A stretch of 64,000 bases of DNA from positions 1-64,000 of the forward strand of contig JAEUUU010000021.1 in the NCBI GenBank assembly GCA_016787345.1. Direction: 5' to 3'. Positions 1 through 64,000 of this stretch are shown one piece after another. Made by a program: the position numbers and the translations under genes. The stretch comes from Saprospiraceae bacterium (GTDB lineage Bacteria; Bacteroidota; Bacteroidia; Chitinophagales; Saprospiraceae). Under the pieces are notes generated by a model, which was given only the letters and a program-made list of their open reading frames with translations, searched no databases and was not told the origin of the DNA. Within the stretch, counting starts at the first letter, position 1, and each line of letters opens with the position of its first letter.

Positions 1-1
1 C

Positions 2-472
2 CTGGGCGCTTGTCGTTACAACGGACAATCATTTGACTGGATCTCCGAGGAAGACGTCACCGAACTTCATAACGGGCCATCCAATGGCGTTCGCTCGGTT
101 ATAGAAGACAGGGACGGGTATTTCTGGTTCAATTCGGCTTATCGCTATAACGTCTACGGAAATACAAACGGACAAACGTTTTACAACAGGGAAAAAAGTA
201 TAGGAAACCTGGATCGCAGACCCGACAGCGATTTCTGGGAGTATCTGTCTATCGCCAGAGACAATAACAATGAATTATGGATCGCCACCTATAGGAACGG
301 CGTTTGGCGGTACGATGGGGAAAGCACAACGCACTACCCCGTGCTGGCCGAAGGGAAAGAGATTACACTATTCTCTGTTTACAAAGACAACAATGGCGGC
401 CTGTGGCTTGGCACACATGAGAATGGGGCATATCAATTCAAGGGGAAGACTTTTGAACGATTCCAACCCTGA
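2..472 (+). CDS. Two-component-regulator propeller (Reg_prop) protein, C-terminal fragment
   Basis: The 157-codon frame is open from the first bases of the window to a TGA, so only the C-terminus is present. It shows repeated motifs of the Reg_prop type: DRDGYFWF, then DNNNELWIATYRNGVWRYDG, then DNNGGLWLGTHENG. These are typical blades of the seven-bladed propellers found in the periplasmic sensor part of hybrid two-component systems and in stand-alone lipoproteins of Bacteroidota. No histidine kinase domain follows, so this is a free-standing propeller protein, or one whose other domains lie upstream. Its signal or ligand cannot be read from this fragment. Confidence 0.75.
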   Translation: MGACRYNGQSFDWISEEDVTELHNGPSNGVRSVIEDRDGYFWFNSAYRYNVYGNTNGQTFYNREKSIGNLDRRPDSDFWEYLSIARDNNNELWIATYRNGVWRYDGESTTHYPVLAEGKEITLFSVYKDNNGGLWLGTHENGAYQFKGKTFERFQP

Positions 473-546
473 GGAGCGAAACGGGGGGGCAGCCGCCTCA
501 CAGCGCGGCGTTGTGATTTCAACAAACCGAATTCCGGACGAAATCT

Positions 547-554
547 TACATTTG
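547..554 (+). promoter_or_regulatory. Bacteroidota -7 box upstream of the SASA esterase gene
   Basis: TACATTTG matches the TAnnTTTG -7 consensus exactly. No good TTTG -33 element lies about 20 nt upstream. It leaves a 32-nt leader before the ATG at 587, which favours that start over the GTG at 560. Confidence 0.45.
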
Positions 555-586
555 AGCAGGTGCACAAATCTCGTACGAATTTATCC

Positions 587-3500
587 ATGATCAACATGTA
601 CAACAAGGCAAAAAAGGGCCCGTCCACGCACATTCTGCTGCTTTCTGTTTCTTTATTGGGCGCCTTTTGGGGTTTACCCGGTACAACCAACGCTCAAATA
701 CTCGATGCCCGGAGAAGCGGATTCACCTGGATTTCCACGGAAAACGTCAGCGATCCGGCATTTGGTTCGGGCTATACGATGTACAGCGCTGCCTGGCCGA
801 TATTTAAACATTACCCCGGCCCGGCCGACTTCCAAACGGGCCTGAGCAGCAGCTGGCTGACGACCCAAAGAACGGGTTCCGAGCCGGATCAATTTTATAC
901 CACCATCGAGGGCGGCCTGGGCTGGTGGCACGATACGCGTTTTGGCACCAAAGTGCCCAAGTTTATCATGGGAGGCGTGTCTTATAATTTTTATGCCTGG
1001 GCAAATGGGCCCGGCGCAGGGAAAAGCGACATGTTGCCCAACGGACAAAGAGACTGGAGTACGCCCGGTGGCAAGTATGGCGTGGCGCAATTATCCAACA
1101 CATTACTTTGGGCGCCCGATGGCCTGAATATGGCACAAAGTTTAAATGGCGAAATGCTTGGCTACGGCTATATTCCTTTGCCCCTGACGGACCCCATTTC
1201 AAATACGAACGGGACGAATATCACAACCGGCAATCAATGCTGGACTTTGTTTCTGAATTCCACCAATTTCAAAGGCCCGGCAACCTTCTTTTTACCCACT
1301 TTCTGGACCGAGCCCGCATTACTGGACCCCTCTTTGGAAGGATTGTTTCTGGACACAAGACCATCCGACCCGAACGTTGGTTTCGGTATTGAACACGCGG
1401 GATCGCCTGCGATTATTTCTTTTGACAGCAACGGAAATCCGTATGCCAAAACAGAAAGACTGCAGTTCCCGGTCAACAACGGGGACAACTCCATGATTTT
1501 GAATCAAATTTCAGTCTACTCCCAGGATGCGCTCTGGAACGACCTTCAAGCCTGGTTCAATGGCGGGCCCGCTGTCCAGCCAGGCATCAATTCAACCGGC
1601 ACGTACAACGTATCATTTGTCAATAATGGCGGCGCCATGGCCGCTGAAATCTCCGAAACTGCGCCCAACGGCCTCGACCACGATATTGATTTGAATTTCA
1701 TCGACAATGTTCAATTCAACGCGAACATTATGGGATTTGAATACGACCTGAACATTGTTGAAAAAGACGAAAAGAACTTCCTGCTACCCGAATACTTCAG
1801 GCTTGAGCCGGACAATCTCTGGCATGCCATAACGGAGGAAGCCGTTCCGCCCGCTACAAACTTATTATCAACTGCCGTACCGACCTCGCCCCGGCCCGAA
1901 ATCACTTATCTGACACCCTTGGACCCCGAATGTCAGTGGCAAGATCCCAACGGCCCCTGGAATAACCCCGGACCGACCGCCGGCCCTTTTACAGCCGACC
2001 TTGGCGACGGGACTACGGTTACTTATTACTGGTATCGTTTTGTCGACCAACCCGCGATTATCCATGCCAACCTTCCGGAAGATATTCGCACTAAACTGCA
2101 GCAAAGAGTCGAACTCATTCATGCCAACTGGAGCCATACCGACGAATACCTGGCGCCTCCTTCCATAGGGCGGATAGCCACCATCGATCCGGCAGCGATT
2201 GTCCAGCCACCTGCCGGCCTGGAGATTGGCTACGTTCCGATCGTGACCAGGCAAGAAAAAACACAGAAAAAAGTAAGGGTGTTTGTTTTAGCCGGACAGT
2301 CGAATATGCAAGGTTACGGCGCCATCGATGACCCCGAAAACGGCCCGGGAAGTTTATACGACGTTATCCAGAATGATACAAATGGCAGGTGGTCGGCAAT
2401 CGGCACAACAGACAACTGGACAACGCTGGAGAACGCCTACCTGTATTTTGAAAGAGACGGCGAAACAATCAGATCAAATGTAACCGTCGGGCAGGGCGCT
2501 TATGATAATTTAATAGGACCGGAATTAATGTTCGCCCACCAACTGGATGAATATTTTGAAGACCCCGTGCTGATTATCAAAACTGCCTGGGGCGGAAAAA
2601 GCCTGGCGGTAGATTTTCGCCCGCCCTCAGCAGGCGGCACAACCGGCGAATATTATAACGCCATGATACAAATCGTAAAGGATGTTACTGAAAATCTGGA
2701 GAACGAATTTCCAAACATCGGCGCTACAGATTACGAGATTTCAGGTTTCGCCTGGTTTCAAGGCTGGAACGACGGCGCATCCGACGATTACCTCAACGCG
2801 TATGAAAGCAATCTGTATCACCTGGTCAACGACGTAAGAAGCGACCTTGAAGCACCCCGGCTGCCGTTTGTTATAGCCAGCTCCGGACAAGGCGGTTTTG
2901 AGGCAATCAACGATTCCTGGGTACAGAGCATGCAAAATATTGTGTCGGTCGCACAGGAAACCGTGGGGTGTAATGACACGGTTTATGGCGGCTGGGTTGG
3001 TTTTGTCAATACAAAGCCCTTTTATCTGAATCAATCAGATTCTCCCGAGGATGCCATTTACCACTTTAACAACAATGCGCTCACTTTCTTGAATATCGGC
3101 AAAGCCATAGGCAATGAAATGATTCTGGCAATCAATGATATGGCCTTTTGTTATGTGGATTGCGGCAACCCGGTATCGCCCGGCATCGTGTCGATCGGAA
3201 ACAGGGTATGGAACGACCTGAATCAAAATGGCATCAATGAACCAGAAGAACCGGGCATCCCAGGCGTATCTTTGGTGATTTGGTCGGACTCCGACGGCGA
3301 TGATATACCCGACTGGCAGGGCTTCGGCGGCGTTCAGGTGACTGACGAGAACGGGTATTACAGGTTTTCCGGTTTGCAGCCCGGAAATTACGTGGTTTTT
3401 GTGTGGCAGGTAAATAACTGGGGTCCCGGTGAACCCTTGGAATATTTTGTATCAACCAATAATGTTGAAACAAATGCCAATAATGACGTTGATTTGGACA

Positions 3501-3928
3501 ACAATGGCTCGGGTAATCCTTTTACGGATATCATGTCGGGTATTGTGACGCTTATAGCGGACGAAGAGCCGCTGAACGACGGCGACCCCGCCAATTGTTA
3601 TTTTAATTACGACGCCAGCGGCAACAACACCGTTGATTTCGGGTTTTACAACCCGGATATCGTTTCCGGAAACATGGATATGGACGAGAAGGATCAGTTG
3701 ATTCAACTTTTTCCAATACCCGCCGGGAATGAGTTTACCATCAAATGGAATGTCGGCAGGCACCGGATTCAAATCCATGATTCTGTCGGCAGAAGGCTTC
3801 GGGAAATTGACTCCACCGAATCCGTTCAATCTATCGATATTTCATCTTTACCCGCTGGTATCTATTTTGTTAAAGCAATCAATTTGAATAACAACAATAC
3901 ACAAGTATTGAAATTAATAAAGCAATAG
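587..3928 (+). CDS. Secreted SASA-type carbohydrate esterase with SdrD B-like domain and T9SS type A sorting domain
   Basis: A 1113-aa exported protein. After the signal peptide (ending near TTNAQ) comes a region of about 500 residues that I do not recognise. From about residue 562 there is a SASA / CE6-type esterase domain: the nucleophile block GQSNMQG (Ser near 572), FAWFQGWND (about 720), and DAIYHF with a likely catalytic His near 826. An SdrD B-like Ca-binding Ig fold follows (GNRVWNDLNQNG to GLQPGNYVV, about 868-1030), then a T9SS type A C-terminal domain (LFPIPAGNEF to GIYFVKAI). SASA-family enzymes remove acetyl groups from sialic acid or xylan; the substrate here is unknown. The ATG at 587 was chosen because it leads into a normal signal peptide; a GTG at 560 and an ATG at 596 are alternatives. 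Confidence 0.85.
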   Translation: MINMYNKAKKGPSTHILLLSVSLLGAFWGLPGTTNAQILDARRSGFTWISTENVSDPAFGSGYTMYSAAWPIFKHYPGPADFQTGLSSSWLTTQRTGSEPDQFYTTIEGGLGWWHDTRFGTKVPKFIMGGVSYNFYAWANGPGAGKSDMLPNGQRDWSTPGGKYGVAQLSNTLLWAPDGLNMAQSLNGEMLGYGYIPLPLTDPISNTNGTNITTGNQCWTLFLNSTNFKGPATFFLPTFWTEPALLDPSLEGLFLDTRPSDPNVGFGIEHAGSPAIISFDSNGNPYAKTERLQFPVNNGDNSMILNQISVYSQDALWNDLQAWFNGGPAVQPGINSTGTYNVSFVNNGGAMAAEISETAPNGLDHDIDLNFIDNVQFNANIMGFEYDLNIVEKDEKNFLLPEYFRLEPDNLWHAITEEAVPPATNLLSTAVPTSPRPEITYLTPLDPECQWQDPNGPWNNPGPTAGPFTADLGDGTTVTYYWYRFVDQPAIIHANLPEDIRTKLQQRVELIHANWSHTDEYLAPPSIGRIATIDPAAIVQPPAGLEIGYVPIVTRQEKTQKKVRVFVLAGQSNMQGYGAIDDPENGPGSLYDVIQNDTNGRWSAIGTTDNWTTLENAYLYFERDGETIRSNVTVGQGAYDNLIGPELMFAHQLDEYFEDPVLIIKTAWGGKSLAVDFRPPSAGGTTGEYYNAMIQIVKDVTENLENEFPNIGATDYEISGFAWFQGWNDGASDDYLNAYESNLYHLVNDVRSDLEAPRLPFVIASSGQGGFEAINDSWVQSMQNIVSVAQETVGCNDTVYGGWVGFVNTKPFYLNQSDSPEDAIYHFNNNALTFLNIGKAIGNEMILAINDMAFCYVDCGNPVSPGIVSIGNRVWNDLNQNGINEPEEPGIPGVSLVIWSDSDGDDIPDWQGFGGVQVTDENGYYRFSGLQPGNYVVFVWQVNNWGPGEPLEYFVSTNNVETNANNDVDLDNNGSGNPFTDIMSGIVTLIADEEPLNDGDPANCYFNYDASGNNTVDFGFYNPDIVSGNMDMDEKDQLIQLFPIPAGNEFTIKWNVGRHRIQIHDSVGRRLREIDSTESVQSIDISSLPAGIYFVKAINLNNNNTQVLKLIKQ

Positions 3929-3986
3929 GACAAGCCCATGCGGCTTCCGTATTCTATTTTTTGAACCTTCTCAAACAACTATTCAC

Positions 3987-4241
3987 ATGCTTTCAGGCAA
4001 AGACTACTCCCAAATGTCCCTCGAAGAATTGGTGGCAGAAGAGAAAAAAATGAGCGGGCTAAAAACCACAACTGCCGTGTTCGTAGGCTTCCTTTTTGGT
4101 ATTGCCCTTTTTGCCGCGACGCATAAAGGCTTCTTTCTCACGGTCATTTTAATCGTTGCCGGCTTTTCAATTGGCGGCAAGCATGCGCAAAACCTGAAAA
4201 GTATTCGGGCAGAAATAAGTCGCAGGGAAAACGCGCATTAA
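3987..4241 (+). CDS. Small membrane protein, unknown function
   Basis: An 84-aa protein with a charged N-terminal amphipathic stretch (SLEELVAEEKKM), then two closely spaced hydrophobic segments (about residues 28-45 and 48-62) and a basic C-terminus. It looks like a two-pass inner-membrane protein with both ends probably in the cytoplasm. I recognise no family. It starts 58 nt after the SASA esterase and runs the same way as the small genes downstream, so it may be co-transcribed with them. Confidence 0.6.
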   Translation: MLSGKDYSQMSLEELVAEEKKMSGLKTTTAVFVGFLFGIALFAATHKGFFLTVILIVAGFSIGGKHAQNLKSIRAEISRRENAH

Positions 4242-4268
4242 TCGATCCAACGGAAAATTACCTTTACT

Positions 4269-4400
4269 ATGACTGAAAAGATTGGTGGCCTCCTGTTTCC
4301 CATGTATGCTAAATATATCCTGTCATTCGACAAGTCTTTCGAACAGTTCGCTGCCGACTTGAAAAAAGAGGCAGAAATTATTCACAACACCAAAAATTGA
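4269..4400 (+). CDS. Possible 43-aa small protein, unknown
   Basis: An ATG opens a 43-codon frame (MTEKIGGLLFPMYAKYI, then an acidic helical stretch ending HNTKN) that stops 4 nt before the ATG of the next gene. Its spacing between two same-strand genes and its soluble, amphipathic composition suggest it may be translated. It is too short for composition to decide and I know no homologue. It could instead be leader sequence of the 133-aa gene. Confidence 0.35.
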   Translation: MTEKIGGLLFPMYAKYILSFDKSFEQFAADLKKEAEIIHNTKN

Positions 4401-4404
4401 CACC

Positions 4405-4806
4405 ATGAAAAAAGGAACAAAAGAAAACCCCTGGCAACTCAAAACGCCGCCGCTCAGCGCCGAATACGAAATGTATTTGGATGTGAAAGACGATAAAGAA
4501 GTCATTGTTTGCACCGTAGGCAAAACCGTTCTGCTGTATGATGCGCGCTGCCTGAGCGATCTGCACAACATGCTCAAAGAACACGGCGACTGGATGGAAC
4601 TGGGTGCAGCCGACGAACAAAAACCCGCGAAAGAAGGCACCGTCGAGGCATGGGGAAGATCGGAAAACAATCCGGTTGGCGGCTGGTACGGACTAAAAAA
4701 AGGGCTTCGGGGGAGATTCGGCATGTATATTCCGCCGTTGATGGAAGAACTCGGGCTTGTTGAACTGGAGCACAACGCAAAAAACAATCGGATGAGGGCA
4801 AAGTAA
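4405..4806 (+). CDS. Conserved protein of unknown function (KGTKENPW family)
   Basis: A 133-aa soluble protein with no signal peptide. It has a dense set of conserved-looking motifs: KKGTKENPWQLKTPP at the N-terminus, CTVGKTVLLYDARCL (about 31-45), EHGDWMELGAADEQKPA (about 54-70), and a basic aromatic C-terminal half with GGWYGLKKGLRGRFGMY. I recall this pattern from a widespread bacterial family without known function (possibly catalogued as DUF6855; unverified). Two cysteines (CTV and ARC) could be functional. It starts 4 nt after a small ORF and lies 44 nt upstream of the metallo-beta-lactamase gene. Confidence 0.75.
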   Translation: MKKGTKENPWQLKTPPLSAEYEMYLDVKDDKEVIVCTVGKTVLLYDARCLSDLHNMLKEHGDWMELGAADEQKPAKEGTVEAWGRSENNPVGGWYGLKKGLRGRFGMYIPPLMEELGLVELEHNAKNNRMRAK

Positions 4807-4850
4807 TCCAACAGGCCGCGGTTGAGAAACAAAAACAAACACAATTTAAC

Positions 4851-5591
4851 ATGCGGAATGCTGTGCTTTTGACCATCAACTTTATCTTTTTCCTGAGCGC
4901 CCTATTTGGCCAGACAGGAGACGCCAAACTAAAAATCTCCCCGCTGACGGGAGATTTTTACATTTATACAACCTACAACACGTACGAAGGAACCCAAATA
5001 CCGGCAAACGGGATGTACCTCGTCACAAACAACGGCGTGGTCCTGTTCGATACCCCCTGGGATACGACCCAGTTTCAGCCCTTACTGGACAGTATTCGTT
5101 TGAAACACCGGCAGGACGTGACAATGTGTATTGCAACGCATTGGCACAGCGACCGAACGGAAGGGCTGGCATATTATAAACAACTGGGAATCAAGACCTA
5201 CACAACGCGCCTTACCGACGAGCTGTGCAAAAAGAACAACAAAAAAAGGGCTGAGTACTTAATTGAGGGCGATACCGTTTTTCATATCGGGCCGTATTCT
5301 TTTGAAACTTATTATCCGGGAGAAGGGCATACGACCGATAACATCGTCATTTGGTTCGGCAAAGAGAAAATCCTTTACGGCGGCTGCCTCATAAAGGGCG
5401 CCGACGCGGAGAACCTGGGTTATTTGGGAGATGCCAATGTAACGGAATATTATTCCACGCTGAAAAAGGCACAGAAAAAATGCCCCGATCCGAAGTTTCT
5501 TATCATCTCACACAGCGACTGGAACGATACGAATTCATTGAAAAATTCTATAAAATTAGCCAAAGAACTCAAAAAGAAAAATCGTTCATAA
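4851..5591 (+). CDS. Subclass B1 metallo-beta-lactamase
   Basis: A 246-aa periplasmic Zn hydrolase expected to open the beta-lactam ring of penicillins, cephalosporins and carbapenems. A signal peptide ends near LFGQTG. All six B1 zinc ligands can be placed: HWHSD (His97, His99, Asp101), GEGHTTDN (His160), GGCLIKG (Cys179) and ISHSDW (His221). The Cys ligand and the spacing are typical of B1 and resemble the BlaB/IND-like enzymes of Flavobacteriia, including the LGYLGDANV segment after the Cys loop. The last ligand motif usually reads PGHGxW; here it is SHSDW, keeping the His but not the Gly. No resistance regulator or mobile element adjoins, so this looks like a resident chromosomal gene. 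Hydrolysis of a particular drug is inferred only. Confidence 0.9.
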   Translation: MRNAVLLTINFIFFLSALFGQTGDAKLKISPLTGDFYIYTTYNTYEGTQIPANGMYLVTNNGVVLFDTPWDTTQFQPLLDSIRLKHRQDVTMCIATHWHSDRTEGLAYYKQLGIKTYTTRLTDELCKKNNKKRAEYLIEGDTVFHIGPYSFETYYPGEGHTTDNIVIWFGKEKILYGGCLIKGADAENLGYLGDANVTEYYSTLKKAQKKCPDPKFLIISHSDWNDTNSLKNSIKLAKELKKKNRS

Positions 5592-5625
5592 AGATTCACC
5601 GTTGCAAGGCCTGGCCAAAAATAAC

Positions 5626-6231
5626 ATGCTTAAAATCATCTCTGCTCTTGCCTTATTCATACTCGCCACAGCGCTGATTACCTGCTCTGTCCAGTCCAAT
5701 AAACAGGCCGTCAAAAAAGAACCATCCGCCGTTTCTCCTGCGGCCGACAGCCTGTTGCCCAACAGCGATCAATTGGCCGGAGTCTGTTCTTTGGCCATCG
5801 CCGATTACATCGACATGGTGTATCAAAAAGACAAAACCCGCTTCGATACCCTGTTTTTGGGACAACAGTTTGATTTTGTGCGCCTTGAACCGCCGGATAC
5901 CATCAGGGGCGTTCAAATCCGTTTGCTGAAAGCGGAGGAGATCGAGCGCAAAAAATCAGTGTATAGCCCCACTTCCCCCTTTATCAATTTCATCGGTTTT
6001 TGGGAGCAGAGCACGGTGGATTTCGTTTTTGTTGCATTTTACCCCGGATTTGCCCACCAGTTTGACGCTTACCTGGGTTATACATACCGTCCTGAAACGA
6101 AGCAATTCGAACTAACCCAATCGCGTATCGAAGTGTTGGTGCGCAACAAGGAAGGGAAAGCCGATCATTTTGCTGTTTATGAAAACGGCAGGCATACCGG
6201 TAACAAGCCGGTTGAAGGAGATAAAAAATAG
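5626..6231 (+). CDS. Putative lipoprotein, unknown function
   Basis: A 201-aa protein with an N-terminal hydrophobic stretch followed by ATALITCSVQS, a plausible lipobox with the lipidated Cys near residue 20. The mature part contains ADYIDMVYQKDKTRFDTLF and several aromatic-rich beta-type segments (FVFVAFYPGFAHQFDAY). I recognise no domain. It starts 34 nt after the beta-lactamase stop and may be in the same transcript. An upstream TTG at 5602 is in frame, but the ATG at 5626 directly precedes the signal sequence. Confidence 0.7.
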   Translation: MLKIISALALFILATALITCSVQSNKQAVKKEPSAVSPAADSLLPNSDQLAGVCSLAIADYIDMVYQKDKTRFDTLFLGQQFDFVRLEPPDTIRGVQIRLLKAEEIERKKSVYSPTSPFINFIGFWEQSTVDFVFVAFYPGFAHQFDAYLGYTYRPETKQFELTQSRIEVLVRNKEGKADHFAVYENGRHTGNKPVEGDKK

Positions 6232-6258
6232 TATCTTATCAATAAATTTTGAAAAACC

Positions 6259-6678
6259 ATGCCATCTAAGCCCCCGCCCCGGGGAGAACGCCCGGAGCGC
6301 GCCCCGGCTCCCCGGTTTCTCAACGTCGACCTCGATGTAGAAGCCGGCGGCGACCTGAGCCCCTTGCTGGAGCACTGGAAAGGCCCGATGGTCACCCTCG
6401 TGGAGCCATCCGACACGGGCGGGAATTTTGCCCGGCTGGAACATTCGACCCAGCCGACCGATGCCGCCGATGCCATACGCCGTTTCTGTGATGCTATAGA
6501 AACACTTCCTCCCGATCTGGCGGAGTTTTGGCTGCATTGTCCCGTTCGACAACTGGTTATCGGGTATGAAAGCGGACACGAGCCGCCTTATTATCAGGAA
6601 ACACTGTCCGCTGACTTGCTGGCCCGGGCAGCGCGTTGTTTTACCGGTATCGGGACGATCGTGTACCCCGTGCAATAG
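6259..6678 (+). CDS. Hypothetical protein
   Basis: A 139-aa soluble protein with a proline/arginine-rich start (MPSKPPPRGERPERAP) followed by a compact mixed alpha/beta sequence: FLNVDLDVEAGGDLSPLL, FWLHCPVRQLVIGYESGHEPPYY, and ADLLARAARCFTGIGTIVYP. No signal peptide or membrane segment. I cannot assign a family. The upstream gene ends 27 nt before it, so it may share that transcript. Confidence 0.6.
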   Translation: MPSKPPPRGERPERAPAPRFLNVDLDVEAGGDLSPLLEHWKGPMVTLVEPSDTGGNFARLEHSTQPTDAADAIRRFCDAIETLPPDLAEFWLHCPVRQLVIGYESGHEPPYYQETLSADLLARAARCFTGIGTIVYPVQ

Positions 6679-6729
6679 CCGTATTTTGCAGCGGGTCCGG
6701 ATATCCCCAGCCCATCTTAACACTAAATC

Positions 6730-7644
6730 ATGCACTTCAGAATTCTATTCCTTCTCTCCTTCTTTTCAGCCCTGTACTGCGGCGCTCAAAACCCTTCGAG
6801 TACCGAAGAGATTTTTTATACCTCAAACTATAAATGGGGGGTAAAATCCAAATCGGGCAAACTCGTCATCGACACGATTTACGACCGGATATTCGTACTG
6901 TACGAAAACAACAGACTTACCTTGCCGCCCAAAGACCGCAACCAGCCAGGCCCGTGGCTAAACTGCTATATCGTAATCAGCAGGGAAAAAGGGACCGCGA
7001 TTTTCAGCAGTTCGGGTAAAATCTTGTTTGATTTCGTCCAGTGCAACGGTCTGCAGTACGACGCCCGGACCCAAACCGTGGTTGTAATCAAACAATTGGC
7101 CGACAACCGGTTGCGAAGCACGTTGCATTCGATGGATGGCCGAAATCTGTTCGAAGATGACTTTGAAAGCATCGGCTACGTCACCCGCTCGGACCTGATC
7201 GTGCTCATCGCAGAAGACGGGGCAAAAGACGAATTTTACATCTACAACGCCAAAGAAAACCTGAGGACCGGCCCCTACTCGCACATCAACGTATTCAATC
7301 AGGACAGCAGTCCGCTGCTCGGAATGAAGGAGGAGGAGTTTAACAAATTTCGCAATCTCAACATCCTCACCGTGCGAAAAACCGTCGACAATGAAGACAT
7401 CTGGGGCATTATGAACCTGGAAGGAGAATTGCGGGTCCCGTTTTCGTATAAAAGGTTCAGAATCATCGATTCGTCGATGCAAAGCACCTTGATCGACAAA
7501 TGCCAGAAACCGGACAACGTAGAGTTCGTGTTTTATTCCTACGACATGAATGATACGAATGAAACCAGCCTGCTTCTTTTCGATGCCCGACTGGACCTGT
7601 ACAAGTACGATGCAGCGGAGCGGAAGATATTCAAGGCGGATTAA
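6730..7644 (+). CDS. Exported WG-repeat-like protein
   Basis: A 304-aa protein with a cleavable signal peptide (LFLLSFFSALYCGAQN). The N-terminal KWGVKSKSGKLVIDTIYDRI and the later IWGIMNLEGELRVPFSYKRF are typical WG repeats: Trp-Gly, then a turn, then P/D-x-x-Y-D/K. More degenerate copies lie between them. WG-repeat proteins are common in Bacteroidota and probably form beta-rich scaffolds, but no biochemical role is established. No sorting domain is present, so it is probably periplasmic. Confidence 0.65.
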   Translation: MHFRILFLLSFFSALYCGAQNPSSTEEIFYTSNYKWGVKSKSGKLVIDTIYDRIFVLYENNRLTLPPKDRNQPGPWLNCYIVISREKGTAIFSSSGKILFDFVQCNGLQYDARTQTVVVIKQLADNRLRSTLHSMDGRNLFEDDFESIGYVTRSDLIVLIAEDGAKDEFYIYNAKENLRTGPYSHINVFNQDSSPLLGMKEEEFNKFRNLNILTVRKTVDNEDIWGIMNLEGELRVPFSYKRFRIIDSSMQSTLIDKCQKPDNVEFVFYSYDMNDTNETSLLLFDARLDLYKYDAAERKIFKAD

Positions 7645-7738
7645 TGCCTGATTCTGGCCATTTTTCAATTAACGAGAGCTTTGTCTAAACAATTTGGGCG
7701 CCGACGAGGTATATGGTTAAAACAAAACGCCATACACC

Positions 7739-9844
7739 ATGATCTGTTCGTCGTCCAACTTTCGCCGTGCCGGCCTCCTGTTCTTTTGCATTTTATCGCT
7801 CCTGTCGCTCGAAGCGCAATCATTCGTCCATCGCTATAAAAACAACTCGGGCAACCAAAACTTCTTCGCCATCCGCCCTTTGAGCGACGGACGCATGATA
7901 GTAGGCGGCGGGGCGGCTACCGGCAACGACCGCGCTTTGGCCATGCTACTCGATGAGGATGGCAATGTCGTGTGGAGCAGGCTATACGGGGGCCAGTTTG
8001 GTTTTGCCTGGGTTATCGCCGACTATGCCGAAACTGCCGACGGCCAACTGCTGGCTCTGGTCAACGTCTCCGATGGCAACAATACCTACACCAACCTGAC
8101 TCGCCTTTCGGTCCAAAACGGTCAGGTATTGAGCGCCTTGCGCCTGGGCGACGATGATCGCTACGCTGTATATTACAACATCACGCCTTCCAACGACGGC
8201 GGCTTCATCCTGTCTGGAGCGGTTGGCGATATTGCACGGCCAACCGGTTTCAGCTTGTTAAAAACCGATGCCAATGGCAGCATTATCTGGCAACGTTCGG
8301 TCACGCATCCTACTTTAAAGGGCTTTCTTAGAGAAGCCGTGGTGAGTGAAAACGGCGACATCTGGGCCGTTGCTTCTCTGGAAGACGAATTCGGCGCAAT
8401 CGGGCGCATTGGCCTCTTTCATTTCAGCAATACCGGCGATCCGCTGAATGCCTATCAATATACGGCTTCCGATCCGCTTCGTCGCCTGGGGCTGTACAGC
8501 ATCGACTGGCAGCCGGGAATCGGGCCGGTAGTGGGCGGTTTTTATTACAACGACGGTCCGACCAATACCCGACCCTTGATCGTACAGTTCGACACAACGG
8601 GGTCGGTGGCTTGGTCCAAAGTGCTCAATTCGCCGCCCGCCACTTTCAACAGTGTTTATATCCATCGCTTGTCCGACGGCAATTTACTCGCGGCTTGCGG
8701 CAACGGCGGCGCGTCGCCGCTCGGCGTGATGGCCAAACTCAGTCCGGCAGGCAGTATCCTTTGGGTACGCAACATGACGACCAATGAAGCCCCCGAAAGC
8801 CTGGCAGCCGCCTCGATCGATGAGCAAGACAATCTCTTCGGGGCAGGAATTGTATTTACCCCTTTGCCAGCCCTCGAACGCAAGGGATTTGTTTTCAAAA
8901 CCGACGACCCTCGCTTCGACGAACCTTCCTGTTGCAGTCAGGCGACCACCGGAATTGTGTCCAACGCACCACTGCTGAAAGATACGTTCAACCTCACGGA
9001 AGGCGACCTGGCCGAGCCGAATACCACCTCGTTTTCCAGCTCGGCCATCACCCAGGTCCGTCAGGATGTTTGCAGCTCCGACGACGAACCGCTGGTCGAG
9101 TTGTCCGATACCAGTATTTGTCCGGGACAATGCGTGACCCTGAGCATTGTACAACCGGGCGGCAACGACTACATCCTGAGCGTGCCGGGCGGCATTCCGG
9201 AATCAGCAACGGTCAGCGATTCCATTACAATTTGTTTTCCCGAAGCCGGCACGTACACGATCCGGCTCGACGATGGCGACTGCTCCCGCACCGCCCTGAC
9301 CATCGAAGTCGAGCAACTCGCTCCGGGAGCATTTACGCTTTCGGATACTTTGATTTGTCCGGGCAGATGCATCACGCTGAGCGCCTCGGTAACGGGCAAT
9401 CCGGATGATTATATCTGGGTGTTCGACGGCGCGCAGCCCGATACTGTTGCCGGATTATCGCCGCCGGAAGTCTGTTTCGATACCGCCGGGATTTATTCGC
9501 TGCGACTATACCTGATCGGCTGCGGATTTAACGAACAAACCCTTGAAGTGTCGGCGCGGCCTTTCCGCATACCAGATGCATTTTCACCCGACGGCGATCA
9601 AATCAACGATACCTTCCGGCCCCTGCTGGACTGCCCCGACGGCGAGTATTCCTTTGAAATTTATAACCGCTGGGGAGAAAAGATTTTTGCCACCAACGAC
9701 CCCAACGCGGGTTGGGACGGCACACAAAACAACGTAGCAGCGCCCGTCGACGTGTACGTCTGGGTGCTGCGTTTCGGAACGCTGCAAAATGGAGGACAGG
9801 CCCTTCGCCAATCTGAACACGGTCAGGTCACCCTGTTGCGCTAA
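7739..9844 (+). CDS. Secreted propeller/PKD protein with T9SS type B (gliding-motility type) C-terminal domain
   Basis: A 701-aa protein. The signal peptide ends at LSLEAQS. Residues about 25-400 are a repetitive beta-propeller-like region with GGFILSGA, GSIIWQRS, GDIWAVAS and DGNLLAACG, the KTDANG..W pattern seen in cell-surface propellers. Two related PKD/Ig-like modules follow, each opening with DTSICPGQCVTLS or DTLICPGRCITLS (from about 456 and 532). The end (about 608-701) is FRIPDAFSPDGDQINDTF to IYNRWGEKIF to GWDGTQN, the CHU_C type B sorting domain that directs export through T9SS. It is likely a surface or released adhesin-like protein; its ligand is unknown. Confidence 0.85.
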   Translation: MICSSSNFRRAGLLFFCILSLLSLEAQSFVHRYKNNSGNQNFFAIRPLSDGRMIVGGGAATGNDRALAMLLDEDGNVVWSRLYGGQFGFAWVIADYAETADGQLLALVNVSDGNNTYTNLTRLSVQNGQVLSALRLGDDDRYAVYYNITPSNDGGFILSGAVGDIARPTGFSLLKTDANGSIIWQRSVTHPTLKGFLREAVVSENGDIWAVASLEDEFGAIGRIGLFHFSNTGDPLNAYQYTASDPLRRLGLYSIDWQPGIGPVVGGFYYNDGPTNTRPLIVQFDTTGSVAWSKVLNSPPATFNSVYIHRLSDGNLLAACGNGGASPLGVMAKLSPAGSILWVRNMTTNEAPESLAAASIDEQDNLFGAGIVFTPLPALERKGFVFKTDDPRFDEPSCCSQATTGIVSNAPLLKDTFNLTEGDLAEPNTTSFSSSAITQVRQDVCSSDDEPLVELSDTSICPGQCVTLSIVQPGGNDYILSVPGGIPESATVSDSITICFPEAGTYTIRLDDGDCSRTALTIEVEQLAPGAFTLSDTLICPGRCITLSASVTGNPDDYIWVFDGAQPDTVAGLSPPEVCFDTAGIYSLRLYLIGCGFNEQTLEVSARPFRIPDAFSPDGDQINDTFRPLLDCPDGEYSFEIYNRWGEKIFATNDPNAGWDGTQNNVAAPVDVYVWVLRFGTLQNGGQALRQSEHGQVTLLR

Positions 9845-9948
9845 TTCTCCGATGAGAACTGAAACAAACGCATGTCGGCTGGCAAACTTTTAAATGCTTG
9901 TGCTGTTGAAGCAAACCGGCATTACCATTTAAAACAAACTACCCGAAA

Positions 9949-10647
9949 ATGATCGCCGAAGCAATCGTCCCCTTACTTTCCCTCATTGCCCTGGAAGTTA
10001 TCCTGGGCATCGACAACATCATTTTCATCTCCATTCTGGCCGACAAACTTCCTGAAAGCCAGCGGAATAAACTCAGGTATTGGGGTATTGGCCTGGCGAT
10101 GGTCATGCGTTTGATTCTGCTGGCGTTTATCTCCTGGATTCTGCGCCTGGATCAGACCCTGTTTACCCTGTTCGACATCGATTTTTCCGGCAAAGGACTG
10201 ATTTTGATCGTGGGCGGTTTGTTCCTGATTTACAAGAGCACGAAAGAAATTTACCACAAAACCGAAATTGCCGCGCAGGAACAACCGGTTGCACCCAAAC
10301 ACGCCGGGTTCAATAAGCTACTCTCGGAGGTTATCATTCTTGATCTGGTATTTTCTATCGATTCGATCATTACGGCCGTCGGCATGGTCGACCAGCTCTG
10401 GGTCATGTATACGGCCGTCATTGTCACGGTGCTCATCATGCTGGTCGCCTCCAAACCAATCAGTTCGTTTATCCGGCAACACCCATCGTTCAAGATTCTG
10501 GCCCTTTGTTTTCTGCTGATGATCGGGGTATCGCTGCTGGCCGAGGGCCTGCACTTTGAAATCCCGAAGGGCTACATTTATTTCTCCATGGCATTTGCCT
10601 TCCTGGTGGATGTGATACAGATGAAAACGGTGAAAAAACCCGCCTGA
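9949..10647 (+). CDS. TerC family integral membrane protein
   Basis: A 232-aa protein with about seven hydrophobic segments and the family hallmarks LEVILGIDNIIFIS near the N-terminus and LDLVFSIDSIITAVGM in the middle, each carrying acidic residues inside a membrane helix. TerC-family proteins are linked to tellurite resistance and to export of metals such as Mn2+, often supplying metal to secreted enzymes. Length is normal for the short Alx/TerC form. The 100-nt leader shows no riboswitch that I can recognise. Confidence 0.9.
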   Translation: MIAEAIVPLLSLIALEVILGIDNIIFISILADKLPESQRNKLRYWGIGLAMVMRLILLAFISWILRLDQTLFTLFDIDFSGKGLILIVGGLFLIYKSTKEIYHKTEIAAQEQPVAPKHAGFNKLLSEVIILDLVFSIDSIITAVGMVDQLWVMYTAVIVTVLIMLVASKPISSFIRQHPSFKILALCFLLMIGVSLLAEGLHFEIPKGYIYFSMAFAFLVDVIQMKTVKKPA

Positions 10648-10667
10648 GACGGCTGTATTGAGACAAA

Positions 10668-12206
10668 TCAGCGGATCAGGGGAAGCACCCGATATACATT
10701 GCCCATCCGAACAGACAGAAAATACTGCCCCGATGGCAGGTTTGCGGCCTGTAAAGGCAAAATCTGCTCACCGGTATCCGCATCGGCAATGTCGTTGTAC
10801 CGCCGCAATACCCTGCCGCTTGCATCGGTCAGGCAAATTTCAGGTGTTTGCAGTCCTTTTGGCAATTGAAAATACAAAGCCGAATTTTCCTGCAAAGGGT
10901 TGGGGAAAACGCGAAACGAACCGGGCAACACGGCCTCGTCCAGATGGCTGGTAACAATCGCCTTGTCTGTAAAACGCATGATTACATGCCCGTTGTAGAA
11001 CGGCAGATAATGTCCGGCACTCACGAAACGGTCGTCGGGCAACACAGCCAGATCGAGCAGAACATCGTAAAAGGTGCCGAGAGAGAGCATTGCTTTCCCG
11101 TCGTCGCCGAAACCTGGGTCATCGGCGCCATTGGGCAGAAAACGCGCGGCCATAAAGTCATTTTTGAAACCTTTGTATACGGCGCCGACGACCACTATCC
11201 TGCCGTCGTGCAACAGACCGATACTTTTGCCGTAAGTCGACAGGTCGTAGTTGCGCAGCACAACGCCGTTGTCGCCAAAGTTCACATCCAGCAAGCCCCC
11301 TGCCTTAAATCGGGCGACCAGCATCGACCAGGTTTCATTCTGATTAATGCTGCCTATTACGGTAATATCGCCGGAGGCATTGATTACAAGGTCTTCGATG
11401 TATTCAATTGCCGCGGTTTGTACCTGCGTGAAGCCTCCCTGGCCAAATCCTGTATCGGGGCTGCCGTTGGGCTGAAAACGCGCCACGATTGCCCAGGCGC
11501 TCGTCGGGTAAACCACACTGCTTCCCCCGGCGACAATTTTACCGTCGGGCTGTAAGGCAATCGCTTGAAAACGATCGTCGCGGTCGCTTCCCATATCAAA
11601 AAATACAAGTCCCGAATTACCGAAACCGGTATCCGCAGCGCCAGTGGAGAGCAGGCGGCACAACATCATCCGGCCTGCCGAGTAGCCGCCCAGAAGAATT
11701 TTACCGTCGGACTGGATCACGACGGATTGTGCAAAAGCCGGGAAGCTCAATTTTGCCACACCATTCAAACCAAAGGTGTTATCGGGTGCGCCATTGGGTT
11801 TGAAGCGGGCAGCATAGGGGTAAAAAACATCGGATTCGGTATAAAACCCGGCAACGACGATTTTTCCATCGGGCTGCAAGGCCACAGTATGCGCCTCACA
11901 GGCTTCCCCGATGAGCAGGGTGGTTTTGCCATCGCCGCTGAATGAGGGGTCGAGGCTGCCGTCAGGCAAGTACCTCGACAGGCACAGTCGCGTGCTGCCG
12001 ATACTGCCGCCGAACGTTTGGCCGGCGACAACCGATTTGCCGTCGGGTTGAATGGCAATGCTGTGTGCGCGGTCGGAACTTTGGGCTCCGAATGTGGTAG
12101 TGACAATGCCCGTCGCATTGAAGGAGGAGTCGAGAACGCTGTTTTGTGCGAGAGAAACATGTCCAAGCATCAAAACGAATAGCAGCAGTTGAAACGGCTT
12201 TTTCAT
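10668..12206 (-). CDS. Delta-60 repeat surface protein with T9SS type A sorting domain
   Basis: A 512-aa exported protein. After the signal peptide (LLLFVLMLGHVSLAQ) come seven delta-60 repeats of about 55 residues, each with a D-x-x-F-G-x-x-G element and a V-A-L-Q-P-D-G-K-I-V-V-A-G element. They build a propeller-like fold. The C-terminal approximately 80 residues (VFPNPLQENSALYF to LPSGQYFLSVRMG) form a type A T9SS sorting domain. The start was set at the ATG giving MKKPFQLL rather than the earlier in-frame codon, because the signal peptide begins there. It is transcribed in the same direction as ftsZ but is separated from it by a terminator. Confidence 0.85.
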   Translation of the reverse strand: MKKPFQLLLFVLMLGHVSLAQNSVLDSSFNATGIVTTTFGAQSSDRAHSIAIQPDGKSVVAGQTFGGSIGSTRLCLSRYLPDGSLDPSFSGDGKTTLLIGEACEAHTVALQPDGKIVVAGFYTESDVFYPYAARFKPNGAPDNTFGLNGVAKLSFPAFAQSVVIQSDGKILLGGYSAGRMMLCRLLSTGAADTGFGNSGLVFFDMGSDRDDRFQAIALQPDGKIVAGGSSVVYPTSAWAIVARFQPNGSPDTGFGQGGFTQVQTAAIEYIEDLVINASGDITVIGSINQNETWSMLVARFKAGGLLDVNFGDNGVVLRNYDLSTYGKSIGLLHDGRIVVVGAVYKGFKNDFMAARFLPNGADDPGFGDDGKAMLSLGTFYDVLLDLAVLPDDRFVSAGHYLPFYNGHVIMRFTDKAIVTSHLDEAVLPGSFRVFPNPLQENSALYFQLPKGLQTPEICLTDASGRVLRRYNDIADADTGEQILPLQAANLPSGQYFLSVRMGNVYRVLPLIR

Positions 12207-12293
12207 GTGCAAAAATTTGGCTTGCCTTGTTAATGACGAAACAAGACAAAAGTTCAACCGCAATTCAACGAATGTACCGATTTGTCAAAAAAA

Positions 12294-12324
12294 AGCGGCC
12301 CGGCGTCCCACCCGCCGTGCCGCT
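12294..12324 (-). terminator. Rho-independent terminator of the dcw operon
   Basis: Hairpin with an 11-base-pair interrupted GC stem (AGCGGC-C-CGGC / GCCG-T-GCCGCT) followed on the minus strand by eight T. It lies about 150 nt past the ftsZ stop and before the delta-60 gene. Confidence 0.75.
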
Positions 12325-12358
12325 GAAAAATATGTGAAAAACCGAATTAGCTGTAAGA

Positions 12359-12470
12359 AGGGGTTGATGAGGTTGATGAGGTTGATGAGGTTGATAAAAG
12401 TTTATAGCATTGAGTGTAGAAGCAACCCTTTTTTATAAACTTAATAAACCTCATCAACCCTCATCAACCC
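12359..12470. repeat. Inverted-repeat element with GTTGATGAG tandem arms
   Basis: The left arm contains four tandem copies of the 9-mer GTTGATGAG. The right arm is its complement (AACCTCATCAACCCTCATCAACCC) and ends exactly at the ftsZ stop codon. Between them lies GAAGCAACCCTTTTTTATAAA, a degenerate form of the core shared with other elements of this window. The whole element can fold into a long hairpin in RNA. Confidence 0.8.
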
Positions 12471-13976
12471 TTAATCCACATTATCATGCAGGAACGAGTT
12501 GCCGCCGAAGCGGATCTGCGCCTGTTCGTCGTCGAGAGAAATGGTCCAGTCAGACATGCCGGTTTCCTGGGCGTCGGGCACATCGTCGAGGCGGATGTTG
12601 CGGCGCAGGTAGGCCGGTTGGTTTTCCAGTTCGATGATTGTCTGCGGCGAGTTGAGTTTCACCACATTGAGTTGACGGTTGCGGACTTCTTCGCGGCGGC
12701 GCTGGGCTTCTTCCATACGTTTGCGGCGCTCTTCGGGTGTGAGGTCTTGTTCCTCGCGTTGCACGAAGGGGTCGTGGGCATGGCTATGGCTGCGGCGCAT
12801 TTTGTCCATCGTTTCCCGGATATCATCGAACTCGAATTCGAGTTTGCTGGCGGCCTTCTCCTCCACCGGGGTGAATGCACTGGCGTTGGTATCGGCAGTG
12901 ATGTCAGAAAGAGAAGGCTGGTGCTTTTTTGAAGCGGCCGCGTCGAAATCGTCGAGGTGAACCACGTTGCGGTCGTTTTTCGGTTCCTGGCGCATGGCGG
13001 AGGCCGGTACGCGTTTTTCCGTGGCTTCGAAACCGGTCGCGATGATGGTCACGGCGAGTTTTTCGCCCAGGCGTTCGTCGTAGCAGTTGCCCCAGATCAG
13101 GTTGGTGCCGTTGCCGGCCTCTTCCTGAATGAACTCGGTGATCTCGAAAATTTCGTCCATCGTGGCTTCGCGCATACCCGAGGTAATGTTGACCAGGATA
13201 TTTTTAGCGCCGTAGATGTTGCTGTCTTCGAGCAGCGGCGAGTTGAGCGCTTCGTCGACGGCACGGCGGGCGCGGTTGTCGCCTTCTACGGCGGCGGTGC
13301 CCATGATGGCCACGCCGGAGTCGCGCATGACGGTATTTACGTCTTCGAAGTCGACGTTGACGTAACCCGGCACGGTGATAATCTCGGCGATGCCTTTGGC
13401 AGCCGTGCAGAGGATATTGTCGGCCTGTGCGAATGCCTGCGACATCGTCAGGTTACCGTGGATCTGGCGCAGTTTGTCGTTGGAAATTGCCACGAGGCAA
13501 TCCACGTTTTTACGCAGTTCTTCCACGCCTTCATACCCGTTGGAGACGCGAATGCGGCCTTCAAAGAGGAAGGGCAAAGTGACAATGCCCACGGTCAGGA
13601 TGCCCATTTCACGGGCGGTTTTAGCGATAATGGGTGCTGCGCCGGTGCCGGTGCCGCCGCCCATGCCGGCCGTGATGAAGACCATTTTGGTGCCGTCTTC
13701 CAGAAAGCGCTGGATTTCGTCCAGGCTTTCGATACAGGCCCGTTTGCCCACGTCGGGCTTGGAGCCCGCGCCGCGGCCTTCGGTCAGGTTGGCGCCCAGG
13801 GGAATTTTGGTCCCGACCGGGCTGAGGTTCATTGCCTGGGCATCGGTATTGCAAATGGCGTAATCCACGCCGACGATACCTTGTTTGTACATGTAGGATA
13901 CTGCGTTGGAGCCGCCACCGCCTACACCGATGATTTTTATGATGGAAGGCTCGTCCTTCGGCAAATCGAAAAGCAT
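12471..13976 (-). CDS. ftsZ: Cell division protein FtsZ
   Basis: The tubulin-like GTPase that polymerises into the Z ring and organises septal wall synthesis. The N-terminal IIGVGGGGSNAV and the tubulin signature GGGTGTGAAP (about residues 103-112) form the nucleotide site; a T7 loop NVDFEDVNTVM follows. After about residue 320 comes a long charged linker, then PAYLRR, resembling the FtsA-binding peptide, and about 45 further residues ending FLHDNVD, a tail I associate with Bacteroidota FtsZ. A TTG codon two positions upstream is in frame, but the ATG at 13976 (MLFDLPKD) is the likelier start. It is the last gene of the dcw cluster. Confidence 0.97.
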   Translation of the reverse strand: MLFDLPKDEPSIIKIIGVGGGGSNAVSYMYKQGIVGVDYAICNTDAQAMNLSPVGTKIPLGANLTEGRGAGSKPDVGKRACIESLDEIQRFLEDGTKMVFITAGMGGGTGTGAAPIIAKTAREMGILTVGIVTLPFLFEGRIRVSNGYEGVEELRKNVDCLVAISNDKLRQIHGNLTMSQAFAQADNILCTAAKGIAEIITVPGYVNVDFEDVNTVMRDSGVAIMGTAAVEGDNRARRAVDEALNSPLLEDSNIYGAKNILVNITSGMREATMDEIFEITEFIQEEAGNGTNLIWGNCYDERLGEKLAVTIIATGFEATEKRVPASAMRQEPKNDRNVVHLDDFDAAASKKHQPSLSDITADTNASAFTPVEEKAASKLEFEFDDIRETMDKMRRSHSHAHDPFVQREEQDLTPEERRKRMEEAQRRREEVRNRQLNVVKLNSPQTIIELENQPAYLRRNIRLDDVPDAQETGMSDWTISLDDEQAQIRFGGNSFLHDNVD

Positions 13977-14033
13977 AGCCAAAAAGATTTTGAAATGAAA
14001 ATAAAAGGGTTCCTGCTGATAAGTCGCTGTGTA

Positions 14034-14222
14034 TCAGGAATTCCGGTTGCGCCGGACCTGCATGATCAAACTCCCTGCAAAGAGTACGCCGCCGAGGATC
14101 AGCACCGCTGCACCGGCTAAATTCAGTGCCGGGTTTCGGTTGTCACCTTGTTGCAGCAGACTGTATCCGACAAACATCAGAAACATGCCCGCGATAAAGG
14201 CGTACATCAATCGGGTGCTCAT
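14034..14222 (-). CDS. Two-pass small membrane protein between ftsA and ftsZ
   Basis: A 62-aa protein with two hydrophobic helices (LMYAFIAGMFLMFVGYSLL and AGAAVLILGGVLFAGSLIM) joined by a short polar loop QQGDNRNPALN, ending in a basic RRNRNS tail. Its ATG overlaps the ftsA stop codon (ATGA), so translation is probably coupled to FtsA. The position between ftsA and ftsZ suggests a role at the division site, but that is inference; I know no named homologue. The end lies 57 nt before ftsZ. Confidence 0.75.
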   Translation of the reverse strand: MSTRLMYAFIAGMFLMFVGYSLLQQGDNRNPALNLAGAAVLILGGVLFAGSLIMQVRRNRNS

Positions 14223-15562
14223 TTAGCGCCGATTTTTTTGTCAAAATCGACGTCGGGCTCGGCCTCGAACCATTCCTTCGTTTTCTGGAAGATGTTTTCA
14301 AGCCAGGTAGCCGATTTTTCTTCCGAAACGTTGGAGGGTTCTTTTTCGGTTTTGACCGCGGGTGCGGCTTCAGCCGGCGGTGTTTTACCGGCTTCCACGT
14401 CCTGCAGGCCTTTGAGCAACAGACCGATGCCGGTGCTGAAGATCGGGCTGCTGACGCTTTCCTGATAGCCGTGCGCGAGGCTTTCCACCGGCGCCCCGAC
14501 GCGGCACGACATGCCGGTGTGGTACTCGGTGAGTTTGTCGACGTGCGCCAGCATAGAGCCGCCGCCGGTGAGCACGATACCGCCGATCAGACGGCGCTCG
14601 TAGCCGGAGCGGCGCAGTTCCCAGAGCACGTAGTCGAGGATTTCCTCCATACGGGCCTGGATGATGCGGGCGAGATTTTTCTCGCTGATCTCCTTGTGTT
14701 CGCGGCCTTTGAGACCGGGAATGGTGATGATGCGGTTGTCGAACACCTCGTCGGCCAGTGCCGAACCGAAACGGACTTTCAGTTTTTCCGCCTGCGGCTG
14801 CATCACGGTGCAGCCTTCTTTGATGTCGGCAGTGAGCACATTGCCGCCGAAGGGGATCACGGCCGTGTGGCGGATGATGCCTTCGTGGAAAATGGTGATA
14901 TCGGTGGTGCCGCCGCCGATGTCGACGAGGGCCACGCCGGCTTGTTTTTCTTCTTCGGAGAGCACGGCATCGGCGCTGGCCAGGGGCTCAAGGGTGAGCT
15001 CGGCGACGCGCAGGCCGGCTTTTTCGACGCAGCGATAGAGGTTGTTGATGGCAGTGATCTGGCCGGTGATGATGTGGAAGTTGGCTTCCAGCCGCACACC
15101 GCACATCCCGATCGGGTCGGTGATGCCCTGTTCGCTGTCGACGGTAAATTCCTGCGGGAACACGTGGATGATCTTGTCGCCCGGCGGCAGTACGAGTTTG
15201 TACATGTCGTTGACGATCCGCTCGATGTCGCGGCGGGCAATCTCCGTGTGATCGCTTTCGCGGGTCAGCAAACCGCGATGCTGCAGGCTTTTGATGTGTT
15301 GCCCGGCGATGCCGACGTGGACGGTGTCGAATTTCATACGCGCCTGACGCTCAGCAATTTCCACTGCTTCGCGAATCGCGTTCACCGTTTTTTCGATGTT
15401 GCTGACCACGCCGCGCAATACCCCGACGCTTTCGACCTTACCGACGCCGATAATTTCGAGTTTGCCATGGGAATTCTTTCTGCCGGCCAGACAACACACT
15501 TTGGTCGTGCCAATGTCCAGGGCTACGACCACATCGTGGGATTGATGGACTAATTCGGTCAT
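14219..15562 (-). CDS. ftsA: Cell division protein FtsA
   Basis: The actin-like ATPase that anchors FtsZ filaments to the membrane. It has the phosphate-1 motif VVVALDIGTTKVCCLAG at the N-terminus, VGIAGQHIKSL in the SHS2/1C subdomain, the phosphate-2 loop LVDIGGGTTDITIF and the adenosine motif IVLTGGGSML. The ending FQKTKEWFEAEPDVDFDKKIGAK may hold the membrane-targeting helix. The ATG at 15562 (MTELVHQ) was chosen; an upstream in-frame extension would run back through the promoter. The stop overlaps the next ATG by four bases. Confidence 0.95.
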   Translation of the reverse strand: MTELVHQSHDVVVALDIGTTKVCCLAGRKNSHGKLEIIGVGKVESVGVLRGVVSNIEKTVNAIREAVEIAERQARMKFDTVHVGIAGQHIKSLQHRGLLTRESDHTEIARRDIERIVNDMYKLVLPPGDKIIHVFPQEFTVDSEQGITDPIGMCGVRLEANFHIITGQITAINNLYRCVEKAGLRVAELTLEPLASADAVLSEEEKQAGVALVDIGGGTTDITIFHEGIIRHTAVIPFGGNVLTADIKEGCTVMQPQAEKLKVRFGSALADEVFDNRIITIPGLKGREHKEISEKNLARIIQARMEEILDYVLWELRRSGYERRLIGGIVLTGGGSMLAHVDKLTEYHTGMSCRVGAPVESLAHGYQESVSSPIFSTGIGLLLKGLQDVEAGKTPPAEAAPAVKTEKEPSNVSEEKSATWLENIFQKTKEWFEAEPDVDFDKKIGAK

Positions 15563-15643
15563 AGTTGTCCTAAGTTTAGTGATTTGAGTTTCAGTTCGTT
15601 CTAACTTTTTCTCTGCCGGCAGGCAGAAACTTTTTCCCGCCGA

Positions 15644-15675
15644 CAAAGGTACTTTTTTAAGCTTTTAGCTTCAAA
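15644..15675 (-). promoter_or_regulatory. Internal promoter of ftsA-ftsZ
   Basis: On the minus strand: TTTG at 15675-15672, exactly 20 nt, then TACCTTTG at 15651-15644. Both boxes match the Bacteroidota sigma consensus perfectly. The transcript would have an approximately 75-nt leader carrying the palindrome CTGCCGGCAG. It sits between the four-helix-bundle cassette and ftsA. Confidence 0.7.
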
Positions 15676-15715
15676 TTTTTCAACAATTTATTTTTTTTAA
15701 ACAAACAGCTTCTTT

Positions 15716-16206
15716 AGGTTGATGAGGGTTTATAAGGGTTTATTAGGTTTATAGGGGGGTATCGTATTCGGTATCAGGTTCTTGCAGGGTGGAGAGGCGG
15801 GCTGCCAATTGGTTGATTTGGTAAGTCAGTTTTTCCAGTTCCTGTCTGAGTATGGAAAAATCTCCGTCGGACAAATACTGCAAATCATGACTGATTACCA
15901 ACAGGTTCACCACTTCCACGGCACTACTGAATGCCATACTGTAAAACCGGCTCTGATCCTTGCTACCCACTCTGGCACTTCCTTCGGCAAGATTGCAGCC
16001 TATGGAAATACCGGCCCGTCTTATCTGGCTTGTGATGCCGAACATCTCCTCTTTCGGAAATGCCTTGGTCGCTTGATAAATGAGGAGCGTAATCTTCCTC
16101 GACATTTGCCAAACGGCCATTTTTTCAAACCCATAAGTATACCCCATACTCTATTTTATTTATAAACCCTATAAACCTTATAAACCTTATAAACCTTATA
16201 AACCTA
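15716..16206. repeat. Inverted-repeat element enclosing a four-helix-bundle gene
   Basis: The left arm (15716-15757) consists of GGTTGATGAGGG, then units of GGTTTATAA/TAGG. The right arm (16157-16206) is the complement: five TATAAACCT-type units. The stop codon of the enclosed gene lies within the left arm, its start is about 10 nt from the right arm, and the right arm runs into the ftsQ stop codon. The arm motifs are the same as in the elements at 12.4 and 24.7 kb, which lack a gene. Confidence 0.75.
15749..16147 (-). CDS. Four-helix-bundle protein (23S rRNA intervening-sequence protein family)
   Basis: A 132-aa protein with the family signature: an N-terminal FEKMAVWQMSRKI, then FPKEEMFGITSQIRRAGISIGCNLAEGSAR (second and third helices), FYSMAFSSAVEVVNLL, and a C-terminal helix with LEKLTYQINQLAARL. 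This family (S23/TIGR02436-like) is known from ORFs inside 23S rRNA intervening sequences and from many stand-alone genes of unknown role; it is structurally related to the Avd accessory protein of diversity-generating retroelements. Here it interrupts the dcw cluster and is framed by inverted tandem-repeat arms, so it looks like the cargo of a cassette and not a division gene. Confidence 0.85.
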   Translation of the reverse strand: MGYTYGFEKMAVWQMSRKITLLIYQATKAFPKEEMFGITSQIRRAGISIGCNLAEGSARVGSKDQSRFYSMAFSSAVEVVNLLVISHDLQYLSDGDFSILRQELEKLTYQINQLAARLSTLQEPDTEYDTPL

Positions 16207-16995
16207 TCGTTTACAAACTATCTGTCCATTGTATTTCAAATTGATCGTTTCGTATTCGCGCCATCCCGTTGCGGGCATGGCTTTTTGGTAAAAGATTTTC
16301 AGGCGGCTCAGTTTGTCGTCCAGCCGGCGCGTACTGCCGAGGATGATTTTCTGGTTGCCGATAAGCGGCACGAGTACGAACTCGCCGGCATTGTTGTAAT
16401 GTATCTGCTGAAAGAATCCGGCATAGAAATCATCTTCAAGCAGGGTATTGGTCAGGTTGTAGAGGTCTTTCAGGGGGTGGCGTTTTTTTTGTAAAAAATC
16501 GTTGGTGTAAGGCGGCAAATTGCCGGTGGCCACCAATACGCGCGCGGTGAAGTTTTTGGAGGGTGGCATTTTGACGCCGTTTTTATCCAGATAATAATTG
16601 CCGCCGTTGTTGTCGAGCACCCGGATCAGCGGTTCGCGCTGCTTGATGCGCACGTGCAGAATGTTCTTTTGGTCCACCCAGGTATCGGCATCGGCGACAA
16701 AGGGGTCTTCTTCCAGTACGCGTTCCATCCGGTCCACTTCGAGGTTGCTCAGCGCCGTTCCTTCCAGCGTATTGCCGAAAGAACGCAGCAGGGCATTGCG
16801 CACGTCGACCTCGCTGATGAGTTTGTCGCCTTTGCCCAGGGGCACCACTTCCACCTCCACCGTTTCGGCGAAGCTGTGCTTCTTGCGCATGACCGCCGAC
16901 AGCAGTACCACCCCGACAATGATCAGGAAGAGCAGCCAGTAGATGCGGTCGTATCGCAGGCGCGGCGCGCGGAAGGAAGGCAGTTGAAATGCCAC
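16204..16995 (-). CDS. ftsQ: Cell division protein FtsQ/DivIB
   Basis: A 263-aa bitopic protein: short basic cytoplasmic tail, one membrane helix (IYWLLFLIIVGVVLLSAVM), then a periplasmic POTRA domain (VEVVPLGKGDKLISEVDVRNAL to FVADADTWVDQKNILHVRIKQREPL) and a beta domain ending NLKYNGQIVCKR. With FtsL and FtsB it forms the divisome subcomplex that activates FtsWI. Sequence conservation is low, as usual in this phylum; position in the cluster supports the call. The start appears to be a GTG 14 nt after the upstream gene; no in-frame ATG was seen between them. Confidence 0.85.
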   Translation of the reverse strand: MAFQLPSFRAPRLRYDRIYWLLFLIIVGVVLLSAVMRKKHSFAETVEVEVVPLGKGDKLISEVDVRNALLRSFGNTLEGTALSNLEVDRMERVLEEDPFVADADTWVDQKNILHVRIKQREPLIRVLDNNGGNYYLDKNGVKMPPSKNFTARVLVATGNLPPYTNDFLQKKRHPLKDLYNLTNTLLEDDFYAGFFQQIHYNNAGEFVLVPLIGNQKIILGSTRRLDDKLSRLKIFYQKAMPATGWREYETINLKYNGQIVCKR

Positions 16996-17009
16996 TTTTG
17001 AATATTGAT

Positions 17010-17561
17010 TTAATTTATCCTGTAATAAGTTATCATAACGGGTTCCTGAGGGATTGCACTCATTCCCACAACAGCGTCGATCATCGGAGTCGGCCGCTTA
17101 TAGGGAATCGGAAGTGAAAGCAGGACCCTGACCGACATGGTCGTTTCATTGATTTCTACAATTTTAAATTTGGTCTTAAAGGGCGTTGTATACCCATCCG
17201 GTTCTAATGCGGGTCCAGCAGTGACGGCTTTTCCCGCGGGATTACTTTTCGCGGTTTGGGAAAACCACATACTAAGTGTGTCGGAGATCAGCGCATACCG
17301 ACCGAAATACTCGGTAACTATGCCATTTCTGTGTACCAGACTATCGTTTTTATTGGAGCAGGTGACGTTTTCCTGGTTAAAAAACAGAAAGTGCCCCTGC
17401 CAGCGTTCCAATCCGACCATACCGGTTGTGTCCACTTGATTTCCGAAGCCGCAAAACGCCCATTTCTGTCCATTCAGAGATGGGACAGACGTCTGGGCCA
17501 TCAGAAGGGCCGTCTGGATAACCATACAGCAAACCGTTAGTATTATTACTTTTCGTTTCAT
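17010..17561 (-). CDS. Exported protein of unknown function embedded in the dcw cluster
   Basis: A 183-aa protein with a signal peptide (IILTVCCMVIQTALLMAQT). The mature part starts with LNGQKWAFCGFGNQVDTTGMVGLERWQGHFLFF and continues as a beta-rich chain with two Cys (FCGF, VTCSN) that could pair. I recognise no domain. Its ATG overlaps the murC stop (ATGA), and ftsQ starts 14 nt after it, so it is firmly inside the operon. A periplasmic role near septal wall synthesis is possible, but unproven. Confidence 0.65.
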   Translation of the reverse strand: MKRKVIILTVCCMVIQTALLMAQTSVPSLNGQKWAFCGFGNQVDTTGMVGLERWQGHFLFFNQENVTCSNKNDSLVHRNGIVTEYFGRYALISDTLSMWFSQTAKSNPAGKAVTAGPALEPDGYTTPFKTKFKIVEINETTMSVRVLLSLPIPYKRPTPMIDAVVGMSAIPQEPVMITYYRIN

Positions 17562-19084
17562 TGGTCAAGTTTATTGTTGAGCCAGTCCCTGATGAGGGGA
17601 ACAAAAGCGTCGATATCACCGGCCCCCATCGTCAGCAACACCTGCAAGTCTTTGTTTTTCAAAACATTCAGCAGGTCTTTCTTTTCGACGAGGAATTTTT
17701 CCCCTAAGCTCATTTTATCCAAAATGGTTCCCGAAGTAATACCCGGAATCGGTTCTTCCCGGGCGGGATAAATCGGGAGCAGCAGGCATTCGTCCAGCCC
17801 GTCGAGCGCAAGGGCGAAGCCCTCGGCAAAGTCGCGGGTGCGGGTGAACAGGTGGGGCTGAAACACGCCCGTGATCTTCCGGCCCGGAAACAACATCCGC
17901 GCTGCCGCGATGGTCGCTTCCAGTTCGGCCGGGTGGTGCGCATAGTCGTCCACATACACGAGATCGGGTCTGCGAACATGGTACTCAAACCGCCGGTGCA
18001 CCCCTGCGAAACTGTCGAGCCCCTCCGCCAAAGTCTCTGCAGGCACGCCGGCCAGCAAAGCCGCCGCAGCAGCCGCCGTAGCGTTGAGGATATTGTGTCG
18101 GCCCGGGTAGCGGAGGGTGAGGGCGATTTGGTTTTCGGCTTTGCGATTAACTAAGCTTCCAACACCTCCTGAGGGGGCCCCACCCCCAACCCCTCCCCCC
18201 GGGGGGAGGGGAGCCGATCCGAGCTCATGGCCGCTCCCCTCCCCGGAGGGGGAGGGGTTTGGGGTGGGGCCTGAGGAAGAAAAGCCCATATTCCCCACAA
18301 ACTCAAACACCATCCTACCCTCTTCCACCCGCAGGTTTCTTGCCTGAAAATCGCCTTCCTCGATACCGAAAGTGTACACTTTGCGGCCGGAGGAACGCAA
18401 ATCGCCGGCAAGGTCGTCGAGCGGGAGGCCGTGGCGATAAATCAGGGCGCCGCCGGGTTTGATCTGGCGGGCAAACTGCTCGTAGGCTTCCACCACCGCT
18501 TCCGGGGTGCCGTAGATGTCGAGGTGATCGGGGTCGATCGAGTTGAGGATGGCAATCTCGGGGTACAGATGGTGAAAACTGCGGTCGTATTCGTCGGCTT
18601 CGGCGACGACCCAGTCAGACTGGCCCTCGACGAAGTTGTTGTTCAGATTGAGCGAAATACCGCCCAGAAACGCCGTGGCGTCGATGCCGCCGCTGCGCAA
18701 CAGGTGGGCGACCATGGTACTGGTGGTGGTTTTGCCGTGCGTGCCGGCTACGGCCACCGTGCGAAGGTTGCGGCTGATGAGCCCGAGCACCTGGGCGCGT
18801 TTCATCATCGGGATGCCGCTTTCTCGGAACCAGCTCAGTTCGCGGTGCTCGGCCGGCACAGCGGGCGTCCAGACCAGCAGGTCGACGCCGGCGGGTATGC
18901 GGGCCGGATCGTCGTCGTAATGCACAGGAATGCCTTCGCTCGCCAGCGCGCGAGTCAGATCGGTTTCGGTGCGGTCGTAACCCGACACGGCGATGCCGCG
19001 GCCGTGGAAAAAACGGGCCAGGGCCGACATGCCGATGCCGCCGATACCGATGAAATAGAGCCGATGGAGATGATCGAAGGTCAT
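17558..19084 (-). CDS. murC: UDP-N-acetylmuramate--L-alanine ligase MurC, with an in-frame repeat insertion
   Basis: ATP-dependent addition of L-Ala to UDP-MurNAc, the first stem-peptide step in the cytoplasm. Motifs: the Rossmann start FIGIGGIGMSALARF, the P-loop VAGTHGKTTTSTMVAHLL, AEADEYDRSF, and the C-terminal YVDDYAHHPAEL and GVFQPHLFTRTRDF. At 508 aa it is about 45 residues longer than usual. The excess lies near residues 265-310 and is a low-complexity Pro/Gly/Ser stretch (GPTPNPSPSGEG, PLPPGGGVGGG) encoded by a GC-rich palindrome. The reading frame is kept, so the enzyme is probably functional with a surface loop between the central and C-terminal parts. Confidence 0.95.
   Translation of the reverse strand: MTFDHLHRLYFIGIGGIGMSALARFFHGRGIAVSGYDRTETDLTRALASEGIPVHYDDDPARIPAGVDLLVWTPAVPAEHRELSWFRESGIPMMKRAQVLGLISRNLRTVAVAGTHGKTTTSTMVAHLLRSGGIDATAFLGGISLNLNNNFVEGQSDWVVAEADEYDRSFHHLYPEIAILNSIDPDHLDIYGTPEAVVEAYEQFARQIKPGGALIYRHGLPLDDLAGDLRSSGRKVYTFGIEEGDFQARNLRVEEGRMVFEFVGNMGFSSSGPTPNPSPSGEGSGHELGSAPLPPGGGVGGGAPSGGVGSLVNRKAENQIALTLRYPGRHNILNATAAAAAALLAGVPAETLAEGLDSFAGVHRRFEYHVRRPDLVYVDDYAHHPAELEATIAAARMLFPGRKITGVFQPHLFTRTRDFAEGFALALDGLDECLLLPIYPAREEPIPGITSGTILDKMSLGEKFLVEKKDLLNVLKNKDLQVLLTMGAGDIDAFVPLIRDWLNNKLDQ
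18176..18271. repeat. GC-rich palindromic repeat inside murC
   Basis: Two 39-nt arms (18176-18214 and 18233-18271) match as inverted repeats at 35 of 39 positions, with an 18-nt loop. The arms are runs of C4-5 and G4-5 beginning GGCCCCACCCC. It is translated as Pro/Gly/Ser-rich sequence within MurC. Confidence 0.85.
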
Positions 19085-19091
19085 GTAATAA

Positions 19092-19466
19092 TCAATGAGG
19101 TACTTTTTCGAGTTCGAGGGTTTCCTGCTGGCCGCCGCGGTTCATTTCAAATTTGAGCGTGACGCCGTCGGCCGTCAGCAGTTTGACCATGATTTCTTTT
19201 TTACCGGTTTCCGTGGTGTACAGTTTGTCGCCGTCGGAACGCCAGGTACCCGATTGTTTTTGTTCGCCGAAACTGGCGCTGTAGGTACCGTCGTCCTGAA
19301 AACTGAAAGAAACCTGCGTGGCATCCTGACCTGAGTCTTTGCCAAATACGAGCCATTCCTTGCCTTGCCATTCGCCGACGAGCATGGGGTTTTTATCGTT
19401 GGCTGGCTGACAGGACGGCAGCAGCAGGGCAAGCGCCAGAAAAAGTTGCAACAGTTTGATTTTCAT
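19092..19466 (-). CDS. Small lipoprotein between murG and murC
   Basis: A 124-aa protein with a lipoprotein signal (LFLALALLLPSC, lipidated Cys near residue 18). The mature part resembles a short lipocalin-like beta barrel: LVGEWQGKEWLVFGKD, SFSFQDDGTYSASF, GTWRSDGDKLYTT, TLKFEMNRGG. Such GxW..DG..Y patterns are frequent in Bacteroidota lipocalin-like lipoproteins of unknown ligand. It starts 5 nt after murG and ends 7 nt before murC, so it is co-translated with the wall-synthesis genes. The ATG at 19466 was preferred to a TTG at 19475. Confidence 0.7.
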   Translation of the reverse strand: MKIKLLQLFLALALLLPSCQPANDKNPMLVGEWQGKEWLVFGKDSGQDATQVSFSFQDDGTYSASFGEQKQSGTWRSDGDKLYTTETGKKEIMVKLLTADGVTLKFEMNRGGQQETLELEKVPH

Positions 19467-19471
19467 ATTTT

Positions 19472-20602
19472 TCAAAGCGGTTTATTGATCAATTTAAGGG
19501 CTTCCAGGGCGATGGTTTCCGCGGCTTTGGGTTTGCCCAGGGGGCGAATACTTTCGCTCAGGCTGAATCCCAAAGCTTCGTTTTGCAACACCAACAGAGC
19601 CTCGGGCACCATTTTTTCCACGGCATCGGCGTCGCGGACCAGGCGGGCGGCGCCTTTTTCCACGAGTGAGAGGGCGTTTTTGGTTTGGTGGTCTTCGGCT
19701 ACGTTGGGCGAAGGCACCAGAATGGCCGGTTTGCCGACGAGGCACAGTTCGCTGATGGTCAATGCCCCGGCCCGGGCGATAATCACGTCGGCGGCGGCGT
19801 AGGCCAGGTCGACACGATCGATAAAAGGCAGAATATGCACATTCGGCAGATTGGCCGTCGCGCAGTTTTCATATTGTTTGACATAAAAACGGCCGCATTG
19901 CCAGAGCACCTGCACCGAGCCCTCGGCCAGTACGTCAGCCGCTTCGGCCATGGCTTCGTTGAGTGTGCGCGCACCCAGCGAGCCTCCGGTGACGAGTATG
20001 GTTTTTTTGTTCGCTTCCAGCCCGAAATGCGCCAGTCCTTCGGCGTGTTTTCCGCCGAGATCGAGAATATCCTGCCGGACGGGATTGCCCGTAAACACGA
20101 TTTTATCGGCCGGAAACCAGTGGTCCATGCCATCGTAGGCGACACAAACAGAGCCGGCGCGTTTGGCCAGCAAGCGGTTGGTGACGCCCGGGAACGAATT
20201 CTGCTCCTGAATCAGCGTCGGGATACCCAGGCTTTGCGCAGCGCGCATCACCGGCCCCGAAGCATAGCCGCCGGTGCCGATCACCACGTCGGGCTGAAAC
20301 TGGCGGACGATACGTTTGGCTCTCCGCGCACTTCCCAGCAGTTTGAAGGGGAACGAGAGGTTCCTACCGATGCTGCGCAGCGAAAAACCGCGCTGGAAAC
20401 CGGCTATGTTCAAACCCTCGATCCGGTAGCCGGCCTGCGGCACCCGTTCCATCTCCATACGGCCATTGGCGCCGACAAACAGGAATTCCGCCTCCGGGTG
20501 CATACGCCGAAGGGTATCGGCAATAGCAATGGCCGGAAAGACGTGGCCGCCGGTGCCGCCGCCGGTGAGTAGAATTCGCAATTGTCGGTTATTATCTGCC
20601 AT
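19472..20602 (-). CDS. murG: UDP-GlcNAc:lipid I N-acetylglucosaminyltransferase MurG
   Basis: A membrane-associated GT-B enzyme that adds GlcNAc to lipid I to make lipid II on the cytoplasmic face. It shows the G-loop LLTGGGTGGHVFPAIAIA at residues about 10-27, a second loop VIGTGGYASGPVMRAA, ILVTGGSLGARTLNEA opening the C-terminal domain, and the UDP-GlcNAc-binding region IIARAGALTISELCLVGKPAIL with the E-x-x-x-x-G-P/K pattern. At 376 aa the length is normal. ftsW lies directly upstream on this strand. Confidence 0.96.
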   Translation of the reverse strand: MADNNRQLRILLTGGGTGGHVFPAIAIADTLRRMHPEAEFLFVGANGRMEMERVPQAGYRIEGLNIAGFQRGFSLRSIGRNLSFPFKLLGSARRAKRIVRQFQPDVVIGTGGYASGPVMRAAQSLGIPTLIQEQNSFPGVTNRLLAKRAGSVCVAYDGMDHWFPADKIVFTGNPVRQDILDLGGKHAEGLAHFGLEANKKTILVTGGSLGARTLNEAMAEAADVLAEGSVQVLWQCGRFYVKQYENCATANLPNVHILPFIDRVDLAYAAADVIIARAGALTISELCLVGKPAILVPSPNVAEDHQTKNALSLVEKGAARLVRDADAVEKMVPEALLVLQNEALGFSLSESIRPLGKPKAAETIALEALKLINKPL

Positions 20603-20638
20603 GATGGAGGTCGAGTGTTGTATGCAGGGGATTAATTG

Positions 20639-21781
20639 TTAGCCGGAGGTTTCGTCGTAGGTTTCTATGAATTTACTGACCGAAAGGATCATACCCAGGG
20701 AAATACAGGTAAATACCATACTCGTGCCGCCCATGGATATGAGCGGAAGGGTGAGGCCGGTTACCGGCACCAGATTGACCGCCACGGCGATATTGGCCAG
20801 GGCCTGCACCGTGAGGCTGAGACTGAGCCCGAGCGCCAGAAAGGTCCCGAACGCCTTCGGACTTTTGGTCGCCAGCGACACCGTGCGGAAGAACAGCAGC
20901 AGGTACAAACCCAGGATGATGCCGCCGCCCACCAAACCATATTCTTCACAAATAATGGCATAAATGAAGTCGGCATAGGCGTAGGGCAAAAAGTTGCGGG
21001 CAATTGAATTGCCGGGGCCCACGCCGAACCAGCCGCCGCGCGCAATCGCAATTTTGGCCTCCCGGACCTGATAACCGCCGTCTTCGGCATTGATAAAGTC
21101 GCTCACCCGCGACACCCAGGTGTCGACCCGGACGGCGCTTGGGAAAAACTTCCAGAGGATGATCAAACCCGCAAACACGACCAGACCGAGCAAGCCGAGT
21201 AGCAGAATGTATTTCCAGTTGACCCGCCCGATAAACATCAGGACGATGCAGGTAAAAAAGAGCACCAGCGCCGTCGACAAGTTGGCAGGGGCAATCAGTC
21301 CGCAAATCACCAGCACCGGAATAATGATCGGCATGAAAGCGTCTTTCAGGCTTTTGATGTACTCCTGCTTGGCCGTCAGCATTTTGGCCACGTAGGTAAT
21401 CAGCGCGATTTTGGCCAGGTCGGAGGTCTGAAACGTAATGTCGAGCCCCGGCAAGGTGAGCCAGCGACTGGCCGAGTTGATATTGGCGCCGATCAGCAGG
21501 GTCAGAAACAGCAGCGGCACGGTCGCCATGAGCAACCAGGGCGCAAACTGCTGATAACGCCGGTAATGCAACAAGTGACACACGTAGATCAACAGCAGAC
21601 CAAACCCGAGCCGCACCATGTGCGTGATCAGGTAATAGGTCGTATTACCGCCGCGCGACCAGGCCAGTGAGCCGGTTGCGCTATACACCGCCAGTATGCT
21701 GAACAGGCTCAGCACGGCAATGATCATCCAGATGGTGCGGTCGCCGCGCAATTCGGCGGCTATTCTGTTGCCTAGTGACAT
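20639..21781 (-). CDS. ftsW: Septal peptidoglycan polymerase FtsW
   Basis: A SEDS-family multi-pass protein of 380 aa with about ten membrane helices. With its partner PBP FtsI it polymerises lipid II at the septum. Recognisable segments include ILAVYSATGSLAW in helix 1, INSASRWLTLPG and FQTSDLAKIALITYVAKML (the polar SEDS motif after helix 4), GWFGVGPGNSIARNFLPYAYADFIYAIICEEYG, and TGLTLPLISMGGTSM near the end. The dcw position identifies it as FtsW and not RodA. Confidence 0.95.
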   Translation of the reverse strand: MSLGNRIAAELRGDRTIWMIIAVLSLFSILAVYSATGSLAWSRGGNTTYYLITHMVRLGFGLLLIYVCHLLHYRRYQQFAPWLLMATVPLLFLTLLIGANINSASRWLTLPGLDITFQTSDLAKIALITYVAKMLTAKQEYIKSLKDAFMPIIIPVLVICGLIAPANLSTALVLFFTCIVLMFIGRVNWKYILLLGLLGLVVFAGLIILWKFFPSAVRVDTWVSRVSDFINAEDGGYQVREAKIAIARGGWFGVGPGNSIARNFLPYAYADFIYAIICEEYGLVGGGIILGLYLLLFFRTVSLATKSPKAFGTFLALGLSLSLTVQALANIAVAVNLVPVTGLTLPLISMGGTSMVFTCISLGMILSVSKFIETYDETSG

Positions 21782-21832
21782 TTAATTGATTCGATTGATT
21801 CGATTGATTCGATTGATTCGATTGATTCGATT
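21782..21832. repeat. GATTGATTC tandem array filling the ftsW-murD gap
   Basis: About five copies of the 9-mer GATTGATTC fill the whole space between the ftsW start codon and the murD stop codon. No inverted arm is present. A degenerate array of the same unit lies upstream of mraY at 24505-24540. Confidence 0.85.
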
Positions 21833-23192
21833 ATGATTTGTTATTTTTTTGTATCAATTCGTGGACGGCGGCTTTGAATTGATCGCCGCGGTCTTCATAG
21901 TTTTTGAACAGGTCGAAACTGGCGCAGCAGGGACTGAGCAACACGGCATCGCCTTCGTCGGCCAATCGGGCGGCAGCTTCCACGGCTTCTGTTGCGGAGC
22001 GCGTTTCGACGATTGTTTTTTTCAGTCCTTTGAATGCTTCGACGATCTTTTTGTTATCGATACCGAGGCACACAATCGCTTTTACGGCTTTGCGGGCAAG
22101 GGGAACAAGCGGTTGATAATCATTGCCCTTGTCCTGGCCGCCGAGTACCCAAACGGTAGGGCGTTCCATGGCCTGGAGGGCGTAAAAAGTAGAATCCACG
22201 TTGGTGGCCTTGCTGTCGTTGATCCAAAGCACGCCGTTGGCTTCCGCCACTTTTTCAAGGCGGTGTGGCGGCGGATTAAAAGTGGCGAGGCCCTCCAGGA
22301 TATCGCCCTGCCTGACGCCCAGGCGCAGCGCGGCGCGAATGGCGCAGGCGGCATTGAAGCCGTTGTGCGGGCCTTTGAGCGTGGTGCTGGCCAGGTCGAA
22401 TGCCATCAGACGGCCGATACGGACGTAACCGTTTTTGAGGTCCGAACGGCGTACTTTTTCCATGCGGCAGCGCACGTGATCGGGATTCCCGCTCAGGAAT
22501 CCGGCAATATGCGGATCGTTGGCATTGGTGATGAACAGGTGTCCGCGGCGCTGATTCATCGCAATGCGGAATTTGGAGCGGATATAATTGGCCATCTCGT
22601 AGCCGTAGCGGTCGAGGTGGTCGGGGGTGATGTTGAGCAGAATGGAGATGTCGGGTTTGAAGGTCGCGATATCGTCCAGTTGAAAACTACTGACTTCGAG
22701 CACGAAAACGCGGTCTTTCGACAAATTGCCCTTGGCGAGGTCTTCGGCCACTACTTCCGCGAACGACTTGCCTACATTGCCCGCCATACGGACGTTGAGC
22801 CCGGCGGTTTTGAGCAGGTGGTACACGAGGTTGGTCGTGGTGGTTTTGCCGTTGGTGCCGGTGATAGCGACAATCGTGCAAGGCCCCGCATGGCGATACC
22901 CGAGCTCGATCTCCCCGATCACCGGAATGCCTTTTGCCCGGATGCTGCGCATCAATTCAGTCGTTTCGGGAATACCGGGGCTTTTAATCACCTCATCGGC
23001 TTTCAACACCTTGTCCATGGTGTGTTGGCCTTCTTCCCAGGCAATGCCCGCTTCGTTGAGTTGCGCTTTGAACTCCGGCTTGACGGGGCTTTTATCCGAA
23101 ACAAAAACGGCATGCCCCAGCTGCCGGGCCAGGATGGCCGCGCCTGTTCCGGATTCACCGGCGCCGAGAACGACGATTTGTTTCTTTTTCAT
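21831..23192 (-). CDS. murD: UDP-N-acetylmuramoyl-L-alanine--D-glutamate ligase MurD
   Basis: A cytoplasmic Mur ligase of 453 aa that adds D-Glu to UDP-MurNAc-L-Ala. It has the N-terminal nucleotide-sugar fold IVVLGAGESGTGAAIL, the P-loop ITGTNGKTTTTNLVYHLL, SSFQLDDI, LNITPDHLDRYG, and the C-terminal WINDSKATNVDST and LSPCCASFDLFKNYEDRGDQF, all characteristic of MurD. The stop codon touches the GATTGATTC array before ftsW. Confidence 0.96.
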   Translation of the reverse strand: MKKKQIVVLGAGESGTGAAILARQLGHAVFVSDKSPVKPEFKAQLNEAGIAWEEGQHTMDKVLKADEVIKSPGIPETTELMRSIRAKGIPVIGEIELGYRHAGPCTIVAITGTNGKTTTTNLVYHLLKTAGLNVRMAGNVGKSFAEVVAEDLAKGNLSKDRVFVLEVSSFQLDDIATFKPDISILLNITPDHLDRYGYEMANYIRSKFRIAMNQRRGHLFITNANDPHIAGFLSGNPDHVRCRMEKVRRSDLKNGYVRIGRLMAFDLASTTLKGPHNGFNAACAIRAALRLGVRQGDILEGLATFNPPPHRLEKVAEANGVLWINDSKATNVDSTFYALQAMERPTVWVLGGQDKGNDYQPLVPLARKAVKAIVCLGIDNKKIVEAFKGLKKTIVETRSATEAVEAAARLADEGDAVLLSPCCASFDLFKNYEDRGDQFKAAVHELIQKNNKS

Positions 23193-23242
23193 TGTTATGA
23201 TTTAAATCTGGGTTGTTTGTATCCGTTGTTATTCGTGCTTAC

Positions 23243-24499
23243 TTATCGTATTTTCAAGGTAATCACCGTCAGCGCCGCAAGCAGGATTTGAATAATCCAG
23301 AAGCGAACAACGATCGTGACCTCGTGGTAGCCTTTTTTCTGATAATGGTGATGCAGCGGGGCCATCAGGAAGATCCGGCGGCCTTCGCCGTATTTTTTCT
23401 TGGTGTATTTGAAGTACCAGACCTGCATGATGACCGACAGGTTTTCGATCAGAAAAATCCCGCAGAGTACCGGTATCAGCAGCTCCTTGCGCAACAGTAT
23501 GGCCATGGCCGCGATCATACCACCCAGCGGTAAACTGCCCGTATCGCCCATAAAAACCCGGGCAGGGAAGGCGTTGTACCACAAAAAACCGAGACACCCC
23601 CCCAGCAAACAGGCGGAGAACACCACCAACTCGCTGCTGTATGGGATATACAGGATTTTCAAAAAATCGGCCGCCACGGCGTTGCCGCTCACATAAGCCA
23701 ACACGCCCAGCGCCGCAATCACAATCGCCGAGACGCCCGTGGCCAGTCCGTCGAGTCCGTCGGTCAGGTTGGCGCCGTTCGATACGGCCGTGATGACGAT
23801 AATGGTCATAATAACAAACACGATCCAGACCAGGTCGGCGGCGTTGTCGCCCAAAAACCAGAGGATACGCGAATAGTCCAGTTCATTGTTTTTGATAAAA
23901 GGCACATTGGTAATCGGCGCCTTTACGTGGGCAAACTCCTCGTGTATACCCGTCGTCTTGTTTTCCACAAACACCGTCTTGACCACCCGGTAGCCGTATT
24001 GATCTGCCTCCGCAGGCGTGAGCCGCACGACGATCTCCTGGTTCCACAACATCGTCAGGCCTACGACCAGTCCCAGGCCCACCTGGCCCATGACCTTGAA
24101 TATGCCTTTCAGGCCCTTTTTATCCTTTTTAAATACTTTGATATAGTCGTCAATAAACCCGATCGTGGTCATCCAGATGGTGGCAAAAAGCATCAGCAGG
24201 GTGTAAATATTGTCGAGCCGCGCCATCAAAAGGCAAGGAATTACCGTGGCGGCGATAATGATGCTGCCGCCCATGGTCGGCGTCCCGGCTTTCGATTGTT
24301 CGCCCTGCAAACCCAGATCGCGTACAGTTTCACCAATCTGCGCCTTTCTCAGCCAATTGATGATGCGCTTGCCAATCACAATCGAGATCAGCAACGACAA
24401 AATCATGGCTACGCCAGCCCGGAAGGAGATGAACTGGAACAGTCCGGCTCCCGGAAAATTGTACGTGCGGTGCAGATATTCAAACAGATGGTAAAACAT
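23243..24499 (-). CDS. mraY: Phospho-N-acetylmuramoyl-pentapeptide-transferase MraY
   Basis: An integral-membrane enzyme of 418 aa that moves phospho-MurNAc-pentapeptide from UDP onto undecaprenyl phosphate, giving lipid I. Ten or so hydrophobic helices are visible. Diagnostic motifs: [33 protein letters not shown] (the Asp-Asp pair), [15 protein letters not shown] (third catalytic Asp), [15 protein letters not shown], and the C-terminal [13 protein letters not shown] with the triple His. Length exceeds the E. coli enzyme by about 60 residues because of a periplasmic insertion around [11 protein letters not shown] to [10 protein letters not shown], a pattern I have seen in Bacteroidota. Confidence 0.96.
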
Positions 24500-24790
24500 G
24501 TATTTATTGATTCGATTGGGTCGATTGATTCGATTGATCTCTTAAAATTGGCTGCGGGGCAATTTTGCATCGCCCCTGCAACCGGCTGTTCAAAATAATA
24601 GTCCCTCCACTATTATGTCTTTGTTTTTTAGGTTGATGAGGGTTGATAAAGGGGTTTATAAGGTTATAAGGTTATAAGGTTATAAGGTTTATGAAGTTGA
24701 TTTGGGAGCATCCACCCTCCTTTTTATAAACCTTATCAACCTTTATCAACCTTTATCAACCTTTATCAACCTTTATCAACCCTTATAAAC
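24500..24790. repeat. Composite repeat region between mraY and murE
   Basis: First (24505-24540) comes a degenerate GATTGATTC array, then a small hairpin around GGGGCAATTTTGCATCGCCCC. From 24631 an inverted-repeat element begins: the left arm GGTTGATGAGGG, then four GTTATAAG units; the middle GGGAGCATCCACCCTCC resembles the shared core; the right arm (24721-24790) has five CTTTATCAAC units. The right arm extends over the murE stop codon into its last codons. Confidence 0.8.
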
Positions 24791-26247
24791 CATTTTTCCA
24801 GCATTTCCCGGTCGTCAAAGGGGTGTTTGACGCCGTTGATGTCCTGATATTTTTCGTGTCCTTTACCGGCGACGAGTATGATATCGCCCGGGCCGGCGAG
24901 GCGGACAGCGGTTTTAATGGCTTGTTCGCGGTTTTCAATGGTCAGTGTTTTTTTCAGGTCTTCGGGTGTCAGGCCGGCCTCCATATCGCGGAGAATGGCT
25001 TGCGGGTCTTCGGTGCGCGGGTTGTCGCTGGTGAGGATAGCCTGGTCGCTCATGCGGGCGGCCACCTGTGCCATGACGGGCCTTTTGGTTTTATCGCGAT
25101 CGCCGCCACAACCGAGCACGGTAATGACTTTGCTGCCGCGTTTTTTGAGTTTCTGGATGGTTTCGAGCACTTTTTCCACGGCGTCGGGGGTATGGGCGTA
25201 GTCGACGATTCCAATACAGCCCGCTTTTTCAGGGTGTACCACGTAATCGAAGCGTCCTTCGGCGCCGCGCAGGTCGCTGAGTACAGTGAGTGTCGCCTGT
25301 TTGTCTATTCCCAACTGCTGTGCGACCCCGTACACCGCCAGCAGGTTGTAGGCATTGAATTCGCCGATCAGGCGGGCATGAAAGTCCTCGTCGTCGAGAC
25401 GGAGATGCAGGCCGCTCAGGGCGTTTTCAATGATCTTGGCTTTATACACCGACGGCGTTTTGAGGCCATAGGTCAAGGTGCGGGCACGTGTATTTTGCAA
25501 CATAAACTTGCCGTTGCGGTCGTCGGCATTGGTCAGGGCAAAGGCTTCGGCCGGCAAATCGTCGAACAATTGCTTCTTGGCGTCGCGATAAGCGGCGAAA
25601 GTGCCGTGGTAGTCGAGGTGATCGTGGGTCAGATTGGTAAACACCGCCCCGGCAAACCTCGCCCCGGCGATCCGCCGCTGATGAATGGCATGGCTGCTGG
25701 TTTCCATAAACACGTATTCGCAACCGGCATCGGCCATTTGCCGCAATAGCGCCTGCAGGCGGACGGCATCCGGGGTAGTATGTGTGCTGGGCGTGATCTG
25801 TTCTCCGATCCGGTTTTCCACTGTACCGATCAATCCGCAGCGGTACCCCAAACGGGTGAAACACTGCCAAAGCAGGGTGGTCACCGTGGTTTTGCCGTTG
25901 GTTCCCGTGACGGCAACGAGGGTCAATTGCTCCGAAGGCCGGCCATAAAAATTGGCGGCGACCCGGCCCAGCGCCTCGGCGGAATCCGCGACGCGCAGGA
26001 AGGTTGCCGGCTGACGGGTATCGGCAAGCGGGTTCTGATACAGAACAGCCGCCGCGCCTTTTTCGAGCGCCATCGGGATATAATCATGCCCGTCGGCCCC
26101 GGCTCCCTGCACCGCCACGAACAGATCGCCGGCTTGTACCTGACGGCTGTCGAAACGGATCGCATTGATCGCAACCGTACGCGGGTCGGGACCAGTCGAT
26201 TCCAGGATTTCTATGCTGGAAAGTATGTCAAAGAGCGTTTTAGGCAT
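24766..26247 (-). CDS. murE: UDP-MurNAc-L-Ala-D-Glu--meso-diaminopimelate ligase MurE
   Basis: A cytoplasmic ligase of 493 aa that adds the third stem residue. It has the N-terminal UDP-sugar domain with FDSRQVQAGDLFVAVQG, the P-loop VAVTGTNGKTTVTTLLW, TNLTHDHLDYHG and, decisive for substrate, LTSDNPRTEDP: the DNPR motif marks meso-diaminopimelate as the added amino acid. The C-terminus ending DREMLEKWFIRVDKG is unusual: the last seven residues (FIRVDKG) are encoded by the arm of the neighbouring tandem repeat, so the native tail was replaced or extended by repeat growth. ftsI lies 6 nt upstream. Confidence 0.96.
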   Translation of the reverse strand: MPKTLFDILSSIEILESTGPDPRTVAINAIRFDSRQVQAGDLFVAVQGAGADGHDYIPMALEKGAAAVLYQNPLADTRQPATFLRVADSAEALGRVAANFYGRPSEQLTLVAVTGTNGKTTVTTLLWQCFTRLGYRCGLIGTVENRIGEQITPSTHTTPDAVRLQALLRQMADAGCEYVFMETSSHAIHQRRIAGARFAGAVFTNLTHDHLDYHGTFAAYRDAKKQLFDDLPAEAFALTNADDRNGKFMLQNTRARTLTYGLKTPSVYKAKIIENALSGLHLRLDDEDFHARLIGEFNAYNLLAVYGVAQQLGIDKQATLTVLSDLRGAEGRFDYVVHPEKAGCIGIVDYAHTPDAVEKVLETIQKLKKRGSKVITVLGCGGDRDKTKRPVMAQVAARMSDQAILTSDNPRTEDPQAILRDMEAGLTPEDLKKTLTIENREQAIKTAVRLAGPGDIILVAGKGHEKYQDINGVKHPFDDREMLEKWFIRVDKG

Positions 26248-26253
26248 AGGTGT

Positions 26254-28392
26254 CTATTCCAAATACAATACGCAAGTAGTGTTATTCGCCCGGGTTCCGG
26301 GTGCAAGGCTCTGGCGGGCAACTTTGCCGACGCCCTGTACCTTGACTTTGCAGCCGCGGTTTTCGAGCAAATAGATGGCATCTTTCAGCCCCATTCCCAC
26401 CACCGACGGCACGGTTTTGTCGGCCACGAGGCGGGTGCGGAGGATGAGTGAATCGTTGCGGGCCGAAAGGGAGACCCAATCGGGCAACTTGTCCGATTCG
26501 TACCAGGGCATATTCAGCCATTCCAGTGCATTGCGCACGTCGCGTTTCTGGCCCGCATTGAGGCTGGGCAGATCGGCCGTGGCCAGTTTGGTTTTCGGCT
26601 GAATCGGCTGGTGCAATTCGGGTTTCATGGCAAAACAGCGATCGGCGATAGCCCGAAATACCGGGGCAGCGACCTCGGCGCCGTGATAGCCGGCGCGTTT
26701 TGGCTCGCTGATGACTACGATGCAAGAATACACGGGATCGTCGGCCGGGAAAAAACCGCAAAAACCAGCCTGGTGACGGATGCCCGCATCGGCTTTGAAT
26801 TTGTGGTAGTTCAACTGGGCCGTACCCGTTTTGCCGGCGATCGTGTACTTGGACGGCCGTATGTTTTTTGCCGTACCGGTCAGCACGACCTCCTTGAGCA
26901 ATTCGTGGGCTTTTCGGATAGTGCCCCGGCTGGCGATACTGCGACGCACCACGTAGGGTTGAAATTCTTTCACCGGCTTGCCGTAGCGTTCGATGCGCTG
27001 TACCAGATAAGGGCGCATCATGCGGCCGTCGTTGGCCACAGCGTTGTAGAACTGGAGCAATTGCAGCGGCGACAACAAGAGTTCGTACCCGATGCTCATC
27101 CAGGGCAAGGTGGTTCCCGACCACTCGCTCTTGGGATCGCCGGGTTGCTTGATGTAGGGTTTCTCTTCCCCACCGACTTCGATTTCGGTGGTTTGGTCGA
27201 GCCCGAAACTTTCGAGGCGTTTGACAAATGCCGCGGACTTGCGGTTGTCGCCGTAGTATTTCTGGACGAGTGAGGCAGTGCCCACGTTCGACGACTGGGC
27301 GAAGATGTCGCGGATAGTCATCGAGTCCTGGCCATGCGGCACGGCATCGAGCAATTCTTCGTCGTAAAACTTCATTTTCCCCTTGTAAACAGGGATTTTT
27401 TCGTCAAAATCGTCGAGATGACCGTCTTCAACCATGGCCATGAAGGAAGCCAGTTTGAACATGGAACCCGGCTCCACGCGTTCGCCCACGGCGTAATTGA
27501 AGGTTTCCCACCAACCTTCCGGCGTACGGCCGATATTGGCGATGGCTCGCACCGCGCCGGTTTTAACTTCCATGACGATCGCGCAGCCGTGGTCGGCATC
27601 GTGCGTTTCGCAGGCTTTCAACAGGGCCGATTCGGCGGCATCCTGAATATTGATGTCGATGGTAGTCACCAGATCGTCGCCGGCCCGGGGTTCTATTTCG
27701 GCCAGGTCGTTGATCGGGATATACATATCGCCGGGCACCCTGAGCATCATCTGTTTGCCCTGCGAGCCGCCGAGCACCTTGTCGAACGCGCCTTCGAGCC
27801 CCACGGGCAATGCACCTTCGCGCACGTAGCCGATGGTACGCTGGGCCAGAATTTTGAAAGGCCGGTCGCGCTTCGGTTTTTGTTCCACGATCAGGCCACC
27901 CTTATTGCGCCCCAGTCGGAAAATGGGGAAGTTTTTGATTTGCAGCATTTTAGGATACGGCACATCCATAGCGATGGGCACGTAGCGAATGCCGCGGGTA
28001 TTGTCGGGGTAAATATTGCGCAGCGAGTCGAGCCAGAGTTTGTAGGCGCCGGGCGTGTAGTGCTGATCAACATAGGTCGACAACAAAAACGCCAGACTGT
28101 CCAGACCTTCTTCAAAAACCTGATTAGTCAAACCCTCGGCCTTGGCATCGAAGTGAATATCGAAATAGGGCACCGAGGTGGCCAGCAGACTGCCGTCGTC
28201 GGCCAGGATATTGCCCCGGTCGGCGTAAACGTCTACAAATTTCAAATAAAGACTATCCGATTTCGCCTGCCATTTAGGCGCTTCCACCACCGACAGCTGG
28301 TACAAACGGCCGAATATCAAAAGCCCTGCGACCAGCGTCAGAAACGCCACCACATAGAGATTGAGCAGGACTTCGTTTTTAATATTCAGCAT
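26254..28392 (-). CDS. ftsI: Septal penicillin-binding protein FtsI (PBP3 type) with PASTA domain
   Basis: A 712-aa class B PBP, the transpeptidase partner of FtsW. It has one N-terminal membrane helix (VVAFLTLVAGLLIFGRLY), a pedestal domain with RGNILADDGSLLATS, and a transpeptidase domain carrying all three active-site motifs: SMFK (Ser near 310), SSN (about 368) and KTGT (about 519). The C-terminal PASTA domain (VPSVVGMGLKDAIYLLENRGCKV) is typical of FtsI from Bacteroidota. The protein is the expected beta-lactam target. ftsL is upstream, separated by a repeat element. Confidence 0.95.
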   Translation of the reverse strand: MLNIKNEVLLNLYVVAFLTLVAGLLIFGRLYQLSVVEAPKWQAKSDSLYLKFVDVYADRGNILADDGSLLATSVPYFDIHFDAKAEGLTNQVFEEGLDSLAFLLSTYVDQHYTPGAYKLWLDSLRNIYPDNTRGIRYVPIAMDVPYPKMLQIKNFPIFRLGRNKGGLIVEQKPKRDRPFKILAQRTIGYVREGALPVGLEGAFDKVLGGSQGKQMMLRVPGDMYIPINDLAEIEPRAGDDLVTTIDINIQDAAESALLKACETHDADHGCAIVMEVKTGAVRAIANIGRTPEGWWETFNYAVGERVEPGSMFKLASFMAMVEDGHLDDFDEKIPVYKGKMKFYDEELLDAVPHGQDSMTIRDIFAQSSNVGTASLVQKYYGDNRKSAAFVKRLESFGLDQTTEIEVGGEEKPYIKQPGDPKSEWSGTTLPWMSIGYELLLSPLQLLQFYNAVANDGRMMRPYLVQRIERYGKPVKEFQPYVVRRSIASRGTIRKAHELLKEVVLTGTAKNIRPSKYTIAGKTGTAQLNYHKFKADAGIRHQAGFCGFFPADDPVYSCIVVISEPKRAGYHGAEVAAPVFRAIADRCFAMKPELHQPIQPKTKLATADLPSLNAGQKRDVRNALEWLNMPWYESDKLPDWVSLSARNDSLILRTRLVADKTVPSVVGMGLKDAIYLLENRGCKVKVQGVGKVARQSLAPGTRANNTTCVLYLE

Positions 28393-28404
28393 GGCTGGAC
28401 AGAT

Positions 28405-28581
28405 ATTCGGTTATTTGGTTATTTGGTTATTTGGTTATTTGGTTATTTGGTTATTTGGTTATGCGGTTATGCGGTGAATTGGTTATGCGGTGAATAGATT
28501 AAATCGAGAGCAGCAACAACCCTTTTATTAACCACCTCACCAATTCACCGCATAACCAAACAACTAATTCACCGCATAACC
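28405..28581. repeat. Inverted-repeat element with GGTTATTT/GGTTATGCGG arms
   Basis: The left arm (28409-28496) holds about six TTATTTGG units, then GGTTATGCGG and GGTGAAT units. The core GAGAGCAGCAACAACCC is at 28506-28522. The right arm (28527-28581) is the complement (CACCGCATAACC twice) and ends one base before the ftsL stop codon. It fills the ftsI-ftsL gap. Confidence 0.85.
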
Positions 28582-28887
28582 TTAATTTTCTATAATCTTC
28601 GGCCCTTCCGGATCCAGATTCAGGCCGGCCGATTCGAGGCTGGCATCCATCTGCGATTGAAGGGATTTATACATGGTTTCGCTCTTAATAGAGGTGTACT
28701 CCCATTTGAGTTCCTTGATTTCTTTTTGCAGTTGTTGAATGCGCCGTACTCCGGTTTCGGAGAAATGCGCATTGGCGATATACACGATAGCCAGAAAACC
28801 CAGGAACAGCACGTAGGTAAAGTTGCCGAACACCAATTGGGTGGTGTGCTGGCTGACGTTGAGATATCCGAGGAGTTTGTTGGCCAT
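28582..28887 (-). CDS. ftsL: FtsL-like division protein
   Basis: A 101-aa bitopic protein with a short cytoplasmic N-terminus, one membrane helix (YVLFLGFLAIVYIANA) and a periplasmic coiled coil (VRRIQQLQKEIKELKWEYTS), ending in an acidic tail. Size, topology and the position between rsmH and ftsI match the FtsL of the FtsQLB complex that activates FtsWI. Sequence identity among FtsL proteins is low, so the name rests on architecture and context. Confidence 0.8.
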   Translation of the reverse strand: MANKLLGYLNVSQHTTQLVFGNFTYVLFLGFLAIVYIANAHFSETGVRRIQQLQKEIKELKWEYTSIKSETMYKSLQSQMDASLESAGLNLDPEGPKIIEN

Positions 28888-29075
28888 GATTTGGATGTAT
28901 ATTGGTCAAACAGGTTTAGCCGGCTGTTGTGTCGTACACATCAGTCGGCCGATTGTATGCCCGTAATGAATCGGGGGTAATCAGGCGCCCTTCATTCGCT
29001 TGTTGCGATGAGCGCGGGAGGAGGTCGACTATTATACTTTTGAACAGCTTCATTATTCAGAGGGTTTCGGGTGCA

Positions 29076-30008
29076 TTATTCGTCCGGTCGGCCCCGCGCC
29101 TTTTCCCCGACGCGCAGTTTGGCGCTTCGGGCGCGGGCGTTACGTTGAATTTCTGCATCCATGGGTTCGATCGCCTTTTTGGTGATGATGTTCCACGGCC
29201 TGGCGATGTTGCCGTAGAAATCTTTTTGTACCTGACCTTCGGGGTCGCCTGTTTTCAGAAAATTCTTGACCAGGCGGTCCTCGATGGAGTGATAAGCAAT
29301 GACGGCCAGACGGCCACCGGGAGCGAGCATTTCGAGTGCATCGGCGAGGAAATCGCGCAGGGCGCCCACTTCGTCGTTGACTTCCATGCGGAGGGCCTGG
29401 AAGACCTGCGAGAGGTAGCGCCAGCGTTCGCCCATGGCGAGCGGCTCGCAGAGGGCTACGAGTTCGCCGGTGGTGCGGAAGGCTTTTTTCTCGCGATGCT
29501 GCACGATGGCCTGAGCCAGGGTACGGGCGTTGCGCACTTCGCCGTATTCGCTCAGCACTCTTTGCAAATCATTGGCAGAGAAGGTGTTGAGCACGTCGGC
29601 GGCGCTGCGTTCGTCCTGAGGATTCATGCGCATGTCGAGCGATGCATCGAAGCGGTAGCTGAAACCGCGCTCCGGGGTATCGATCTGGTAACTACTCACG
29701 CCGAGGTCGGCGAGGATACCGTCGATGGTTGCGGGAGGCTGGCCCTCTACCCGAAGGCTGCGTTTGAGGTGCCGGAAATTGCTGTCCACAAACACGAAGC
29801 GTTCGTCGCCGGCAAAAGGCACCTGTTGCGCATTGGCTGCCGCGTCGTCGTCCTGGTCAAAGGCATAAAGGCGACCGTTGTCGCCCAGCCGGCTTAGTAT
29901 GCCCCGCGAGTGTCCGCCGCCGCCGAATGTTGCATCGACGTACACCCCGTCGGGACGGATGTGCAGCGCATCGAGCGATTCGGAGAAAAGGACGGGCTCA
30001 TGGTACAT
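29076..30008 (-). CDS. rsmH: 16S rRNA (cytosine(1402)-N(4))-methyltransferase RsmH
   Basis: A 310-aa SAM-dependent enzyme that methylates N4 of C1402 in the ribosomal P-site region. The start MYHEPVLFSESLDAL, the SAM motif VDATFGGGGHSRGIL, AFDQDDDA, GILADLGVSSYQIDTPERGFSYRFD and the C-terminal LAVIAYHSIEDRLVKNF are all diagnostic of the family (formerly MraW). Its ATG lies one base after the mraZ stop, the usual second place in a dcw operon. A 188-nt stretch with no recognisable feature separates it from ftsL. Confidence 0.97.
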   Translation of the reverse strand: MYHEPVLFSESLDALHIRPDGVYVDATFGGGGHSRGILSRLGDNGRLYAFDQDDDAAANAQQVPFAGDERFVFVDSNFRHLKRSLRVEGQPPATIDGILADLGVSSYQIDTPERGFSYRFDASLDMRMNPQDERSAADVLNTFSANDLQRVLSEYGEVRNARTLAQAIVQHREKKAFRTTGELVALCEPLAMGERWRYLSQVFQALRMEVNDEVGALRDFLADALEMLAPGGRLAVIAYHSIEDRLVKNFLKTGDPEGQVQKDFYGNIARPWNIITKKAIEPMDAEIQRNARARSAKLRVGEKARGRPDE

Positions 30009-30009
30009 A

Positions 30010-30489
30010 CTATGCTTCTTCTTCGGTTTCGCCGACCTCGCCGCCCATCACCTGGTTGGCCAGGTCGGCAAAGTCGTTGGGATTGATATTGAGCATGGAC
30101 TGATACACCTCGGGCGCCCAGATTTCGACGCGGTCTTCCATAGAGACGAGGATGGCCTCGTCGCTCAGACCGGCGTAGTCCATGAGCGGTTTCTGAAGCA
30201 GGATGCGGTCGGCACTGTCGGTCTCCAGCGGGTAGGCGCCGAGATAGAAAGTGCGGACGAACATCCGGTTGCGGTCGTTGAAACGGTTGAGGCGGCTGAG
30301 GCGGGCAGTAATCTCGTCCCATACTTTTTTAGGATACAGGGTGAGACATTTCTCAAAGCCGCGGTTGATCACAAACGAATACCCCTCGATCCCCTCAGGC
30401 TTGTCGCCGAGTTGTCGCAGGAGAGCGGTGGGGAGCCTGAGCCGGCCTTTGTTGTCCACCGATACCGGATATTCGCCAATCAGATTCAT
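30010..30489 (-). CDS. mraZ: Transcriptional repressor MraZ
   Basis: A 159-aa AbrB-like DNA-binding protein with two MraZ half-domains: MNLIGEYPVSVDNKGRLRLPTALLRQL (first) and a second copy around RILLQKPLMDYAGLSDEAILVSMEDRVEIWAPEVY. MraZ forms ring-shaped oligomers that bind direct repeats upstream of its own gene and repress the dcw operon. The C-terminal acidic tail GGEVGETEEEA is normal. It is the first gene of the cluster; a promoter with matching repeats lies about 50 nt upstream. Confidence 0.95.
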   Translation of the reverse strand: MNLIGEYPVSVDNKGRLRLPTALLRQLGDKPEGIEGYSFVINRGFEKCLTLYPKKVWDEITARLSRLNRFNDRNRMFVRTFYLGAYPLETDSADRILLQKPLMDYAGLSDEAILVSMEDRVEIWAPEVYQSMLNINPNDFADLANQVMGGEVGETEEEA

Positions 30490-30539
30490 GCTGTTTATCG
30501 ACTGATGCGGATAGAGATAGCCCTACCCTATATTCAGTG

Positions 30540-30580
30540 CCACAAATGTACTTTCTTTTTCCACATTTTCCCACAAAACG
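30540..30580 (-). promoter_or_regulatory. dcw operon promoter with MraZ-box direct repeats
   Basis: On the minus strand, TACATTTG (30550-30543) is a perfect -7 box. Upstream sit TGTGGGAAAA and TGTGGAAAAA, two direct repeats 10 nt apart, with a further GTGG overlapping the -7 box two turns downstream. The spacing and the TGG(G) core fit known MraZ boxes. A TTTG 23 nt upstream of the -7 could serve as -33. Confidence 0.65.
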
Positions 30581-30678
30581 ACACATTTCGGTCATTTTTT
30601 CATTAATTTTTAAAACCTAAAATATTAAATTGCTGTTTATCAATAATTTAAGTCATTCAACAAAATGACTAAAAAAGC

Positions 30679-30717
30679 AAAATCCGGACCGCAACGACAT
30701 GCTTCGGTCCGGATTTT
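30679..30717. terminator. Bidirectional hairpin terminator upstream of mraZ
   Basis: Stem AAAATCCGGACC / GGTCCGGATTTT around a 15-nt loop, followed by a T tract on both strands. It would isolate the dcw promoter from read-through. Confidence 0.65.
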
Positions 30718-30856
30718 TTGAATTTTACCTTAGAAAAATCTAAAAAACGCTACAAACAATCGAGCAAACAACTGTCGTGCATTAATAAGGGGAAAAAGTG
30801 GGAACAAGCGCAGGGAGAATTACCGGTGGTGGTAAAAAGTGGCGGCGGAATCCTTT

Positions 30857-31165
30857 TTTATTTGCGATATCCGATTAGTTCGATTTCCGATTTGCGATTG
30901 GATTGATGATTTTTGATTTAATAACAATCGGAAATCCTGATTCTAAAATCCAATCGCAAATCGGAAATCGAACTAATCGGATATCGGAAATAAAAACAGG
31001 AGTCGCCCCGATCATTCGGAACGACTCCTGTCGTCGTAATCTGTTCAACTCACGGCTTCCGGTCCGTTTGATGTTTTTTGATTTAAACAATCGGAAATCC
31101 TGATGCTAAAATCCAATCGCAAATCGCCAATCGAACTAATCGGATATCGCAAATAAATACAGGAG
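30857..31165. repeat. Inverted and direct repeats of a GATTTGCGATT-rich unit
   Basis: The left arm 30860-30904 and right arm 30948-30993 are near-perfect complements (units such as CCGATTAGTTCGATTTCC). A second direct copy of the right side (about 78 nt, 30925-31002) recurs at 31088-31165, offset by 163 nt with few mismatches. The block fills the space up to the stop codon of the large T9SS gene. The rest of the 680-nt gap is AT-rich and holds the mraZ promoter. Confidence 0.85.
30996..31031 (-). terminator. Terminator downstream of the FG-GAP/SprB protein gene
   Basis: Stem ACAGGAGTCG / CGACTCCTGT with an inner CCG/CGG pair; on the minus strand it is followed by TTTTTA. It lies between the two direct repeats. 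Confidence 0.6.
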
Positions 31166-31168
31166 CCC

Positions 31169-34100
31169 CTACCGCACCACCGTCACATCGCCCCGGAATT
31201 TCTCTTTGCCGCCATCGACCAGTTCCAGTTCCACGGCCCAGATGTACACACCGGGCATCACGTAATCGCCGTCGTGGCGGCCATCCCAGATGAGGCTGGC
31301 GTCGCCGGGCAGGGCATTGCGGGCTTCGTGCACAAGCGCGCCCCAGCGGTCGAAAATTTGCAGCGAATTCACCCGTGCCACGGCAGGGCCGAAGACAGGC
31401 TCGAAGCGGGCGTTCAAATCGACAGCGGCAGTAGGCGCCATGGCATTGGGGAAAAACACGTCGATCACGCGGCGTACTTCCAGCAGCATTTCATCGCCCG
31501 CCTTGCAGCCGTTTTCATCCGTGACGACCAGGCTGTAACGGATCGTCGTCAGCGGCGAAGCCAGGGGAGTGAGGCAATTGTCGCAGCTGAGGTACTCCGT
31601 GGTATTCCAGGTATACACCAGCGAATCGGTGCTGTTGGTAAAAATTTCGATTTGAAGTTCTTCCCCAAGCAAAATAGTGGTATCAGCCGGCAGTGCAAGT
31701 ACCAGTTCGGGCGGCCCCGGCACGGTCACGGTTTGTTCTTCTACGCAGCCATACACGTCCTGGGCTTGCAGATCGTACACGCCGGCTTCGAGGCCCGGGT
31801 ACTCGGTCAAACCGCTGAATCCGTTGTCGTCCAGGGCAAACAGCAGGGTACTGTCGGCCGTGGTAATCGTAATGGCGCCGTTGCTTTCACCGTAGCAGCG
31901 CACCGAGTCGGTGGCCACGTCGAACACGATGGGCGGATAAGCAATCACCTGGGCGCTGGCGGTCTGGGTACAATCGGCGGCATCGGTCAGCGTAACGGCA
32001 TAGGTCCCCGCGGGCAGGTTGTCGATCGTGGGACCGGTAGCGCCGGGCAGGTTCCAGGCGTAGTTATAGGGCGGCGTACCGCCATTGCCGGTGGCTGTGA
32101 TGACGCCCTCGGTCTGACCGCCGCAGGTAGGCGTTTCATCGAGGGAGAGCAGGAGGGCGGGCAGTACATTGAGGTTGACGGTATGGGTGGAGTCGCAGCC
32201 GTTGGCGGCAGCAAAAGTCATACGGTACACCCCGCTGCTCGATTGCGGCTGACCGAAGATCGGCACCGATTCGCCGTTACAGATCGTCAGGCTTTGCGCC
32301 GTGGCAAAGGTGTCTTTGGGCATTACCGTCACCATAACAGTAGAGTCGCAACCGGTGATAGCAGAGAGGAAAAATGTTTTTTCATCGCCCGGCAACAGAT
32401 TGAAACCGTTGTAGGGCAGGGTTTCTCCAAGGCAAACCGCCGTATCGACCTGTATCTGGAACGTACCGACCGGCGTGCCGTGCACCCGTACCGTTACAGT
32501 GGAGTCGCAGCCTTGCAGGGTTTGCAGGAAAAACGTCCGGATTGAATCCGGCTCGATGTCTACACCGTTCCAGCTGACCGTTCGGCCGTAACAGATTGTC
32601 GTATCGATGGCGTAATTAAACGTGTCATTGACCGCCAGGTAAAGCGTGTCAAAGCTTTGACAACCGTTGGCGAAACTGGCATGCAAGGTAATCAGTCCGG
32701 AACTGGGCAAAGCTGCGTTCACGGTCGGGCAAGTAGGGCAATCCACGGCATTGGCCGGCGACCAGTCGTAGAAATCAAAACCGCTTTCGGCAATTGTCAC
32801 GGTTTCGCCCTGACAAATGGTACGGTCGGCCCCGATTTGCGCCACCGTTGCGCTATCGATACCCACCACAATGGTATCCGACTGAACGATGCCGCAAATA
32901 TCGGTCACCGCCACGGCGAACACACCCGCGTCGGGCGCGACGAAACTGGTATCCGCAGAGCCATCCTGCCACTGCCAGCTCACATAGTCCTGTCCGGCAG
33001 CATCGAGGGCCAGCGTAGCGTTGTCGCAAATGAGGGTATCGACGCCGAGGTTCAACACGGGCGGGTTATAGGCATAGGAAAAAGCCACAATGTTGTTGGT
33101 AAAGGCGCACTCGCCGATGGCCGTCACCGGAAAATCGGCGGCCAGGTTGTAGGGCGTCGTTTGGGAATTGTCGTCGTTGAGCACCAGATACACCGAGTCG
33201 TTGGCGATGCGCGGGATACGAAGGGTAAAGGTGCGGCAGCTGTCTTTTTGCAGGTCGAATCCAAGCGGCGCGGCGCCGACCCAGGGTGCGGCGGTCACCT
33301 GCGGGTTGGCGGTGTAAATCGAGATCGGCGTTTGGGGCGGCAACACGTTGTCGCCGGTATTGCAGAGCGACACGGTCACGTCGAGCGAATCGCCCACGCA
33401 AACGACGTTCTGGAAACTCAGCACTCCGTCGGGAGAGGGGAACGTAGGGTTAAAATATTGGTTGAGGAACGAGTTCATCCGCAAGCTGTCGCCGATGATG
33501 TGCGGATTTTGCTGATACGCCGGCACGCTCAGGTCGTCGTTGATATTGGTGTTGAAATAGGCGTGCTGATTCCACACTTTTCGGGAGGCGATACCTGGTG
33601 AGCCCACGGCTTCGTAGGCCACGATTGAGCCGGAATAGGGCGGAACGCCCATGCCGTAAGTCGGTCCGCCGCACTGGATCACAATTTCCGTCTGGCCGTC
33701 GGCGTCCACGTCGAGTACCAGCGGGTTTTCGATGTGGGTTTCCGAAGCGCAGTCGTCCTGAAATTTGACCGTACCCGTCGCGCCTTCCAGCACTTGCAGG
33801 AAGGTCATGCCCCGGTAGATCACGTCGGCCGAACCGTCGCCGCAAAAATCGAACACACTGGAACAGGTGATGGAAGAAAGGTCGTTGGTGGAGCGAATCC
33901 ACATCACGGTGAAGTTGTTTCGAAGGGCATAAAGGCGCGGGTATCCAACAAAACTGATCTCCAGTTCGCCGTCGCCGTTGAGGTCGGCGATATTGACGCG
34001 GGAGGCGCCCTCCACCCAGTTGTTGAGCAGTTGGAACTGGCGCAGGATGGTTGGGGTCTGAATATCCCAGCAATAAACAGCATTTTGCAGGCCGCGCTTG

Positions 34101-35053
34101 CCTTGCACGATGGCGTCGAGGTCGCCGTCGCCGTCGAAATCGGCCACACTGGTAAAGCCGTCGGTAAATGGTGCGGCGGCGGTAACGCGTGGTGTCACAG
34201 TACCCGCCACCAGATCGACGGAGAGCACCTGATTGCCGGCCACGATTTCAAGTCCGTCGCAATCGGGACAAAAGCTGTCGGGCAAAGCATCGATGGCCAC
34301 GGGGGAGCAAAATGAAAAGCCGTTGGCAACGCGGGCGGGGTGTTCGCCGGCCGAAACAGATGGGCCGCCTTCGGCGAGCAGGGCGCCTGTCTGGCCGCTG
34401 AACACCTGGTTGCCGACGTTGATTTCCGGGTTACCGTCGTGGTTAAAATCGGCAATATTGGGCACGGCAAAGCGGTAACGCTGGTCGTAGCCCACAATGC
34501 CGGGACTGGTCCATTTCAGCGCCCCGGTATGCGAATAACAACGAATAAAGCGGTCGTTGCCGATCAGGATAAATTCCCCGAAGCCATCATTGTCGAGATC
34601 AGCCATAGCGGGCGCGGTGCCGCCGGGCAGCACAGTCGGGCTCATGATGGTGGCTTTGGTCGCCCCGGTCGCCCCGTCGACGATATAGATTTCGCTGTTT
34701 TCGACGTGATAACTTACGATTTCAGGTATTCCGTCGGCATCGAGGTCGCCGGCAGCCATGGGGGCGTAAGTACCGGTTTCGACCTGGGCTGTCCATTGCA
34801 CCCCGAGCGAAATCTGGTTGCAGGGCGGCAGATAGGAACAATCGGCGTTGCAGGTGGTGTAGTAGAAATTTTCGCAATTGCCGAAGCAGGTGCAATCCGG
34901 GTCGAAGCAATCGATCAGGCCGTCGCCGTCGTCGTCGGCGCCGTTGTCGCAGTCTTCAACTGTTTGGGAAAATGCCAGTGCTGGCAGGAGGAAAAGGGCA
35001 AATACAACAAAGAGGGCAGCAGGGCGCCGGGGGGAGTAATGGCGTTTTACCAT
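31169..35053 (-). CDS. Giant secreted FG-GAP/SprB-repeat protein with T9SS type B C-terminal domain
   Basis: A 1294-aa exported protein. After the signal peptide (LFVVFALFLLPALAFSQ) comes a Ca-binding, Cys-rich motif (CDNGADDDGDGLIDCFDPDC). Residues about 70-460 hold FG-GAP/VCBS-type propeller repeats (MAAGDLDADGIPEIV, ADLDNDGFGEFI, PNIADFNHDGNPEI, VADFDGDGDLDAI). Further Ig/PKD-like modules follow, then a SprB-type repeat (GQTEGVITATGNGGTPPYNYAW, broken here for length: GGTPPYNYAW to AGTYAVTLTDA), and finally the type B sorting domain (VFFPNAMAP to FDRWGALVHEA to IWDGRHDG). It is likely a cell-surface adhesin or matrix protein. The ATG at 35053 was chosen because it starts the signal peptide. 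Confidence 0.85.
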   Translation of the reverse strand: MVKRHYSPRRPAALFVVFALFLLPALAFSQTVEDCDNGADDDGDGLIDCFDPDCTCFGNCENFYYTTCNADCSYLPPCNQISLGVQWTAQVETGTYAPMAAGDLDADGIPEIVSYHVENSEIYIVDGATGATKATIMSPTVLPGGTAPAMADLDNDGFGEFILIGNDRFIRCYSHTGALKWTSPGIVGYDQRYRFAVPNIADFNHDGNPEINVGNQVFSGQTGALLAEGGPSVSAGEHPARVANGFSFCSPVAIDALPDSFCPDCDGLEIVAGNQVLSVDLVAGTVTPRVTAAAPFTDGFTSVADFDGDGDLDAIVQGKRGLQNAVYCWDIQTPTILRQFQLLNNWVEGASRVNIADLNGDGELEISFVGYPRLYALRNNFTVMWIRSTNDLSSITCSSVFDFCGDGSADVIYRGMTFLQVLEGATGTVKFQDDCASETHIENPLVLDVDADGQTEIVIQCGGPTYGMGVPPYSGSIVAYEAVGSPGIASRKVWNQHAYFNTNINDDLSVPAYQQNPHIIGDSLRMNSFLNQYFNPTFPSPDGVLSFQNVVCVGDSLDVTVSLCNTGDNVLPPQTPISIYTANPQVTAAPWVGAAPLGFDLQKDSCRTFTLRIPRIANDSVYLVLNDDNSQTTPYNLAADFPVTAIGECAFTNNIVAFSYAYNPPVLNLGVDTLICDNATLALDAAGQDYVSWQWQDGSADTSFVAPDAGVFAVAVTDICGIVQSDTIVVGIDSATVAQIGADRTICQGETVTIAESGFDFYDWSPANAVDCPTCPTVNAALPSSGLITLHASFANGCQSFDTLYLAVNDTFNYAIDTTICYGRTVSWNGVDIEPDSIRTFFLQTLQGCDSTVTVRVHGTPVGTFQIQVDTAVCLGETLPYNGFNLLPGDEKTFFLSAITGCDSTVMVTVMPKDTFATAQSLTICNGESVPIFGQPQSSSGVYRMTFAAANGCDSTHTVNLNVLPALLLSLDETPTCGGQTEGVITATGNGGTPPYNYAWNLPGATGPTIDNLPAGTYAVTLTDAADCTQTASAQVIAYPPIVFDVATDSVRCYGESNGAITITTADSTLLFALDDNGFSGLTEYPGLEAGVYDLQAQDVYGCVEEQTVTVPGPPELVLALPADTTILLGEELQIEIFTNSTDSLVYTWNTTEYLSCDNCLTPLASPLTTIRYSLVVTDENGCKAGDEMLLEVRRVIDVFFPNAMAPTAAVDLNARFEPVFGPAVARVNSLQIFDRWGALVHEARNALPGDASLIWDGRHDGDYVMPGVYIWAVELELVDGGKEKFRGDVTVVR

Positions 35054-35248
35054 GGTGGATGGGTCGGTGGGTTTTGTCTGGCCAGAGAAACGGCGACGCA
35101 CGGGCTTTCTTTTGCCCGGCGGCGTGATTAACAAAGCGTTAAGGTTGCGAGACTATGGCGGGGAAACCCGGAAAAGCGGAGGGGATTAACAAAGGTTCGG
35201 CGCTTTCGGGCAGCACAAAAATCCATATTTTTTTTAAATCTGTTTCCC

Positions 35249-35857
35249 CTACCCTTTCTTTTCCAAAATTACAAACACCTCGGTCCCCGCCCTCGGCGCT
35301 ACCGAGTTGTGGCAAGCCGCGAGCGTTTTAATATTGAATTGAGGAGCAAACAGGCTTTCATATTCATCCCGGCTACCGCCAAAAGGCGGCCCTCCCTCGA
35401 AATCGCGGTCGAACAAAACACCGGCCAGGCGGCCGCCCGGCGCCAGCAACTCCTTCATTTTCAAAACGTAATCATGCCTTAGTGCAGGGTCCAGGGCACA
35501 AAAAAAGGTTTGTTCGAGAATCAGGTCATATGCCCCCTGGTGCTCAAAAAAATCACCGCGGACAATTTTCACCTTCTCTGCCCAGCCTTCCGGCGCCCCG
35601 GCCTCAAACCGCCGCCGGATGATCTCGACAGCAGCGGGCGCAATGTCGATCAATGTGATGTTGGAAAAGCCGTGTTCCAGCAAAAACAACGCCTCGTACG
35701 CATTGCCGCAACCCGGAATCAGGAGCCGCAAATTGCGGCGCTCGACAGGTATCTGAAGACAATACGCGCACAAAGGCGGCGAAGCGGAGCGCAAATCCCA
35801 GCCGGTCTGGCCGTTGAGCCAGCGCTGGTTCCATTGTTGTGCCGAGTCCGATTTCAT
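35249..35857 (-). CDS. Thiopurine/thiol methyltransferase-like SAM-dependent enzyme
   Basis: A 202-aa class I methyltransferase of the TPMT type: WNQRWLNGQTGWDLRSASPPL at the N-terminus (substrate side), the SAM motif LLIPGCGNAYEALFL, LIDIAPAAVEII, IVRGDFFEH and YDLILEQTFFCALDPALR. Relatives methylate thiols, selenium or tellurium compounds or halides; the natural substrate here is unknown. The ATG at 35857 was chosen over an upstream extension because that extension reads through a repeat element and because a -7 promoter box ends just 6 nt before this ATG. Confidence 0.85.
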   Translation of the reverse strand: MKSDSAQQWNQRWLNGQTGWDLRSASPPLCAYCLQIPVERRNLRLLIPGCGNAYEALFLLEHGFSNITLIDIAPAAVEIIRRRFEAGAPEGWAEKVKIVRGDFFEHQGAYDLILEQTFFCALDPALRHDYVLKMKELLAPGGRLAGVLFDRDFEGGPPFGGSRDEYESLFAPQFNIKTLAACHNSVAPRAGTEVFVILEKKG

Positions 35858-35863
35858 TGCGGG

Positions 35864-35871
35864 CAAAGATA
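35864..35871 (-). promoter_or_regulatory. -7 box of the methyltransferase gene
   Basis: TATCTTTG on the minus strand matches TAnnTTTG and ends 6 nt before the ATG, so transcription would begin at or next to the start codon (leaderless or nearly so). Confidence 0.5.
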
Positions 35872-36073
35872 GCGCTGTAGCGCCGCCTGTAGCGCCGACC
35901 TGTAGCGCCGACCTCCAGGTCGGCGACGTTGAGGGCAATAAAAAACCGCGATTATCAGCCAATGATCCGGGCGTCATTAAGCAGTATTCATCCGGAGCAA
36001 TAGCGGATAATCGCGGGTTATTTCTGCGCTCAACGTCGCCGACCTGGAGGTCGGCGCTACAGCGGCGCTACAG
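35872..36073. repeat. Inverted-repeat element with TGTAGCGCCGACC arms
   Basis: The left arm (35872-35956) holds three degenerate TGTAGCGCCG units, a CCGACCTCCAGGTCGG palindrome, CAACGT in reverse, then CCGCGATTATC. The right arm (36003-36073) repeats these in inverse order and ends exactly before the SQR stop codon. The 45-nt centre has no recognisable feature. Confidence 0.85.
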
Positions 36074-37267
36074 TTACATCCGCCCCTGCAGAATCTGATG
36101 CCAGTACAACCAGGGCAAAATGTACCGCTTCAATACCCACATCGTCCAGCGTTCTTTCGACTGGTCGAAGGGGAATGTTTCGGTCGGTTTGTTGTCGTAG
36201 TCGAATTCAGCCAGCATCAGCTTGCCGTAACCGGTCACAATCGGACACGAACTATAGCCATTGTATTTGGCGGCAGGAGGAGCGCCGGCCATGACGGCGA
36301 GGAGATTGGCCACGAGTACCGGGGCTTGTTTGCGCACAGCGGCGCCGGTTTTGGAATTGGGCGTGCCGGTAGCATCGCCGATCGCGAATACGTTGGGATA
36401 CTTGTTGTGCCGAAGGATGTATTTGTCGACGTCGACCCAGCCGGCCTCGTTGGCGAGCGGACTGTTGCGAATAAAGTCCGGGGCGCTTTGTGGGGGCGTC
36501 ACGTGCAGCATATCAAACGGACGGGTTTCTTCACTCACCGAGCCGTCGGGCGCCGTTACTTTAAATGTTGCAGTGTGGCCGGGGCCGTCAACTTTGATCA
36601 GGTCATGTTTGAAATGAAGCCCGATTTTGTAGCGGTCAGCCACCTTGCGGAGGGTTTTAGCGTATTTTTCAATGCCAAAAATCACACCGCCGGCCGTGCA
36701 GAATTCCACTTTGACCGTATCGGCTTTGCCGTGCCGGCGCAGGTAATCGCCGGCCAGGTACATGATTTTTTGCGGAGCGCCGCCGCATTTGACGGCTGTG
36801 CCCGGGGCGGTAAAGATGGCCGTCTGACCATCTTTCAGGCTTTGCAGGCATTCATACGTATAAGGAGCGGTATGGACCGTGTAATTGGAACACACCCCGT
36901 TTTTACCCAGGGTTTCAGCCAGGCCCTCCACTTTGTTCCAGTTCAACTGGATACCGGGGCATACGATCAGGTAATCGTAACCGATTACTTCGCCTTTGCG
37001 GGTGGTCACGGTATTTTGATCGGGCTGGAAGGTATCGACGGCGTCTTTGATCCAGTTGACGCCTTTGGGCATAAAGTCGGCCTCGTTGCGGATGGTATCG
37101 TTGATGTCGTACACGCCGCCACCCACCAGCGTCCAGGCAGGTTGGTAATAATGCTTTTCGGAAGGTTCAATGATGCCTATGTCCAGACTGGAATTTTTGA
37201 GCAACAATTTGGAGGCGGTGGATAAACCGGCGTTGCCGCCGCCGACGATCAGGATTTGATGTTTCAT
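36074..37267 (-). CDS. Sulfide:quinone oxidoreductase-like flavoprotein
   Basis: A 397-aa FAD-dependent disulfide-reductase-fold protein: ILIVGGGNAGLSTASKLL binds FAD, YDYLIVCPGIQLNWNKVEG, a second Cys-containing stretch VKCGGAPQKIMYLAGDYLRR, CTAGG, and NVFAIGDATGTPNSKTGAAVRKQAP. SQRs oxidise sulfide and pass electrons to quinone at the membrane; cysteines at CPG, KCGG and the C-terminal SCPIV could form the redox set. It is divergent from two YeeE/YedE genes, which supports a sulfur role. An amphipathic C-terminus (WVLKRYILPWLYWHQIL) would attach it to the membrane. Confidence 0.88.
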   Translation of the reverse strand: MKHQILIVGGGNAGLSTASKLLLKNSSLDIGIIEPSEKHYYQPAWTLVGGGVYDINDTIRNEADFMPKGVNWIKDAVDTFQPDQNTVTTRKGEVIGYDYLIVCPGIQLNWNKVEGLAETLGKNGVCSNYTVHTAPYTYECLQSLKDGQTAIFTAPGTAVKCGGAPQKIMYLAGDYLRRHGKADTVKVEFCTAGGVIFGIEKYAKTLRKVADRYKIGLHFKHDLIKVDGPGHTATFKVTAPDGSVSEETRPFDMLHVTPPQSAPDFIRNSPLANEAGWVDVDKYILRHNKYPNVFAIGDATGTPNSKTGAAVRKQAPVLVANLLAVMAGAPPAAKYNGYSSCPIVTGYGKLMLAEFDYDNKPTETFPFDQSKERWTMWVLKRYILPWLYWHQILQGRM

Positions 37268-37301
37268 AACAAGCAGTGTTTTTCGAATTGTTACTGCGCT
37301 A

Positions 37302-37309
37302 CAAAGCTA
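37302..37309 (-). promoter_or_regulatory. -7 box of the SQR gene
   Basis: TAGCTTTG on the minus strand, a perfect TAnnTTTG, 34 nt before the SQR ATG. The CRP-like box is centred about 70 nt upstream of the likely start site. Confidence 0.5.
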
Positions 37310-37353
37310 CCGACATAAGCGGCGCGACTGGTTGGACTAAAGTCAGATTTAAT

Positions 37354-37369
37354 TGTGATAATCGTCACT
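37354..37369. promoter_or_regulatory. CRP/FNR-family operator-like palindrome
   Basis: TGTGATAATCGTCACT fits TGTGA-N6-TCAC, with a perfect GTGA/TCAC dyad, in the divergent SQR/YeeE promoter region. Relative to the YeeE promoter its centre is near -45 (class II position), and relative to SQR near -70 (class I position). Confidence 0.5.
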
Positions 37370-37391
37370 TTCCAGGCTCAACCCACTGAAT

Positions 37392-37399
37392 TACCTTTC
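37392..37399 (+). promoter_or_regulatory. -7 box of the YeeE/YedE operon
   Basis: TACCTTTC, one mismatch from TAnnTTTG, 35 nt before the ATG of the first YeeE gene. No consensus -33 is visible, as expected for an activator-dependent promoter. Confidence 0.4.
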
Positions 37400-37434
37400 G
37401 GGCATCTTTGAACCAATAATCCAACCACTATCAT

Positions 37435-38028
37435 ATGGCACCTCAATTTTTAATTGACTTTCTCCAATGGATCAGTCAACCGTGGCCCTGGTATGTCGCC
37501 GGCCCGATTCTGGCCATGATTATGTTCGTCCTGCTTTGGTTCGGACACGAATTCGGCATATCCGAAAACTTCCGCCTCATGTGCGCGGCCGACGGCGCCG
37601 ACGACATGAACGAGTTTTTCAAAATCAACTGGCAGGCCGGCGAATGGAATTTGCTGGTAGCCCTCGGCGCCGTTTTTGGCGGCTACATCGCCTCGCATTA
37701 TCTGTCGACTCCGGAAGGCAATCTGGCCCACATTTCGGATGCCACGGTCGCCAGTCTGCAACAAATCGGCATACAAGTAGAAAATGGCCGCGTGCCGCTG
37801 GTACCTGATTTTATTTCCTGGGAATCCATATTCAGCTGGCAGGGCCTGCTGGTCATCGCCGGCGGCGGTTTGCTGGTCGGTTTTGGCGCCCGCTACGCAG
37901 GCGGTTGCACTTCGGGCCATGCCATCAGCGGGCTTTCGGCGCTGCAATTGCCCTCTTTGATCGCCGTAGTGGGTTTCTTCCTTGGCGGATTATTTATGAC
38001 TTACGTGCTGGTTCCGCTTATTTTTTAA
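37435..38028 (+). CDS. YeeE/YedE family sulfur-compound transport protein, first half
   Basis: A 197-aa membrane protein with about four to five hydrophobic helices. It carries the family motif GFGARYAGGCTSGHAISGLSALQLPSL (split: ARYAGGCTSGHAISG), whose Cys is thought to relay thiosulfate or persulfide sulfur in YeeE proteins. The family has a tandem architecture often split over two genes; the second half is the next gene, 21 nt downstream. Together with the divergent SQR it suggests handling of sulfide, sulfane sulfur or thiosulfate. Confidence 0.88.
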   Translation: MAPQFLIDFLQWISQPWPWYVAGPILAMIMFVLLWFGHEFGISENFRLMCAADGADDMNEFFKINWQAGEWNLLVALGAVFGGYIASHYLSTPEGNLAHISDATVASLQQIGIQVENGRVPLVPDFISWESIFSWQGLLVIAGGGLLVGFGARYAGGCTSGHAISGLSALQLPSLIAVVGFFLGGLFMTYVLVPLIF

Positions 38029-38049
38029 CCATCAAATATCCTTATTGCC

Positions 38050-38463
38050 ATGCGCATGTCCCGATATATCCTCATTGGCATTTTGCTGGGGATTACCTTG
38101 TACAAAAGCGAAGCCGTGTCGTGGTTTCGCATTTATGAAATGTTCCGTTTCCAGTCGTTCCACATGTACGGCATCATCGGCTCGGCGGTCATTGCCGGTA
38201 TTCTGATCGTGCAAATCGTGAAAAGACGCCACATCCACAACGTGGAAGGCCAGGAGATCGTCATCAAAGACAAAGCGATGAGCGTGCCGCGTTACCTGAT
38301 CGGCGGGTTTATTTTCGGACTGGGCTGGGCGCTTGCCGGCGCTTGTCCGGCGCCCATGTTCATCCTGCTGGGCAGCGGTATAACGGTATTTATCGTGTAC
38401 CTGGTAGCGGCCATGACGGGCACTTACCTGTACGGCGTATTGCGTAAAAGATTGCCGCACTGA
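38050..38463 (+). CDS. YeeE/YedE family protein, second half (DUF6691 type)
   Basis: A 137-aa membrane protein with about four helices. The motif GGFIFGLGWALAGACPAPMFILLGSG holds the second conserved Cys (AGACPAP) of the split YeeE/YedE pair. An internal soluble loop VKRRHIHNVEGQEIVIKDKAM is typical of the DUF6691 half. It is co-transcribed with the first half. The product probably forms a heteromeric sulfur-compound channel in the inner membrane. Confidence 0.87.
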   Translation: MRMSRYILIGILLGITLYKSEAVSWFRIYEMFRFQSFHMYGIIGSAVIAGILIVQIVKRRHIHNVEGQEIVIKDKAMSVPRYLIGGFIFGLGWALAGACPAPMFILLGSGITVFIVYLVAAMTGTYLYGVLRKRLPH

Positions 38464-38474
38464 CGGCAGCGGCT

Positions 38475-39855
38475 TTATCTCAGTTCCTGAATATCGCTGA
38501 TGATTTTGCGCGCCAGGTTTTGTGCGACGACGTCGGAATTGCTTTCGGAGTAGACGCGAATAATCGGCTCCGTATTGGAAGGGCGCAGGTGTACCCAACC
38601 GCTATCAAAATCGATTTTCAGCCCGTCTTCCGTATTGATCTGCTCGTTGCGGTACTTTTCTTTTAGCGCTGCAAAGATTTTTTCCAGATTGATGTCGGGT
38701 GACCTGTCGATTTTGGTTTTGGCCATGCGGTAGTCCGGATAGGTGCTGCGCAGGGTGGAAATTTGTTTTCCAAAAAGAGCCAGGTGGCTGAGAAACAAGG
38801 CAATGCCGACCAATGCATCGCGTCCGTAGTGCAGTTCGGGCAAAATAACGCCACCGTTTCCTTCGCCGCCGATCACTGCATTGACGGCTTTCATCTTTTC
38901 CACCACATTCACCTCTCCTACCGCCGCGGCATAATATTCACCGCCGTATTTGTGGGTTACGTCGCGCAGGGCGCGGGTGCTGGAGAGGTTGGATACCGTA
39001 TTTCCACCGCCTTTTTGGGCCAAAACGTAATCAGCCACGGCTACGAGGGTGTATTCTTCGCCAAACAACTCGCCATCCTGACACATAAAAACCAGGCGGT
39101 CGACATCCGGATCGACAGCAATGCCGAGATGAGCCTTTTGCTGACGCACCTCGGTGGAAAGTTGCCCAAGGTGCTCTTTCAAAGGTTCCGGGTTGTGCGC
39201 AAACTGGCCGGTGATTTCGCCATTGAGCAGCACGACCTGACAACCGAGGGCTTCGAGCAGCGGCGGCACCGACAAAGCGCCGGTGGAATTGACCGCATCG
39301 ACGACCACCTTGTAATTTTTGGCGCGAACAGCCTCCGCATTGACCAGCGGCAGGGCAAGAATTTGATCGATATGACGCTGGATATAACCGCCTTCCTGGC
39401 GGTAAGCGCCCAGCCGGTCGACCGGAGCATACTCGATCGCACCGGCAGCCACGCGGGCCAGCACGTTGGCGCCGTCGGCGGCGCTGATGAATTCGCCGCG
39501 ATGATTGAGCAGTTTGAGGGCGTTCCACTCACGCGGATTGTGACTGGCCGTCAGAATGATACCGCCGCCCGCACCTTCGGCGGGCACGGCCAGTTCGACG
39601 GTCGGGGTGGTGCTGAGCCCCAGATCGATGACTGAAATACCGCAGGCACGCAGGGTGTTGACCACCAGTCCGGCCACGATGTCGCCGGAAATACGGCCGT
39701 CGCGACCGACCACGATGGTGTTTTTACCCGAGGTCTCGACGACCCACTGGCCAAAAGCGGCCGTACACTCGACAATATCTTGCGGGGTGAGGTTGTCGCC
39801 CGCGCGGCCGCCGATGGTGCCGCGAAAACCGGAAATAGATTTGATGAGAGGCATA
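38475..39855 (-). CDS. glmM: Phosphoglucosamine mutase
   Basis: A 460-aa phosphohexose mutase that converts GlcN-6-P to GlcN-1-P for UDP-GlcNAc and hence peptidoglycan. It shows SGFRGTIGGRAG at the N-terminus, the catalytic phosphoserine loop ILTASHNPREWNALK (Ser near 104), the metal-binding DPDVDRLVF and the sugar-binding GEGNGGVI, plus the C-terminal phosphate-binding RPSNTEPIIRVYSES. Substrate choice between GlcN and Glc/Man is by overall similarity to archaeal-type GlmM-like mutases and is less certain. The ATG at 39855 lies 8 nt from a -7 box; longer versions read into the divergent gene. Confidence 0.85.
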
Positions 39856-39863
39856 TGACCGGC

Positions 39864-39922
39864 AAAGGTAAAGCACCGGCACAACAATCGCCATCGGCAA
39901 TACAAACTTGGTCCTACCTTCG
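39864..39922. promoter_or_regulatory. Compact divergent promoters of glmM and the LytTR gene
   Basis: On the minus strand, TACCTTTG (39871-39864) ends 8 nt before the glmM ATG. On the plus strand, TACCTTCG (39915-39922) ends 4 nt before the LytTR-gene ATG. Only 43 nt separate the two boxes, so their -33 regions overlap and both transcripts would be almost leaderless. Confidence 0.5.
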
Positions 39923-39926
39923 CGGT

Positions 39927-40796
39927 ATGCTTTGGCCGACCCTGCGCAACAAGCTTTCACAACCCTACCCGATGCACGACGAAACCCGCTGGAACTGGCG
40001 GATGGCACTGGGCAGCGGTTTGTTCGTCCTGCTGTTTTTGTTTATCCTGCAACCCTTCGGCAGCCGCGTACCCGCTGGCAAGGAGTGGTTTTATTTGCGG
40101 ATTTGTGCAGAATACGGCCTCATCACTTCGGTTGTGACTTTGGCATGGGGGCCATTGCAGGCATTTTTTCCTCATTTTTTCAAAGAAGAAAAATGGCAGG
40201 TTTGGAAAGAAATCGTCACGACCCTGCTGTTTGTCAGCGTGATTGCCACGGCAAATATGCTGTACGCCGTCGTGCGGTTTGTCCAACCTTTGAACTGGCA
40301 GACTTTTGCGTACTGGCAATTCGTCACCTGGGCAGTGGGGATATTTCCAACCTTGTACGGCGTGCTGCGCAAACAGGTTCAACTGATGCAACGCTACGCA
40401 GCCGAAGCGGCCGACCTGACCCGTCAACTGCATCCGTCGCCGCCCCACCCTGCCGAGCCGGCGCTTTTGCTGAACGGTGAAAATCAGGGCGAATCCCTGC
40501 AGATCCACCCCGACGACCTGCTCTGTCTGGCAGCGGCCGACAATTACGTTCAGGTTTTTTACCGCGAAAACGGGACCACCCGCCAGCGTCTCCTACGCGG
40601 CGCCCTGCGGCGTTTTGAGGCGGCGCTGGCTCCTTATCCGCGCTTTTTTCGCTGCCACCGCACCTATGTCGTCAACCTCGACCGGGTAATTCGCATCAGC
40701 GGCAACGCCCAGGGCTACAAACTCCACCTCGATGGCCTCGAACAACCCGTCCCGGTATCGCGAGCCCTGAATGATGAAATCCGGAAAAGGTTTTAG
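39927..40796 (+). CDS. Membrane-bound LytTR-family transcriptional regulator
   Basis: A 289-aa protein with four hydrophobic helices in the N-terminal half (FVLLFLFILQPFG, YGLITSVVTLAWGPL, IVTTLLFVSVIATANML, FVTWAVGIFPTLYGVL) and a C-terminal LytTR DNA-binding domain from about residue 190 (LCLAAADNYVQVFY, FFRCHRTYVVNLDRV, LDGLEQPVPVSRAL). Such membrane-anchored LytTR proteins lack a receiver domain and are common in Bacteroidota; the sensed signal is unknown. The stop codon lies within the arm of the repeat element that follows. Confidence 0.85.
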   Translation: MLWPTLRNKLSQPYPMHDETRWNWRMALGSGLFVLLFLFILQPFGSRVPAGKEWFYLRICAEYGLITSVVTLAWGPLQAFFPHFFKEEKWQVWKEIVTTLLFVSVIATANMLYAVVRFVQPLNWQTFAYWQFVTWAVGIFPTLYGVLRKQVQLMQRYAAEAADLTRQLHPSPPHPAEPALLLNGENQGESLQIHPDDLLCLAAADNYVQVFYRENGTTRQRLLRGALRRFEAALAPYPRFFRCHRTYVVNLDRVIRISGNAQGYKLHLDGLEQPVPVSRALNDEIRKRF

Positions 40797-41093
40797 GTTT
40801 TAGGTTTTAGTTTTTGGGTTTTGGCAAAAGGGTTGTTGCTGCTCTCGGGGCGGGTTTTGGGTGTTGGGAGTTGGGTTTTGGCAAAAGGGTTGTTCCTGCT
40901 CTCGGGGCGGGTTTTGGGTGTTGGGGTTTGGCAAAAGGGTTGTTTCTGCTCTCGGATAGCGCTTCGGATTTGGGAAGTAATGATCCGCTGCTCGCGCGAG
41001 GCTTTGCCTCGTGACACTTTCCGAGAGCAGCAACAACCCTTTTGCCAAAACCCAAAACCCAACACCTAAAACCCCAAAACCCTGCAACTCACC
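40790..41093. repeat. Large inverted-repeat element with three plus one core copies
   Basis: The left side has GGTTTTAG units, then three tandem blocks of AAAAGGGTTGTTGCTGCTCTCGG (split: GGGTTGTTGCTGCTCTC) at 40826, 40883 and 40933. The right side carries one inverse copy (GAGAGCAGCAACAACCC, 41023-41039) followed by CAAAACCCAAAACCC units. A small hairpin CGAGGC-TTT-GCCTCG lies in the loop. The element starts at the LytTR stop codon. The remaining 41094-41184 holds nothing I recognise. Confidence 0.85.
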
Positions 41094-41184
41094 CCTCTTC
41101 CGTGCCAAACGCCCCTCTTTCCGGCGCGGTGTTCGCACAGCCTGTTCTTTTGTCCCGTGTTTTCAACAAACCTTTTTTTGGACC

Positions 41185-41877
41185 ATGGAACAATTATTCG
41201 GACAACTATCCCTCATCATTCACATCATTGCCGGGGCCTCAACCCTGATTGCAGGGCCGATTGCCATTTTTTACAATTTTAAAAACGTCAAAAATCACCG
41301 GCTGGCAGGCAAAGTGTTTTTTTACGCCATGCTGGTGGTGGTGGTAACGTCCTGGATGGGTTATGTAAAGCGCCCCGATCAGGTGTTTTTCCAGTTTTTG
41401 CTGGGTATCGCCATGATCGTGCTCGCGGGCACGCTGCGCGGCGTGCGGGCCATTCAATTTATGAAAAACAAAAGCCGGCCGGGCGGCCTGGATTTCGGTT
41501 ATACCCTGCTGCTGGGTTTGTTCGGGATGTGGATGTCGGGCAAAGCGTTCTGGCACTTTGAGCAAGGCACCATGATCGCCTTCCCCATTTTGTTTGCAGT
41601 ATTTGGCGGCTCTGCCCTGGCCGACACCATTAAGAACCTGCGGTTGTTTCTGCACCCAGAACGGGTGGAGCGAATGACCTGGTACCGTTTGCACGTGAGT
41701 ACCATGTTGGGGGCTTTTACGGCTTCAACCACCGCTTTTACGGTCAATGCAGCGACATTCCTGCCCTGGTACCTGCAATGGTTCGGTCCGACTTTGCTGA
41801 TCGTGCCTTTGCAGTTTTATTTCGGGCGAAAACTCAAGCGGCAGCAAAAGCCGGCCGCCGCGGCGCAAGCGGCATAA
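41185..41877 (+). CDS. Seven-helix membrane protein (DUF2306-like)
   Basis: A 230-aa protein with about seven hydrophobic segments and the pattern HIIAGASTLIAGPIAIF, HRLAGKVFFYAML, FALGI-type helices and WYRLHVSTMLGAF, where His residues sit at helix ends. This resembles predicted membrane proteins of the DUF2306 group, of unknown function; the His residues could bind haem. The N-terminal extension of the open frame consists of repeat sequence, so the ATG at 41185 was chosen. Transcription direction matches ribA downstream. Confidence 0.65.
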   Translation: MEQLFGQLSLIIHIIAGASTLIAGPIAIFYNFKNVKNHRLAGKVFFYAMLVVVVTSWMGYVKRPDQVFFQFLLGIAMIVLAGTLRGVRAIQFMKNKSRPGGLDFGYTLLLGLFGMWMSGKAFWHFEQGTMIAFPILFAVFGGSALADTIKNLRLFLHPERVERMTWYRLHVSTMLGAFTASTTAFTVNAATFLPWYLQWFGPTLLIVPLQFYFGRKLKRQQKPAAAAQAA

Positions 41878-41945
41878 ATTTCAATTTGGGCAACTTTCGG
41901 CTGGCATTGACTGTTTGTAGTCAGTGTCAGCCGGAAAAATTAGGC

Positions 41946-41953
41946 TATTTTTG
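41946..41953 (+). promoter_or_regulatory. -7 box of ribA
   Basis: TATTTTTG matches TAnnTTTG and leaves a 36-nt leader before the ribA ATG. No FMN riboswitch is recognisable in this short leader. Confidence 0.45.
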
Positions 41954-41989
41954 CGGCGCAAAACAGCGGCCCCCAGCGGCCCATTTCCA

Positions 41990-42577
41990 ATGCTCAAACG
42001 ACAAGCAGAAGCCCGGATTCCCACTCATTTCGGACCGTTTACGATGATCGCGTACGCATCTTCCGCCCAGGAACGTATGCCCCATGTCGCCTTCGTAGCC
42101 GACGGGTTCAATCCCTCGGAGCCCGTCCCGGTGCGTATTCACTCCGAATGTATGACCGGCGACGTGTTCGGTTCGCGCCGTTGCGACTGCGGCGAACAAC
42201 TTCACAGCGCTATGCAACTGGCCGCCGAGCGCGGCGGCGTAGTCATCTATCTGCGGCAGGAAGGCCGCGGCATCGGCCTGATCAACAAACTCAAGGCTTA
42301 CAACCTGCAGGATACCGGTCTGAACACCGCCGAGGCCAACACCCACCTCGGTTTCGATGTCGATGCCCGGCAGTACGAATGCGCCGTGGCCATTTTGCAG
42401 GACCTGGGCATCACCGCCGTCGAACTTATCACCAACAACCCCGACAAGGTGGAAGCCCTGCGGCGCTCGCCCGTCGAGGTGGCTGCGCGTATTCCGCTGG
42501 TAATCGAACCACAGGCCGACAACCGCGGCTACCTGCAAACCAAGCAGGAACTCATGGGCCATCTTTTGGGCTTGTAA
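41990..42577 (+). CDS. ribA: GTP cyclohydrolase II
   Basis: A 195-aa enzyme for the first step of riboflavin synthesis: GTP to diaminopyrimidine phosphate, formate and pyrophosphate. The zinc ligands are in HSECMTGDVFGSRRCDCGEQ (three Cys), the catalytic and substrate loop is IYLRQEGRGIGLINKLKAY, and the C-terminal NTAEANTHLGF and ITNNPDKV are standard. It is a stand-alone RibA, not fused to the RibB domain. The ATG at 41990 gives a normal length; an earlier in-frame start would precede the promoter. Confidence 0.95.
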   Translation: MLKRQAEARIPTHFGPFTMIAYASSAQERMPHVAFVADGFNPSEPVPVRIHSECMTGDVFGSRRCDCGEQLHSAMQLAAERGGVVIYLRQEGRGIGLINKLKAYNLQDTGLNTAEANTHLGFDVDARQYECAVAILQDLGITAVELITNNPDKVEALRRSPVEVAARIPLVIEPQADNRGYLQTKQELMGHLLGL

Positions 42578-42668
42578 AGAGCATGGAGAAATTCCCGGCG
42601 AAATGCCGATTTTTGCGCAGCACTCCTTCTTACCCGACCGTTTCCAAGTTTTAACCAACTACTGCCTT

Positions 42669-43823
42669 ATGCAACGCGTCTATTTCGACAATGCCGCCAC
42701 CACCCCCATCGATGAAGAAGTAATCAATGCCATGTTGCCCGTGTTGCGCGGGCAGTTCGGCAACCCGTCCAGTATTCACGCAGAAGGCCGGTCGGTAAGA
42801 GCCGCGCTTGAAAAAGCGCGTAAAACTGTGGCGCAATGTATCGGCGCCAGCACGGCAGAGATCTTTTTTACCTCCGGCGGCACGGAAAGCAACAACATGG
42901 CGATCAAATGCGCCGTACGCGACCTGGGTGTACGGCGAATCATCAGTTCCCCGACCGAGCACCACTGCGGGCTGCACGCCATCGAAGCGGTAGAAAAAAA
43001 CAACGGCGTGGAAGTCGTGTGGCTGCTTGTCGATGAACAGGGGCACGTCGATCTCCAGGCCCTCGAACAAGCGCTGAGCAAAAACGACGGCGTCAGAACT
43101 CTCGTCTCGCTTATGCACGCCAACAATGAAATCGGGACGATGACCGACATTCGCCGCGTGTCCGAATTGTGCCGGCAATACGGCGCGCTGTTCCACACAG
43201 ATACGGTGCAAACTGTCGGGCATTTCCCCATCAACGTGCAAGACATTCCGGTCAACTTCCTCTCCGGCGCCGCACACAAATTCCACGGCCCCAAAGGCGT
43301 CGGTTTTATCTACATCAACGCCGAATCGCCCATCAAACCGTTTATCGACGGCGGCGCCCAGGAACGCAACATGCGCGGCGGCACCGAAAATGTATATGGT
43401 ATCGTCGGACTGGCCAAAGCCCTCGAAATGGCCACCGCCGAAATGGACGAACGGACAGCCCATATCCGCGACATCCGGGAATACATGAAAACCCGCCTGC
43501 AGGAAAATTTCGATGACATTCAATTCCTCGGCGATCAGGAGTACTCGCTGTACACCGTGCTGAACGTGTCGTTTCCGCCTTCGCCCAAAAACGAATTGTT
43601 GCTGCTCAGCCTCGACATTGCCGGCGTGAGCGCCTCCGGCGGCAGCGCTTGCTCCAGCGGCACCGAAAAAGGCAGCCACGTGCTTTCCTCGATCGGCGCC
43701 GACCCCGAGCGCAAAAGCGTGCGGTTCTCTTTTTCTCACTTTAACACCCGGGAAGAAGTAGATTTTGTGGTTGAAAAACTGCGCAGCATTTTGCCGGCCC
43801 GACAAGAGGCCGCGGTCGCCTGA
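42669..43823 (+). CDS. Cysteine desulfurase (IscS/NifS family)
   Basis: A 384-aa PLP enzyme that takes sulfur from L-Cys as an enzyme-bound persulfide for Fe-S clusters and thio-modification. Motifs: VYFDNAATTPIDEEV, FTSGGTESNNMAIK, SPTEHHCGLHAIE, the PLP lysine in GAAHKFHGPKGVGF (Lys near 204), and the persulfide Cys in SGGSACSSGTEKGS (near 328). The loop around the Cys is long, as in the IscS class. No iscU or other Fe-S assembly gene adjoins, so the exact sulfur acceptor is unknown. Confidence 0.93.
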   Translation: MQRVYFDNAATTPIDEEVINAMLPVLRGQFGNPSSIHAEGRSVRAALEKARKTVAQCIGASTAEIFFTSGGTESNNMAIKCAVRDLGVRRIISSPTEHHCGLHAIEAVEKNNGVEVVWLLVDEQGHVDLQALEQALSKNDGVRTLVSLMHANNEIGTMTDIRRVSELCRQYGALFHTDTVQTVGHFPINVQDIPVNFLSGAAHKFHGPKGVGFIYINAESPIKPFIDGGAQERNMRGGTENVYGIVGLAKALEMATAEMDERTAHIRDIREYMKTRLQENFDDIQFLGDQEYSLYTVLNVSFPPSPKNELLLLSLDIAGVSASGGSACSSGTEKGSHVLSSIGADPERKSVRFSFSHFNTREEVDFVVEKLRSILPARQEAAVA

Positions 43824-43854
43824 GTGTCGCTATTTCATTTATCAACACCATTTT

Positions 43855-44628
43855 ATGAAAAAACACCTGCTTCTTTTGCTGGTCATGTTCATGACTGGCC
43901 CTGCTTTGCTTTGGGCTCAAAATACCCGGCCGGTCAAAGTCAAAATACAGCGGTATAAAGCCGAAAAATGCGTGCGCAAAACCGCGTGCGTGAAAATGTT
44001 GTTGAACTGGCCGGTTTTGTCGGGCGGCAATGCCCGCGCCGTCGAAGCCATCAACGATTCCATCCGCAACATGGTGTATTTCTCCGCCGAAGCCGACCCC
44101 AGCCTGCCGCTGCCCCGCGCACTGGACACCTCAATGGTGTACGCCTACGCCATGCTGAAAGACCAGATTGCCGGCATGGACGACTTCGGAATGAGTTACG
44201 AATACGAACTGGAAAGCAAGGTGCTGCTCCAAAACCAGCGGTACATTTCCATTGCCATGAGTAATTACAGTTTCATAGGCGGCGCTCACCCCAATACGTA
44301 CGTTCTGTTCGGCACGTACGATCTTCAAACCGGTCGGCAGGTACGCCTCGAAGAGGTCATACCCGACACCCTCACGCTCCGGAGCATGCTTGAAAAAGCA
44401 TTTATCCAGGAAAAAACGGAAGAAGGCCAGCCCGCCCCAGCTTTGAGCGACATCCTGTTCGAAGAATACCAATCGCTGCCCATGCCGCTCAATTTTGCGG
44501 TCACGACCGAGGGCGTCGAGTTTTACTATAATCCTTACGAGGTTGCGGCCTACGTTTTTGGCCCGACCGATATTTTATTCACCTGGGAACAACTGGGCCG
44601 CCTGGCCGACAAGGCCAGGTGGCAGTGA
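43855..44628 (+). CDS. Exported protein with RsiV/DUF3298-like domain
   Basis: A 257-aa protein with a signal peptide (LLLLLVMFMTGPALLWAQ). The N-terminal part (VKMLLNWPVLSGGNARAVEAINDSI) resembles the PdaC/DUF4163 domain, and the C-terminal half (ISIAMSNYSFIGGAHPNTYVLFGTYDLQTG, split here at GGAHPNTY; then YYNPYEVAAYVFGPTDI) resembles DUF3298, as in the anti-sigma factor RsiV and peptidoglycan deacetylase accessory domains. RsiV binds lysozyme through this fold; that role here is only a hypothesis. No sigma-factor gene is adjacent. Confidence 0.75.
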   Translation: MKKHLLLLLVMFMTGPALLWAQNTRPVKVKIQRYKAEKCVRKTACVKMLLNWPVLSGGNARAVEAINDSIRNMVYFSAEADPSLPLPRALDTSMVYAYAMLKDQIAGMDDFGMSYEYELESKVLLQNQRYISIAMSNYSFIGGAHPNTYVLFGTYDLQTGRQVRLEEVIPDTLTLRSMLEKAFIQEKTEEGQPAPALSDILFEEYQSLPMPLNFAVTTEGVEFYYNPYEVAAYVFGPTDILFTWEQLGRLADKARWQ

Positions 44629-44653
44629 AGCCCTTTCGACAATCAAATCAACC

Positions 44654-45175
44654 ATGCGTCCTGTCTTCCTGATAATGATGGCCCTTTGGGCAATGCCGCT
44701 GACCGCCCAGAAAATGCTGCTCCTCGAACGCGCCAACCGGGCCAAAACCACTAAAATGTACATCGGCGACGAGCTGCACTTTCGCCTTGCCGGTCAGGAA
44801 GACTATTGGTACAAACGCACCATCACCGATATCCTTCCGGAGTCGAATATCCTCTTGCTCGACAATTTTCCGGTCAAACTCGACAGTATAGTCGCCATCC
44901 GCGTGCATCGCCGGCCCGTTTGGCGACTGCTGGGCGGTACGGCGTTTACCTTCGGCGCCAGCCTGGCCGTGGCGACCACCGCCGGCGCGTTGTTCAACGA
45001 CAAAGACGTGCAATACGGCCCCCTCTACGCCACCTCGGCGGGGTCGTTGGGACTGGGCACCTTTTTGTTCAGCAAAAGAAAACTCCGACTGGGCAAAAAG
45101 CACCGCCTGCGCATCATTGAAATCGATTTCGGGCCGCCGCTCATTCCGCCGCCGCCTGGTAAAAGCGGAAATTAG
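44654..45175 (+). CDS. Hypothetical exported/membrane protein
   Basis: A 173-aa protein with a signal peptide (FLIMMALWAMPLTAQK), a beta-rich domain (KTTKMYIGDELHFRLAGQED to LLLDNFPVKLDSIVAIRVHRR), then two hydrophobic segments (LGGTAFTFGASLAVATTAGAL, YATSAGSLGLGTFLF) and a basic tail. The pattern is like many small Bacteroidota proteins of unknown function. It starts 25 nt after the DUF3298-like gene and is probably co-transcribed with it. Confidence 0.65.
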   Translation: MRPVFLIMMALWAMPLTAQKMLLLERANRAKTTKMYIGDELHFRLAGQEDYWYKRTITDILPESNILLLDNFPVKLDSIVAIRVHRRPVWRLLGGTAFTFGASLAVATTAGALFNDKDVQYGPLYATSAGSLGLGTFLFSKRKLRLGKKHRLRIIEIDFGPPLIPPPPGKSGN

Positions 45176-45185
45176 CCGGTCCCCG

Positions 45186-46361
45186 TTACATTCCACCTGA
45201 TTTGGCGGCCTTGTACACGGCCTCGGCGACTTTTTCGGCAACTTGCTGATCGAGCGAGGCCGGGATGATAAAATCGCGGCGTGGTTCGTCGACACAATCG
45301 GCGATGGCCAGTGCAGCGGCGAGTTTCATCGGCGCCGAGATGCGGGTAGCCCGGGCATTCAGGGCGCCGCGGAATACCCCCGGAAATCCCAGTACGTTGT
45401 TGACCTGGTTGGGCAAATCGCTGCGGCCTGTACCCACGATCGCCGCGCCGCCGGCTATGGCCTCGGCAGGCATGATCTCCGGGATCGGGTTGGCCAGCGC
45501 CAGTACGATGGGGTCGGTGGCCATGGTGCGGATATCGGCCGATTCAAGCACATTGGCCGAACTGACCCCGATGAATACGTCGGCGCCGCGCAGGGCGTCG
45601 CGCAGGTTGCCGCGTTGGTTGTCGCGGTTGGTGAAAGCCAGGGCAGCCAGTTTGGAGGCATTCAGATCGGTGCGCGAGCGGTGTAAAATGCCGTTTCGGT
45701 CGCAAAGAATCACATCCTTGACGCAGATGGCCGGGTCTTCGAGGTTGATGCCTTTGAGCAGCTTTGCAATGGCTACGCCTGCCGCGCCGGCGCCGTTGAT
45801 CACAATCCGGAAATCATTGATATTGCGATCAAGTACTTTGGCGGCATTGATCAAAGCTGCCAAAACAACGATGGCAGTGCCGTGCTGGTCGTCGTGAAAA
45901 ACCGGGATACCAAGGTCCTGCAATCGCTCTTCGATCTCGAAACTGCGCGGCGCGGCGATGTCTTCCAGGTTGATGCCGCCGAAAACAGGGGCGATGTGCC
46001 GGATAGTCCGCACGATCTCGTCGGGGTCCTGTGTATTCAGGCAGATGGGAAAAGCGTCGATGCCGGCAAATTTCTTGAACAACATGGCTTTGCCTTCCAT
46101 CACCGGAATAGCCGCCAGGGCGCCGATATTGCCCAGGCCGAGAACAGCCGAGCCGTCGCTGACCACGGCTACCGTATTGGCTTTGATGGTGTATTCGTAT
46201 ACCGCGTCCGGATTGGCGGCGATCAGTTCGCAGGGAGCGGCGACACCTGGCGAATAAACCGTGGCCAGGTCGTCGGTGGTATTGACAGGTACTTTGGGTT
46301 GAACTTCGATCTTGCCCTTGTGTTTTTTGTGCAAATCAAGGGATTTTTGAAAATAGTCCAT
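45186..46361 (-). CDS. NAD(P)-dependent malic enzyme
   Basis: A 391-aa enzyme for oxidative decarboxylation of malate to pyruvate. It has the N-terminal malic domain LATVYSPGVAAPCELIA, VSDGSAVLGLGNIGALAAIPVMEGKA (split: SDGSAVLGLGNIG), the metal-binding LEDIAAPRSFEIE and FHDDQHGTAIV, and the NAD-binding IVINGAGAAGVAIAKLL. It lacks the C-terminal phosphotransacetylase-like domain of the long form. The ATG at 46361 was chosen: a -7-like TACTTTCG overlaps the upstream alternative start at 46403. Confidence 0.93.
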   Translation of the reverse strand: MDYFQKSLDLHKKHKGKIEVQPKVPVNTTDDLATVYSPGVAAPCELIAANPDAVYEYTIKANTVAVVSDGSAVLGLGNIGALAAIPVMEGKAMLFKKFAGIDAFPICLNTQDPDEIVRTIRHIAPVFGGINLEDIAAPRSFEIEERLQDLGIPVFHDDQHGTAIVVLAALINAAKVLDRNINDFRIVINGAGAAGVAIAKLLKGINLEDPAICVKDVILCDRNGILHRSRTDLNASKLAALAFTNRDNQRGNLRDALRGADVFIGVSSANVLESADIRTMATDPIVLALANPIPEIMPAEAIAGGAAIVGTGRSDLPNQVNNVLGFPGVFRGALNARATRISAPMKLAAALAIADCVDEPRRDFIIPASLDQQVAEKVAEAVYKAAKSGGM

Positions 46362-46406
46362 AGTTGGCGGGCTGGTTTGAAAAGAGGCGCGAAAGTAGCG
46401 CATGTT

Positions 46407-46781
46407 TCAAGCCGGCACGAAACGAATGGACAAGGAATTGACGCAGTGGCGCACATTTTTTTTCGTCATGCGCTCTCCCTCGAATACATGGCCCAAATGC
46501 CCGCCGCAATTGGCGCAAATGATCTCGACCCGTTTCATACCGAACGTATGATCGGGCTTGCGCACGACGGCGCCCGGCAATTCGTCGTCGAAGGAAGGCC
46601 AGCCGCAGCCCGAATCGAATTTGTCGGACGACTGATACAAGGGGGCGTTGCAGCGCCGGCAGATGTAGGTACCCGCCGCTTTGTGGTTCCAGTATTCGCC
46701 GGTAAAAGCCCGTTCCGTGCCTTTTTGGGCAATGACGTACTCCTCGTCGGGCGTAAGCGAATTCCAGTCAGGATGTTCCAT
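46407..46781 (-). CDS. msrB: Peptide-methionine (R)-S-oxide reductase MsrB
   Basis: A 124-aa repair enzyme that reduces the R form of methionine sulfoxide. Two CxxC pairs (CRRC and CANC) bind structural zinc; [10 protein letters not shown] and [14 protein letters not shown] are signature sequences; and the catalytic Cys is in [11 protein letters not shown] (near 112). A second candidate Cys for the resolving step is in SGCGWP. No signal peptide, so it acts in the cytoplasm. It is not fused to MsrA. Confidence 0.96.
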
Positions 46782-46882
46782 ATCGTGTCTGATTTTTTAT
46801 CAATAAACAGACGAAGATGAATCGGGTTTATGGTAGGTGCGCCTGGTCGGTCGCTGCGATGTCACAAAATCTGAATACCCTT

Positions 46883-46914
46883 TTTGCCAGTTTACACAAA
46901 TTCGGCTAATTTTC
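46883..46914 (+). promoter_or_regulatory. Promoter of the redoxin-dockerin T9SS gene
   Basis: TTTG (46883-46886), exactly 20 nt, then TAATTTTC (46907-46914), one mismatch from TAnnTTTG. It leaves a 41-nt leader before the ATG. Confidence 0.6.
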
Positions 46915-46955
46915 GGAGCAAATAGCGGCATTTCGCCGCCCAAACACCGATACTT

Positions 46956-48629
46956 ATGAGAAAACTCTTACTCCTGTCCCTGCTTTTCACAGGCCTGCGC
47001 CTCGCCGCTTTACCGGCGCCCGATTTCGATCTTACCGACTCCGACGGCAACCAGCATGCCCTTTACGGCGACTACGTCAGTCAGGGGAAACTCGTCGTAA
47101 TCGAAATCTTTTTTGTCAACTGCCCGCCTTGCGCTACGCATGCGCCGCATTTCCAGACGCTTTACACGTCCAAAAAAGCGCTGTATCCGGGCAAGGTGGA
47201 ATTTATGCTGCTGACCATTATGAATGGCGACCACGACCCCCAGGTGGCGCAATACAAAATCAATAAAAACATGACCATGCCGGCCGTCAGTTCCGACGGG
47301 GGCAGCCTGCAGGCCGTAGCGCCCTACCAGTCGGGCACGTACGGGGCTTTTCTTGGCACCCCCACGTTTGTGGTCATTGCGCCCAATTCCGGCGAAGTAT
47401 TTTTCGACGTCAGGGGCAGCTCGGCCCAATCAACCATGGGCAAATTGTCGCAATTGATCGACCACCTGCTCGTGCCGGCCGGACCGATCAACATGTGCGG
47501 CAGCGCTACCCCGACCGGCGCACCCGTCGACAGCGTGCGCTACACCGTGGAAGCCCCCGACTGGGATACTACGTTCTGGAGCGGCGACTACAATCTCTGG
47601 AACTTCCCCGAGCTGCAAATCACACAACCCTATCTGATTACGCCCTATAAAAATGACCACCACGACGCCGGCATCAGCACTTTCGACCTGGTTCTGATGT
47701 CCAAACACATCCTGGGTATCACGCCCTTTGATGCCAGTTGGAAAACCACTGCCGCCGACGTCAATATCTCCGGCTCCGTCACTACTTTTGATATTGTTGA
47801 AACCCGGAAGCTGCTGCTTGGCGTCTACGACACCTTTCCGTTTTGTCCCTCCTGGCGCTTCGTACCCACCAATGGCACCGAGGTCAACGGTTACTGTTTC
47901 CCCTTTCAAAGTATCAAAATGGGCGATGTAAACGGCTCCTATACCGCTTCCGGCAACGCCGCGCCGGCCGAGCGCAGTGGCCGTCCCATCACACTGAATG
48001 TCGCCGATCCTTTACTGGAAGCCGGCACAGTATACGACCTGAACCTTTCCCTCCGCGAAGCAATGCGCTGGGACGGCGTACAACTTTCGCTTGGCTTCGA
48101 TCCGGCGTTGGTCGAACTTGAAGCGCTTGAGTCCGGCGCCCTGGACGGATTCGGACGCGAAGATTTTCACTTGCGCCCCGAAGGCGTACTGACCCTCAGC
48201 TGGACCGGCAACGGCCAGGCCTCGGCCATTCCTGCCGGTAGGCCCTGGCTGACCATTCGGATACGCGCCCTGCAGGCCCTGCGTTTGTCGGACGCGCTGC
48301 GCCTGACGGAGCGTCCTTTGCGGGCAGAAGCGTACGACCCGGAAGGGACGGTCCGGCCGTTGGACTGGCGCTGGGAGCGCCCGGAAGACTTCTGCCGTGT
48401 GAACCCCAACCCTGCCAGCGAGCGTTTTGCCCTTGAATTTTATCAGGAGACAGCCGGACGGGTATTGATCCAGTTGATCGACGGGCGGGGCCGAATCGCT
48501 TATACACAGCACGATTTTTTTGAAAACGGCCGGCAGCACGTGGTGATTCCCTGCGCCGACCTGCCTCCGGGCCTGTATCAGGTGGCCTTGAACGGCCGAC
48601 CGGCAGCCAAGGTTTTATTGCGCCGATGA
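46956..48629 (+). CDS. Thioredoxin-like/dockerin/cohesin-like fusion protein with T9SS type A sorting domain
   Basis: A 557-aa exported protein. After the signal peptide comes a thioredoxin-fold redoxin domain (PDFDLTDSDGNQHALYGDY, redox motif CPPC at about 56-59, cis-Pro region GTPTFVVIAP). Next is a pair of dockerin-type segments (ISTFDLVLMSKHILGI near 235; ADVNISGSVTTFDIVETRKLLLG near 267, split in reading), each with an F-D-x-V..K/R-x-x-L pattern. A cohesin-like beta sandwich follows (about 345-475: VYDLNLSLREAMRWDGVQLSL, FDPALVELEALES), and a type A sorting domain ends the chain (VNPNPASERFAL to LPPGLYQVAL). A surface-exposed disulfide- or thiol-active protein is likely; partner unknown. 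Confidence 0.8.
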   Translation: MRKLLLLSLLFTGLRLAALPAPDFDLTDSDGNQHALYGDYVSQGKLVVIEIFFVNCPPCATHAPHFQTLYTSKKALYPGKVEFMLLTIMNGDHDPQVAQYKINKNMTMPAVSSDGGSLQAVAPYQSGTYGAFLGTPTFVVIAPNSGEVFFDVRGSSAQSTMGKLSQLIDHLLVPAGPINMCGSATPTGAPVDSVRYTVEAPDWDTTFWSGDYNLWNFPELQITQPYLITPYKNDHHDAGISTFDLVLMSKHILGITPFDASWKTTAADVNISGSVTTFDIVETRKLLLGVYDTFPFCPSWRFVPTNGTEVNGYCFPFQSIKMGDVNGSYTASGNAAPAERSGRPITLNVADPLLEAGTVYDLNLSLREAMRWDGVQLSLGFDPALVELEALESGALDGFGREDFHLRPEGVLTLSWTGNGQASAIPAGRPWLTIRIRALQALRLSDALRLTERPLRAEAYDPEGTVRPLDWRWERPEDFCRVNPNPASERFALEFYQETAGRVLIQLIDGRGRIAYTQHDFFENGRQHVVIPCADLPPGLYQVALNGRPAAKVLLRR

Positions 48630-48652
48630 TGACAATTCGGCGAGCATGAACC

Positions 48653-48660
48653 TAACTTTG
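48653..48660 (+). promoter_or_regulatory. -7 box before the GT2 gene
   Basis: TAACTTTG, a perfect TAnnTTTG, ends 6 nt before the ATG at 48667. It lies inside the frame opened by the alternative ATG at 48646 and so favours the later start. Confidence 0.5.
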
Positions 48661-48666
48661 CCGCCG

Positions 48667-49866
48667 ATGCTGCTCGTCGCTCAAATTCTCTTCTGGGGCA
48701 GTGTGCTGGCCTTGGCACACAGCTACGTTTTTTACCCCTTGCTGATGAAATGGCTGGCAAAAGGTAAAAGACCGAATGAACTCGTCTTTGACAAAGACGA
48801 CGCGCAGCTGCCGTCAGTGAGCATCCTGATGTCGGTGTACAACGAGGAAAAAGTGATCGCGGAGAAACTCGACAGCCTGTTGCAACTTGATTACCCAGCC
48901 GGCAAACTGCAGATTTACATCGGCTCCGATTGTTCGGACGACGCCACCAACCAATTGGTGGCGCAGGCGGCCGGCAGGAGTGATCATCTACACTTTTACC
49001 CGTTTGCCCAACGGCGCGGCAAACCCCCGGTCATCAATGAACTGGCCGAATATGCCCTGAAACGCAGTCCGGCCAGCCCCGGCCATGTTTTCGTCCTGAC
49101 CGATGCCAGTGTGATGCTGCGCGCCGATACACTGTATCATCTGGTGCGGCACTACCGCAACCCGGCCATCGGCGTCGTGGATGCGCACATGCGCAGCGTC
49201 GGGCTCAGGGGGGAAGGCATCAGCCGCAGCGAAGACCGCTACCTGAGCGGAGAAGTGCAGCTCAAATACCGTGAAGGCCTTGTGTGGGGACAAATGATCG
49301 GGCCGTTCGGCGGGTGTTATGCCCTGCGATCCGATTTGTTTGAGCCGGTGCCGCCCAACTCGCTGGTCGATGATTTCTGGCTGGTTTTTCGCGTGCTGGA
49401 AAAAGGTTTTCAGGCGATCAACGACCTCGATGCCGTCTGTTACGAAGGCGCGACACACCGGGTGCGCGACGAGTTTCGGCGCAAAAAGCGCATAGCAGCC
49501 GGCAGTTTTCAAAATCTGGCGCGTTTCAGGCGCTGGGTATTGCCGCCGATGAGCACGCTGGGATTTGCCTTTTTTTCACATAAAGTACTGCGCTGGTTCG
49601 GCGGCTTTCTGATCCTCCTGAGCTGGCTGGCCTGCGCTTGCCTGGCCATCGACATGGCATTCTACCGCTGGCTGCTCTTGCTGATGACCGCCGGTCTGGC
49701 AGGTATCCCCCTGCTCGACTGGCTGCTCTCCCGGCTTCGTTTCACATTTTTACCGGTAAAAAACCTCGCTTATTTCCTCGCCATGAATGCCGCCCTGATC
49801 GCCGGTTTTTTCAAGTGGCAAAAGGGCATCCGGGAAAATACCTGGCAACGTACAACGAGATATTGA
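48667..49866 (+). CDS. Family 2 glycosyltransferase, membrane-anchored
   Basis: A 399-aa GT-A enzyme with one N-terminal membrane helix (ILFWGSVLALAHSYVFY), the catalytic domain VSILMSVYNEEKVIAEKL to YIGSDCSDDATN to VLTDASVMLR (DxD-like) and GEVQLKYREGLVWGQMIGPFGG, then a D-D-F-W motif (LVDDFWLVFRVLEKG), and three C-terminal helices. The layout is that of processive or lipid-linked GT2 enzymes (cellulose synthase/hyaluronan-type fold) used for polysaccharide or glycolipid synthesis. The sugar is unknown. An upstream ATG at 48646 is possible. Confidence 0.85.
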   Translation: MLLVAQILFWGSVLALAHSYVFYPLLMKWLAKGKRPNELVFDKDDAQLPSVSILMSVYNEEKVIAEKLDSLLQLDYPAGKLQIYIGSDCSDDATNQLVAQAAGRSDHLHFYPFAQRRGKPPVINELAEYALKRSPASPGHVFVLTDASVMLRADTLYHLVRHYRNPAIGVVDAHMRSVGLRGEGISRSEDRYLSGEVQLKYREGLVWGQMIGPFGGCYALRSDLFEPVPPNSLVDDFWLVFRVLEKGFQAINDLDAVCYEGATHRVRDEFRRKKRIAAGSFQNLARFRRWVLPPMSTLGFAFFSHKVLRWFGGFLILLSWLACACLAIDMAFYRWLLLLMTAGLAGIPLLDWLLSRLRFTFLPVKNLAYFLAMNAALIAGFFKWQKGIRENTWQRTTRY

Positions 49867-50027
49867 ATTTGAGGATTTGAGGATGCGAGGATGCGAGGAT
49901 TTGACAAAAGTGGTACTACCGCTCACTAAAACAATACTTATAAAGGAACATTGTCTGTTATCGAGGGCAGCAATGCCCCTTTTGTCAAATCCTCGCATCA
50001 TCGAATCCTCAAATCCTCGAATCCTCC
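49867..50027. repeat. Inverted-repeat element with GAGGATTT/GAGGATGC arms
   Basis: The left arm (49867-49910) starts directly after the GT2 stop codon with GAGGATTTGAGGATGC units and TTGACAAAAG. The right arm (49976-50027) is the complement and ends directly before the ATG of the next gene. Both arm ends carry core-like sequences facing each other: GAGGGCAGCAATGCCCC on the right and, on the minus strand, GAGCGGTAGTACCAC on the left. Confidence 0.85.
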
Positions 50028-51080
50028 ATGCATCGATTGTTTCAAAAATTTCTCGCTTACGAGCGCTGGATCGGCGCAGAGCCGGTCGGCAGCGGCAACA
50101 TCAATGACACCTACCGGGTGGATGTTGAGCGCGGTGGCGGGCAAGAGCGCTATTTATTACAACGCCTTAATCATCAGGTATTTAAAAATCCCGAGGCAGT
50201 CGCCCGCAATATTCGTCAGGTAGCCAATTGGCTCGGCGATCAAAACGAAGAATACCCGTACCGAATCGCCCGGCCAGTGGCGGGGCTCGACGGCGCCGAT
50301 TTACAGCGCGACGAGGCCGGTAATTACTGGCGTGTTTTTACATTTTTGGATCAATGTTACACCCCCGAGACAGCCGCCGGGCCCGAAGAGGCTTTCGAAG
50401 CGGCAAAAGCGTACGGCGTGTTTTTACGCGCTTTACGCGACTTTCCGGTCGGCCAATTGAGCGACACCATTCCGGGGTTTCACGATACCGACCTGCGCTG
50501 GACGGCTTTTGAAAAAACGCTGACCGACGACCCGGCCGGACGAGCATCGGGCGTGCAGGATGAGATAGCGCGCTTGTACGCTGCAAAGCCTGTTTTTGAG
50601 GAAATCAGCCGTTTAAAACGACAACAAGACCTGCCCTTGCGCGTCACCCACAACGACACCAAGGCAGGCAATATCCTGCTGGACAATCAGACCCGGAAAG
50701 TGGTCGCCGTAATCGACTGGGATACGGTGATGCCCGGAACGGTGTTGTCCGATTTCGGCGACATGGTGCGGACCTTCGCGCCGGATGCCTACGAGGATGC
50801 CGCCCCCGATACGCTTGGTTTGCGGGAAAGCGTGCTGGAAGCGCTTCAACACGGATTCGAAGCAGCCACCGGTGATTTTCTTGCATTATCTGAAAAGGAG
50901 AATCTGGCCCTGGGCGCGCGTTGGATCATCGGTGAACAAGCCCTGCGTTTCCTTACGGATTACCTGGCTGGCGATGTGTATTACAAAATCAGGCATCCGG
51001 AGCACAACCTGATCCGTGCGCAAAACCAGTTGAGACTGCTGGATCTGGTCAGCATTTTTTACGAAAAACACAGGCGCTAG
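50028..51080 (+). CDS. Aminoglycoside-phosphotransferase-fold kinase (N-acetylhexosamine kinase-like)
   Basis: A 350-aa kinase of the APH/choline-kinase fold: the N-lobe GSGNINDTYRVDVE, LQRLNHQVFKNPEAVARNI with the Asn-rich segment, the hinge WRVFTFLD, the catalytic loop LRVTHNDTKAGNILLD and the metal-binding VIDWDTVMPGTVLSDFGDMVR. This subgroup is similar to N-acetylhexosamine 1-kinases and to proteins mislabelled as mucin-desulfating enzymes. It probably phosphorylates a sugar in the cytoplasm. It overlaps the converging phosphatase gene by 4 nt at the stop codons. Confidence 0.85.
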   Translation: MHRLFQKFLAYERWIGAEPVGSGNINDTYRVDVERGGGQERYLLQRLNHQVFKNPEAVARNIRQVANWLGDQNEEYPYRIARPVAGLDGADLQRDEAGNYWRVFTFLDQCYTPETAAGPEEAFEAAKAYGVFLRALRDFPVGQLSDTIPGFHDTDLRWTAFEKTLTDDPAGRASGVQDEIARLYAAKPVFEEISRLKRQQDLPLRVTHNDTKAGNILLDNQTRKVVAVIDWDTVMPGTVLSDFGDMVRTFAPDAYEDAAPDTLGLRESVLEALQHGFEAATGDFLALSEKENLALGARWIIGEQALRFLTDYLAGDVYYKIRHPEHNLIRAQNQLRLLDLVSIFYEKHRR

Positions 51081-52210
51081 TCTTGCTTGTCGCTGTACGT
51101 GGTGGTAAAAATGGAGAACTTGAAACCCCGGCTGTCAAATCCGTAAGCCGTACCCTTTTCAAACCACAACCCTTTGGCGAAACCCATGCGCAGGTTTTCG
51201 TCGTGGTAAAGGTCGATTGTGATCAACCGGCCGCCGTACATGGCAGTAATGTCGGGCGCCAGGGTGTGCCCCACAATCATGCGGCGGGCGCCGGCAAAGA
51301 TCAGCACATCAGTCATTTCCTCACTGGTCATCAGGCCTTTGGCTGCGCCCCGGTACCAGAAAATTCCGGTTTGGCGGCTGAATATTTCTTTGGCGAAAGG
51401 ATCGTTGATCGCGGCGTGCTCGTAGCCCAGGTATTTGCGGGCAATCCGGTTGATGTCGGTCAGCGCAAGGCCGGTTTTCGCCAGTTCCGGGCTAATGCCG
51501 CCGTGGCAAAACACCTGACTGCCAATGCGTTCGACGGCATTTTTGGTACGCAACCAGCGGCCCAGCTCCGTATCTTCGGCATACCAGCGCGTGTAGTCTT
51601 CGCCGATCAGGCGAGCGTTGTCGAGGTATTTATTGCGCACGTAGCGGGTATCGCCCTGCAGGTTGAGCACTTCATGGTTGCCCAGAATAAAGTGCAAACG
51701 TCCACCGGCGGCCAGGGCTTCGGGTTCGAGTTTGTAGGCCAGCCACAGGCACTCGGTGACATTCAGTCCGCGATCAAAATAATCGCCCAGCAACACCAGA
51801 TGGCCGTTGCCAAAAATCCATTGAAATTGATCGTTGATCACACCGGCCGACAGCAACAGCATTTTGAACGCTTCAAAATTGCCTTCTATATCCGAAATGA
51901 CCAGCATGCGTTCGGGCTCCGGATATATTTCCGGCGCGGTGTTCAACTGAGTCTGAAGTGGAAAAGTGAACTGGTCGCCGAGGTCGGGTAGCATGCAGGT
52001 AAGGCGCGCAACTTTCCGGTCCGGATAAACATCTGTCACGACCACAGTCGCCGTATCGCGGCGCTGTACCGATTTAACAACAACATTGGGGCCGCGGTAA
52101 AAAACATGCGGTCCGTCGGCATCTGCGCGGGAAACATCGAACGGATCACCTGCCACGACAAGCAACGGCAAAGCGCCCAACAACACGGAAAGGAAACCTC
52201 TCATCACCAT
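51077..52210 (-). CDS. Exported PPP-family metallophosphatase (Shewanella-like phosphatase type)
   Basis: A 377-aa protein with a signal peptide (GFLSVLLGALPLLVVAG) and the dinuclear-metal motifs of calcineurin-like phosphatases: VISDIEGNFEAF (variant of GDxHG), VLLGDYFDRGLNV, FILGNHEVLNL, VFCHGGISPEL and IVGHTLAPD. The order and YFDRG/GNHE spacing are those of bacterial Shewanella-type PPP phosphatases, which act on phosphoproteins; the substrate here is unknown. The first motif has Glu in place of His (DIEG), which may weaken or alter metal binding. The start at 52210 gives the most compact signal peptide; 52249 is an alternative. Confidence 0.85.
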   Translation of the reverse strand: MVMRGFLSVLLGALPLLVVAGDPFDVSRADADGPHVFYRGPNVVVKSVQRRDTATVVVTDVYPDRKVARLTCMLPDLGDQFTFPLQTQLNTAPEIYPEPERMLVISDIEGNFEAFKMLLLSAGVINDQFQWIFGNGHLVLLGDYFDRGLNVTECLWLAYKLEPEALAAGGRLHFILGNHEVLNLQGDTRYVRNKYLDNARLIGEDYTRWYAEDTELGRWLRTKNAVERIGSQVFCHGGISPELAKTGLALTDINRIARKYLGYEHAAINDPFAKEIFSRQTGIFWYRGAAKGLMTSEEMTDVLIFAGARRMIVGHTLAPDITAMYGGRLITIDLYHDENLRMGFAKGLWFEKGTAYGFDSRGFKFSIFTTTYSDKQD

Positions 52211-52346
52211 GACAGCGTAGTTTTTGTTCTCAAAGAGGGAGACGAACATACGGGTTTTCCGTCACCCCCGAACAAAAAACCTTCCGGGTGGGCATCCTGG
52301 CCGTGTAAAGTGTTTGCCAAACAGAATTTTAGCCAAACATAAAAAA

Positions 52347-52373
52347 GCCGGCGATTCAGTAGAATCAGCCGGC
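52347..52373 (-). terminator. Terminator of the PadR-PspC-DoxX operon
   Basis: Stem GCCGGC-GATTC / GAATC-A-GCCGGC with loop AGTA, followed by T6 on the minus strand, about 150 nt after the DoxX-like stop. The rest of the 310-nt gap (52211-52519) shows no other feature. Confidence 0.7.
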
Positions 52374-52519
52374 CGGAATTTGTTTTCACAGCATAATATT
52401 TCAAAACACCATTTCACCACCGACAATCCATTGGGAATTCATTTGCTTTTTTCTGACGCTGACCTGACGATTTCTTTCGTCGAAAATTTGTCTGGCGAGA
52501 GCCCTCGCATGGCTGGCGG

Positions 52520-53071
52520 CTAACGCGCCAGGTTGATCAGGAACTGCTCGACTACCAGCATCAGCAGGACAAAAGCCATGGATACGCCCAGCGTCGACCA
52601 CTTGCTCTGGCGCATGGCCATCGGAACCGGACCTTCGGTAAGAATATCCAGGGCGCGGCGTACTTGCGCTCTGTTGATGTACAACACCAGCAACAGCAAA
52701 AACAGGTAAACGATCGCGCTGGCAATTGCGCCCGACACTTCAAACACTGTGTCGACGACAACAATATTGGCCATGACCGGTATCAAAATGGCGACGCCGA
52801 TCAGTTTGGTCCGGTTCCACAACAACAGCCAGGCGCCGAGTATCTGCGTCATCCCGATGAAGAAGATGTAGGCTGTGGAATAACCGAAGAACGTCCAGGC
52901 CAGGTCGAAAGGCGAAGCGTCGGCCAGGGTTTGCTGCGCGATTTCGGGGGGCAGATGCCCTTTCCGGTAAAATTGGCCGCCCATGATTTTTCCCCAACCG
53001 TAGACATTGAGAAAAAGGAATACGTGTATGCGGGCGGCCAATTCGAGACCGTTGATCCAAAGATTTTTCAT
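52520..53071 (-). CDS. DoxX-like membrane protein
   Basis: A 183-aa protein with four hydrophobic helices (ELAARIHVFLFLNVYGWGKI, YSTAYIFFIGMTQILGAWLLL, LIGVAILIPVMANIVVVDTVF, AIASAIVYLFLLLLVLYI) and a fifth near the C-terminus. The first helix with GWGKIMGG and the WLLLWNRT..IGV stretch are like DoxX/DoxD relatives. It starts 32 nt after the PspC gene and is probably in the same operon. The function in this phylum is unknown. Confidence 0.65.
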   Translation of the reverse strand: MKNLWINGLELAARIHVFLFLNVYGWGKIMGGQFYRKGHLPPEIAQQTLADASPFDLAWTFFGYSTAYIFFIGMTQILGAWLLLWNRTKLIGVAILIPVMANIVVVDTVFEVSGAIASAIVYLFLLLLVLYINRAQVRRALDILTEGPVPMAMRQSKWSTLGVSMAFVLLMLVVEQFLINLAR

Positions 53072-53102
53072 TGTGCAGGTGCAGTGTTGGTCAACCTTAT
53101 TT

Positions 53103-55271
53103 TCAGTTTTCCGTACCGAGTTCTACTACATTGGCATCGCCGTCGACTTTGACCTCGCTTTGGCTGTCTTTTTTCACACGAGCCGTCGATTTTGCGTGCA
53201 CGCGGGCTTTGGAGCCGTCTTTGGCGGAAATATCGATTTCATTGACCCGGTAGCCGGAAGCTTCAAGTACGGCGCCTTCCGTCAGTTTGACGTCCAGGTA
53301 CCCGCCTTCGCCGGTGAGTTCGATCTGGGAAGCGCCGATCTGGAGCAGTTCCAGATTTTGAAGGACATCGATGTAAGCCTTGATTTGCGAGGTTCCGCGC
53401 GCGGATATCGAGGCTCTTCCTTCCTCAAAACCGCGAATGACGACGGGACCGGTGTTGTTGGCATACAGCGAGGTAAATACCGGCGCTTCCATGTAGATTT
53501 TGACCCGGCCGCCGGTCGATTTACCTTCTGTAGTAAACGTGATCTTTTCACCGGTTCGGATGACTTTGACCAATTCGCGATCGGCAGGGGCGCCTTCGAT
53601 CCGGAAGATGAAATTGTCGCCTTTGTTGATTTCCGTGCTGAAATCGCCTTCCAGGATAAAGTTTTCAAAATTGCGGCCGCCTTTGTAATCACGATCTCCG
53701 AATGCCGGGCAATCGGCACAGGTAAGCCCTTTGGAAGTCATGAGAAATACGCGGTTGGGATAGTCGGATATGTAATAATCGCTGTTGTCATCGGCGTAGT
53801 CCACATCATGCACCCGGTGATTGATCCGGTCGCCAAAGACGATGTATTTGCCCTCGGGGACGGTGATGGTCAGCCGGACGTTTTGCGCCCGCCATTTCTG
53901 GCCTTTGGGAATGCCGTAGTAGGAAGGTACGCGCAGTACGTTGCCGTCGCGAACGATATTAAACTCCGTTTTGGTCGCATTATCGAGCGCATCGCTGTTG
54001 GAACTGCCGCGAGCGGTGATGTTCTGGACGCATTCGAAACGATTGGAATCACCGCGCCGCACGCGGATATCCACCAGATCATTGATTTCGAGCCGGTCGT
54101 TGCCCAGGATGACGTCGTTGCCGAAAACATCGCGGGTATCGTCGCCCGACAATTGGCCGGCCCATTCGATTCGCAGGGTATCGGAGTTAAAATCCTGCAG
54201 GTCGAGCGTGCGGGTCAGGGTGCCGCTTTGGCGGAAATCCTTGGAAGCCATGGCAACCAGCACAAGCCCGGAGCAAAGATTGATCGTCCAGAAAACAGCC
54301 AGGCTCGCCGTGGCCCAACCGGGCGTGCGCACCCCGAAAAGCAGGCGGACGAAGAACAAACACAGGCCGAGAATCGGCAGTCCCAAAATGAAGAAGATAT
54401 TGGCAAAACCCAGGTAGTTCAGTCCGCCCGACAGGGGGCTCATGTAGTCGAGAAGGGGGGCGGCAGTGATCATGCCGAAGATGCCGCCCGCCCAGGAGAC
54501 CAACAGGGCAACAAAGAGCCCGACGCCGATCAAAATGCCGATCAGTACGGCAAATTTCGCTATGAAACGAATCACGAAACCGAAGATCTGGCCGATGACC
54601 GACATGCCGCTGGATACCGCGGCGCTTAAACTTCGATCAGCGTTTTTTTTTGAGCCGTACTCGTTGACTTTATTGCTGATGCGTTCGAAACCGTCTTCCA
54701 CTTCGCGGGCGATATTGTCGACGTTGATCTTTTCGCCGCGCATCGACAAGCGGTCGGCGGCTGTTTTGGCCGGCGGCACCAGAATCCAGAGCAGCAGGTA
54801 AGCCGGTACCCAGAAGCCGGCGGAGAGGAAGGTCAGGAGCACAAAAATGAGGCGCATCCAGACCGGGTCGTTCATGCCGAAGTAGGCGGCGAGGCCGGAG
54901 CAAACACCGCCGACGGTTGCGTCTTCCTCGTCGCGGAAGAGGCGTTTGCCGGTGCGGATAGCCGGGCCGCCGGATTTGCCGGAGGAAGAAGTTTTTTTGT
55001 TATCGACCGGTTCGGCGCCGAAATCTTCGGGTTTGCCCATGATCTCGACGGCGGCTTCCACATCGGGGAGCATGACGATGGTGCGCGAGCCCATGCTGCC
55101 GGAGATCAGTTCGCCCAGGCGGCTTTCGATATCGCGAAGGATTTCGTCGCGGCCGTCGCTTTCGGAAAATCGCCGGCGTATGCTATCCAGGTAGGCCGCA
55201 AGATATTCGTAGGCATCGTCGTCGATGGTGATGGCGTAGCCTCCGAGATTGATATTCAAGACCTTATTCAT
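53103..55271 (-). CDS. PspC-domain envelope protein with C-terminal DUF2807-type beta-solenoid
   Basis: A 722-aa protein. Residues about 1-85 resemble a cytoplasmic HAAS-like domain (INLGGYAITIDDDAYEYLAAYLDSIRRRF, read as two halves). The PspC domain follows (KRLFRDEEDATVGGVCSGLAAYFG to FLSAGFWVPAYLLLWILV), then three more helices (about 215-340). The exported C-terminal half (from about 350) is beta-rich and ends with a repetitive part of the DUF2807 (putative auto-transporter adhesin head) type: VVIRGFEEGRASISARGTS, LQIGASQIELTGEGG, VNEIDISAKDGSKARV. PspC in enterobacteria senses envelope stress; the same role is plausible. It lies 63 nt downstream of padR. Confidence 0.85.
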   Translation of the reverse strand: MNKVLNINLGGYAITIDDDAYEYLAAYLDSIRRRFSESDGRDEILRDIESRLGELISGSMGSRTIVMLPDVEAAVEIMGKPEDFGAEPVDNKKTSSSGKSGGPAIRTGKRLFRDEEDATVGGVCSGLAAYFGMNDPVWMRLIFVLLTFLSAGFWVPAYLLLWILVPPAKTAADRLSMRGEKINVDNIAREVEDGFERISNKVNEYGSKKNADRSLSAAVSSGMSVIGQIFGFVIRFIAKFAVLIGILIGVGLFVALLVSWAGGIFGMITAAPLLDYMSPLSGGLNYLGFANIFFILGLPILGLCLFFVRLLFGVRTPGWATASLAVFWTINLCSGLVLVAMASKDFRQSGTLTRTLDLQDFNSDTLRIEWAGQLSGDDTRDVFGNDVILGNDRLEINDLVDIRVRRGDSNRFECVQNITARGSSNSDALDNATKTEFNIVRDGNVLRVPSYYGIPKGQKWRAQNVRLTITVPEGKYIVFGDRINHRVHDVDYADDNSDYYISDYPNRVFLMTSKGLTCADCPAFGDRDYKGGRNFENFILEGDFSTEINKGDNFIFRIEGAPADRELVKVIRTGEKITFTTEGKSTGGRVKIYMEAPVFTSLYANNTGPVVIRGFEEGRASISARGTSQIKAYIDVLQNLELLQIGASQIELTGEGGYLDVKLTEGAVLEASGYRVNEIDISAKDGSKARVHAKSTARVKKDSQSEVKVDGDANVVELGTEN

Positions 55272-55334
55272 AGTAGTCGGAAGTATCGAGGGGGTGAGGT
55301 GAAAGTTGGAATGGTTGTTTTTTCAGGAAAAAAC

Positions 55335-55751
55335 TTATTCGCCACTTGGCGGCATCGGCTCGATGTTGAGCGCCGGGGGCGTCTTTTTGGCCGATGATTT
55401 TTTGGAAGCCGGTTTTTCATCGGCAGCGCCGTAGAGCGTCTGCGCGACGGACTCGACCAGTTCCTGCCAACTGTCGGTCAGTTCCTGTAAAAACTGCCGG
55501 CCGGTGTCGGTGATATTGAAATACTTGCGGGGCGGACCCTGGGAGCCTTCTCGCCAGATGTAGTCCACCAGGCCGTCGTTTTTCAAGCGGATCAGCAGCG
55601 GGTACAACGTGCCTTCGACAATAAAGAGGTTGGTGCCCCGAAGTCGTTCAACGATTTCCGGCGGGTAGGTTTCCCGCTCGGCGATCACAGCCAGCACGCA
55701 CATTTCCAGTACGCCTTTCCGCATTTGCGCTTTTGCATTTTTGATGTCCAT
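55335..55751 (-). CDS. PadR-family transcriptional regulator
   Basis: A 138-aa winged-helix repressor of the short PadR type: MRKGVLEMCVLAVIAERETYPPEIVERL (helix 1-3), GTLYPLLIRLKNDGLVDYIWREGSQGPPRKYFNITDTG (wing, given in parts: GTLYPLL, GPPRKYF), then a C-terminal dimerisation helix (FLQELTDSWQELVESVAQTL) and a lysine-rich, proline-ending tail. PadR-PspC pairs are frequent in Bacteroidota and suggest autoregulation. Its own promoter holds palindromes that may be the operator. Confidence 0.92.
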   Translation of the reverse strand: MDIKNAKAQMRKGVLEMCVLAVIAERETYPPEIVERLRGTNLFIVEGTLYPLLIRLKNDGLVDYIWREGSQGPPRKYFNITDTGRQFLQELTDSWQELVESVAQTLYGAADEKPASKKSSAKKTPPALNIEPMPPSGE

Positions 55752-55823
55752 GCGGTTATTTTTTTTTGAATTGAGTGTCCTTGGTTGTCCACAGTGTCAG
55801 GTTATTCAAAACAATTGACATTG

Positions 55824-55862
55824 CAAATGTAATGGCTTTTGAAGGTACCTTGCAATACAAGG
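55824..55862 (-). promoter_or_regulatory. padR promoter with operator-like palindromes
   Basis: On the minus strand, TACATTTG (55831-55824) is a perfect -7 box. Just upstream lie CCTTG-TATTG-CAAGG (55862-55848) and the overlapping AAGGTACCTT (55851-55842), two dyads at about -25 to -45. Their position over the -33 region fits PadR autorepression; this is inference. Confidence 0.5.
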
Positions 55863-55875
55863 ATACTTTTTTTTG

Positions 55876-55908
55876 AAAAAGGCGCAACGGGTTTCGCTGC
55901 GCCTTTTT
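55876..55908. terminator. Hairpin terminator upstream of padR
   Basis: Stem AAAAAGGCGCA / TGCGCCTTTTT around an 11-nt loop. It works in both directions and would end the transcript of the 244-aa T9SS gene. Nothing else is recognisable in 55909-56012. Confidence 0.7.
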
Positions 55909-56012
55909 TATAAAAAACTCATTTTCAATTTATTAAAAACAATTCCGCATCTCGGACCCTTTCATCTTTTTCGACTAAATTATGCCTGTGTTCGGTCAAA
56001 TTCGTCGCCACC

Positions 56013-56747
56013 CTACTCTTCCACCACAAATTTCTTCATGACCACCATCTCTCCGGACCACAGCCGGAGGTAATAAACACCACCTGGAATCACGCCGAAA
56101 CGGATCTTTGCTTCGCCCCCGGAAACGCCACTGCGCAACACTCGACCGGCCTGGTCGTAAATCTCGAAACGATCGAATGCCAGCCCGCGGACCTCAATTT
56201 CATCCCGCGCGGGCACCGGGAACAGTTGCGGGGCAGGCGCGGCAGTTTCGTTGGCAGCTGTACACGTTATCACGTCGATGTTGTAAAAGGTAACCGTGAC
56301 TGCCCCGCCGGGTTGTGTGGTGGTTTGCATGTAAATGGCATCGGACGGCGGATTGATGCCTGCAAACGGGCAATTATTGCAGTTGATATAAAAGCCAGGC
56401 TGCCAGTCGTACGTAGCGCCGGGATCGCCGGGCTGCCCGATAAACTGCGTGCTTCCCGCGCACATTTGCACGTCGACGCCGCCCACAACCGTTGCGCAGT
56501 AGATGTCGGAATAAATGCCTTGCTGGCAAAACGACACGCAGGATGCCAGTGAATCGTCGATCAACAGATTCGTTCCGATCGGCAGATTATACAACCCGAT
56601 CGGCGCCGAACAAGGCATTAGCAGGCCGGCGGCAGTGCTGAGCAGATTGCATTCCACTCCCGGCACCACCGTAGCCGGCGTGTTGCAATGGTTCTGGGCA
56701 ATCAGGGTTTGCGACAGCAGAAGAAAGGCAAAAACGATATTTTTCAT
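56013..56747 (-). CDS. Small T9SS type A cargo protein
   Basis: A 244-aa exported protein with a signal peptide (FAFLLLSQTLIAQN) and several Cys in the mature part (CNTPAT, PGVECN, MPCSAP, SCVSFCQQG, DIYCATV, MCAGS, NCNNCPFAG), so a disulfide-rich fold is likely. The C-terminal approximately 75 residues (LFPVPARDEIEVRGLAF to PGGVYYLRLWSGEMVV) form a type A sorting domain. No catalytic motif is visible; an adhesive or structural role is possible. Confidence 0.75.
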   Translation of the reverse strand: MKNIVFAFLLLSQTLIAQNHCNTPATVVPGVECNLLSTAAGLLMPCSAPIGLYNLPIGTNLLIDDSLASCVSFCQQGIYSDIYCATVVGGVDVQMCAGSTQFIGQPGDPGATYDWQPGFYINCNNCPFAGINPPSDAIYMQTTTQPGGAVTVTFYNIDVITCTAANETAAPAPQLFPVPARDEIEVRGLAFDRFEIYDQAGRVLRSGVSGGEAKIRFGVIPGGVYYLRLWSGEMVVMKKFVVEE

Positions 56748-56773
56748 AGCGAAACAGGTTGTGGTGAAAAAAA

Positions 56774-56816
56774 CAATCCAGCAAAAGACGCATCGGGCGG
56801 CGCTTTTGCTGGATTG
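56774..56816 (-). terminator. Terminator downstream of the 720-aa TPR protein gene
   Basis: A 14-bp perfect stem (CAATCCAGCAAAAG / CTTTTGCTGGATTG) with a 15-nt loop, followed on the minus strand by T7. Confidence 0.8.
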
Positions 56817-56840
56817 TCTCCTGTAATTTTTCCGGTACTC

Positions 56841-59003
56841 CTAGCCCCTCGTATTCCGCTTTACTTTTTCAACGATGCCCGGGAAAGCCGGGTCGCTGCG
56901 CAGGGGGTCGAGGCTTTTTTCCATATCGAACCAGTGCGGCTCGTCGAAACCCATATCGGCGGCTTTGCGGAGGTATTCTATTGCTTTGGCGTAGTCTTTT
57001 TTCTGGGCGTAATAAGCGCCCCAGTTGCGGTACACCCAGCTGTTGTCGGGTAGCAGTTCCTGCGAGCGGGAAAGGCATTCGGGTACTTGCTCGAGTTGGC
57101 CGTTTTTGAGGTAGGCGTAGCCCAGGTTGTTGAGGGCGTAGGCCAGGTCGAGATTATAAATTTCGGGGAACTCCTTATGCTGACGTACCCGCGTATCGCG
57201 TGCGCGTTCGAGCATTTCAATGGCTTCGGGCAGTTTGTTCTGGTCGACGTAGAACAAACCGAGGTTGTTTTCGGAACGGGCCACGTCGTTTTCGTACACC
57301 TGGGGCTGGTCTTTGGCCAGTTGCAGAAACAGTTCCAGCGTGTTTTTATAGTATTGTTCTGCTTTATCGAATTGTCCCTGCATGGCATACAAAACACCCA
57401 GGTTGTTGTACACCGAGGCGAGGGCGCTGGTATGCTGCCCGGGCTCTTCTTTTTCCAGTTGTTGCCGGATGGCCAGCGTCCGGTAAAAAAGCGTTTCCGC
57501 GCCTTTCATGTCGTGCATATATTCGAGCAGCACGCCATAGTTATTCAATGCAGTGGCCAGATCGCCCCGGTAAGTGGAATCCTGTTCAGCCAGGCGTTCA
57601 TATACGCCAAGGCAGAGAGTGTACGATTCCTGGCTTTTTTTGAGGTCCTTTTTGTTGTTGTACATTTCACCCAGATAGCCCAGGGTTTGCGCCCAATTGT
57701 CTTCGTATTCTTCTGGATCGAGCACGGCCAGTTTGCCATAGATTGTACGGGCCTCGATGAAGCTTTTTTCGGCACGCCGGAAATCCGATTTTTCCGAATA
57801 GATCGAGCCCAGTTTCAACAAGGCATCGGCCAGATAATCTTCGTAGCTCAGGGGATGTACTTCGGCCAGATCGCGCCAGCGGTTGCTCGACTCGACCAGC
57901 AATTCTTCGGCTTTGTCAAATTTCTGGTTGGTGTCGACATACAAAACCCCCAGGTTGTAGGTGACGGAAGCCAGGTTGGAGTAGTAACTTTCCGGATATA
58001 CCTGCGAGGGGCGGCGGTAGATGGCCAGGGCTTCCACAAAACACGCTTCGGATCGGACATAGTCTTCGTTGGTCATATACAGCGCGCCGGTATTGTTCAG
58101 CAATTCCGCCAGGGCATACTGATAACGCTCCGGATTGCTTTTTGCCAGCGGGCGGCACACTTCCAGCGCCTTTTGGTAGGCGGCGAGGCTGTGGGCGGCG
58201 TCTCCGTAGAGGTGATAGCAGCTGCCCAGATTGGTTTGCGCCATCAGCCAGAGGCCGGTATCCCGTTGCGCCCAGCTGCTTTCCGCGCAAGCACCAAACC
58301 ACTCGATCGCCTCTATGTATTCATTATGATCCATAAAAAAGCCGGCATATTCCATCATAATACCGGTCTGAGGGTCGCATTCGATGGCGCGTTTGAAATA
58401 ATGGGTTACGGAAATTTCATTGGTTCTGCTGTATTCGTAAGCGGCGCCGGTCAGATTGGCCAGCAACAGCCATTCGCGGGCGAGCAGGGCCCTTCGCGGG
58501 TCGTCGGGAGCGGCATCCACGATCGAAGCGGTTTCTTTTTCGAGTTCGGTAACCGGGATCGACTGCACGGCTTCTTCCAGCTTGCCCTGGGTAAACAGCC
58601 GGCGGGCGTTCTTCGTCCGCTTCGACTGGGCCGGCAATTCGTCGAACGCCTTGGCCAACAGCCAGGCGTTGCTGCGGTAGTTTTCGAGGTATTGCTGCGC
58701 AAACCGGTATTCTTCCGTGCTTTTTTCCAGTTGCATCCGGATGTTTTCCTCCATGCGGGGCCGGTTGCCGGCGAGCAGCAACTCTTCCCGGTGCGCATCG
58801 ATGACACCGCGCAAACGGGCGGAGTCGGTCTGCGCATTTTTGTAATCCAGGGAGTTTTTCAGCGTCTGGTTGTACATTTTATCTACTTCCTTGCTGCCGG
58901 TAACCGTTTCCAGTTTAATTCGGCGGAAGACGTGCAGCGGAGTTTGTGTAAAGCCGGGGCTGAGTACGACAAGCAGGAAAAGTCCTGCGATCCAGTTTTT
59001 CAT
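56841..59003 (-). CDS. Exported TPR-repeat protein
   Basis: A 720-aa protein with a signal peptide (IAGLFLLVVLSPGFTQ) and, from about residue 170, a run of roughly 12 tetratricopeptide repeats: LNNTGALYMTNEDYVRSEACF, YNLGVLYVDTNQKFDKAEELL, KLGSIYSEKSDFRRAEKSF (each split for length), NNLGVLYAMQGQFDKAEQYY and others. The C-terminal module PDNSWVYRNWGAYYAQKKDY to WFDMEKSLDPLRSDPAF is shared with the TPR protein on the other side of metZ. No sorting domain, so it is probably a periplasmic scaffold; its partners are unknown. Confidence 0.8.
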   Translation of the reverse strand: MKNWIAGLFLLVVLSPGFTQTPLHVFRRIKLETVTGSKEVDKMYNQTLKNSLDYKNAQTDSARLRGVIDAHREELLLAGNRPRMEENIRMQLEKSTEEYRFAQQYLENYRSNAWLLAKAFDELPAQSKRTKNARRLFTQGKLEEAVQSIPVTELEKETASIVDAAPDDPRRALLAREWLLLANLTGAAYEYSRTNEISVTHYFKRAIECDPQTGIMMEYAGFFMDHNEYIEAIEWFGACAESSWAQRDTGLWLMAQTNLGSCYHLYGDAAHSLAAYQKALEVCRPLAKSNPERYQYALAELLNNTGALYMTNEDYVRSEACFVEALAIYRRPSQVYPESYYSNLASVTYNLGVLYVDTNQKFDKAEELLVESSNRWRDLAEVHPLSYEDYLADALLKLGSIYSEKSDFRRAEKSFIEARTIYGKLAVLDPEEYEDNWAQTLGYLGEMYNNKKDLKKSQESYTLCLGVYERLAEQDSTYRGDLATALNNYGVLLEYMHDMKGAETLFYRTLAIRQQLEKEEPGQHTSALASVYNNLGVLYAMQGQFDKAEQYYKNTLELFLQLAKDQPQVYENDVARSENNLGLFYVDQNKLPEAIEMLERARDTRVRQHKEFPEIYNLDLAYALNNLGYAYLKNGQLEQVPECLSRSQELLPDNSWVYRNWGAYYAQKKDYAKAIEYLRKAADMGFDEPHWFDMEKSLDPLRSDPAFPGIVEKVKRNTRG

Positions 59004-59056
59004 ACTTTTAATGAGAATGATGGTGAAATAGGTGAACACCCGGCATACAGCAAACA

Positions 59057-60241
59057 TCAGGCCTTTTCCAACGCCTGTTCGATATCTGCCAGTATATCGC
59101 CAAAGGTCTCCAGTCCGACAGATATCCGCACAAGACCCGGAGTGATACCCACCGAGAGCCGTTCTTTTTCACTTAATTTCGAATGGGTCGTCGAGGAGGG
59201 GTGGGAGGCGATTGTCCGGCTGTCGCCGAGGTTGTTGGTGCGCGAAATCATGTTGAGCTGATTCAGAAAACGGCGGCCCGCTTCCACGCCGCCGGCGAGT
59301 TCGAAGGCCACGATGCCGCCGCCGTTGGTCATTTGACGGAGGGCGATGGCGTGCTGCGGATGGCTGGGCAGAAAGGGGTATTTGACGCGGGACAATTTCG
59401 GGTGTCCTTCCAACGCCTGCGCCAGCGCCAGGGCGTTGGCAGCGTGCTTTTCCATGCGCAAATGCAGGGTTTCCAGGCTTTTGCTCAATACCCAGGCGTT
59501 GAACGGGCTGAGCGAAGGGCCGGTGTTGCGGGTCATCAGGTAAAGTTCGTAGATCAGTTCTTCCCGCCCGACTACAACGCCGCCGAGCACGCGGCCCTGG
59601 CCGTCCATAAATTTGGTGGCCGAATGGATCACCAGATCGGCGCCAAAGCGGATGGGTTGCTGCACCGCCGGCGTGGCAAAACAATTGTCAACGACGTACA
59701 GGACGTCATGCCGGCGGCAAATTTCTCCGACCCAGGCCAGATCGATGATGTCCAGTCCCGGATTCGAGGGTGTTTCCAGGTACAGCATTTTGGTATTGGG
59801 CCGGATCAGCGCTTCCAGTGTTTCCGGCCGGGTCATATCGAAATAAGTCGATGCTATGCCCCATTTCGGCAGGTATTTGGTCAAAATGGTGTGCGTGGAG
59901 CCGAATACTGCCGATGCCGACAGGATATGATCGCCCTGGTTGAGAAAGGTCATAAAGATGGAAAACACGGCCGCCATGCCTGTTCCCGTAGCCACACCGG
60001 CTTCGGCGCCTTCGAGCGCGCACACCTTGTCGACAAACTCGTCGACCGTAGGATTGGAAAACCGGCTGTAAATATTGACGTCGAGGCTGTCGTCGGTGAA
60101 TGCGGCAGCCATGTCTTCGGCCGAATCGTAGACAAAACTGGAGGTCAGAAACAGCGGGGTGCTGTGTTCTTTTTCGGCGGTGCGGCGGGTTTGGGTGCGA
60201 ATAGCGAGGGTTTCGGGCCCCGGAGTGGATGGTTCGGACAT
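59057..60241 (-). CDS. metZ: O-succinylhomoserine sulfhydrylase-type PLP enzyme
   Basis: A 394-aa enzyme of the Cys/Met metabolism PLP family: YSRFSNPTVDEF, the cofactor phosphate loop ATGTGMAAVFSIFM, YLETPSNPGLDIIDL, VVDNCFATP, the PLP lysine in HSATKFMDGQGRVLGG (near 210), and SHPSSTTHSKL. Overall it resembles MetZ, which makes homocysteine directly from O-succinyl- or O-acetylhomoserine and sulfide; cystathionine gamma-synthase or methionine gamma-lyase remain possible. Its own -7 box lies 17 nt upstream of the ATG. Confidence 0.85.
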   Translation of the reverse strand: MSEPSTPGPETLAIRTQTRRTAEKEHSTPLFLTSSFVYDSAEDMAAAFTDDSLDVNIYSRFSNPTVDEFVDKVCALEGAEAGVATGTGMAAVFSIFMTFLNQGDHILSASAVFGSTHTILTKYLPKWGIASTYFDMTRPETLEALIRPNTKMLYLETPSNPGLDIIDLAWVGEICRRHDVLYVVDNCFATPAVQQPIRFGADLVIHSATKFMDGQGRVLGGVVVGREELIYELYLMTRNTGPSLSPFNAWVLSKSLETLHLRMEKHAANALALAQALEGHPKLSRVKYPFLPSHPQHAIALRQMTNGGGIVAFELAGGVEAGRRFLNQLNMISRTNNLGDSRTIASHPSSTTHSKLSEKERLSVGITPGLVRISVGLETFGDILADIEQALEKA

Positions 60242-60258
60242 GCTGCTTGAGTTTGCTG

Positions 60259-60266
60259 CAAAGGTA
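60259..60266 (-). promoter_or_regulatory. -7 box of metZ
   Basis: TACCTTTG on the minus strand, a perfect TAnnTTTG, 17 nt before the metZ ATG. No SAM riboswitch fits in the 33-nt gap to the upstream gene. Confidence 0.5.
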
Positions 60267-60274
60267 GCCCTTCT

Positions 60275-62056
60275 TCACTGCTCCGCGTTTTTGGCGATTC
60301 GTGCGGCGATTGTTTTAAAACGCGGGTGTTTTCGCACACTGTCGAGGCTTTTTTCCCGTGCCAACCATTCGGGGTCGTCATACCCAAGATCAGCGGCTTT
60401 GGAGAGGTTTTGCACGGCCGCCTCCGGGTCGTTTTTCAGGGCATAATAGCAGGCCAGGTTGCGGTATAGCCAGCTGTTACCCGGATCGAGTTGTCTGGAA
60501 CGGTCCAGCGCAACCCGGGCCGGGTCGAGTTTTCCAAGACCCAACTGTGCCGTTGCAATGTTGTTGTAGCAATAAGCCAGGTCTTGACGATTGTCGGCTG
60601 ATGGCTCGTCGCCCGGTTTTTCCAGTATCTCTTTTTGTTTGTCAAATACACTCAGGGCGCTGTCGTAACTTTTTCCGGCGAGGTACAGCATACCCAGCGA
60701 ATTCAACGTTTCCGATAGGCCGGGTTTAAAATGGTCAGCGCCGGAAGCAAGCAGATTGGCATACACGCCGATACTTTCGAGGTATGCTTTTTTGGCTTTT
60801 GAAGAATCGGCCAGTTGGACATACAAATCGCCCGAGCGCATCAACAGATCGGCCAGCAGCGGGCGATACACCTCCGGGTATAGTTCGTCGAGCCTGCGGC
60901 GTATTTCCAGCGCTTCTTCAAAATAGGGCAATGCGCGTTGTGGCTCGCCCAGGTCGTTGTAAACACTGCCAAGGTGTATCAACTGGGTTGCCAGGTCGGG
61001 CTCGTGCATCTGCGGGTTATCGGCTGCCTGCCGCCGACGGATGCCTATCGACTCTTCGTAAAACGGTATCGAGCGCGCATACTCCTTTTTGTTGCACAAC
61101 AAAACGCCCATGTTGCCCAGTGAAATCGCCAGATAAAACTCATACAAGGCAGGGTCGAGGGCCGCCAGCCGTCGCCGGATGGCGATAGATTGCAAAAGCA
61201 TTTCTTCCCCTCTGTCCAGTTTGTTTTGATAAATGTAGCAGGATGCAAGGCTGTTCAAAATGTTGGCAAGTTCGGGTTCGTACCGGGTAGAATCCTTCCG
61301 AACCAGCCGGTAGTGAATCTGCAAGGCTTCTGTATAGGCATTTTCCGCTTCGTCAAATTTTTTCCAGGACAGATAGGTGTTGCCGGTGCTCACGAGTGCG
61401 CCGGATAATTCGGGTTCGTTGATCTCCGGACTTTGAACAGCCAGCCGCCGGTACAATGCCACTCCTTCCTGATTAAATTTCTCCGCTTTGGCGAAATCGT
61501 ATTGTTCCCTGTAAAAGGCCGCCATTTGAATCAGGTACTTTGCCCGCCAGGGTTCGTACTGTTCGGGATCGGTCTCGGCGAGCACGTTGAAAATGCTCAA
61601 AGCCTCCTCCAAATGGGGTTTAGCCTTGGAAAACTGTTTTTGATAGAGGTACAAAATGCCGAGATTGCCCGAAGCAATAGCGACAGCCGAAGAATTGGAC
61701 AGCCCTTTTTGCACAGCATACTTTCGCCGTATAGCCAACGACTGCAAAGCGAAGGATTCGGCGCGCTGGTAGTCGCTCATATCGAAACAGAGTGCAGCAT
61801 AATCGAGTAAAGTGGCAGCCAATAGCAGTTCGAACCGATCCGGATCAGTCCTGGCCAGCAGAAGAAACGTGTTGGTTGCATTGGTGTAATGCTTGTCGGC
61901 CTGATCGTAATGCTGGGTTTGATAAGCCGATTCTCCCAGGCGAACTTCCTTGTCGGCCAGTGCTTCCAGGCTGTCGATGACAGAAGCCGACAAGGCTTGA
62001 GCCGTCAAATTTTTGATGGAAACCAATATTATCAAAACCACAATAAATTTCCTCAT
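60275..62056 (-). CDS. Exported TPR-repeat protein, paralogue of the protein beyond metZ
   Basis: A 593-aa protein with a signal peptide (FIVVLIILVSIKNLTAQ) and about ten TPR units between residues 25 and 530 (SGNLGILYLYQKQFSKAKPHL, NSLASCYIYQNKLDRGEEML, HLGSVYNDLGEPQRALPYF, each with the A/G8-A20 pattern). The C-terminal module PGNSWLYRNLACYYALKND to WLAREKSLDSVRKHPRF matches the end of the 720-aa TPR protein. Periplasmic scaffold; function unknown. metZ follows after 33 nt. Confidence 0.8.
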   Translation of the reverse strand: MRKFIVVLIILVSIKNLTAQALSASVIDSLEALADKEVRLGESAYQTQHYDQADKHYTNATNTFLLLARTDPDRFELLLAATLLDYAALCFDMSDYQRAESFALQSLAIRRKYAVQKGLSNSSAVAIASGNLGILYLYQKQFSKAKPHLEEALSIFNVLAETDPEQYEPWRAKYLIQMAAFYREQYDFAKAEKFNQEGVALYRRLAVQSPEINEPELSGALVSTGNTYLSWKKFDEAENAYTEALQIHYRLVRKDSTRYEPELANILNSLASCYIYQNKLDRGEEMLLQSIAIRRRLAALDPALYEFYLAISLGNMGVLLCNKKEYARSIPFYEESIGIRRRQAADNPQMHEPDLATQLIHLGSVYNDLGEPQRALPYFEEALEIRRRLDELYPEVYRPLLADLLMRSGDLYVQLADSSKAKKAYLESIGVYANLLASGADHFKPGLSETLNSLGMLYLAGKSYDSALSVFDKQKEILEKPGDEPSADNRQDLAYCYNNIATAQLGLGKLDPARVALDRSRQLDPGNSWLYRNLACYYALKNDPEAAVQNLSKAADLGYDDPEWLAREKSLDSVRKHPRFKTIAARIAKNAEQ

Positions 62057-62108
62057 GATGAATAGCGAATGATTTTATTTTAAAAAAGACGCCAATATTA
62101 AATATATC

Positions 62109-62141
62109 AAAGGGTAAATTCGCCCATTCTTAAAATCAAAC
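62109..62141 (-). promoter_or_regulatory. Possible promoter of the 593-aa TPR gene
   Basis: On the minus strand, TTTG (62141-62138), 20 nt, then TACCCTTTG, which fits TAnnTTTG with one extra base. Confidence 0.35.
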
Positions 62142-62154
62142 ACTTTACCCTGTT

Positions 62155-62583
62155 ATGGAACAAATCAACTGGCTGGCCGTCGCCGTAGCGGCCATCATGC
62201 CGATGATCGTCGGCTTTTTGTACTACCACCCCAAAGCCATGGGCAGCGCCTGGATGCGGGTCAACGGGTTTTCACTCGATACCTTGACTCCCCCGAAGCC
62301 TGTGTTGTACCTCGTGGCGCTGGGCCTTTCTTTCCTGCTCGCTTTGCGAATGGCTGCCGACGTGACGGGGCCCGGCCAGCAAACAGCGCCCGACGGACAC
62401 AGCTACGTCACTTTCCAGCACGGCGTCGCACACGGTATTATCAACTCCTTGCTCATTGTGTTACCGGTACTCGGCACTATGTCGATTTTTGAAAAACGCG
62501 GATGGACCTGGGTATTTGTCAATCTGGGCTACTGGGTGATTACACTGGTGCTGATGTGCGGGATTTTGAGCGCCTGGCGTTGA
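62155..62583 (+). CDS. DUF1761 membrane protein
   Basis: A 142-aa protein with four hydrophobic helices. The start INWLAVAVAAIMPMIVGFLYYHPKAMGSAWM, read as two parts, is the DUF1761 pattern (a helix, then YYxPK..G..W), and FQHGVAHGIINSLLIVLPVL and WVFVNLGYWVITLVLM match the later helices. The family function is unknown. It is divergent from the TPR gene; the 49-bp tandem-repeat block starts a few bases after its stop codon. Confidence 0.85.
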   Translation: MEQINWLAVAVAAIMPMIVGFLYYHPKAMGSAWMRVNGFSLDTLTPPKPVLYLVALGLSFLLALRMAADVTGPGQQTAPDGHSYVTFQHGVAHGIINSLLIVLPVLGTMSIFEKRGWTWVFVNLGYWVITLVLMCGILSAWR

Positions 62584-62586
62584 TCT

Positions 62587-62882
62587 TTGCACATACGTTA
62601 AGCCGCGATGCGGCACAGGAAAGTCGGGTATCATTTACCATGAATCCCCCGGGGTACAACTGCCACATCGCGGCTTAACGTATGTAGAATTGATTGCAAG
62701 GTCATTTATTGCCGCATCGCGGCATGACGTATGTAGAATTGATTGTAAGGTCATTTATTGCCGCATCGCGGCTTAACGTATGTAGAATTGATTGTAAGGT
62801 CATTTATTGCCGCATCGCGGCATGACGTATGTAGAATTGATTGCAAGGTCATTTATTGCCGCATCGCGGCATAACGTGCAAA
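62587..62882. repeat. 49-bp tandem repeat block with an inverted end
   Basis: Units of 49 bp begin at 62662, 62711, 62760 and 62809, with a partial fifth at 62858. Each opens with the palindromic GCCGCATCGCGGC and continues ACGTATGTAGAATTGATTG. A single inverse copy (ACATACGTTAAGCCGCGATG) lies at 62591, and the ends of the block (TTTGCAC.. and ..GTGCAAA) are inverted repeats. The spacers are identical, so this is not a CRISPR array. In 62883-63036 I see nothing else. Confidence 0.9.
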
Positions 62883-63036
62883 TCAATGCCAAAATTTCGG
62901 GATAAAGCCTTGCATGAAATCCCATCGGTTTTAGGCCGAACGGGCGTGTAAGACAGCCGCGATAGTGCGGTTTCTTACCATTCACAACACTTGGAACAGG
63001 TTGGTCGTTATGGGGAAAAAATAAAAATCTGTTCCT

Positions 63037-63597
63037 ATGAAAAAAGTGTTTTCTGTCCTGTTTCTCACTATCGGTCTCGGTTTGATTTACAGCAGCTGCT
63101 GCAATGGCGACAACCCGCCTTTTTTCGATTACACCCGCCTTCAGGTAGCACCCATTAGTATTGTCTCACAACCTCCGACCAGCTACACCGCCGCACTGAA
63201 CATTATCCCCGACAATATCAGTTTTGTTGCCGATGCGGCGCTGCCCAACCTGATTCCTGCCGCTTACGGCCTTTCCTGTCCCGAACCCGGTCGAGAAGGC
63301 CCCAAACACAAAATTGCTTCCATTTCTATTACGGCCGACAAGGATTTCGATGCCAACTATCCGGCAGGCGCTTCGTTGTCGCCCCTGTTTTTTTATTTCT
63401 TCGGACCTCAAAAAGCGCTGACAGAGGTCGATCCTCTTTTCAACGATTTTGTCTCCCCCGAACAGGGGCTCATCGTATACAGCAAATCGCTTCCTGCCGA
63501 CACGACGCAGGCTTTTCAACTCACCGTACGGATCACAAAGGATAACGGCACAACGGCAGAAGGCGTAATTCAATCGGTAAAATTCAGTCCGAAATAA
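63037..63597 (+). CDS. Lipoprotein, unknown function
   Basis: A 186-aa protein with a lipoprotein signal (LFLTIGLGLIYSSCC, lipidated Cys near 21). The mature part contains FFDYTRLQVAPISIV, YGLSCPEPGREGPKHKIASISI, DFDANYPAGASLSPLFFYFF and a C-terminal FQLTVRITKDNGTTAEG, suggesting a small beta-sandwich. I recognise no named domain with confidence. It is preceded by the 49-bp repeat block and converges with the next gene. Confidence 0.7.
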   Translation: MKKVFSVLFLTIGLGLIYSSCCNGDNPPFFDYTRLQVAPISIVSQPPTSYTAALNIIPDNISFVADAALPNLIPAAYGLSCPEPGREGPKHKIASISITADKDFDANYPAGASLSPLFFYFFGPQKALTEVDPLFNDFVSPEQGLIVYSKSLPADTTQAFQLTVRITKDNGTTAEGVIQSVKFSPK

Positions 63598-63604
63598 CCC
63601 GCTT

Positions 63605-64000
63605 TTACCCGCGCCGGAAAATAACCCACACCGCCAGGAAAGCCGCTGCGCCAAAGCCCCAGCGGCTTTCTTCTTCCATACCCATATCCCTGATTGTCAG
63701 ACTGAAAAACGCCAACCCAACGGCCAGGATGGCCATTGCGACACTCCCGACGGCCCGGGCAATACGCCGCGCGCCAGCTTCTATATCGGGCGTTCGGAAA
63801 TCCAGTTCGCCCGAGCGCGCTTTGCGCAGGGTACGCTGGAGTTCGTCGGGAAGTGCAAGAGTGGTCGTCACGGTATTTTGCAGATAATGCCGCAGGTACC
63901 CGACAACTCCGCCTTTGCCTTTGAGAATATAATCCTGCATGAAAGGCCGGATAACGTCCAGCGGATTGAACAGCGGGTCAAGCGTGTTGGAAATACCGAG
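63605..64000 (-). CDS. ABC1/UbiB-like protein, C-terminal part (5' end outside window)
   Basis: The open frame continues to the window edge, so at least 131 residues of a longer protein are present. It begins LGISNTLDPLFNPLDVIRPF, continues with an amphipathic region (LRHYLQNTVTTTLALPDELQRTLRKARSGEL) and ends in two hydrophobic helices (VGSVAMAILAVGLAFFSL, WGFGAAAFLAVWVIF). This is how the AarF/UbiB atypical kinases end: LDPxFNP..V..PF, a helix before LP..L, and a C-terminal membrane anchor. UbiB proteins support quinone synthesis. The kinase motifs lie outside, so the call is tentative. Confidence 0.6.
   Translation of the reverse strand, partial: LGISNTLDPLFNPLDVIRPFMQDYILKGKGGVVGYLRHYLQNTVTTTLALPDELQRTLRKARSGELDFRTPDIEAGARRIARAVGSVAMAILAVGLAFFSLTIRDMGMEEESRWGFGAAAFLAVWVIFRRG

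Follow-up and report, generated by a model that had tools for sequence, protein, structure and literature searches.

The window, the whole 64-kb stretch of DNA analysed and the source of the coordinates given here, belongs to a 5.28-Mb Saprospiraceae genome (the focal genome) and was compared with the genome of a sister species, MAG Saprospiraceae SJ871. It carries the following hairpin elements.

12362..12472, no strand: gene-less hairpin with GGTTGATGA-type words and an apparently decayed core, GAAGCAACCC, at 12419–12428 before a T-tract
15717..16205, minus strand: gene-bearing hairpin with inverted GGTTTATAAG-type word arms around an IVP/S23 gene (ORF 15749–16147, minus strand)
24631..24791, no strand: gene-less hairpin with GGTTnATnAn / TTATAAGG words and a sister core, GGGAGCATCCACCCTCCTTTT, at 24704
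28404..28581, no strand: gene-less hairpin with GGTKAnnn words and one exact core at 28506–28522
30855..31157, no strand: word-armed inverted repeats of the GATTTGCGATT type, without core
35875..36073, no strand: REPIN of type b, with GTAG and CGCCGACCT..AGGTCGGCG hairpins and a core variant within
40788..41082, no strand: array hairpin with NNTTGGG words, three left core modules and one right core
49867..50027, no strand: gene-less hairpin with GAGGATnn words and a core variant, GAGGGCAGCAATGCCCC, at 49963

Five of these elements (those beginning at 12362, 24631, 28404, 40788 and 49867) had been described in a sequence-only reading as one family of hairpins with a shared core. We read all five sites and find that the family is real, with arms made of tandem words that return as inverted repeats. 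The hairpin at 12362, which is also present in SJ871, abuts the TAA stop of a minus-strand ORF (12471–13982), the one at 28404 likewise abuts a TAA stop, and the one at 49867 begins at the TGA stop of an ORF ending at 49866. Cores of the array hairpin lie at 40830, 40887 and 40937 (all minus strand) and at 41023–41039 (plus strand), and its loop holds a CGAGGC..GCCTCG hairpin. The IVP/S23 gene at 15749–16147 is of the four-helix-bundle type. Compared with shuffles, two of the elements fold as RNA with z values of −20.0 and −11.4, and the 64-kb window contains no Rfam match at gathering score.

A core found only in two sister species

The exact core, GAGAGCAGCAACAACCC, occurs on the plus strand at 28506 and 41023, the two copies recognized earlier, and as its reverse complement at 40830, a third exact copy missing from the earlier list. 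The looser forms had been counted as versions of the same core. One of them, GGGAGCATCCACCC at 24704, belongs instead to a sister core, GAGAGCATCCACCCTCCTTTT, which is found also at loci L092 and L096 and at locus L236 of SJ871. The other, at 12419, contains no core within 3 mismatches, our gap survey counts none in that gap, and the form looks decayed.

We counted matches to the core with the reversed core pattern as a control. At 2 mismatches or fewer, the core is matched 157 times in the whole 5.28-Mb genome and the control 3 times, which excludes chance as the source of the core. In the 806,023 bp of focal sequence surveyed, there are 94 matches with up to 3 mismatches (control, 2) and 168 with up to 4 (control, 33). 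A search of 84,980 species genomes recovered the core only in SJ871, plus a single Brenneria match that we take as chance. Among 150 genomes of the family, 67 (focal genome included) match the core at no more than 2 mismatches; the matches in genomes other than the focal one are likewise taken as chance, with per-strand counts (0–4) like those of the reversed control (0–3). Thus, stray matches aside, the core is found only in the two sister species.

Location behind genes and terminator-like layout

Our gap survey took in 55 convergent, 228 tandem and 99 divergent gaps between genes, of which 16, 19 and 0, respectively, carry the core. Strong inverted repeats (score 25 or more, a class that takes in ordinary terminators and REPINs too) follow the same trend, occurring in 30 of 55 convergent, 41 of 228 tandem and 3 of 99 divergent gaps, and 7 of the 35 core-bearing gaps hold none. 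Among the 71 non-divergent inverted repeats, 19 begin no more than 6 nt from a stop codon and 36 no more than 15 nt. The repeat arrays of arms next to stop codons are sometimes open in frame with the gene.

Of the 94 core copies found with up to 3 mismatches, 69 precede a T-tract (3 or more T in 5 nt) in hairpins with an A-tract, a stem and a T-tract, 20 lie beside REP hairpins and 5 are chance-like. The first and largest group resembles intrinsic terminators in having a stem and then a T-tract behind genes, and bidirectional terminators in having the core flanked by an A-tract and a T-tract. The hairpins might therefore be bidirectional terminators or stabilizers of mRNA 3′ ends made by the host, whose arms arise by slippage and stay paired by selection, with nothing mobile. 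Such an origin would account for the 3′ location and the lack of cores in all 99 divergent gaps, the AAAA-stem-TTTT layout, the very stable folds and the covariation between left and right cores described below. However, the loops between inner core pairs span 29–295 nt (26 pairs, taking only those <450 nt apart), which is long for an intrinsic terminator, and the same core and word vocabularies recur at scores of loci. Together with the distribution of arm words and their association with IVP genes (below), these features make a purely host-made origin unlikely.

Core copies beside REP hairpins

In the 20 core copies of type b, a GCGATTA-like sequence follows the core, the AGGTCGGCG REP half-stem lies within 60 nt in every case, and 12 have a GTAG..CCGACCT form directly upstream. 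The window example (35875..36073), with its GCGATTA side in place of a T-tract, belongs to the family that flanks one RAYT gene. Specifically, the focal genome has four PF01797 (RAYT) matches, and the RAYT gene at locus L103 has type-b elements with core variants on both sides. The positions at which the core varies are the same in type b and in the word-armed hairpins (type a). The earlier statement that the hairpins do not fit REP sequences holds only in part: 20 of the 94 core copies adjoin REP hairpins of the kind that also flanks a RAYT gene.

These observations could mean that GTAG REPINs mobilized by the Y1 HUH transposase (RAYT) include the core as an internal segment, and that the same enzyme moves the word-armed hairpins in trans. 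Examined by eye, however, word-armed hairpins show neither a constant GTAG foot nor a constant terminal hairpin, and none of the four RAYT loci has a word-armed core hairpin within 1.5 kb on either side, although a hairpin of TAATGTGC words, without core, is present at L102 near position 2787. Furthermore, the cores of type a and type b point in opposite directions with respect to their hairpins. We consider movement by RAYT to be a quite improbable explanation of the word-armed hairpins. The REPIN setting of these 20 copies is left unexplained by the gene-less-derivative model proposed below.

Arms change mostly by whole words

Comparison with SJ871 reveals that arms change mostly by gains and losses of whole words and that module number varies; three site alignments that had no anchor (L088, L099 and L080) were left uncounted. 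Most SJ871 core loci were picked for having the core, and their presence rate is therefore biased. In SJ871 the arms of the element at 24631..24791 are shorter, an arm of the hairpin at 28404..28581 differs by 32 bp (four 8-bp words), and the site of 30855..31157 has just a short palindrome of the outer words. We excluded a 486-bp difference at 17055–17542, which falls inside an ORF, and other differences of gene length. Two loops are inverted relative to SJ871: 68 of 85 columns are identical when L062 and L112 are compared in inverted orientation versus 52 of 98 when they are not, and L019 and L129 give 66 of 69 inverted relative to their flanks versus 39 of 84.

The two halves of an element also match each other better than halves taken from different elements. 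Arm complementarity is 27.7 within elements and 21.7 between elements that have the same words (permutation p = 0.0002, n = 18), and left and right cores show 16 mismatches within versus 27.8 between elements (p = 0.0004, n = 18); with the five GAGGAT elements alone, core coupling is not significant (p = 0.19). This coupling would fit local re-copying across the hairpin, and selection for pairing would give the same pattern. The whole-word changes and the left/right coupling bear out the earlier description of a conserved centre between fast-changing, self-complementary arms.

The mechanism first suggested for this pattern, in which a mobile or functional core has arms made anew around each of its copies by template slippage, fares less well. 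It would accommodate the several vocabularies that have one core, as well as the word indels and the coupling. However, coreless arms are common (46 of the 74 gaps with a strong inverted repeat have no core within 3 mismatches, some of these being ordinary terminators or REPINs), and the same words are shared by many loci and by other genera. Because the same arms also enclose IVP/S23 genes, they are not tied to the core, and we judge regeneration of arms around a core to be highly unlikely. GAGGAT words occur in 8 of the 150 family genomes (focal genome included) and are missing from both congeners sampled, and the reversed pattern has matches in 5 other genomes, up to 15 times. This patchy occurrence across genera also argues against terminators made by the host.

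Word-armed hairpins around IVP genes

Matches to PF05635, counting Avd-like ones, are present in 75 of the 99 genomes sampled from the phylum. Of eight in the focal genome, two (L172 and L173, DGR Avd genes) adjoin reverse-transcriptase-like ORFs and, unlike IVP elements, have no significant inverted flanks. A joint test for inverted and word-like flanks, which left out these two genes and skipped 8 further short family loci, was passed by 6 of 6 focal, 15 of 21 family and 13 of 30 phylum IVP loci, compared with 1 of 204 control small genes, and was failed by 6 family and 17 phylum loci. Flank limits differ between tests, and we therefore rely on this final one: in an earlier, ORF-bounded version 5 of 8 focal IVP genes, 12 of 30 phylum loci and 2 of 95 focal control genes passed, an earlier family test was passed by 14 of 21 IVP loci, and L171 fails the ORF-bounded test and passes both a separate flank test and the joint one. 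A control with mispaired flanks (score of at least 20 in 12 of 30 mispaired versus 6 of 30 true pairs) proved useless because related genomes share flanking genes, and shuffles and control genes were used instead. One of two focal PDDEXK_3 loci (L175, not L174) has word-armed flanks.

Direct links between IVP genes and the hairpins come from individual loci. L236 of SJ871 is a sister-core hairpin that has an IVP gene in its loop, word arms, and three left and three right modules of GAGAGCATCCACCCTCC (five exact, one with 2 mismatches). At L235 of SJ871, an IVP gene follows a word arm and a core with 1 mismatch; the orthologous focal site holds an IVP element with other words (GAGGAT), whose gene has no blastn match to that of L235. 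IVP gene and core thus occur together at 2 of 5 PF05635 matches in SJ871, and none of the six intergenic IVP loci of the focal genome has a core within 3 mismatches. GAGGAT and GGTTnATnAn words accompany an IVP gene at L166 and L167 and stand elsewhere without a gene, and the same words surround an IVP gene at L332, in another genus. SJ871 lacks the whole window element at 15717..16205, arms included, and has TTAGCTACCG at that site. Arms that come and go with an IVP gene at this site, and differ along with the gene at the L235 site, are further points against host-made terminators.

Genomes with GAGGAT words have 8, 8, 8, 2, 8 and 9 IVP matches (focal genome included), compared with a median of 3 in 94 others (p = 0.002). 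Word-armed inverted repeats number 36 per Mb in the focal genome and 15, 2, 0 and 2 in genomes G183, G213, G153 and G155. These densities support the IVP link weakly because G213 goes against it, with 11 IVP matches yet 1 word-armed inverted repeat in 0.4 Mb; the one found in IVP-free G155 is apparently coding. A strict periodicity test (10 in the focal genome, 5 in G183 and 1 each in G213, G153 and G155, some being plain palindromes) was replaced because it missed most of the focal elements with variable words.

A proposed model of gene-less derivatives

We propose, with a probability of roughly 60%, that IVS-like mobile hairpins settle behind genes, often at the stop codon, and that the elements described here are their gene-less derivatives. 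A full element would consist of tandem 7–10-bp words, AAAA and an inner stem, a loop, the inner stem and TTTT, and the words in reverse complement, with the inner stem being the ‘core’ in some lineages. The loop of gene-bearing elements would hold one small four-helix-bundle IVP/S23 gene (PF05635, TIGR02436), for which a PDDEXK_3/GxxExxY gene is perhaps an alternative cargo (one case). The five elements of the sequence-only reading would then relate to the gene-bearing form as MITEs do to a transposon. Points against this model are the lack of the core at the six intergenic IVP loci of the focal genome, the family and phylum IVP loci that fail the joint flank test, the 7 core-bearing gaps with no strong inverted repeat, and genome G213. 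Gene-less forms would descend from gene-bearing ones, and we infer that the difference at 15717..16205 reflects insertion rather than loss; this one clean empty site has no clear target-site duplication and could be a deletion.

These elements may be tolerated because, once transcribed, they would form a long hairpin that terminates or protects the mRNA upstream, and A-tract/core/core/T-tract is probably a bidirectional terminator. Arms would drift by slippage of whole words, complementarity would be kept by copying across the hairpin, and loops would flip by recombination between arms. A more far-reaching version holds that IVP genes mark minimal retro-hairpins throughout the phylum: IVP, as an Avd homologue, would bind the hairpin RNA of the element and pass it to a trans-acting reverse transcriptase, slippage and fold-back while that enzyme copies would write the mirrored words, copies would enter behind stop codons, and 23S rRNA IVSs would be landings in rRNA. 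We regard this extension as speculative and distinctly improbable.

Relation to known elements

Cyanobacterial STRRs and small dispersed repeats form, as here, degenerate heptamer arrays between genes, and G-rich heptameric repeats are reportedly present in Xanthomonas and Nostoc. We know of no mirrored arms or gene-bearing form for such heptameric repeats.

The IVS of Coxiella 23S rRNA, with its S23/IVP ORF, has been called a selfish element (PMC4990558). As described there, it is like our elements a hairpin with terminal inverted repeats and with tandem heptameric repeats whose number differs between strains, and like the gene-bearing ones it has an S23/IVP gene in the loop. However, it occupies helix 45 of the 23S rRNA gene and RNase III excises it, whereas the elements studied here have long-stem terminal inverted repeats in gaps behind protein genes, word arms and many gene-less copies. 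The loop holds an IVP ORF at 15749–16147 of the window and at L235 and L236 of SJ871, and in none of the five elements noted earlier. REPs and REPINs with RAYT genes, as characterized in PMC3733652, are likewise palindromic, intergenic and behind genes, and type b is of their GTAG type and flanks a RAYT gene; the word-armed hairpins differ in lacking both a GTAG foot and a constant terminal hairpin. The BrickBuilt MITE of Porphyromonas gingivalis (PMC4596501) is similarly intergenic, species-limited and composed in part of tandem repeats, but these form a single array of 23-nt units whose inverted ends are small, in place of mirrored arms of 7–10-bp words, and its abstract names no IVP gene. 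Our elements resemble MITEs in that gene-less copies and a gene-bearing element have common ends (GAGGAT and GGTTnATnAn words). Homology between the DGR accessory protein Avd and PF05635 has been suggested (PMC10053308). Among the matches listed in open-access PMC, titles and the starts of abstracts reveal no work on IVP hairpins between genes or on arms of mirrored words.

If our model is correct, PF05635, a common protein family of unknown role, gains a likely mobile context, and word-repeat arrays, intergenic palindromes and rRNA intervening sequences would be one kind of element. Repeat arrays adjacent to stop codons may then be element arms, and the pair of sister genomes would make arm drift, loop inversion and element exchange observable.

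A conserved core in two settings

The hairpins at 12359, 24631, 28405, 40790 and 49867 of the window were proposed from the sequence alone to combine arms of differing short repeats with one shared core, and the described content can be read at all five sites. The core, a short inner-stem sequence GAGAGCAGCAACAACCC, also exceeds chance across the genome: at up to 2 mismatches, 157 matches (76 + 81) occur in 5,281,146 bases, compared with 3 for the reversed pattern. At up to 3 mismatches, 94 copies and 2 control matches were found in 806,023 bases of the same genome (the window plus 40 stretches, roughly 15% of the total), where densities are biased because the stretches were chosen from core-carrying contigs. 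The exact degenerate form GAGAGCAGNAAYAACCCTTTT was retrieved in 31 stretches among 84,980 species genomes, 30 of them in SJ871, a metagenome-assembled sister species, and one in Brenneria; records of the genome studied here, or of a very near one, may fall outside that searched set. Across 150 family genomes, the remaining core matches were near control level.

A T-tract follows 69 of the 94 copies (type a) and a GCGATTA-like sequence follows 20 (type b). The five with neither all lie inside ORF calls and are probably chance matches; crude ORF calls overlap 10 of the 89 typed copies. Type a usually reads AAAA, GGGTTGTTGCTGCTCTC, loop, GAGAGCAGCAACAACCC, TTTT, with arms of tandem short words outside, and frequently has several modules on one side. 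One-sided type-a copies exist: an inverted repeat scoring at least 25 is lacking from 7 of the 35 gaps that hold the core. Many type-a elements also have a hairpin resembling CGAGGC..GCCTCG in their loop, and these repeats are therefore nested.

Type b adjoins GTAG-C-GCCGACCT..AGGTCGGC hairpins, with the core running opposite to its direction in type a. AGGTCGGCG lies at most 60 nt upstream of all 20 copies, with GTAG..CCGACCT there in 12; the other 8 are preceded by an oppositely oriented hairpin. One of four RAYT transposase (PF01797) matches, on contig C151 (L103), has type-b elements on both sides, and type b is therefore a REPIN family. The sequence-only claim that the elements do not fit REP sequences thus holds only in part. 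The same core positions vary in both types (9 and 12, less so 11 and 14), so the two cores are presumably related.

Other repeats accompany RAYT genes. Those at 62591–62877 of the window contain ACATACGTTAAGCCGCGATGCGGC palindromes, and the same family adjoins a second RAYT gene (L101, contig C137). A third, on the contig of the window (113) and just to its right (L104, C113:65568), is flanked by CGAGGC..GCCTCG hairpins; the fourth has a coreless TAATGTGC-word hairpin (L102, near 2787) ~0.9 kb away. The sequence CCCCAACCCCTCC..GGAGGGG, a C-rich palindrome, occurs at window 18176–18271 and at L095 15827–16189, in one case enclosed by GATTGATTC word arms. Words of the type CACGCAAAG / CGCAGAG, which are probably common in other phyla, form arms at L073 15897, L087 1538, L092 11036 and L096 8138.

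Word arms enclose IVP genes

One element of the window carries a gene, between arm words of the same kind as those at 12359 and 24631.

Gene-bearing element of the window
15717–16205: element with inverted word arms
15749–16147, minus strand: ORF for a four-helix-bundle protein (TIGR02436, E 8.1e-29; PF05635)

Six of the eight PF05635 (IVP/S23) matches in this genome are enclosed by inverted word arms, in five different vocabularies, with inverted-repeat scores of 21–48 compared with shuffle maxima of 10–12.5. The other two (L172 and L173) adjoin reverse-transcriptase-like ORFs and, judged by eye, look like Avd genes of diversity-generating retroelements (DGRs); L172 also adjoins an FGE-like ORF resembling a variable-repeat target. 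Inverted word arms also surround L175, one of the two PDDEXK_3 genes.

A joint test demanded that inverted flanks score above every one of 100 shuffles and that tandem words reach the 0–1 of 100 level on one side or both. With the two Avd genes left out, 6 of 6 IVP genes of this genome passed, as did 15 of 21 in the family (8 further short loci were skipped) and 13 of 30 in the phylum, where loci were the best-scoring matches listed rather than a random draw; only 1 of 204 similar-size control genes in five genomes did so. Many of the phylum loci perhaps fail through decay.

The vocabularies extend beyond the core. With at most 1 mismatch allowed, three GAGGATKY words match in 8 of the 150 family genomes including this one, each from a different genus (overlapping matches 357 here, then 92, 53, 24, 14, 12, 4 and 1), with none in the two congeners sampled. 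The reversed GAGGAT control gave matches in 5 further genomes, at most 15 in any one; these matches are perhaps another vocabulary, possibly a TAGGAG-type one in G026, which has 15. Genome G024 has a gene-less GAGGAT-word hairpin whose inner stem, AAAAGGGTAACTTCTGCCCTC, is core-like by eye, yet does not match within 4 mismatches. Six GAGGAT-word genomes, this one included, have 8, 8, 8, 2, 8 and 9 IVP matches; the median across the 94 remaining genomes of a set of 100 is 3 (Mann–Whitney p 0.002, uncorrected for genome size or relatedness). The density of word-armed inverted repeats, per Mb, is 36 here, 15 in G183 (14 IVP matches), 2 in G213 (11), 0 in G153 (none) and 2 in G155 (none).

The six arm-enclosed IVP loci of this genome (L166–L171) have no core within 3 mismatches. 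A link between core hairpins and IVP genes is suggested by two SJ871 loci, among five PF05635 matches there, and by common arm vocabularies. At L236, an IVP gene has three sister-core modules on either side (GAGAGCATCCACCCTCC; five of the six exact, the other with 2 mismatches) inside NNTTGGG-word arms; this is the GGGAGCATCCACCC form already noticed in the window, here with a gene in its loop. At L235, an IVP gene comes after a GGTGA-word arm and AAAAGGGTTGTTGCTGATCTC, which differs from the main core by a single mismatch. The same site in the present genome, L166 (flanks 94–96% identical), carries GAGGAT arms around an IVP gene that gives no blastn match to the L235 gene; arms and gene therefore differ together at one site.

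Arms change by whole words

SJ871 stretches are syntenic with this genome, mostly at 91–97% identity. Alignments from 8 of 11 sites attempted show arms differing mostly by one or more whole words of 7 or 8 bp; indels of other lengths also occur. The number of modules varies (L007 has five left modules, its SJ871 counterpart two), and cores carry single changes. The loop at 40790 is identical in SJ871, and the L073 and L027 loops are almost identical. Two SJ871 loops are inverted relative to their flanks: L062/L112 (identical columns 68/85 inverted versus 52/98 direct) and L019/L129 (66/69 versus 39/84).

In a separate alignment of seven window sites, the hairpins at 12359, 24631 and 28405 are common to both species, with small changes or word losses, as is the REPIN at 35900; the element at 30855 is only a short palindrome in SJ871. 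The element at 15717–16205 is absent from SJ871, arms and gene together, a difference that may reflect either insertion here or deletion there. At 17055–17542, 486 bp within an ORF are missing in SJ871.

Arm covariation was examined in 26 innermost left/right core pairs less than 450 nt apart. In the 18 NNTTGGG-word elements, the halves of one element match better than halves of different elements (mean complementarity 27.7 versus 21.7; permutation p 0.0002), and the partner arm is the best match in 5. Mismatches between left and right cores total 16 in these elements, compared with 27.8 expected (p 0.0004). For five GAGGAT-word elements, p is 0.04 for arms and 0.19 for cores. This coupling is as compatible with copying from one side of the hairpin to the other as with selection on pairing.

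Elements lie behind genes

With gaps defined by a crude gene caller on a draft genome, inverted repeats scoring at least 25, which include ordinary terminators and REPINs, are present in 30 of 55 convergent gaps, 41 of 228 tandem ones and 3 of 99 divergent ones. The core is found in 16 convergent, 19 tandem and no divergent gaps. In non-divergent gaps, the inverted repeat starts at most 6 nt from the upstream stop codon in 19 of 71 cases and at most 15 nt in 36. Two elements gave fold z-scores of -20.0 and -11.4.

The elements are most simply explained as small palindromic insertions behind genes that form one family, some with an IVP gene and most gene-less. They share the plan of the Coxiella 23S rRNA intervening sequence, which has inverted ends, a loop holding an S23/IVP ORF, and tandem heptamers varying in number between strains (PMC4990558). 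Novelty was judged against the papers listed by open-access searches. PF05635 resembles Avd (PMC10053308), so a reverse transcriptase is thinkable, by analogy, as partner of the IVP protein.

The arrangement AAAA-stem/stem-TTTT inside the arms points to a terminator, which would make the insertion harmless. Where the gap of a convergent pair is filled nearly stop to stop (L062, L072), the element is the obvious candidate terminator.

In G061, from another genus, an IVP gene is enclosed by GAGGAT-type words. At L332 on contig C40 of that genome, an uninterrupted reading frame runs through the word arm from the IVP gene to the following gene, with a repeated SNPQILES peptide, and annotated proteins may therefore include translated element arms.
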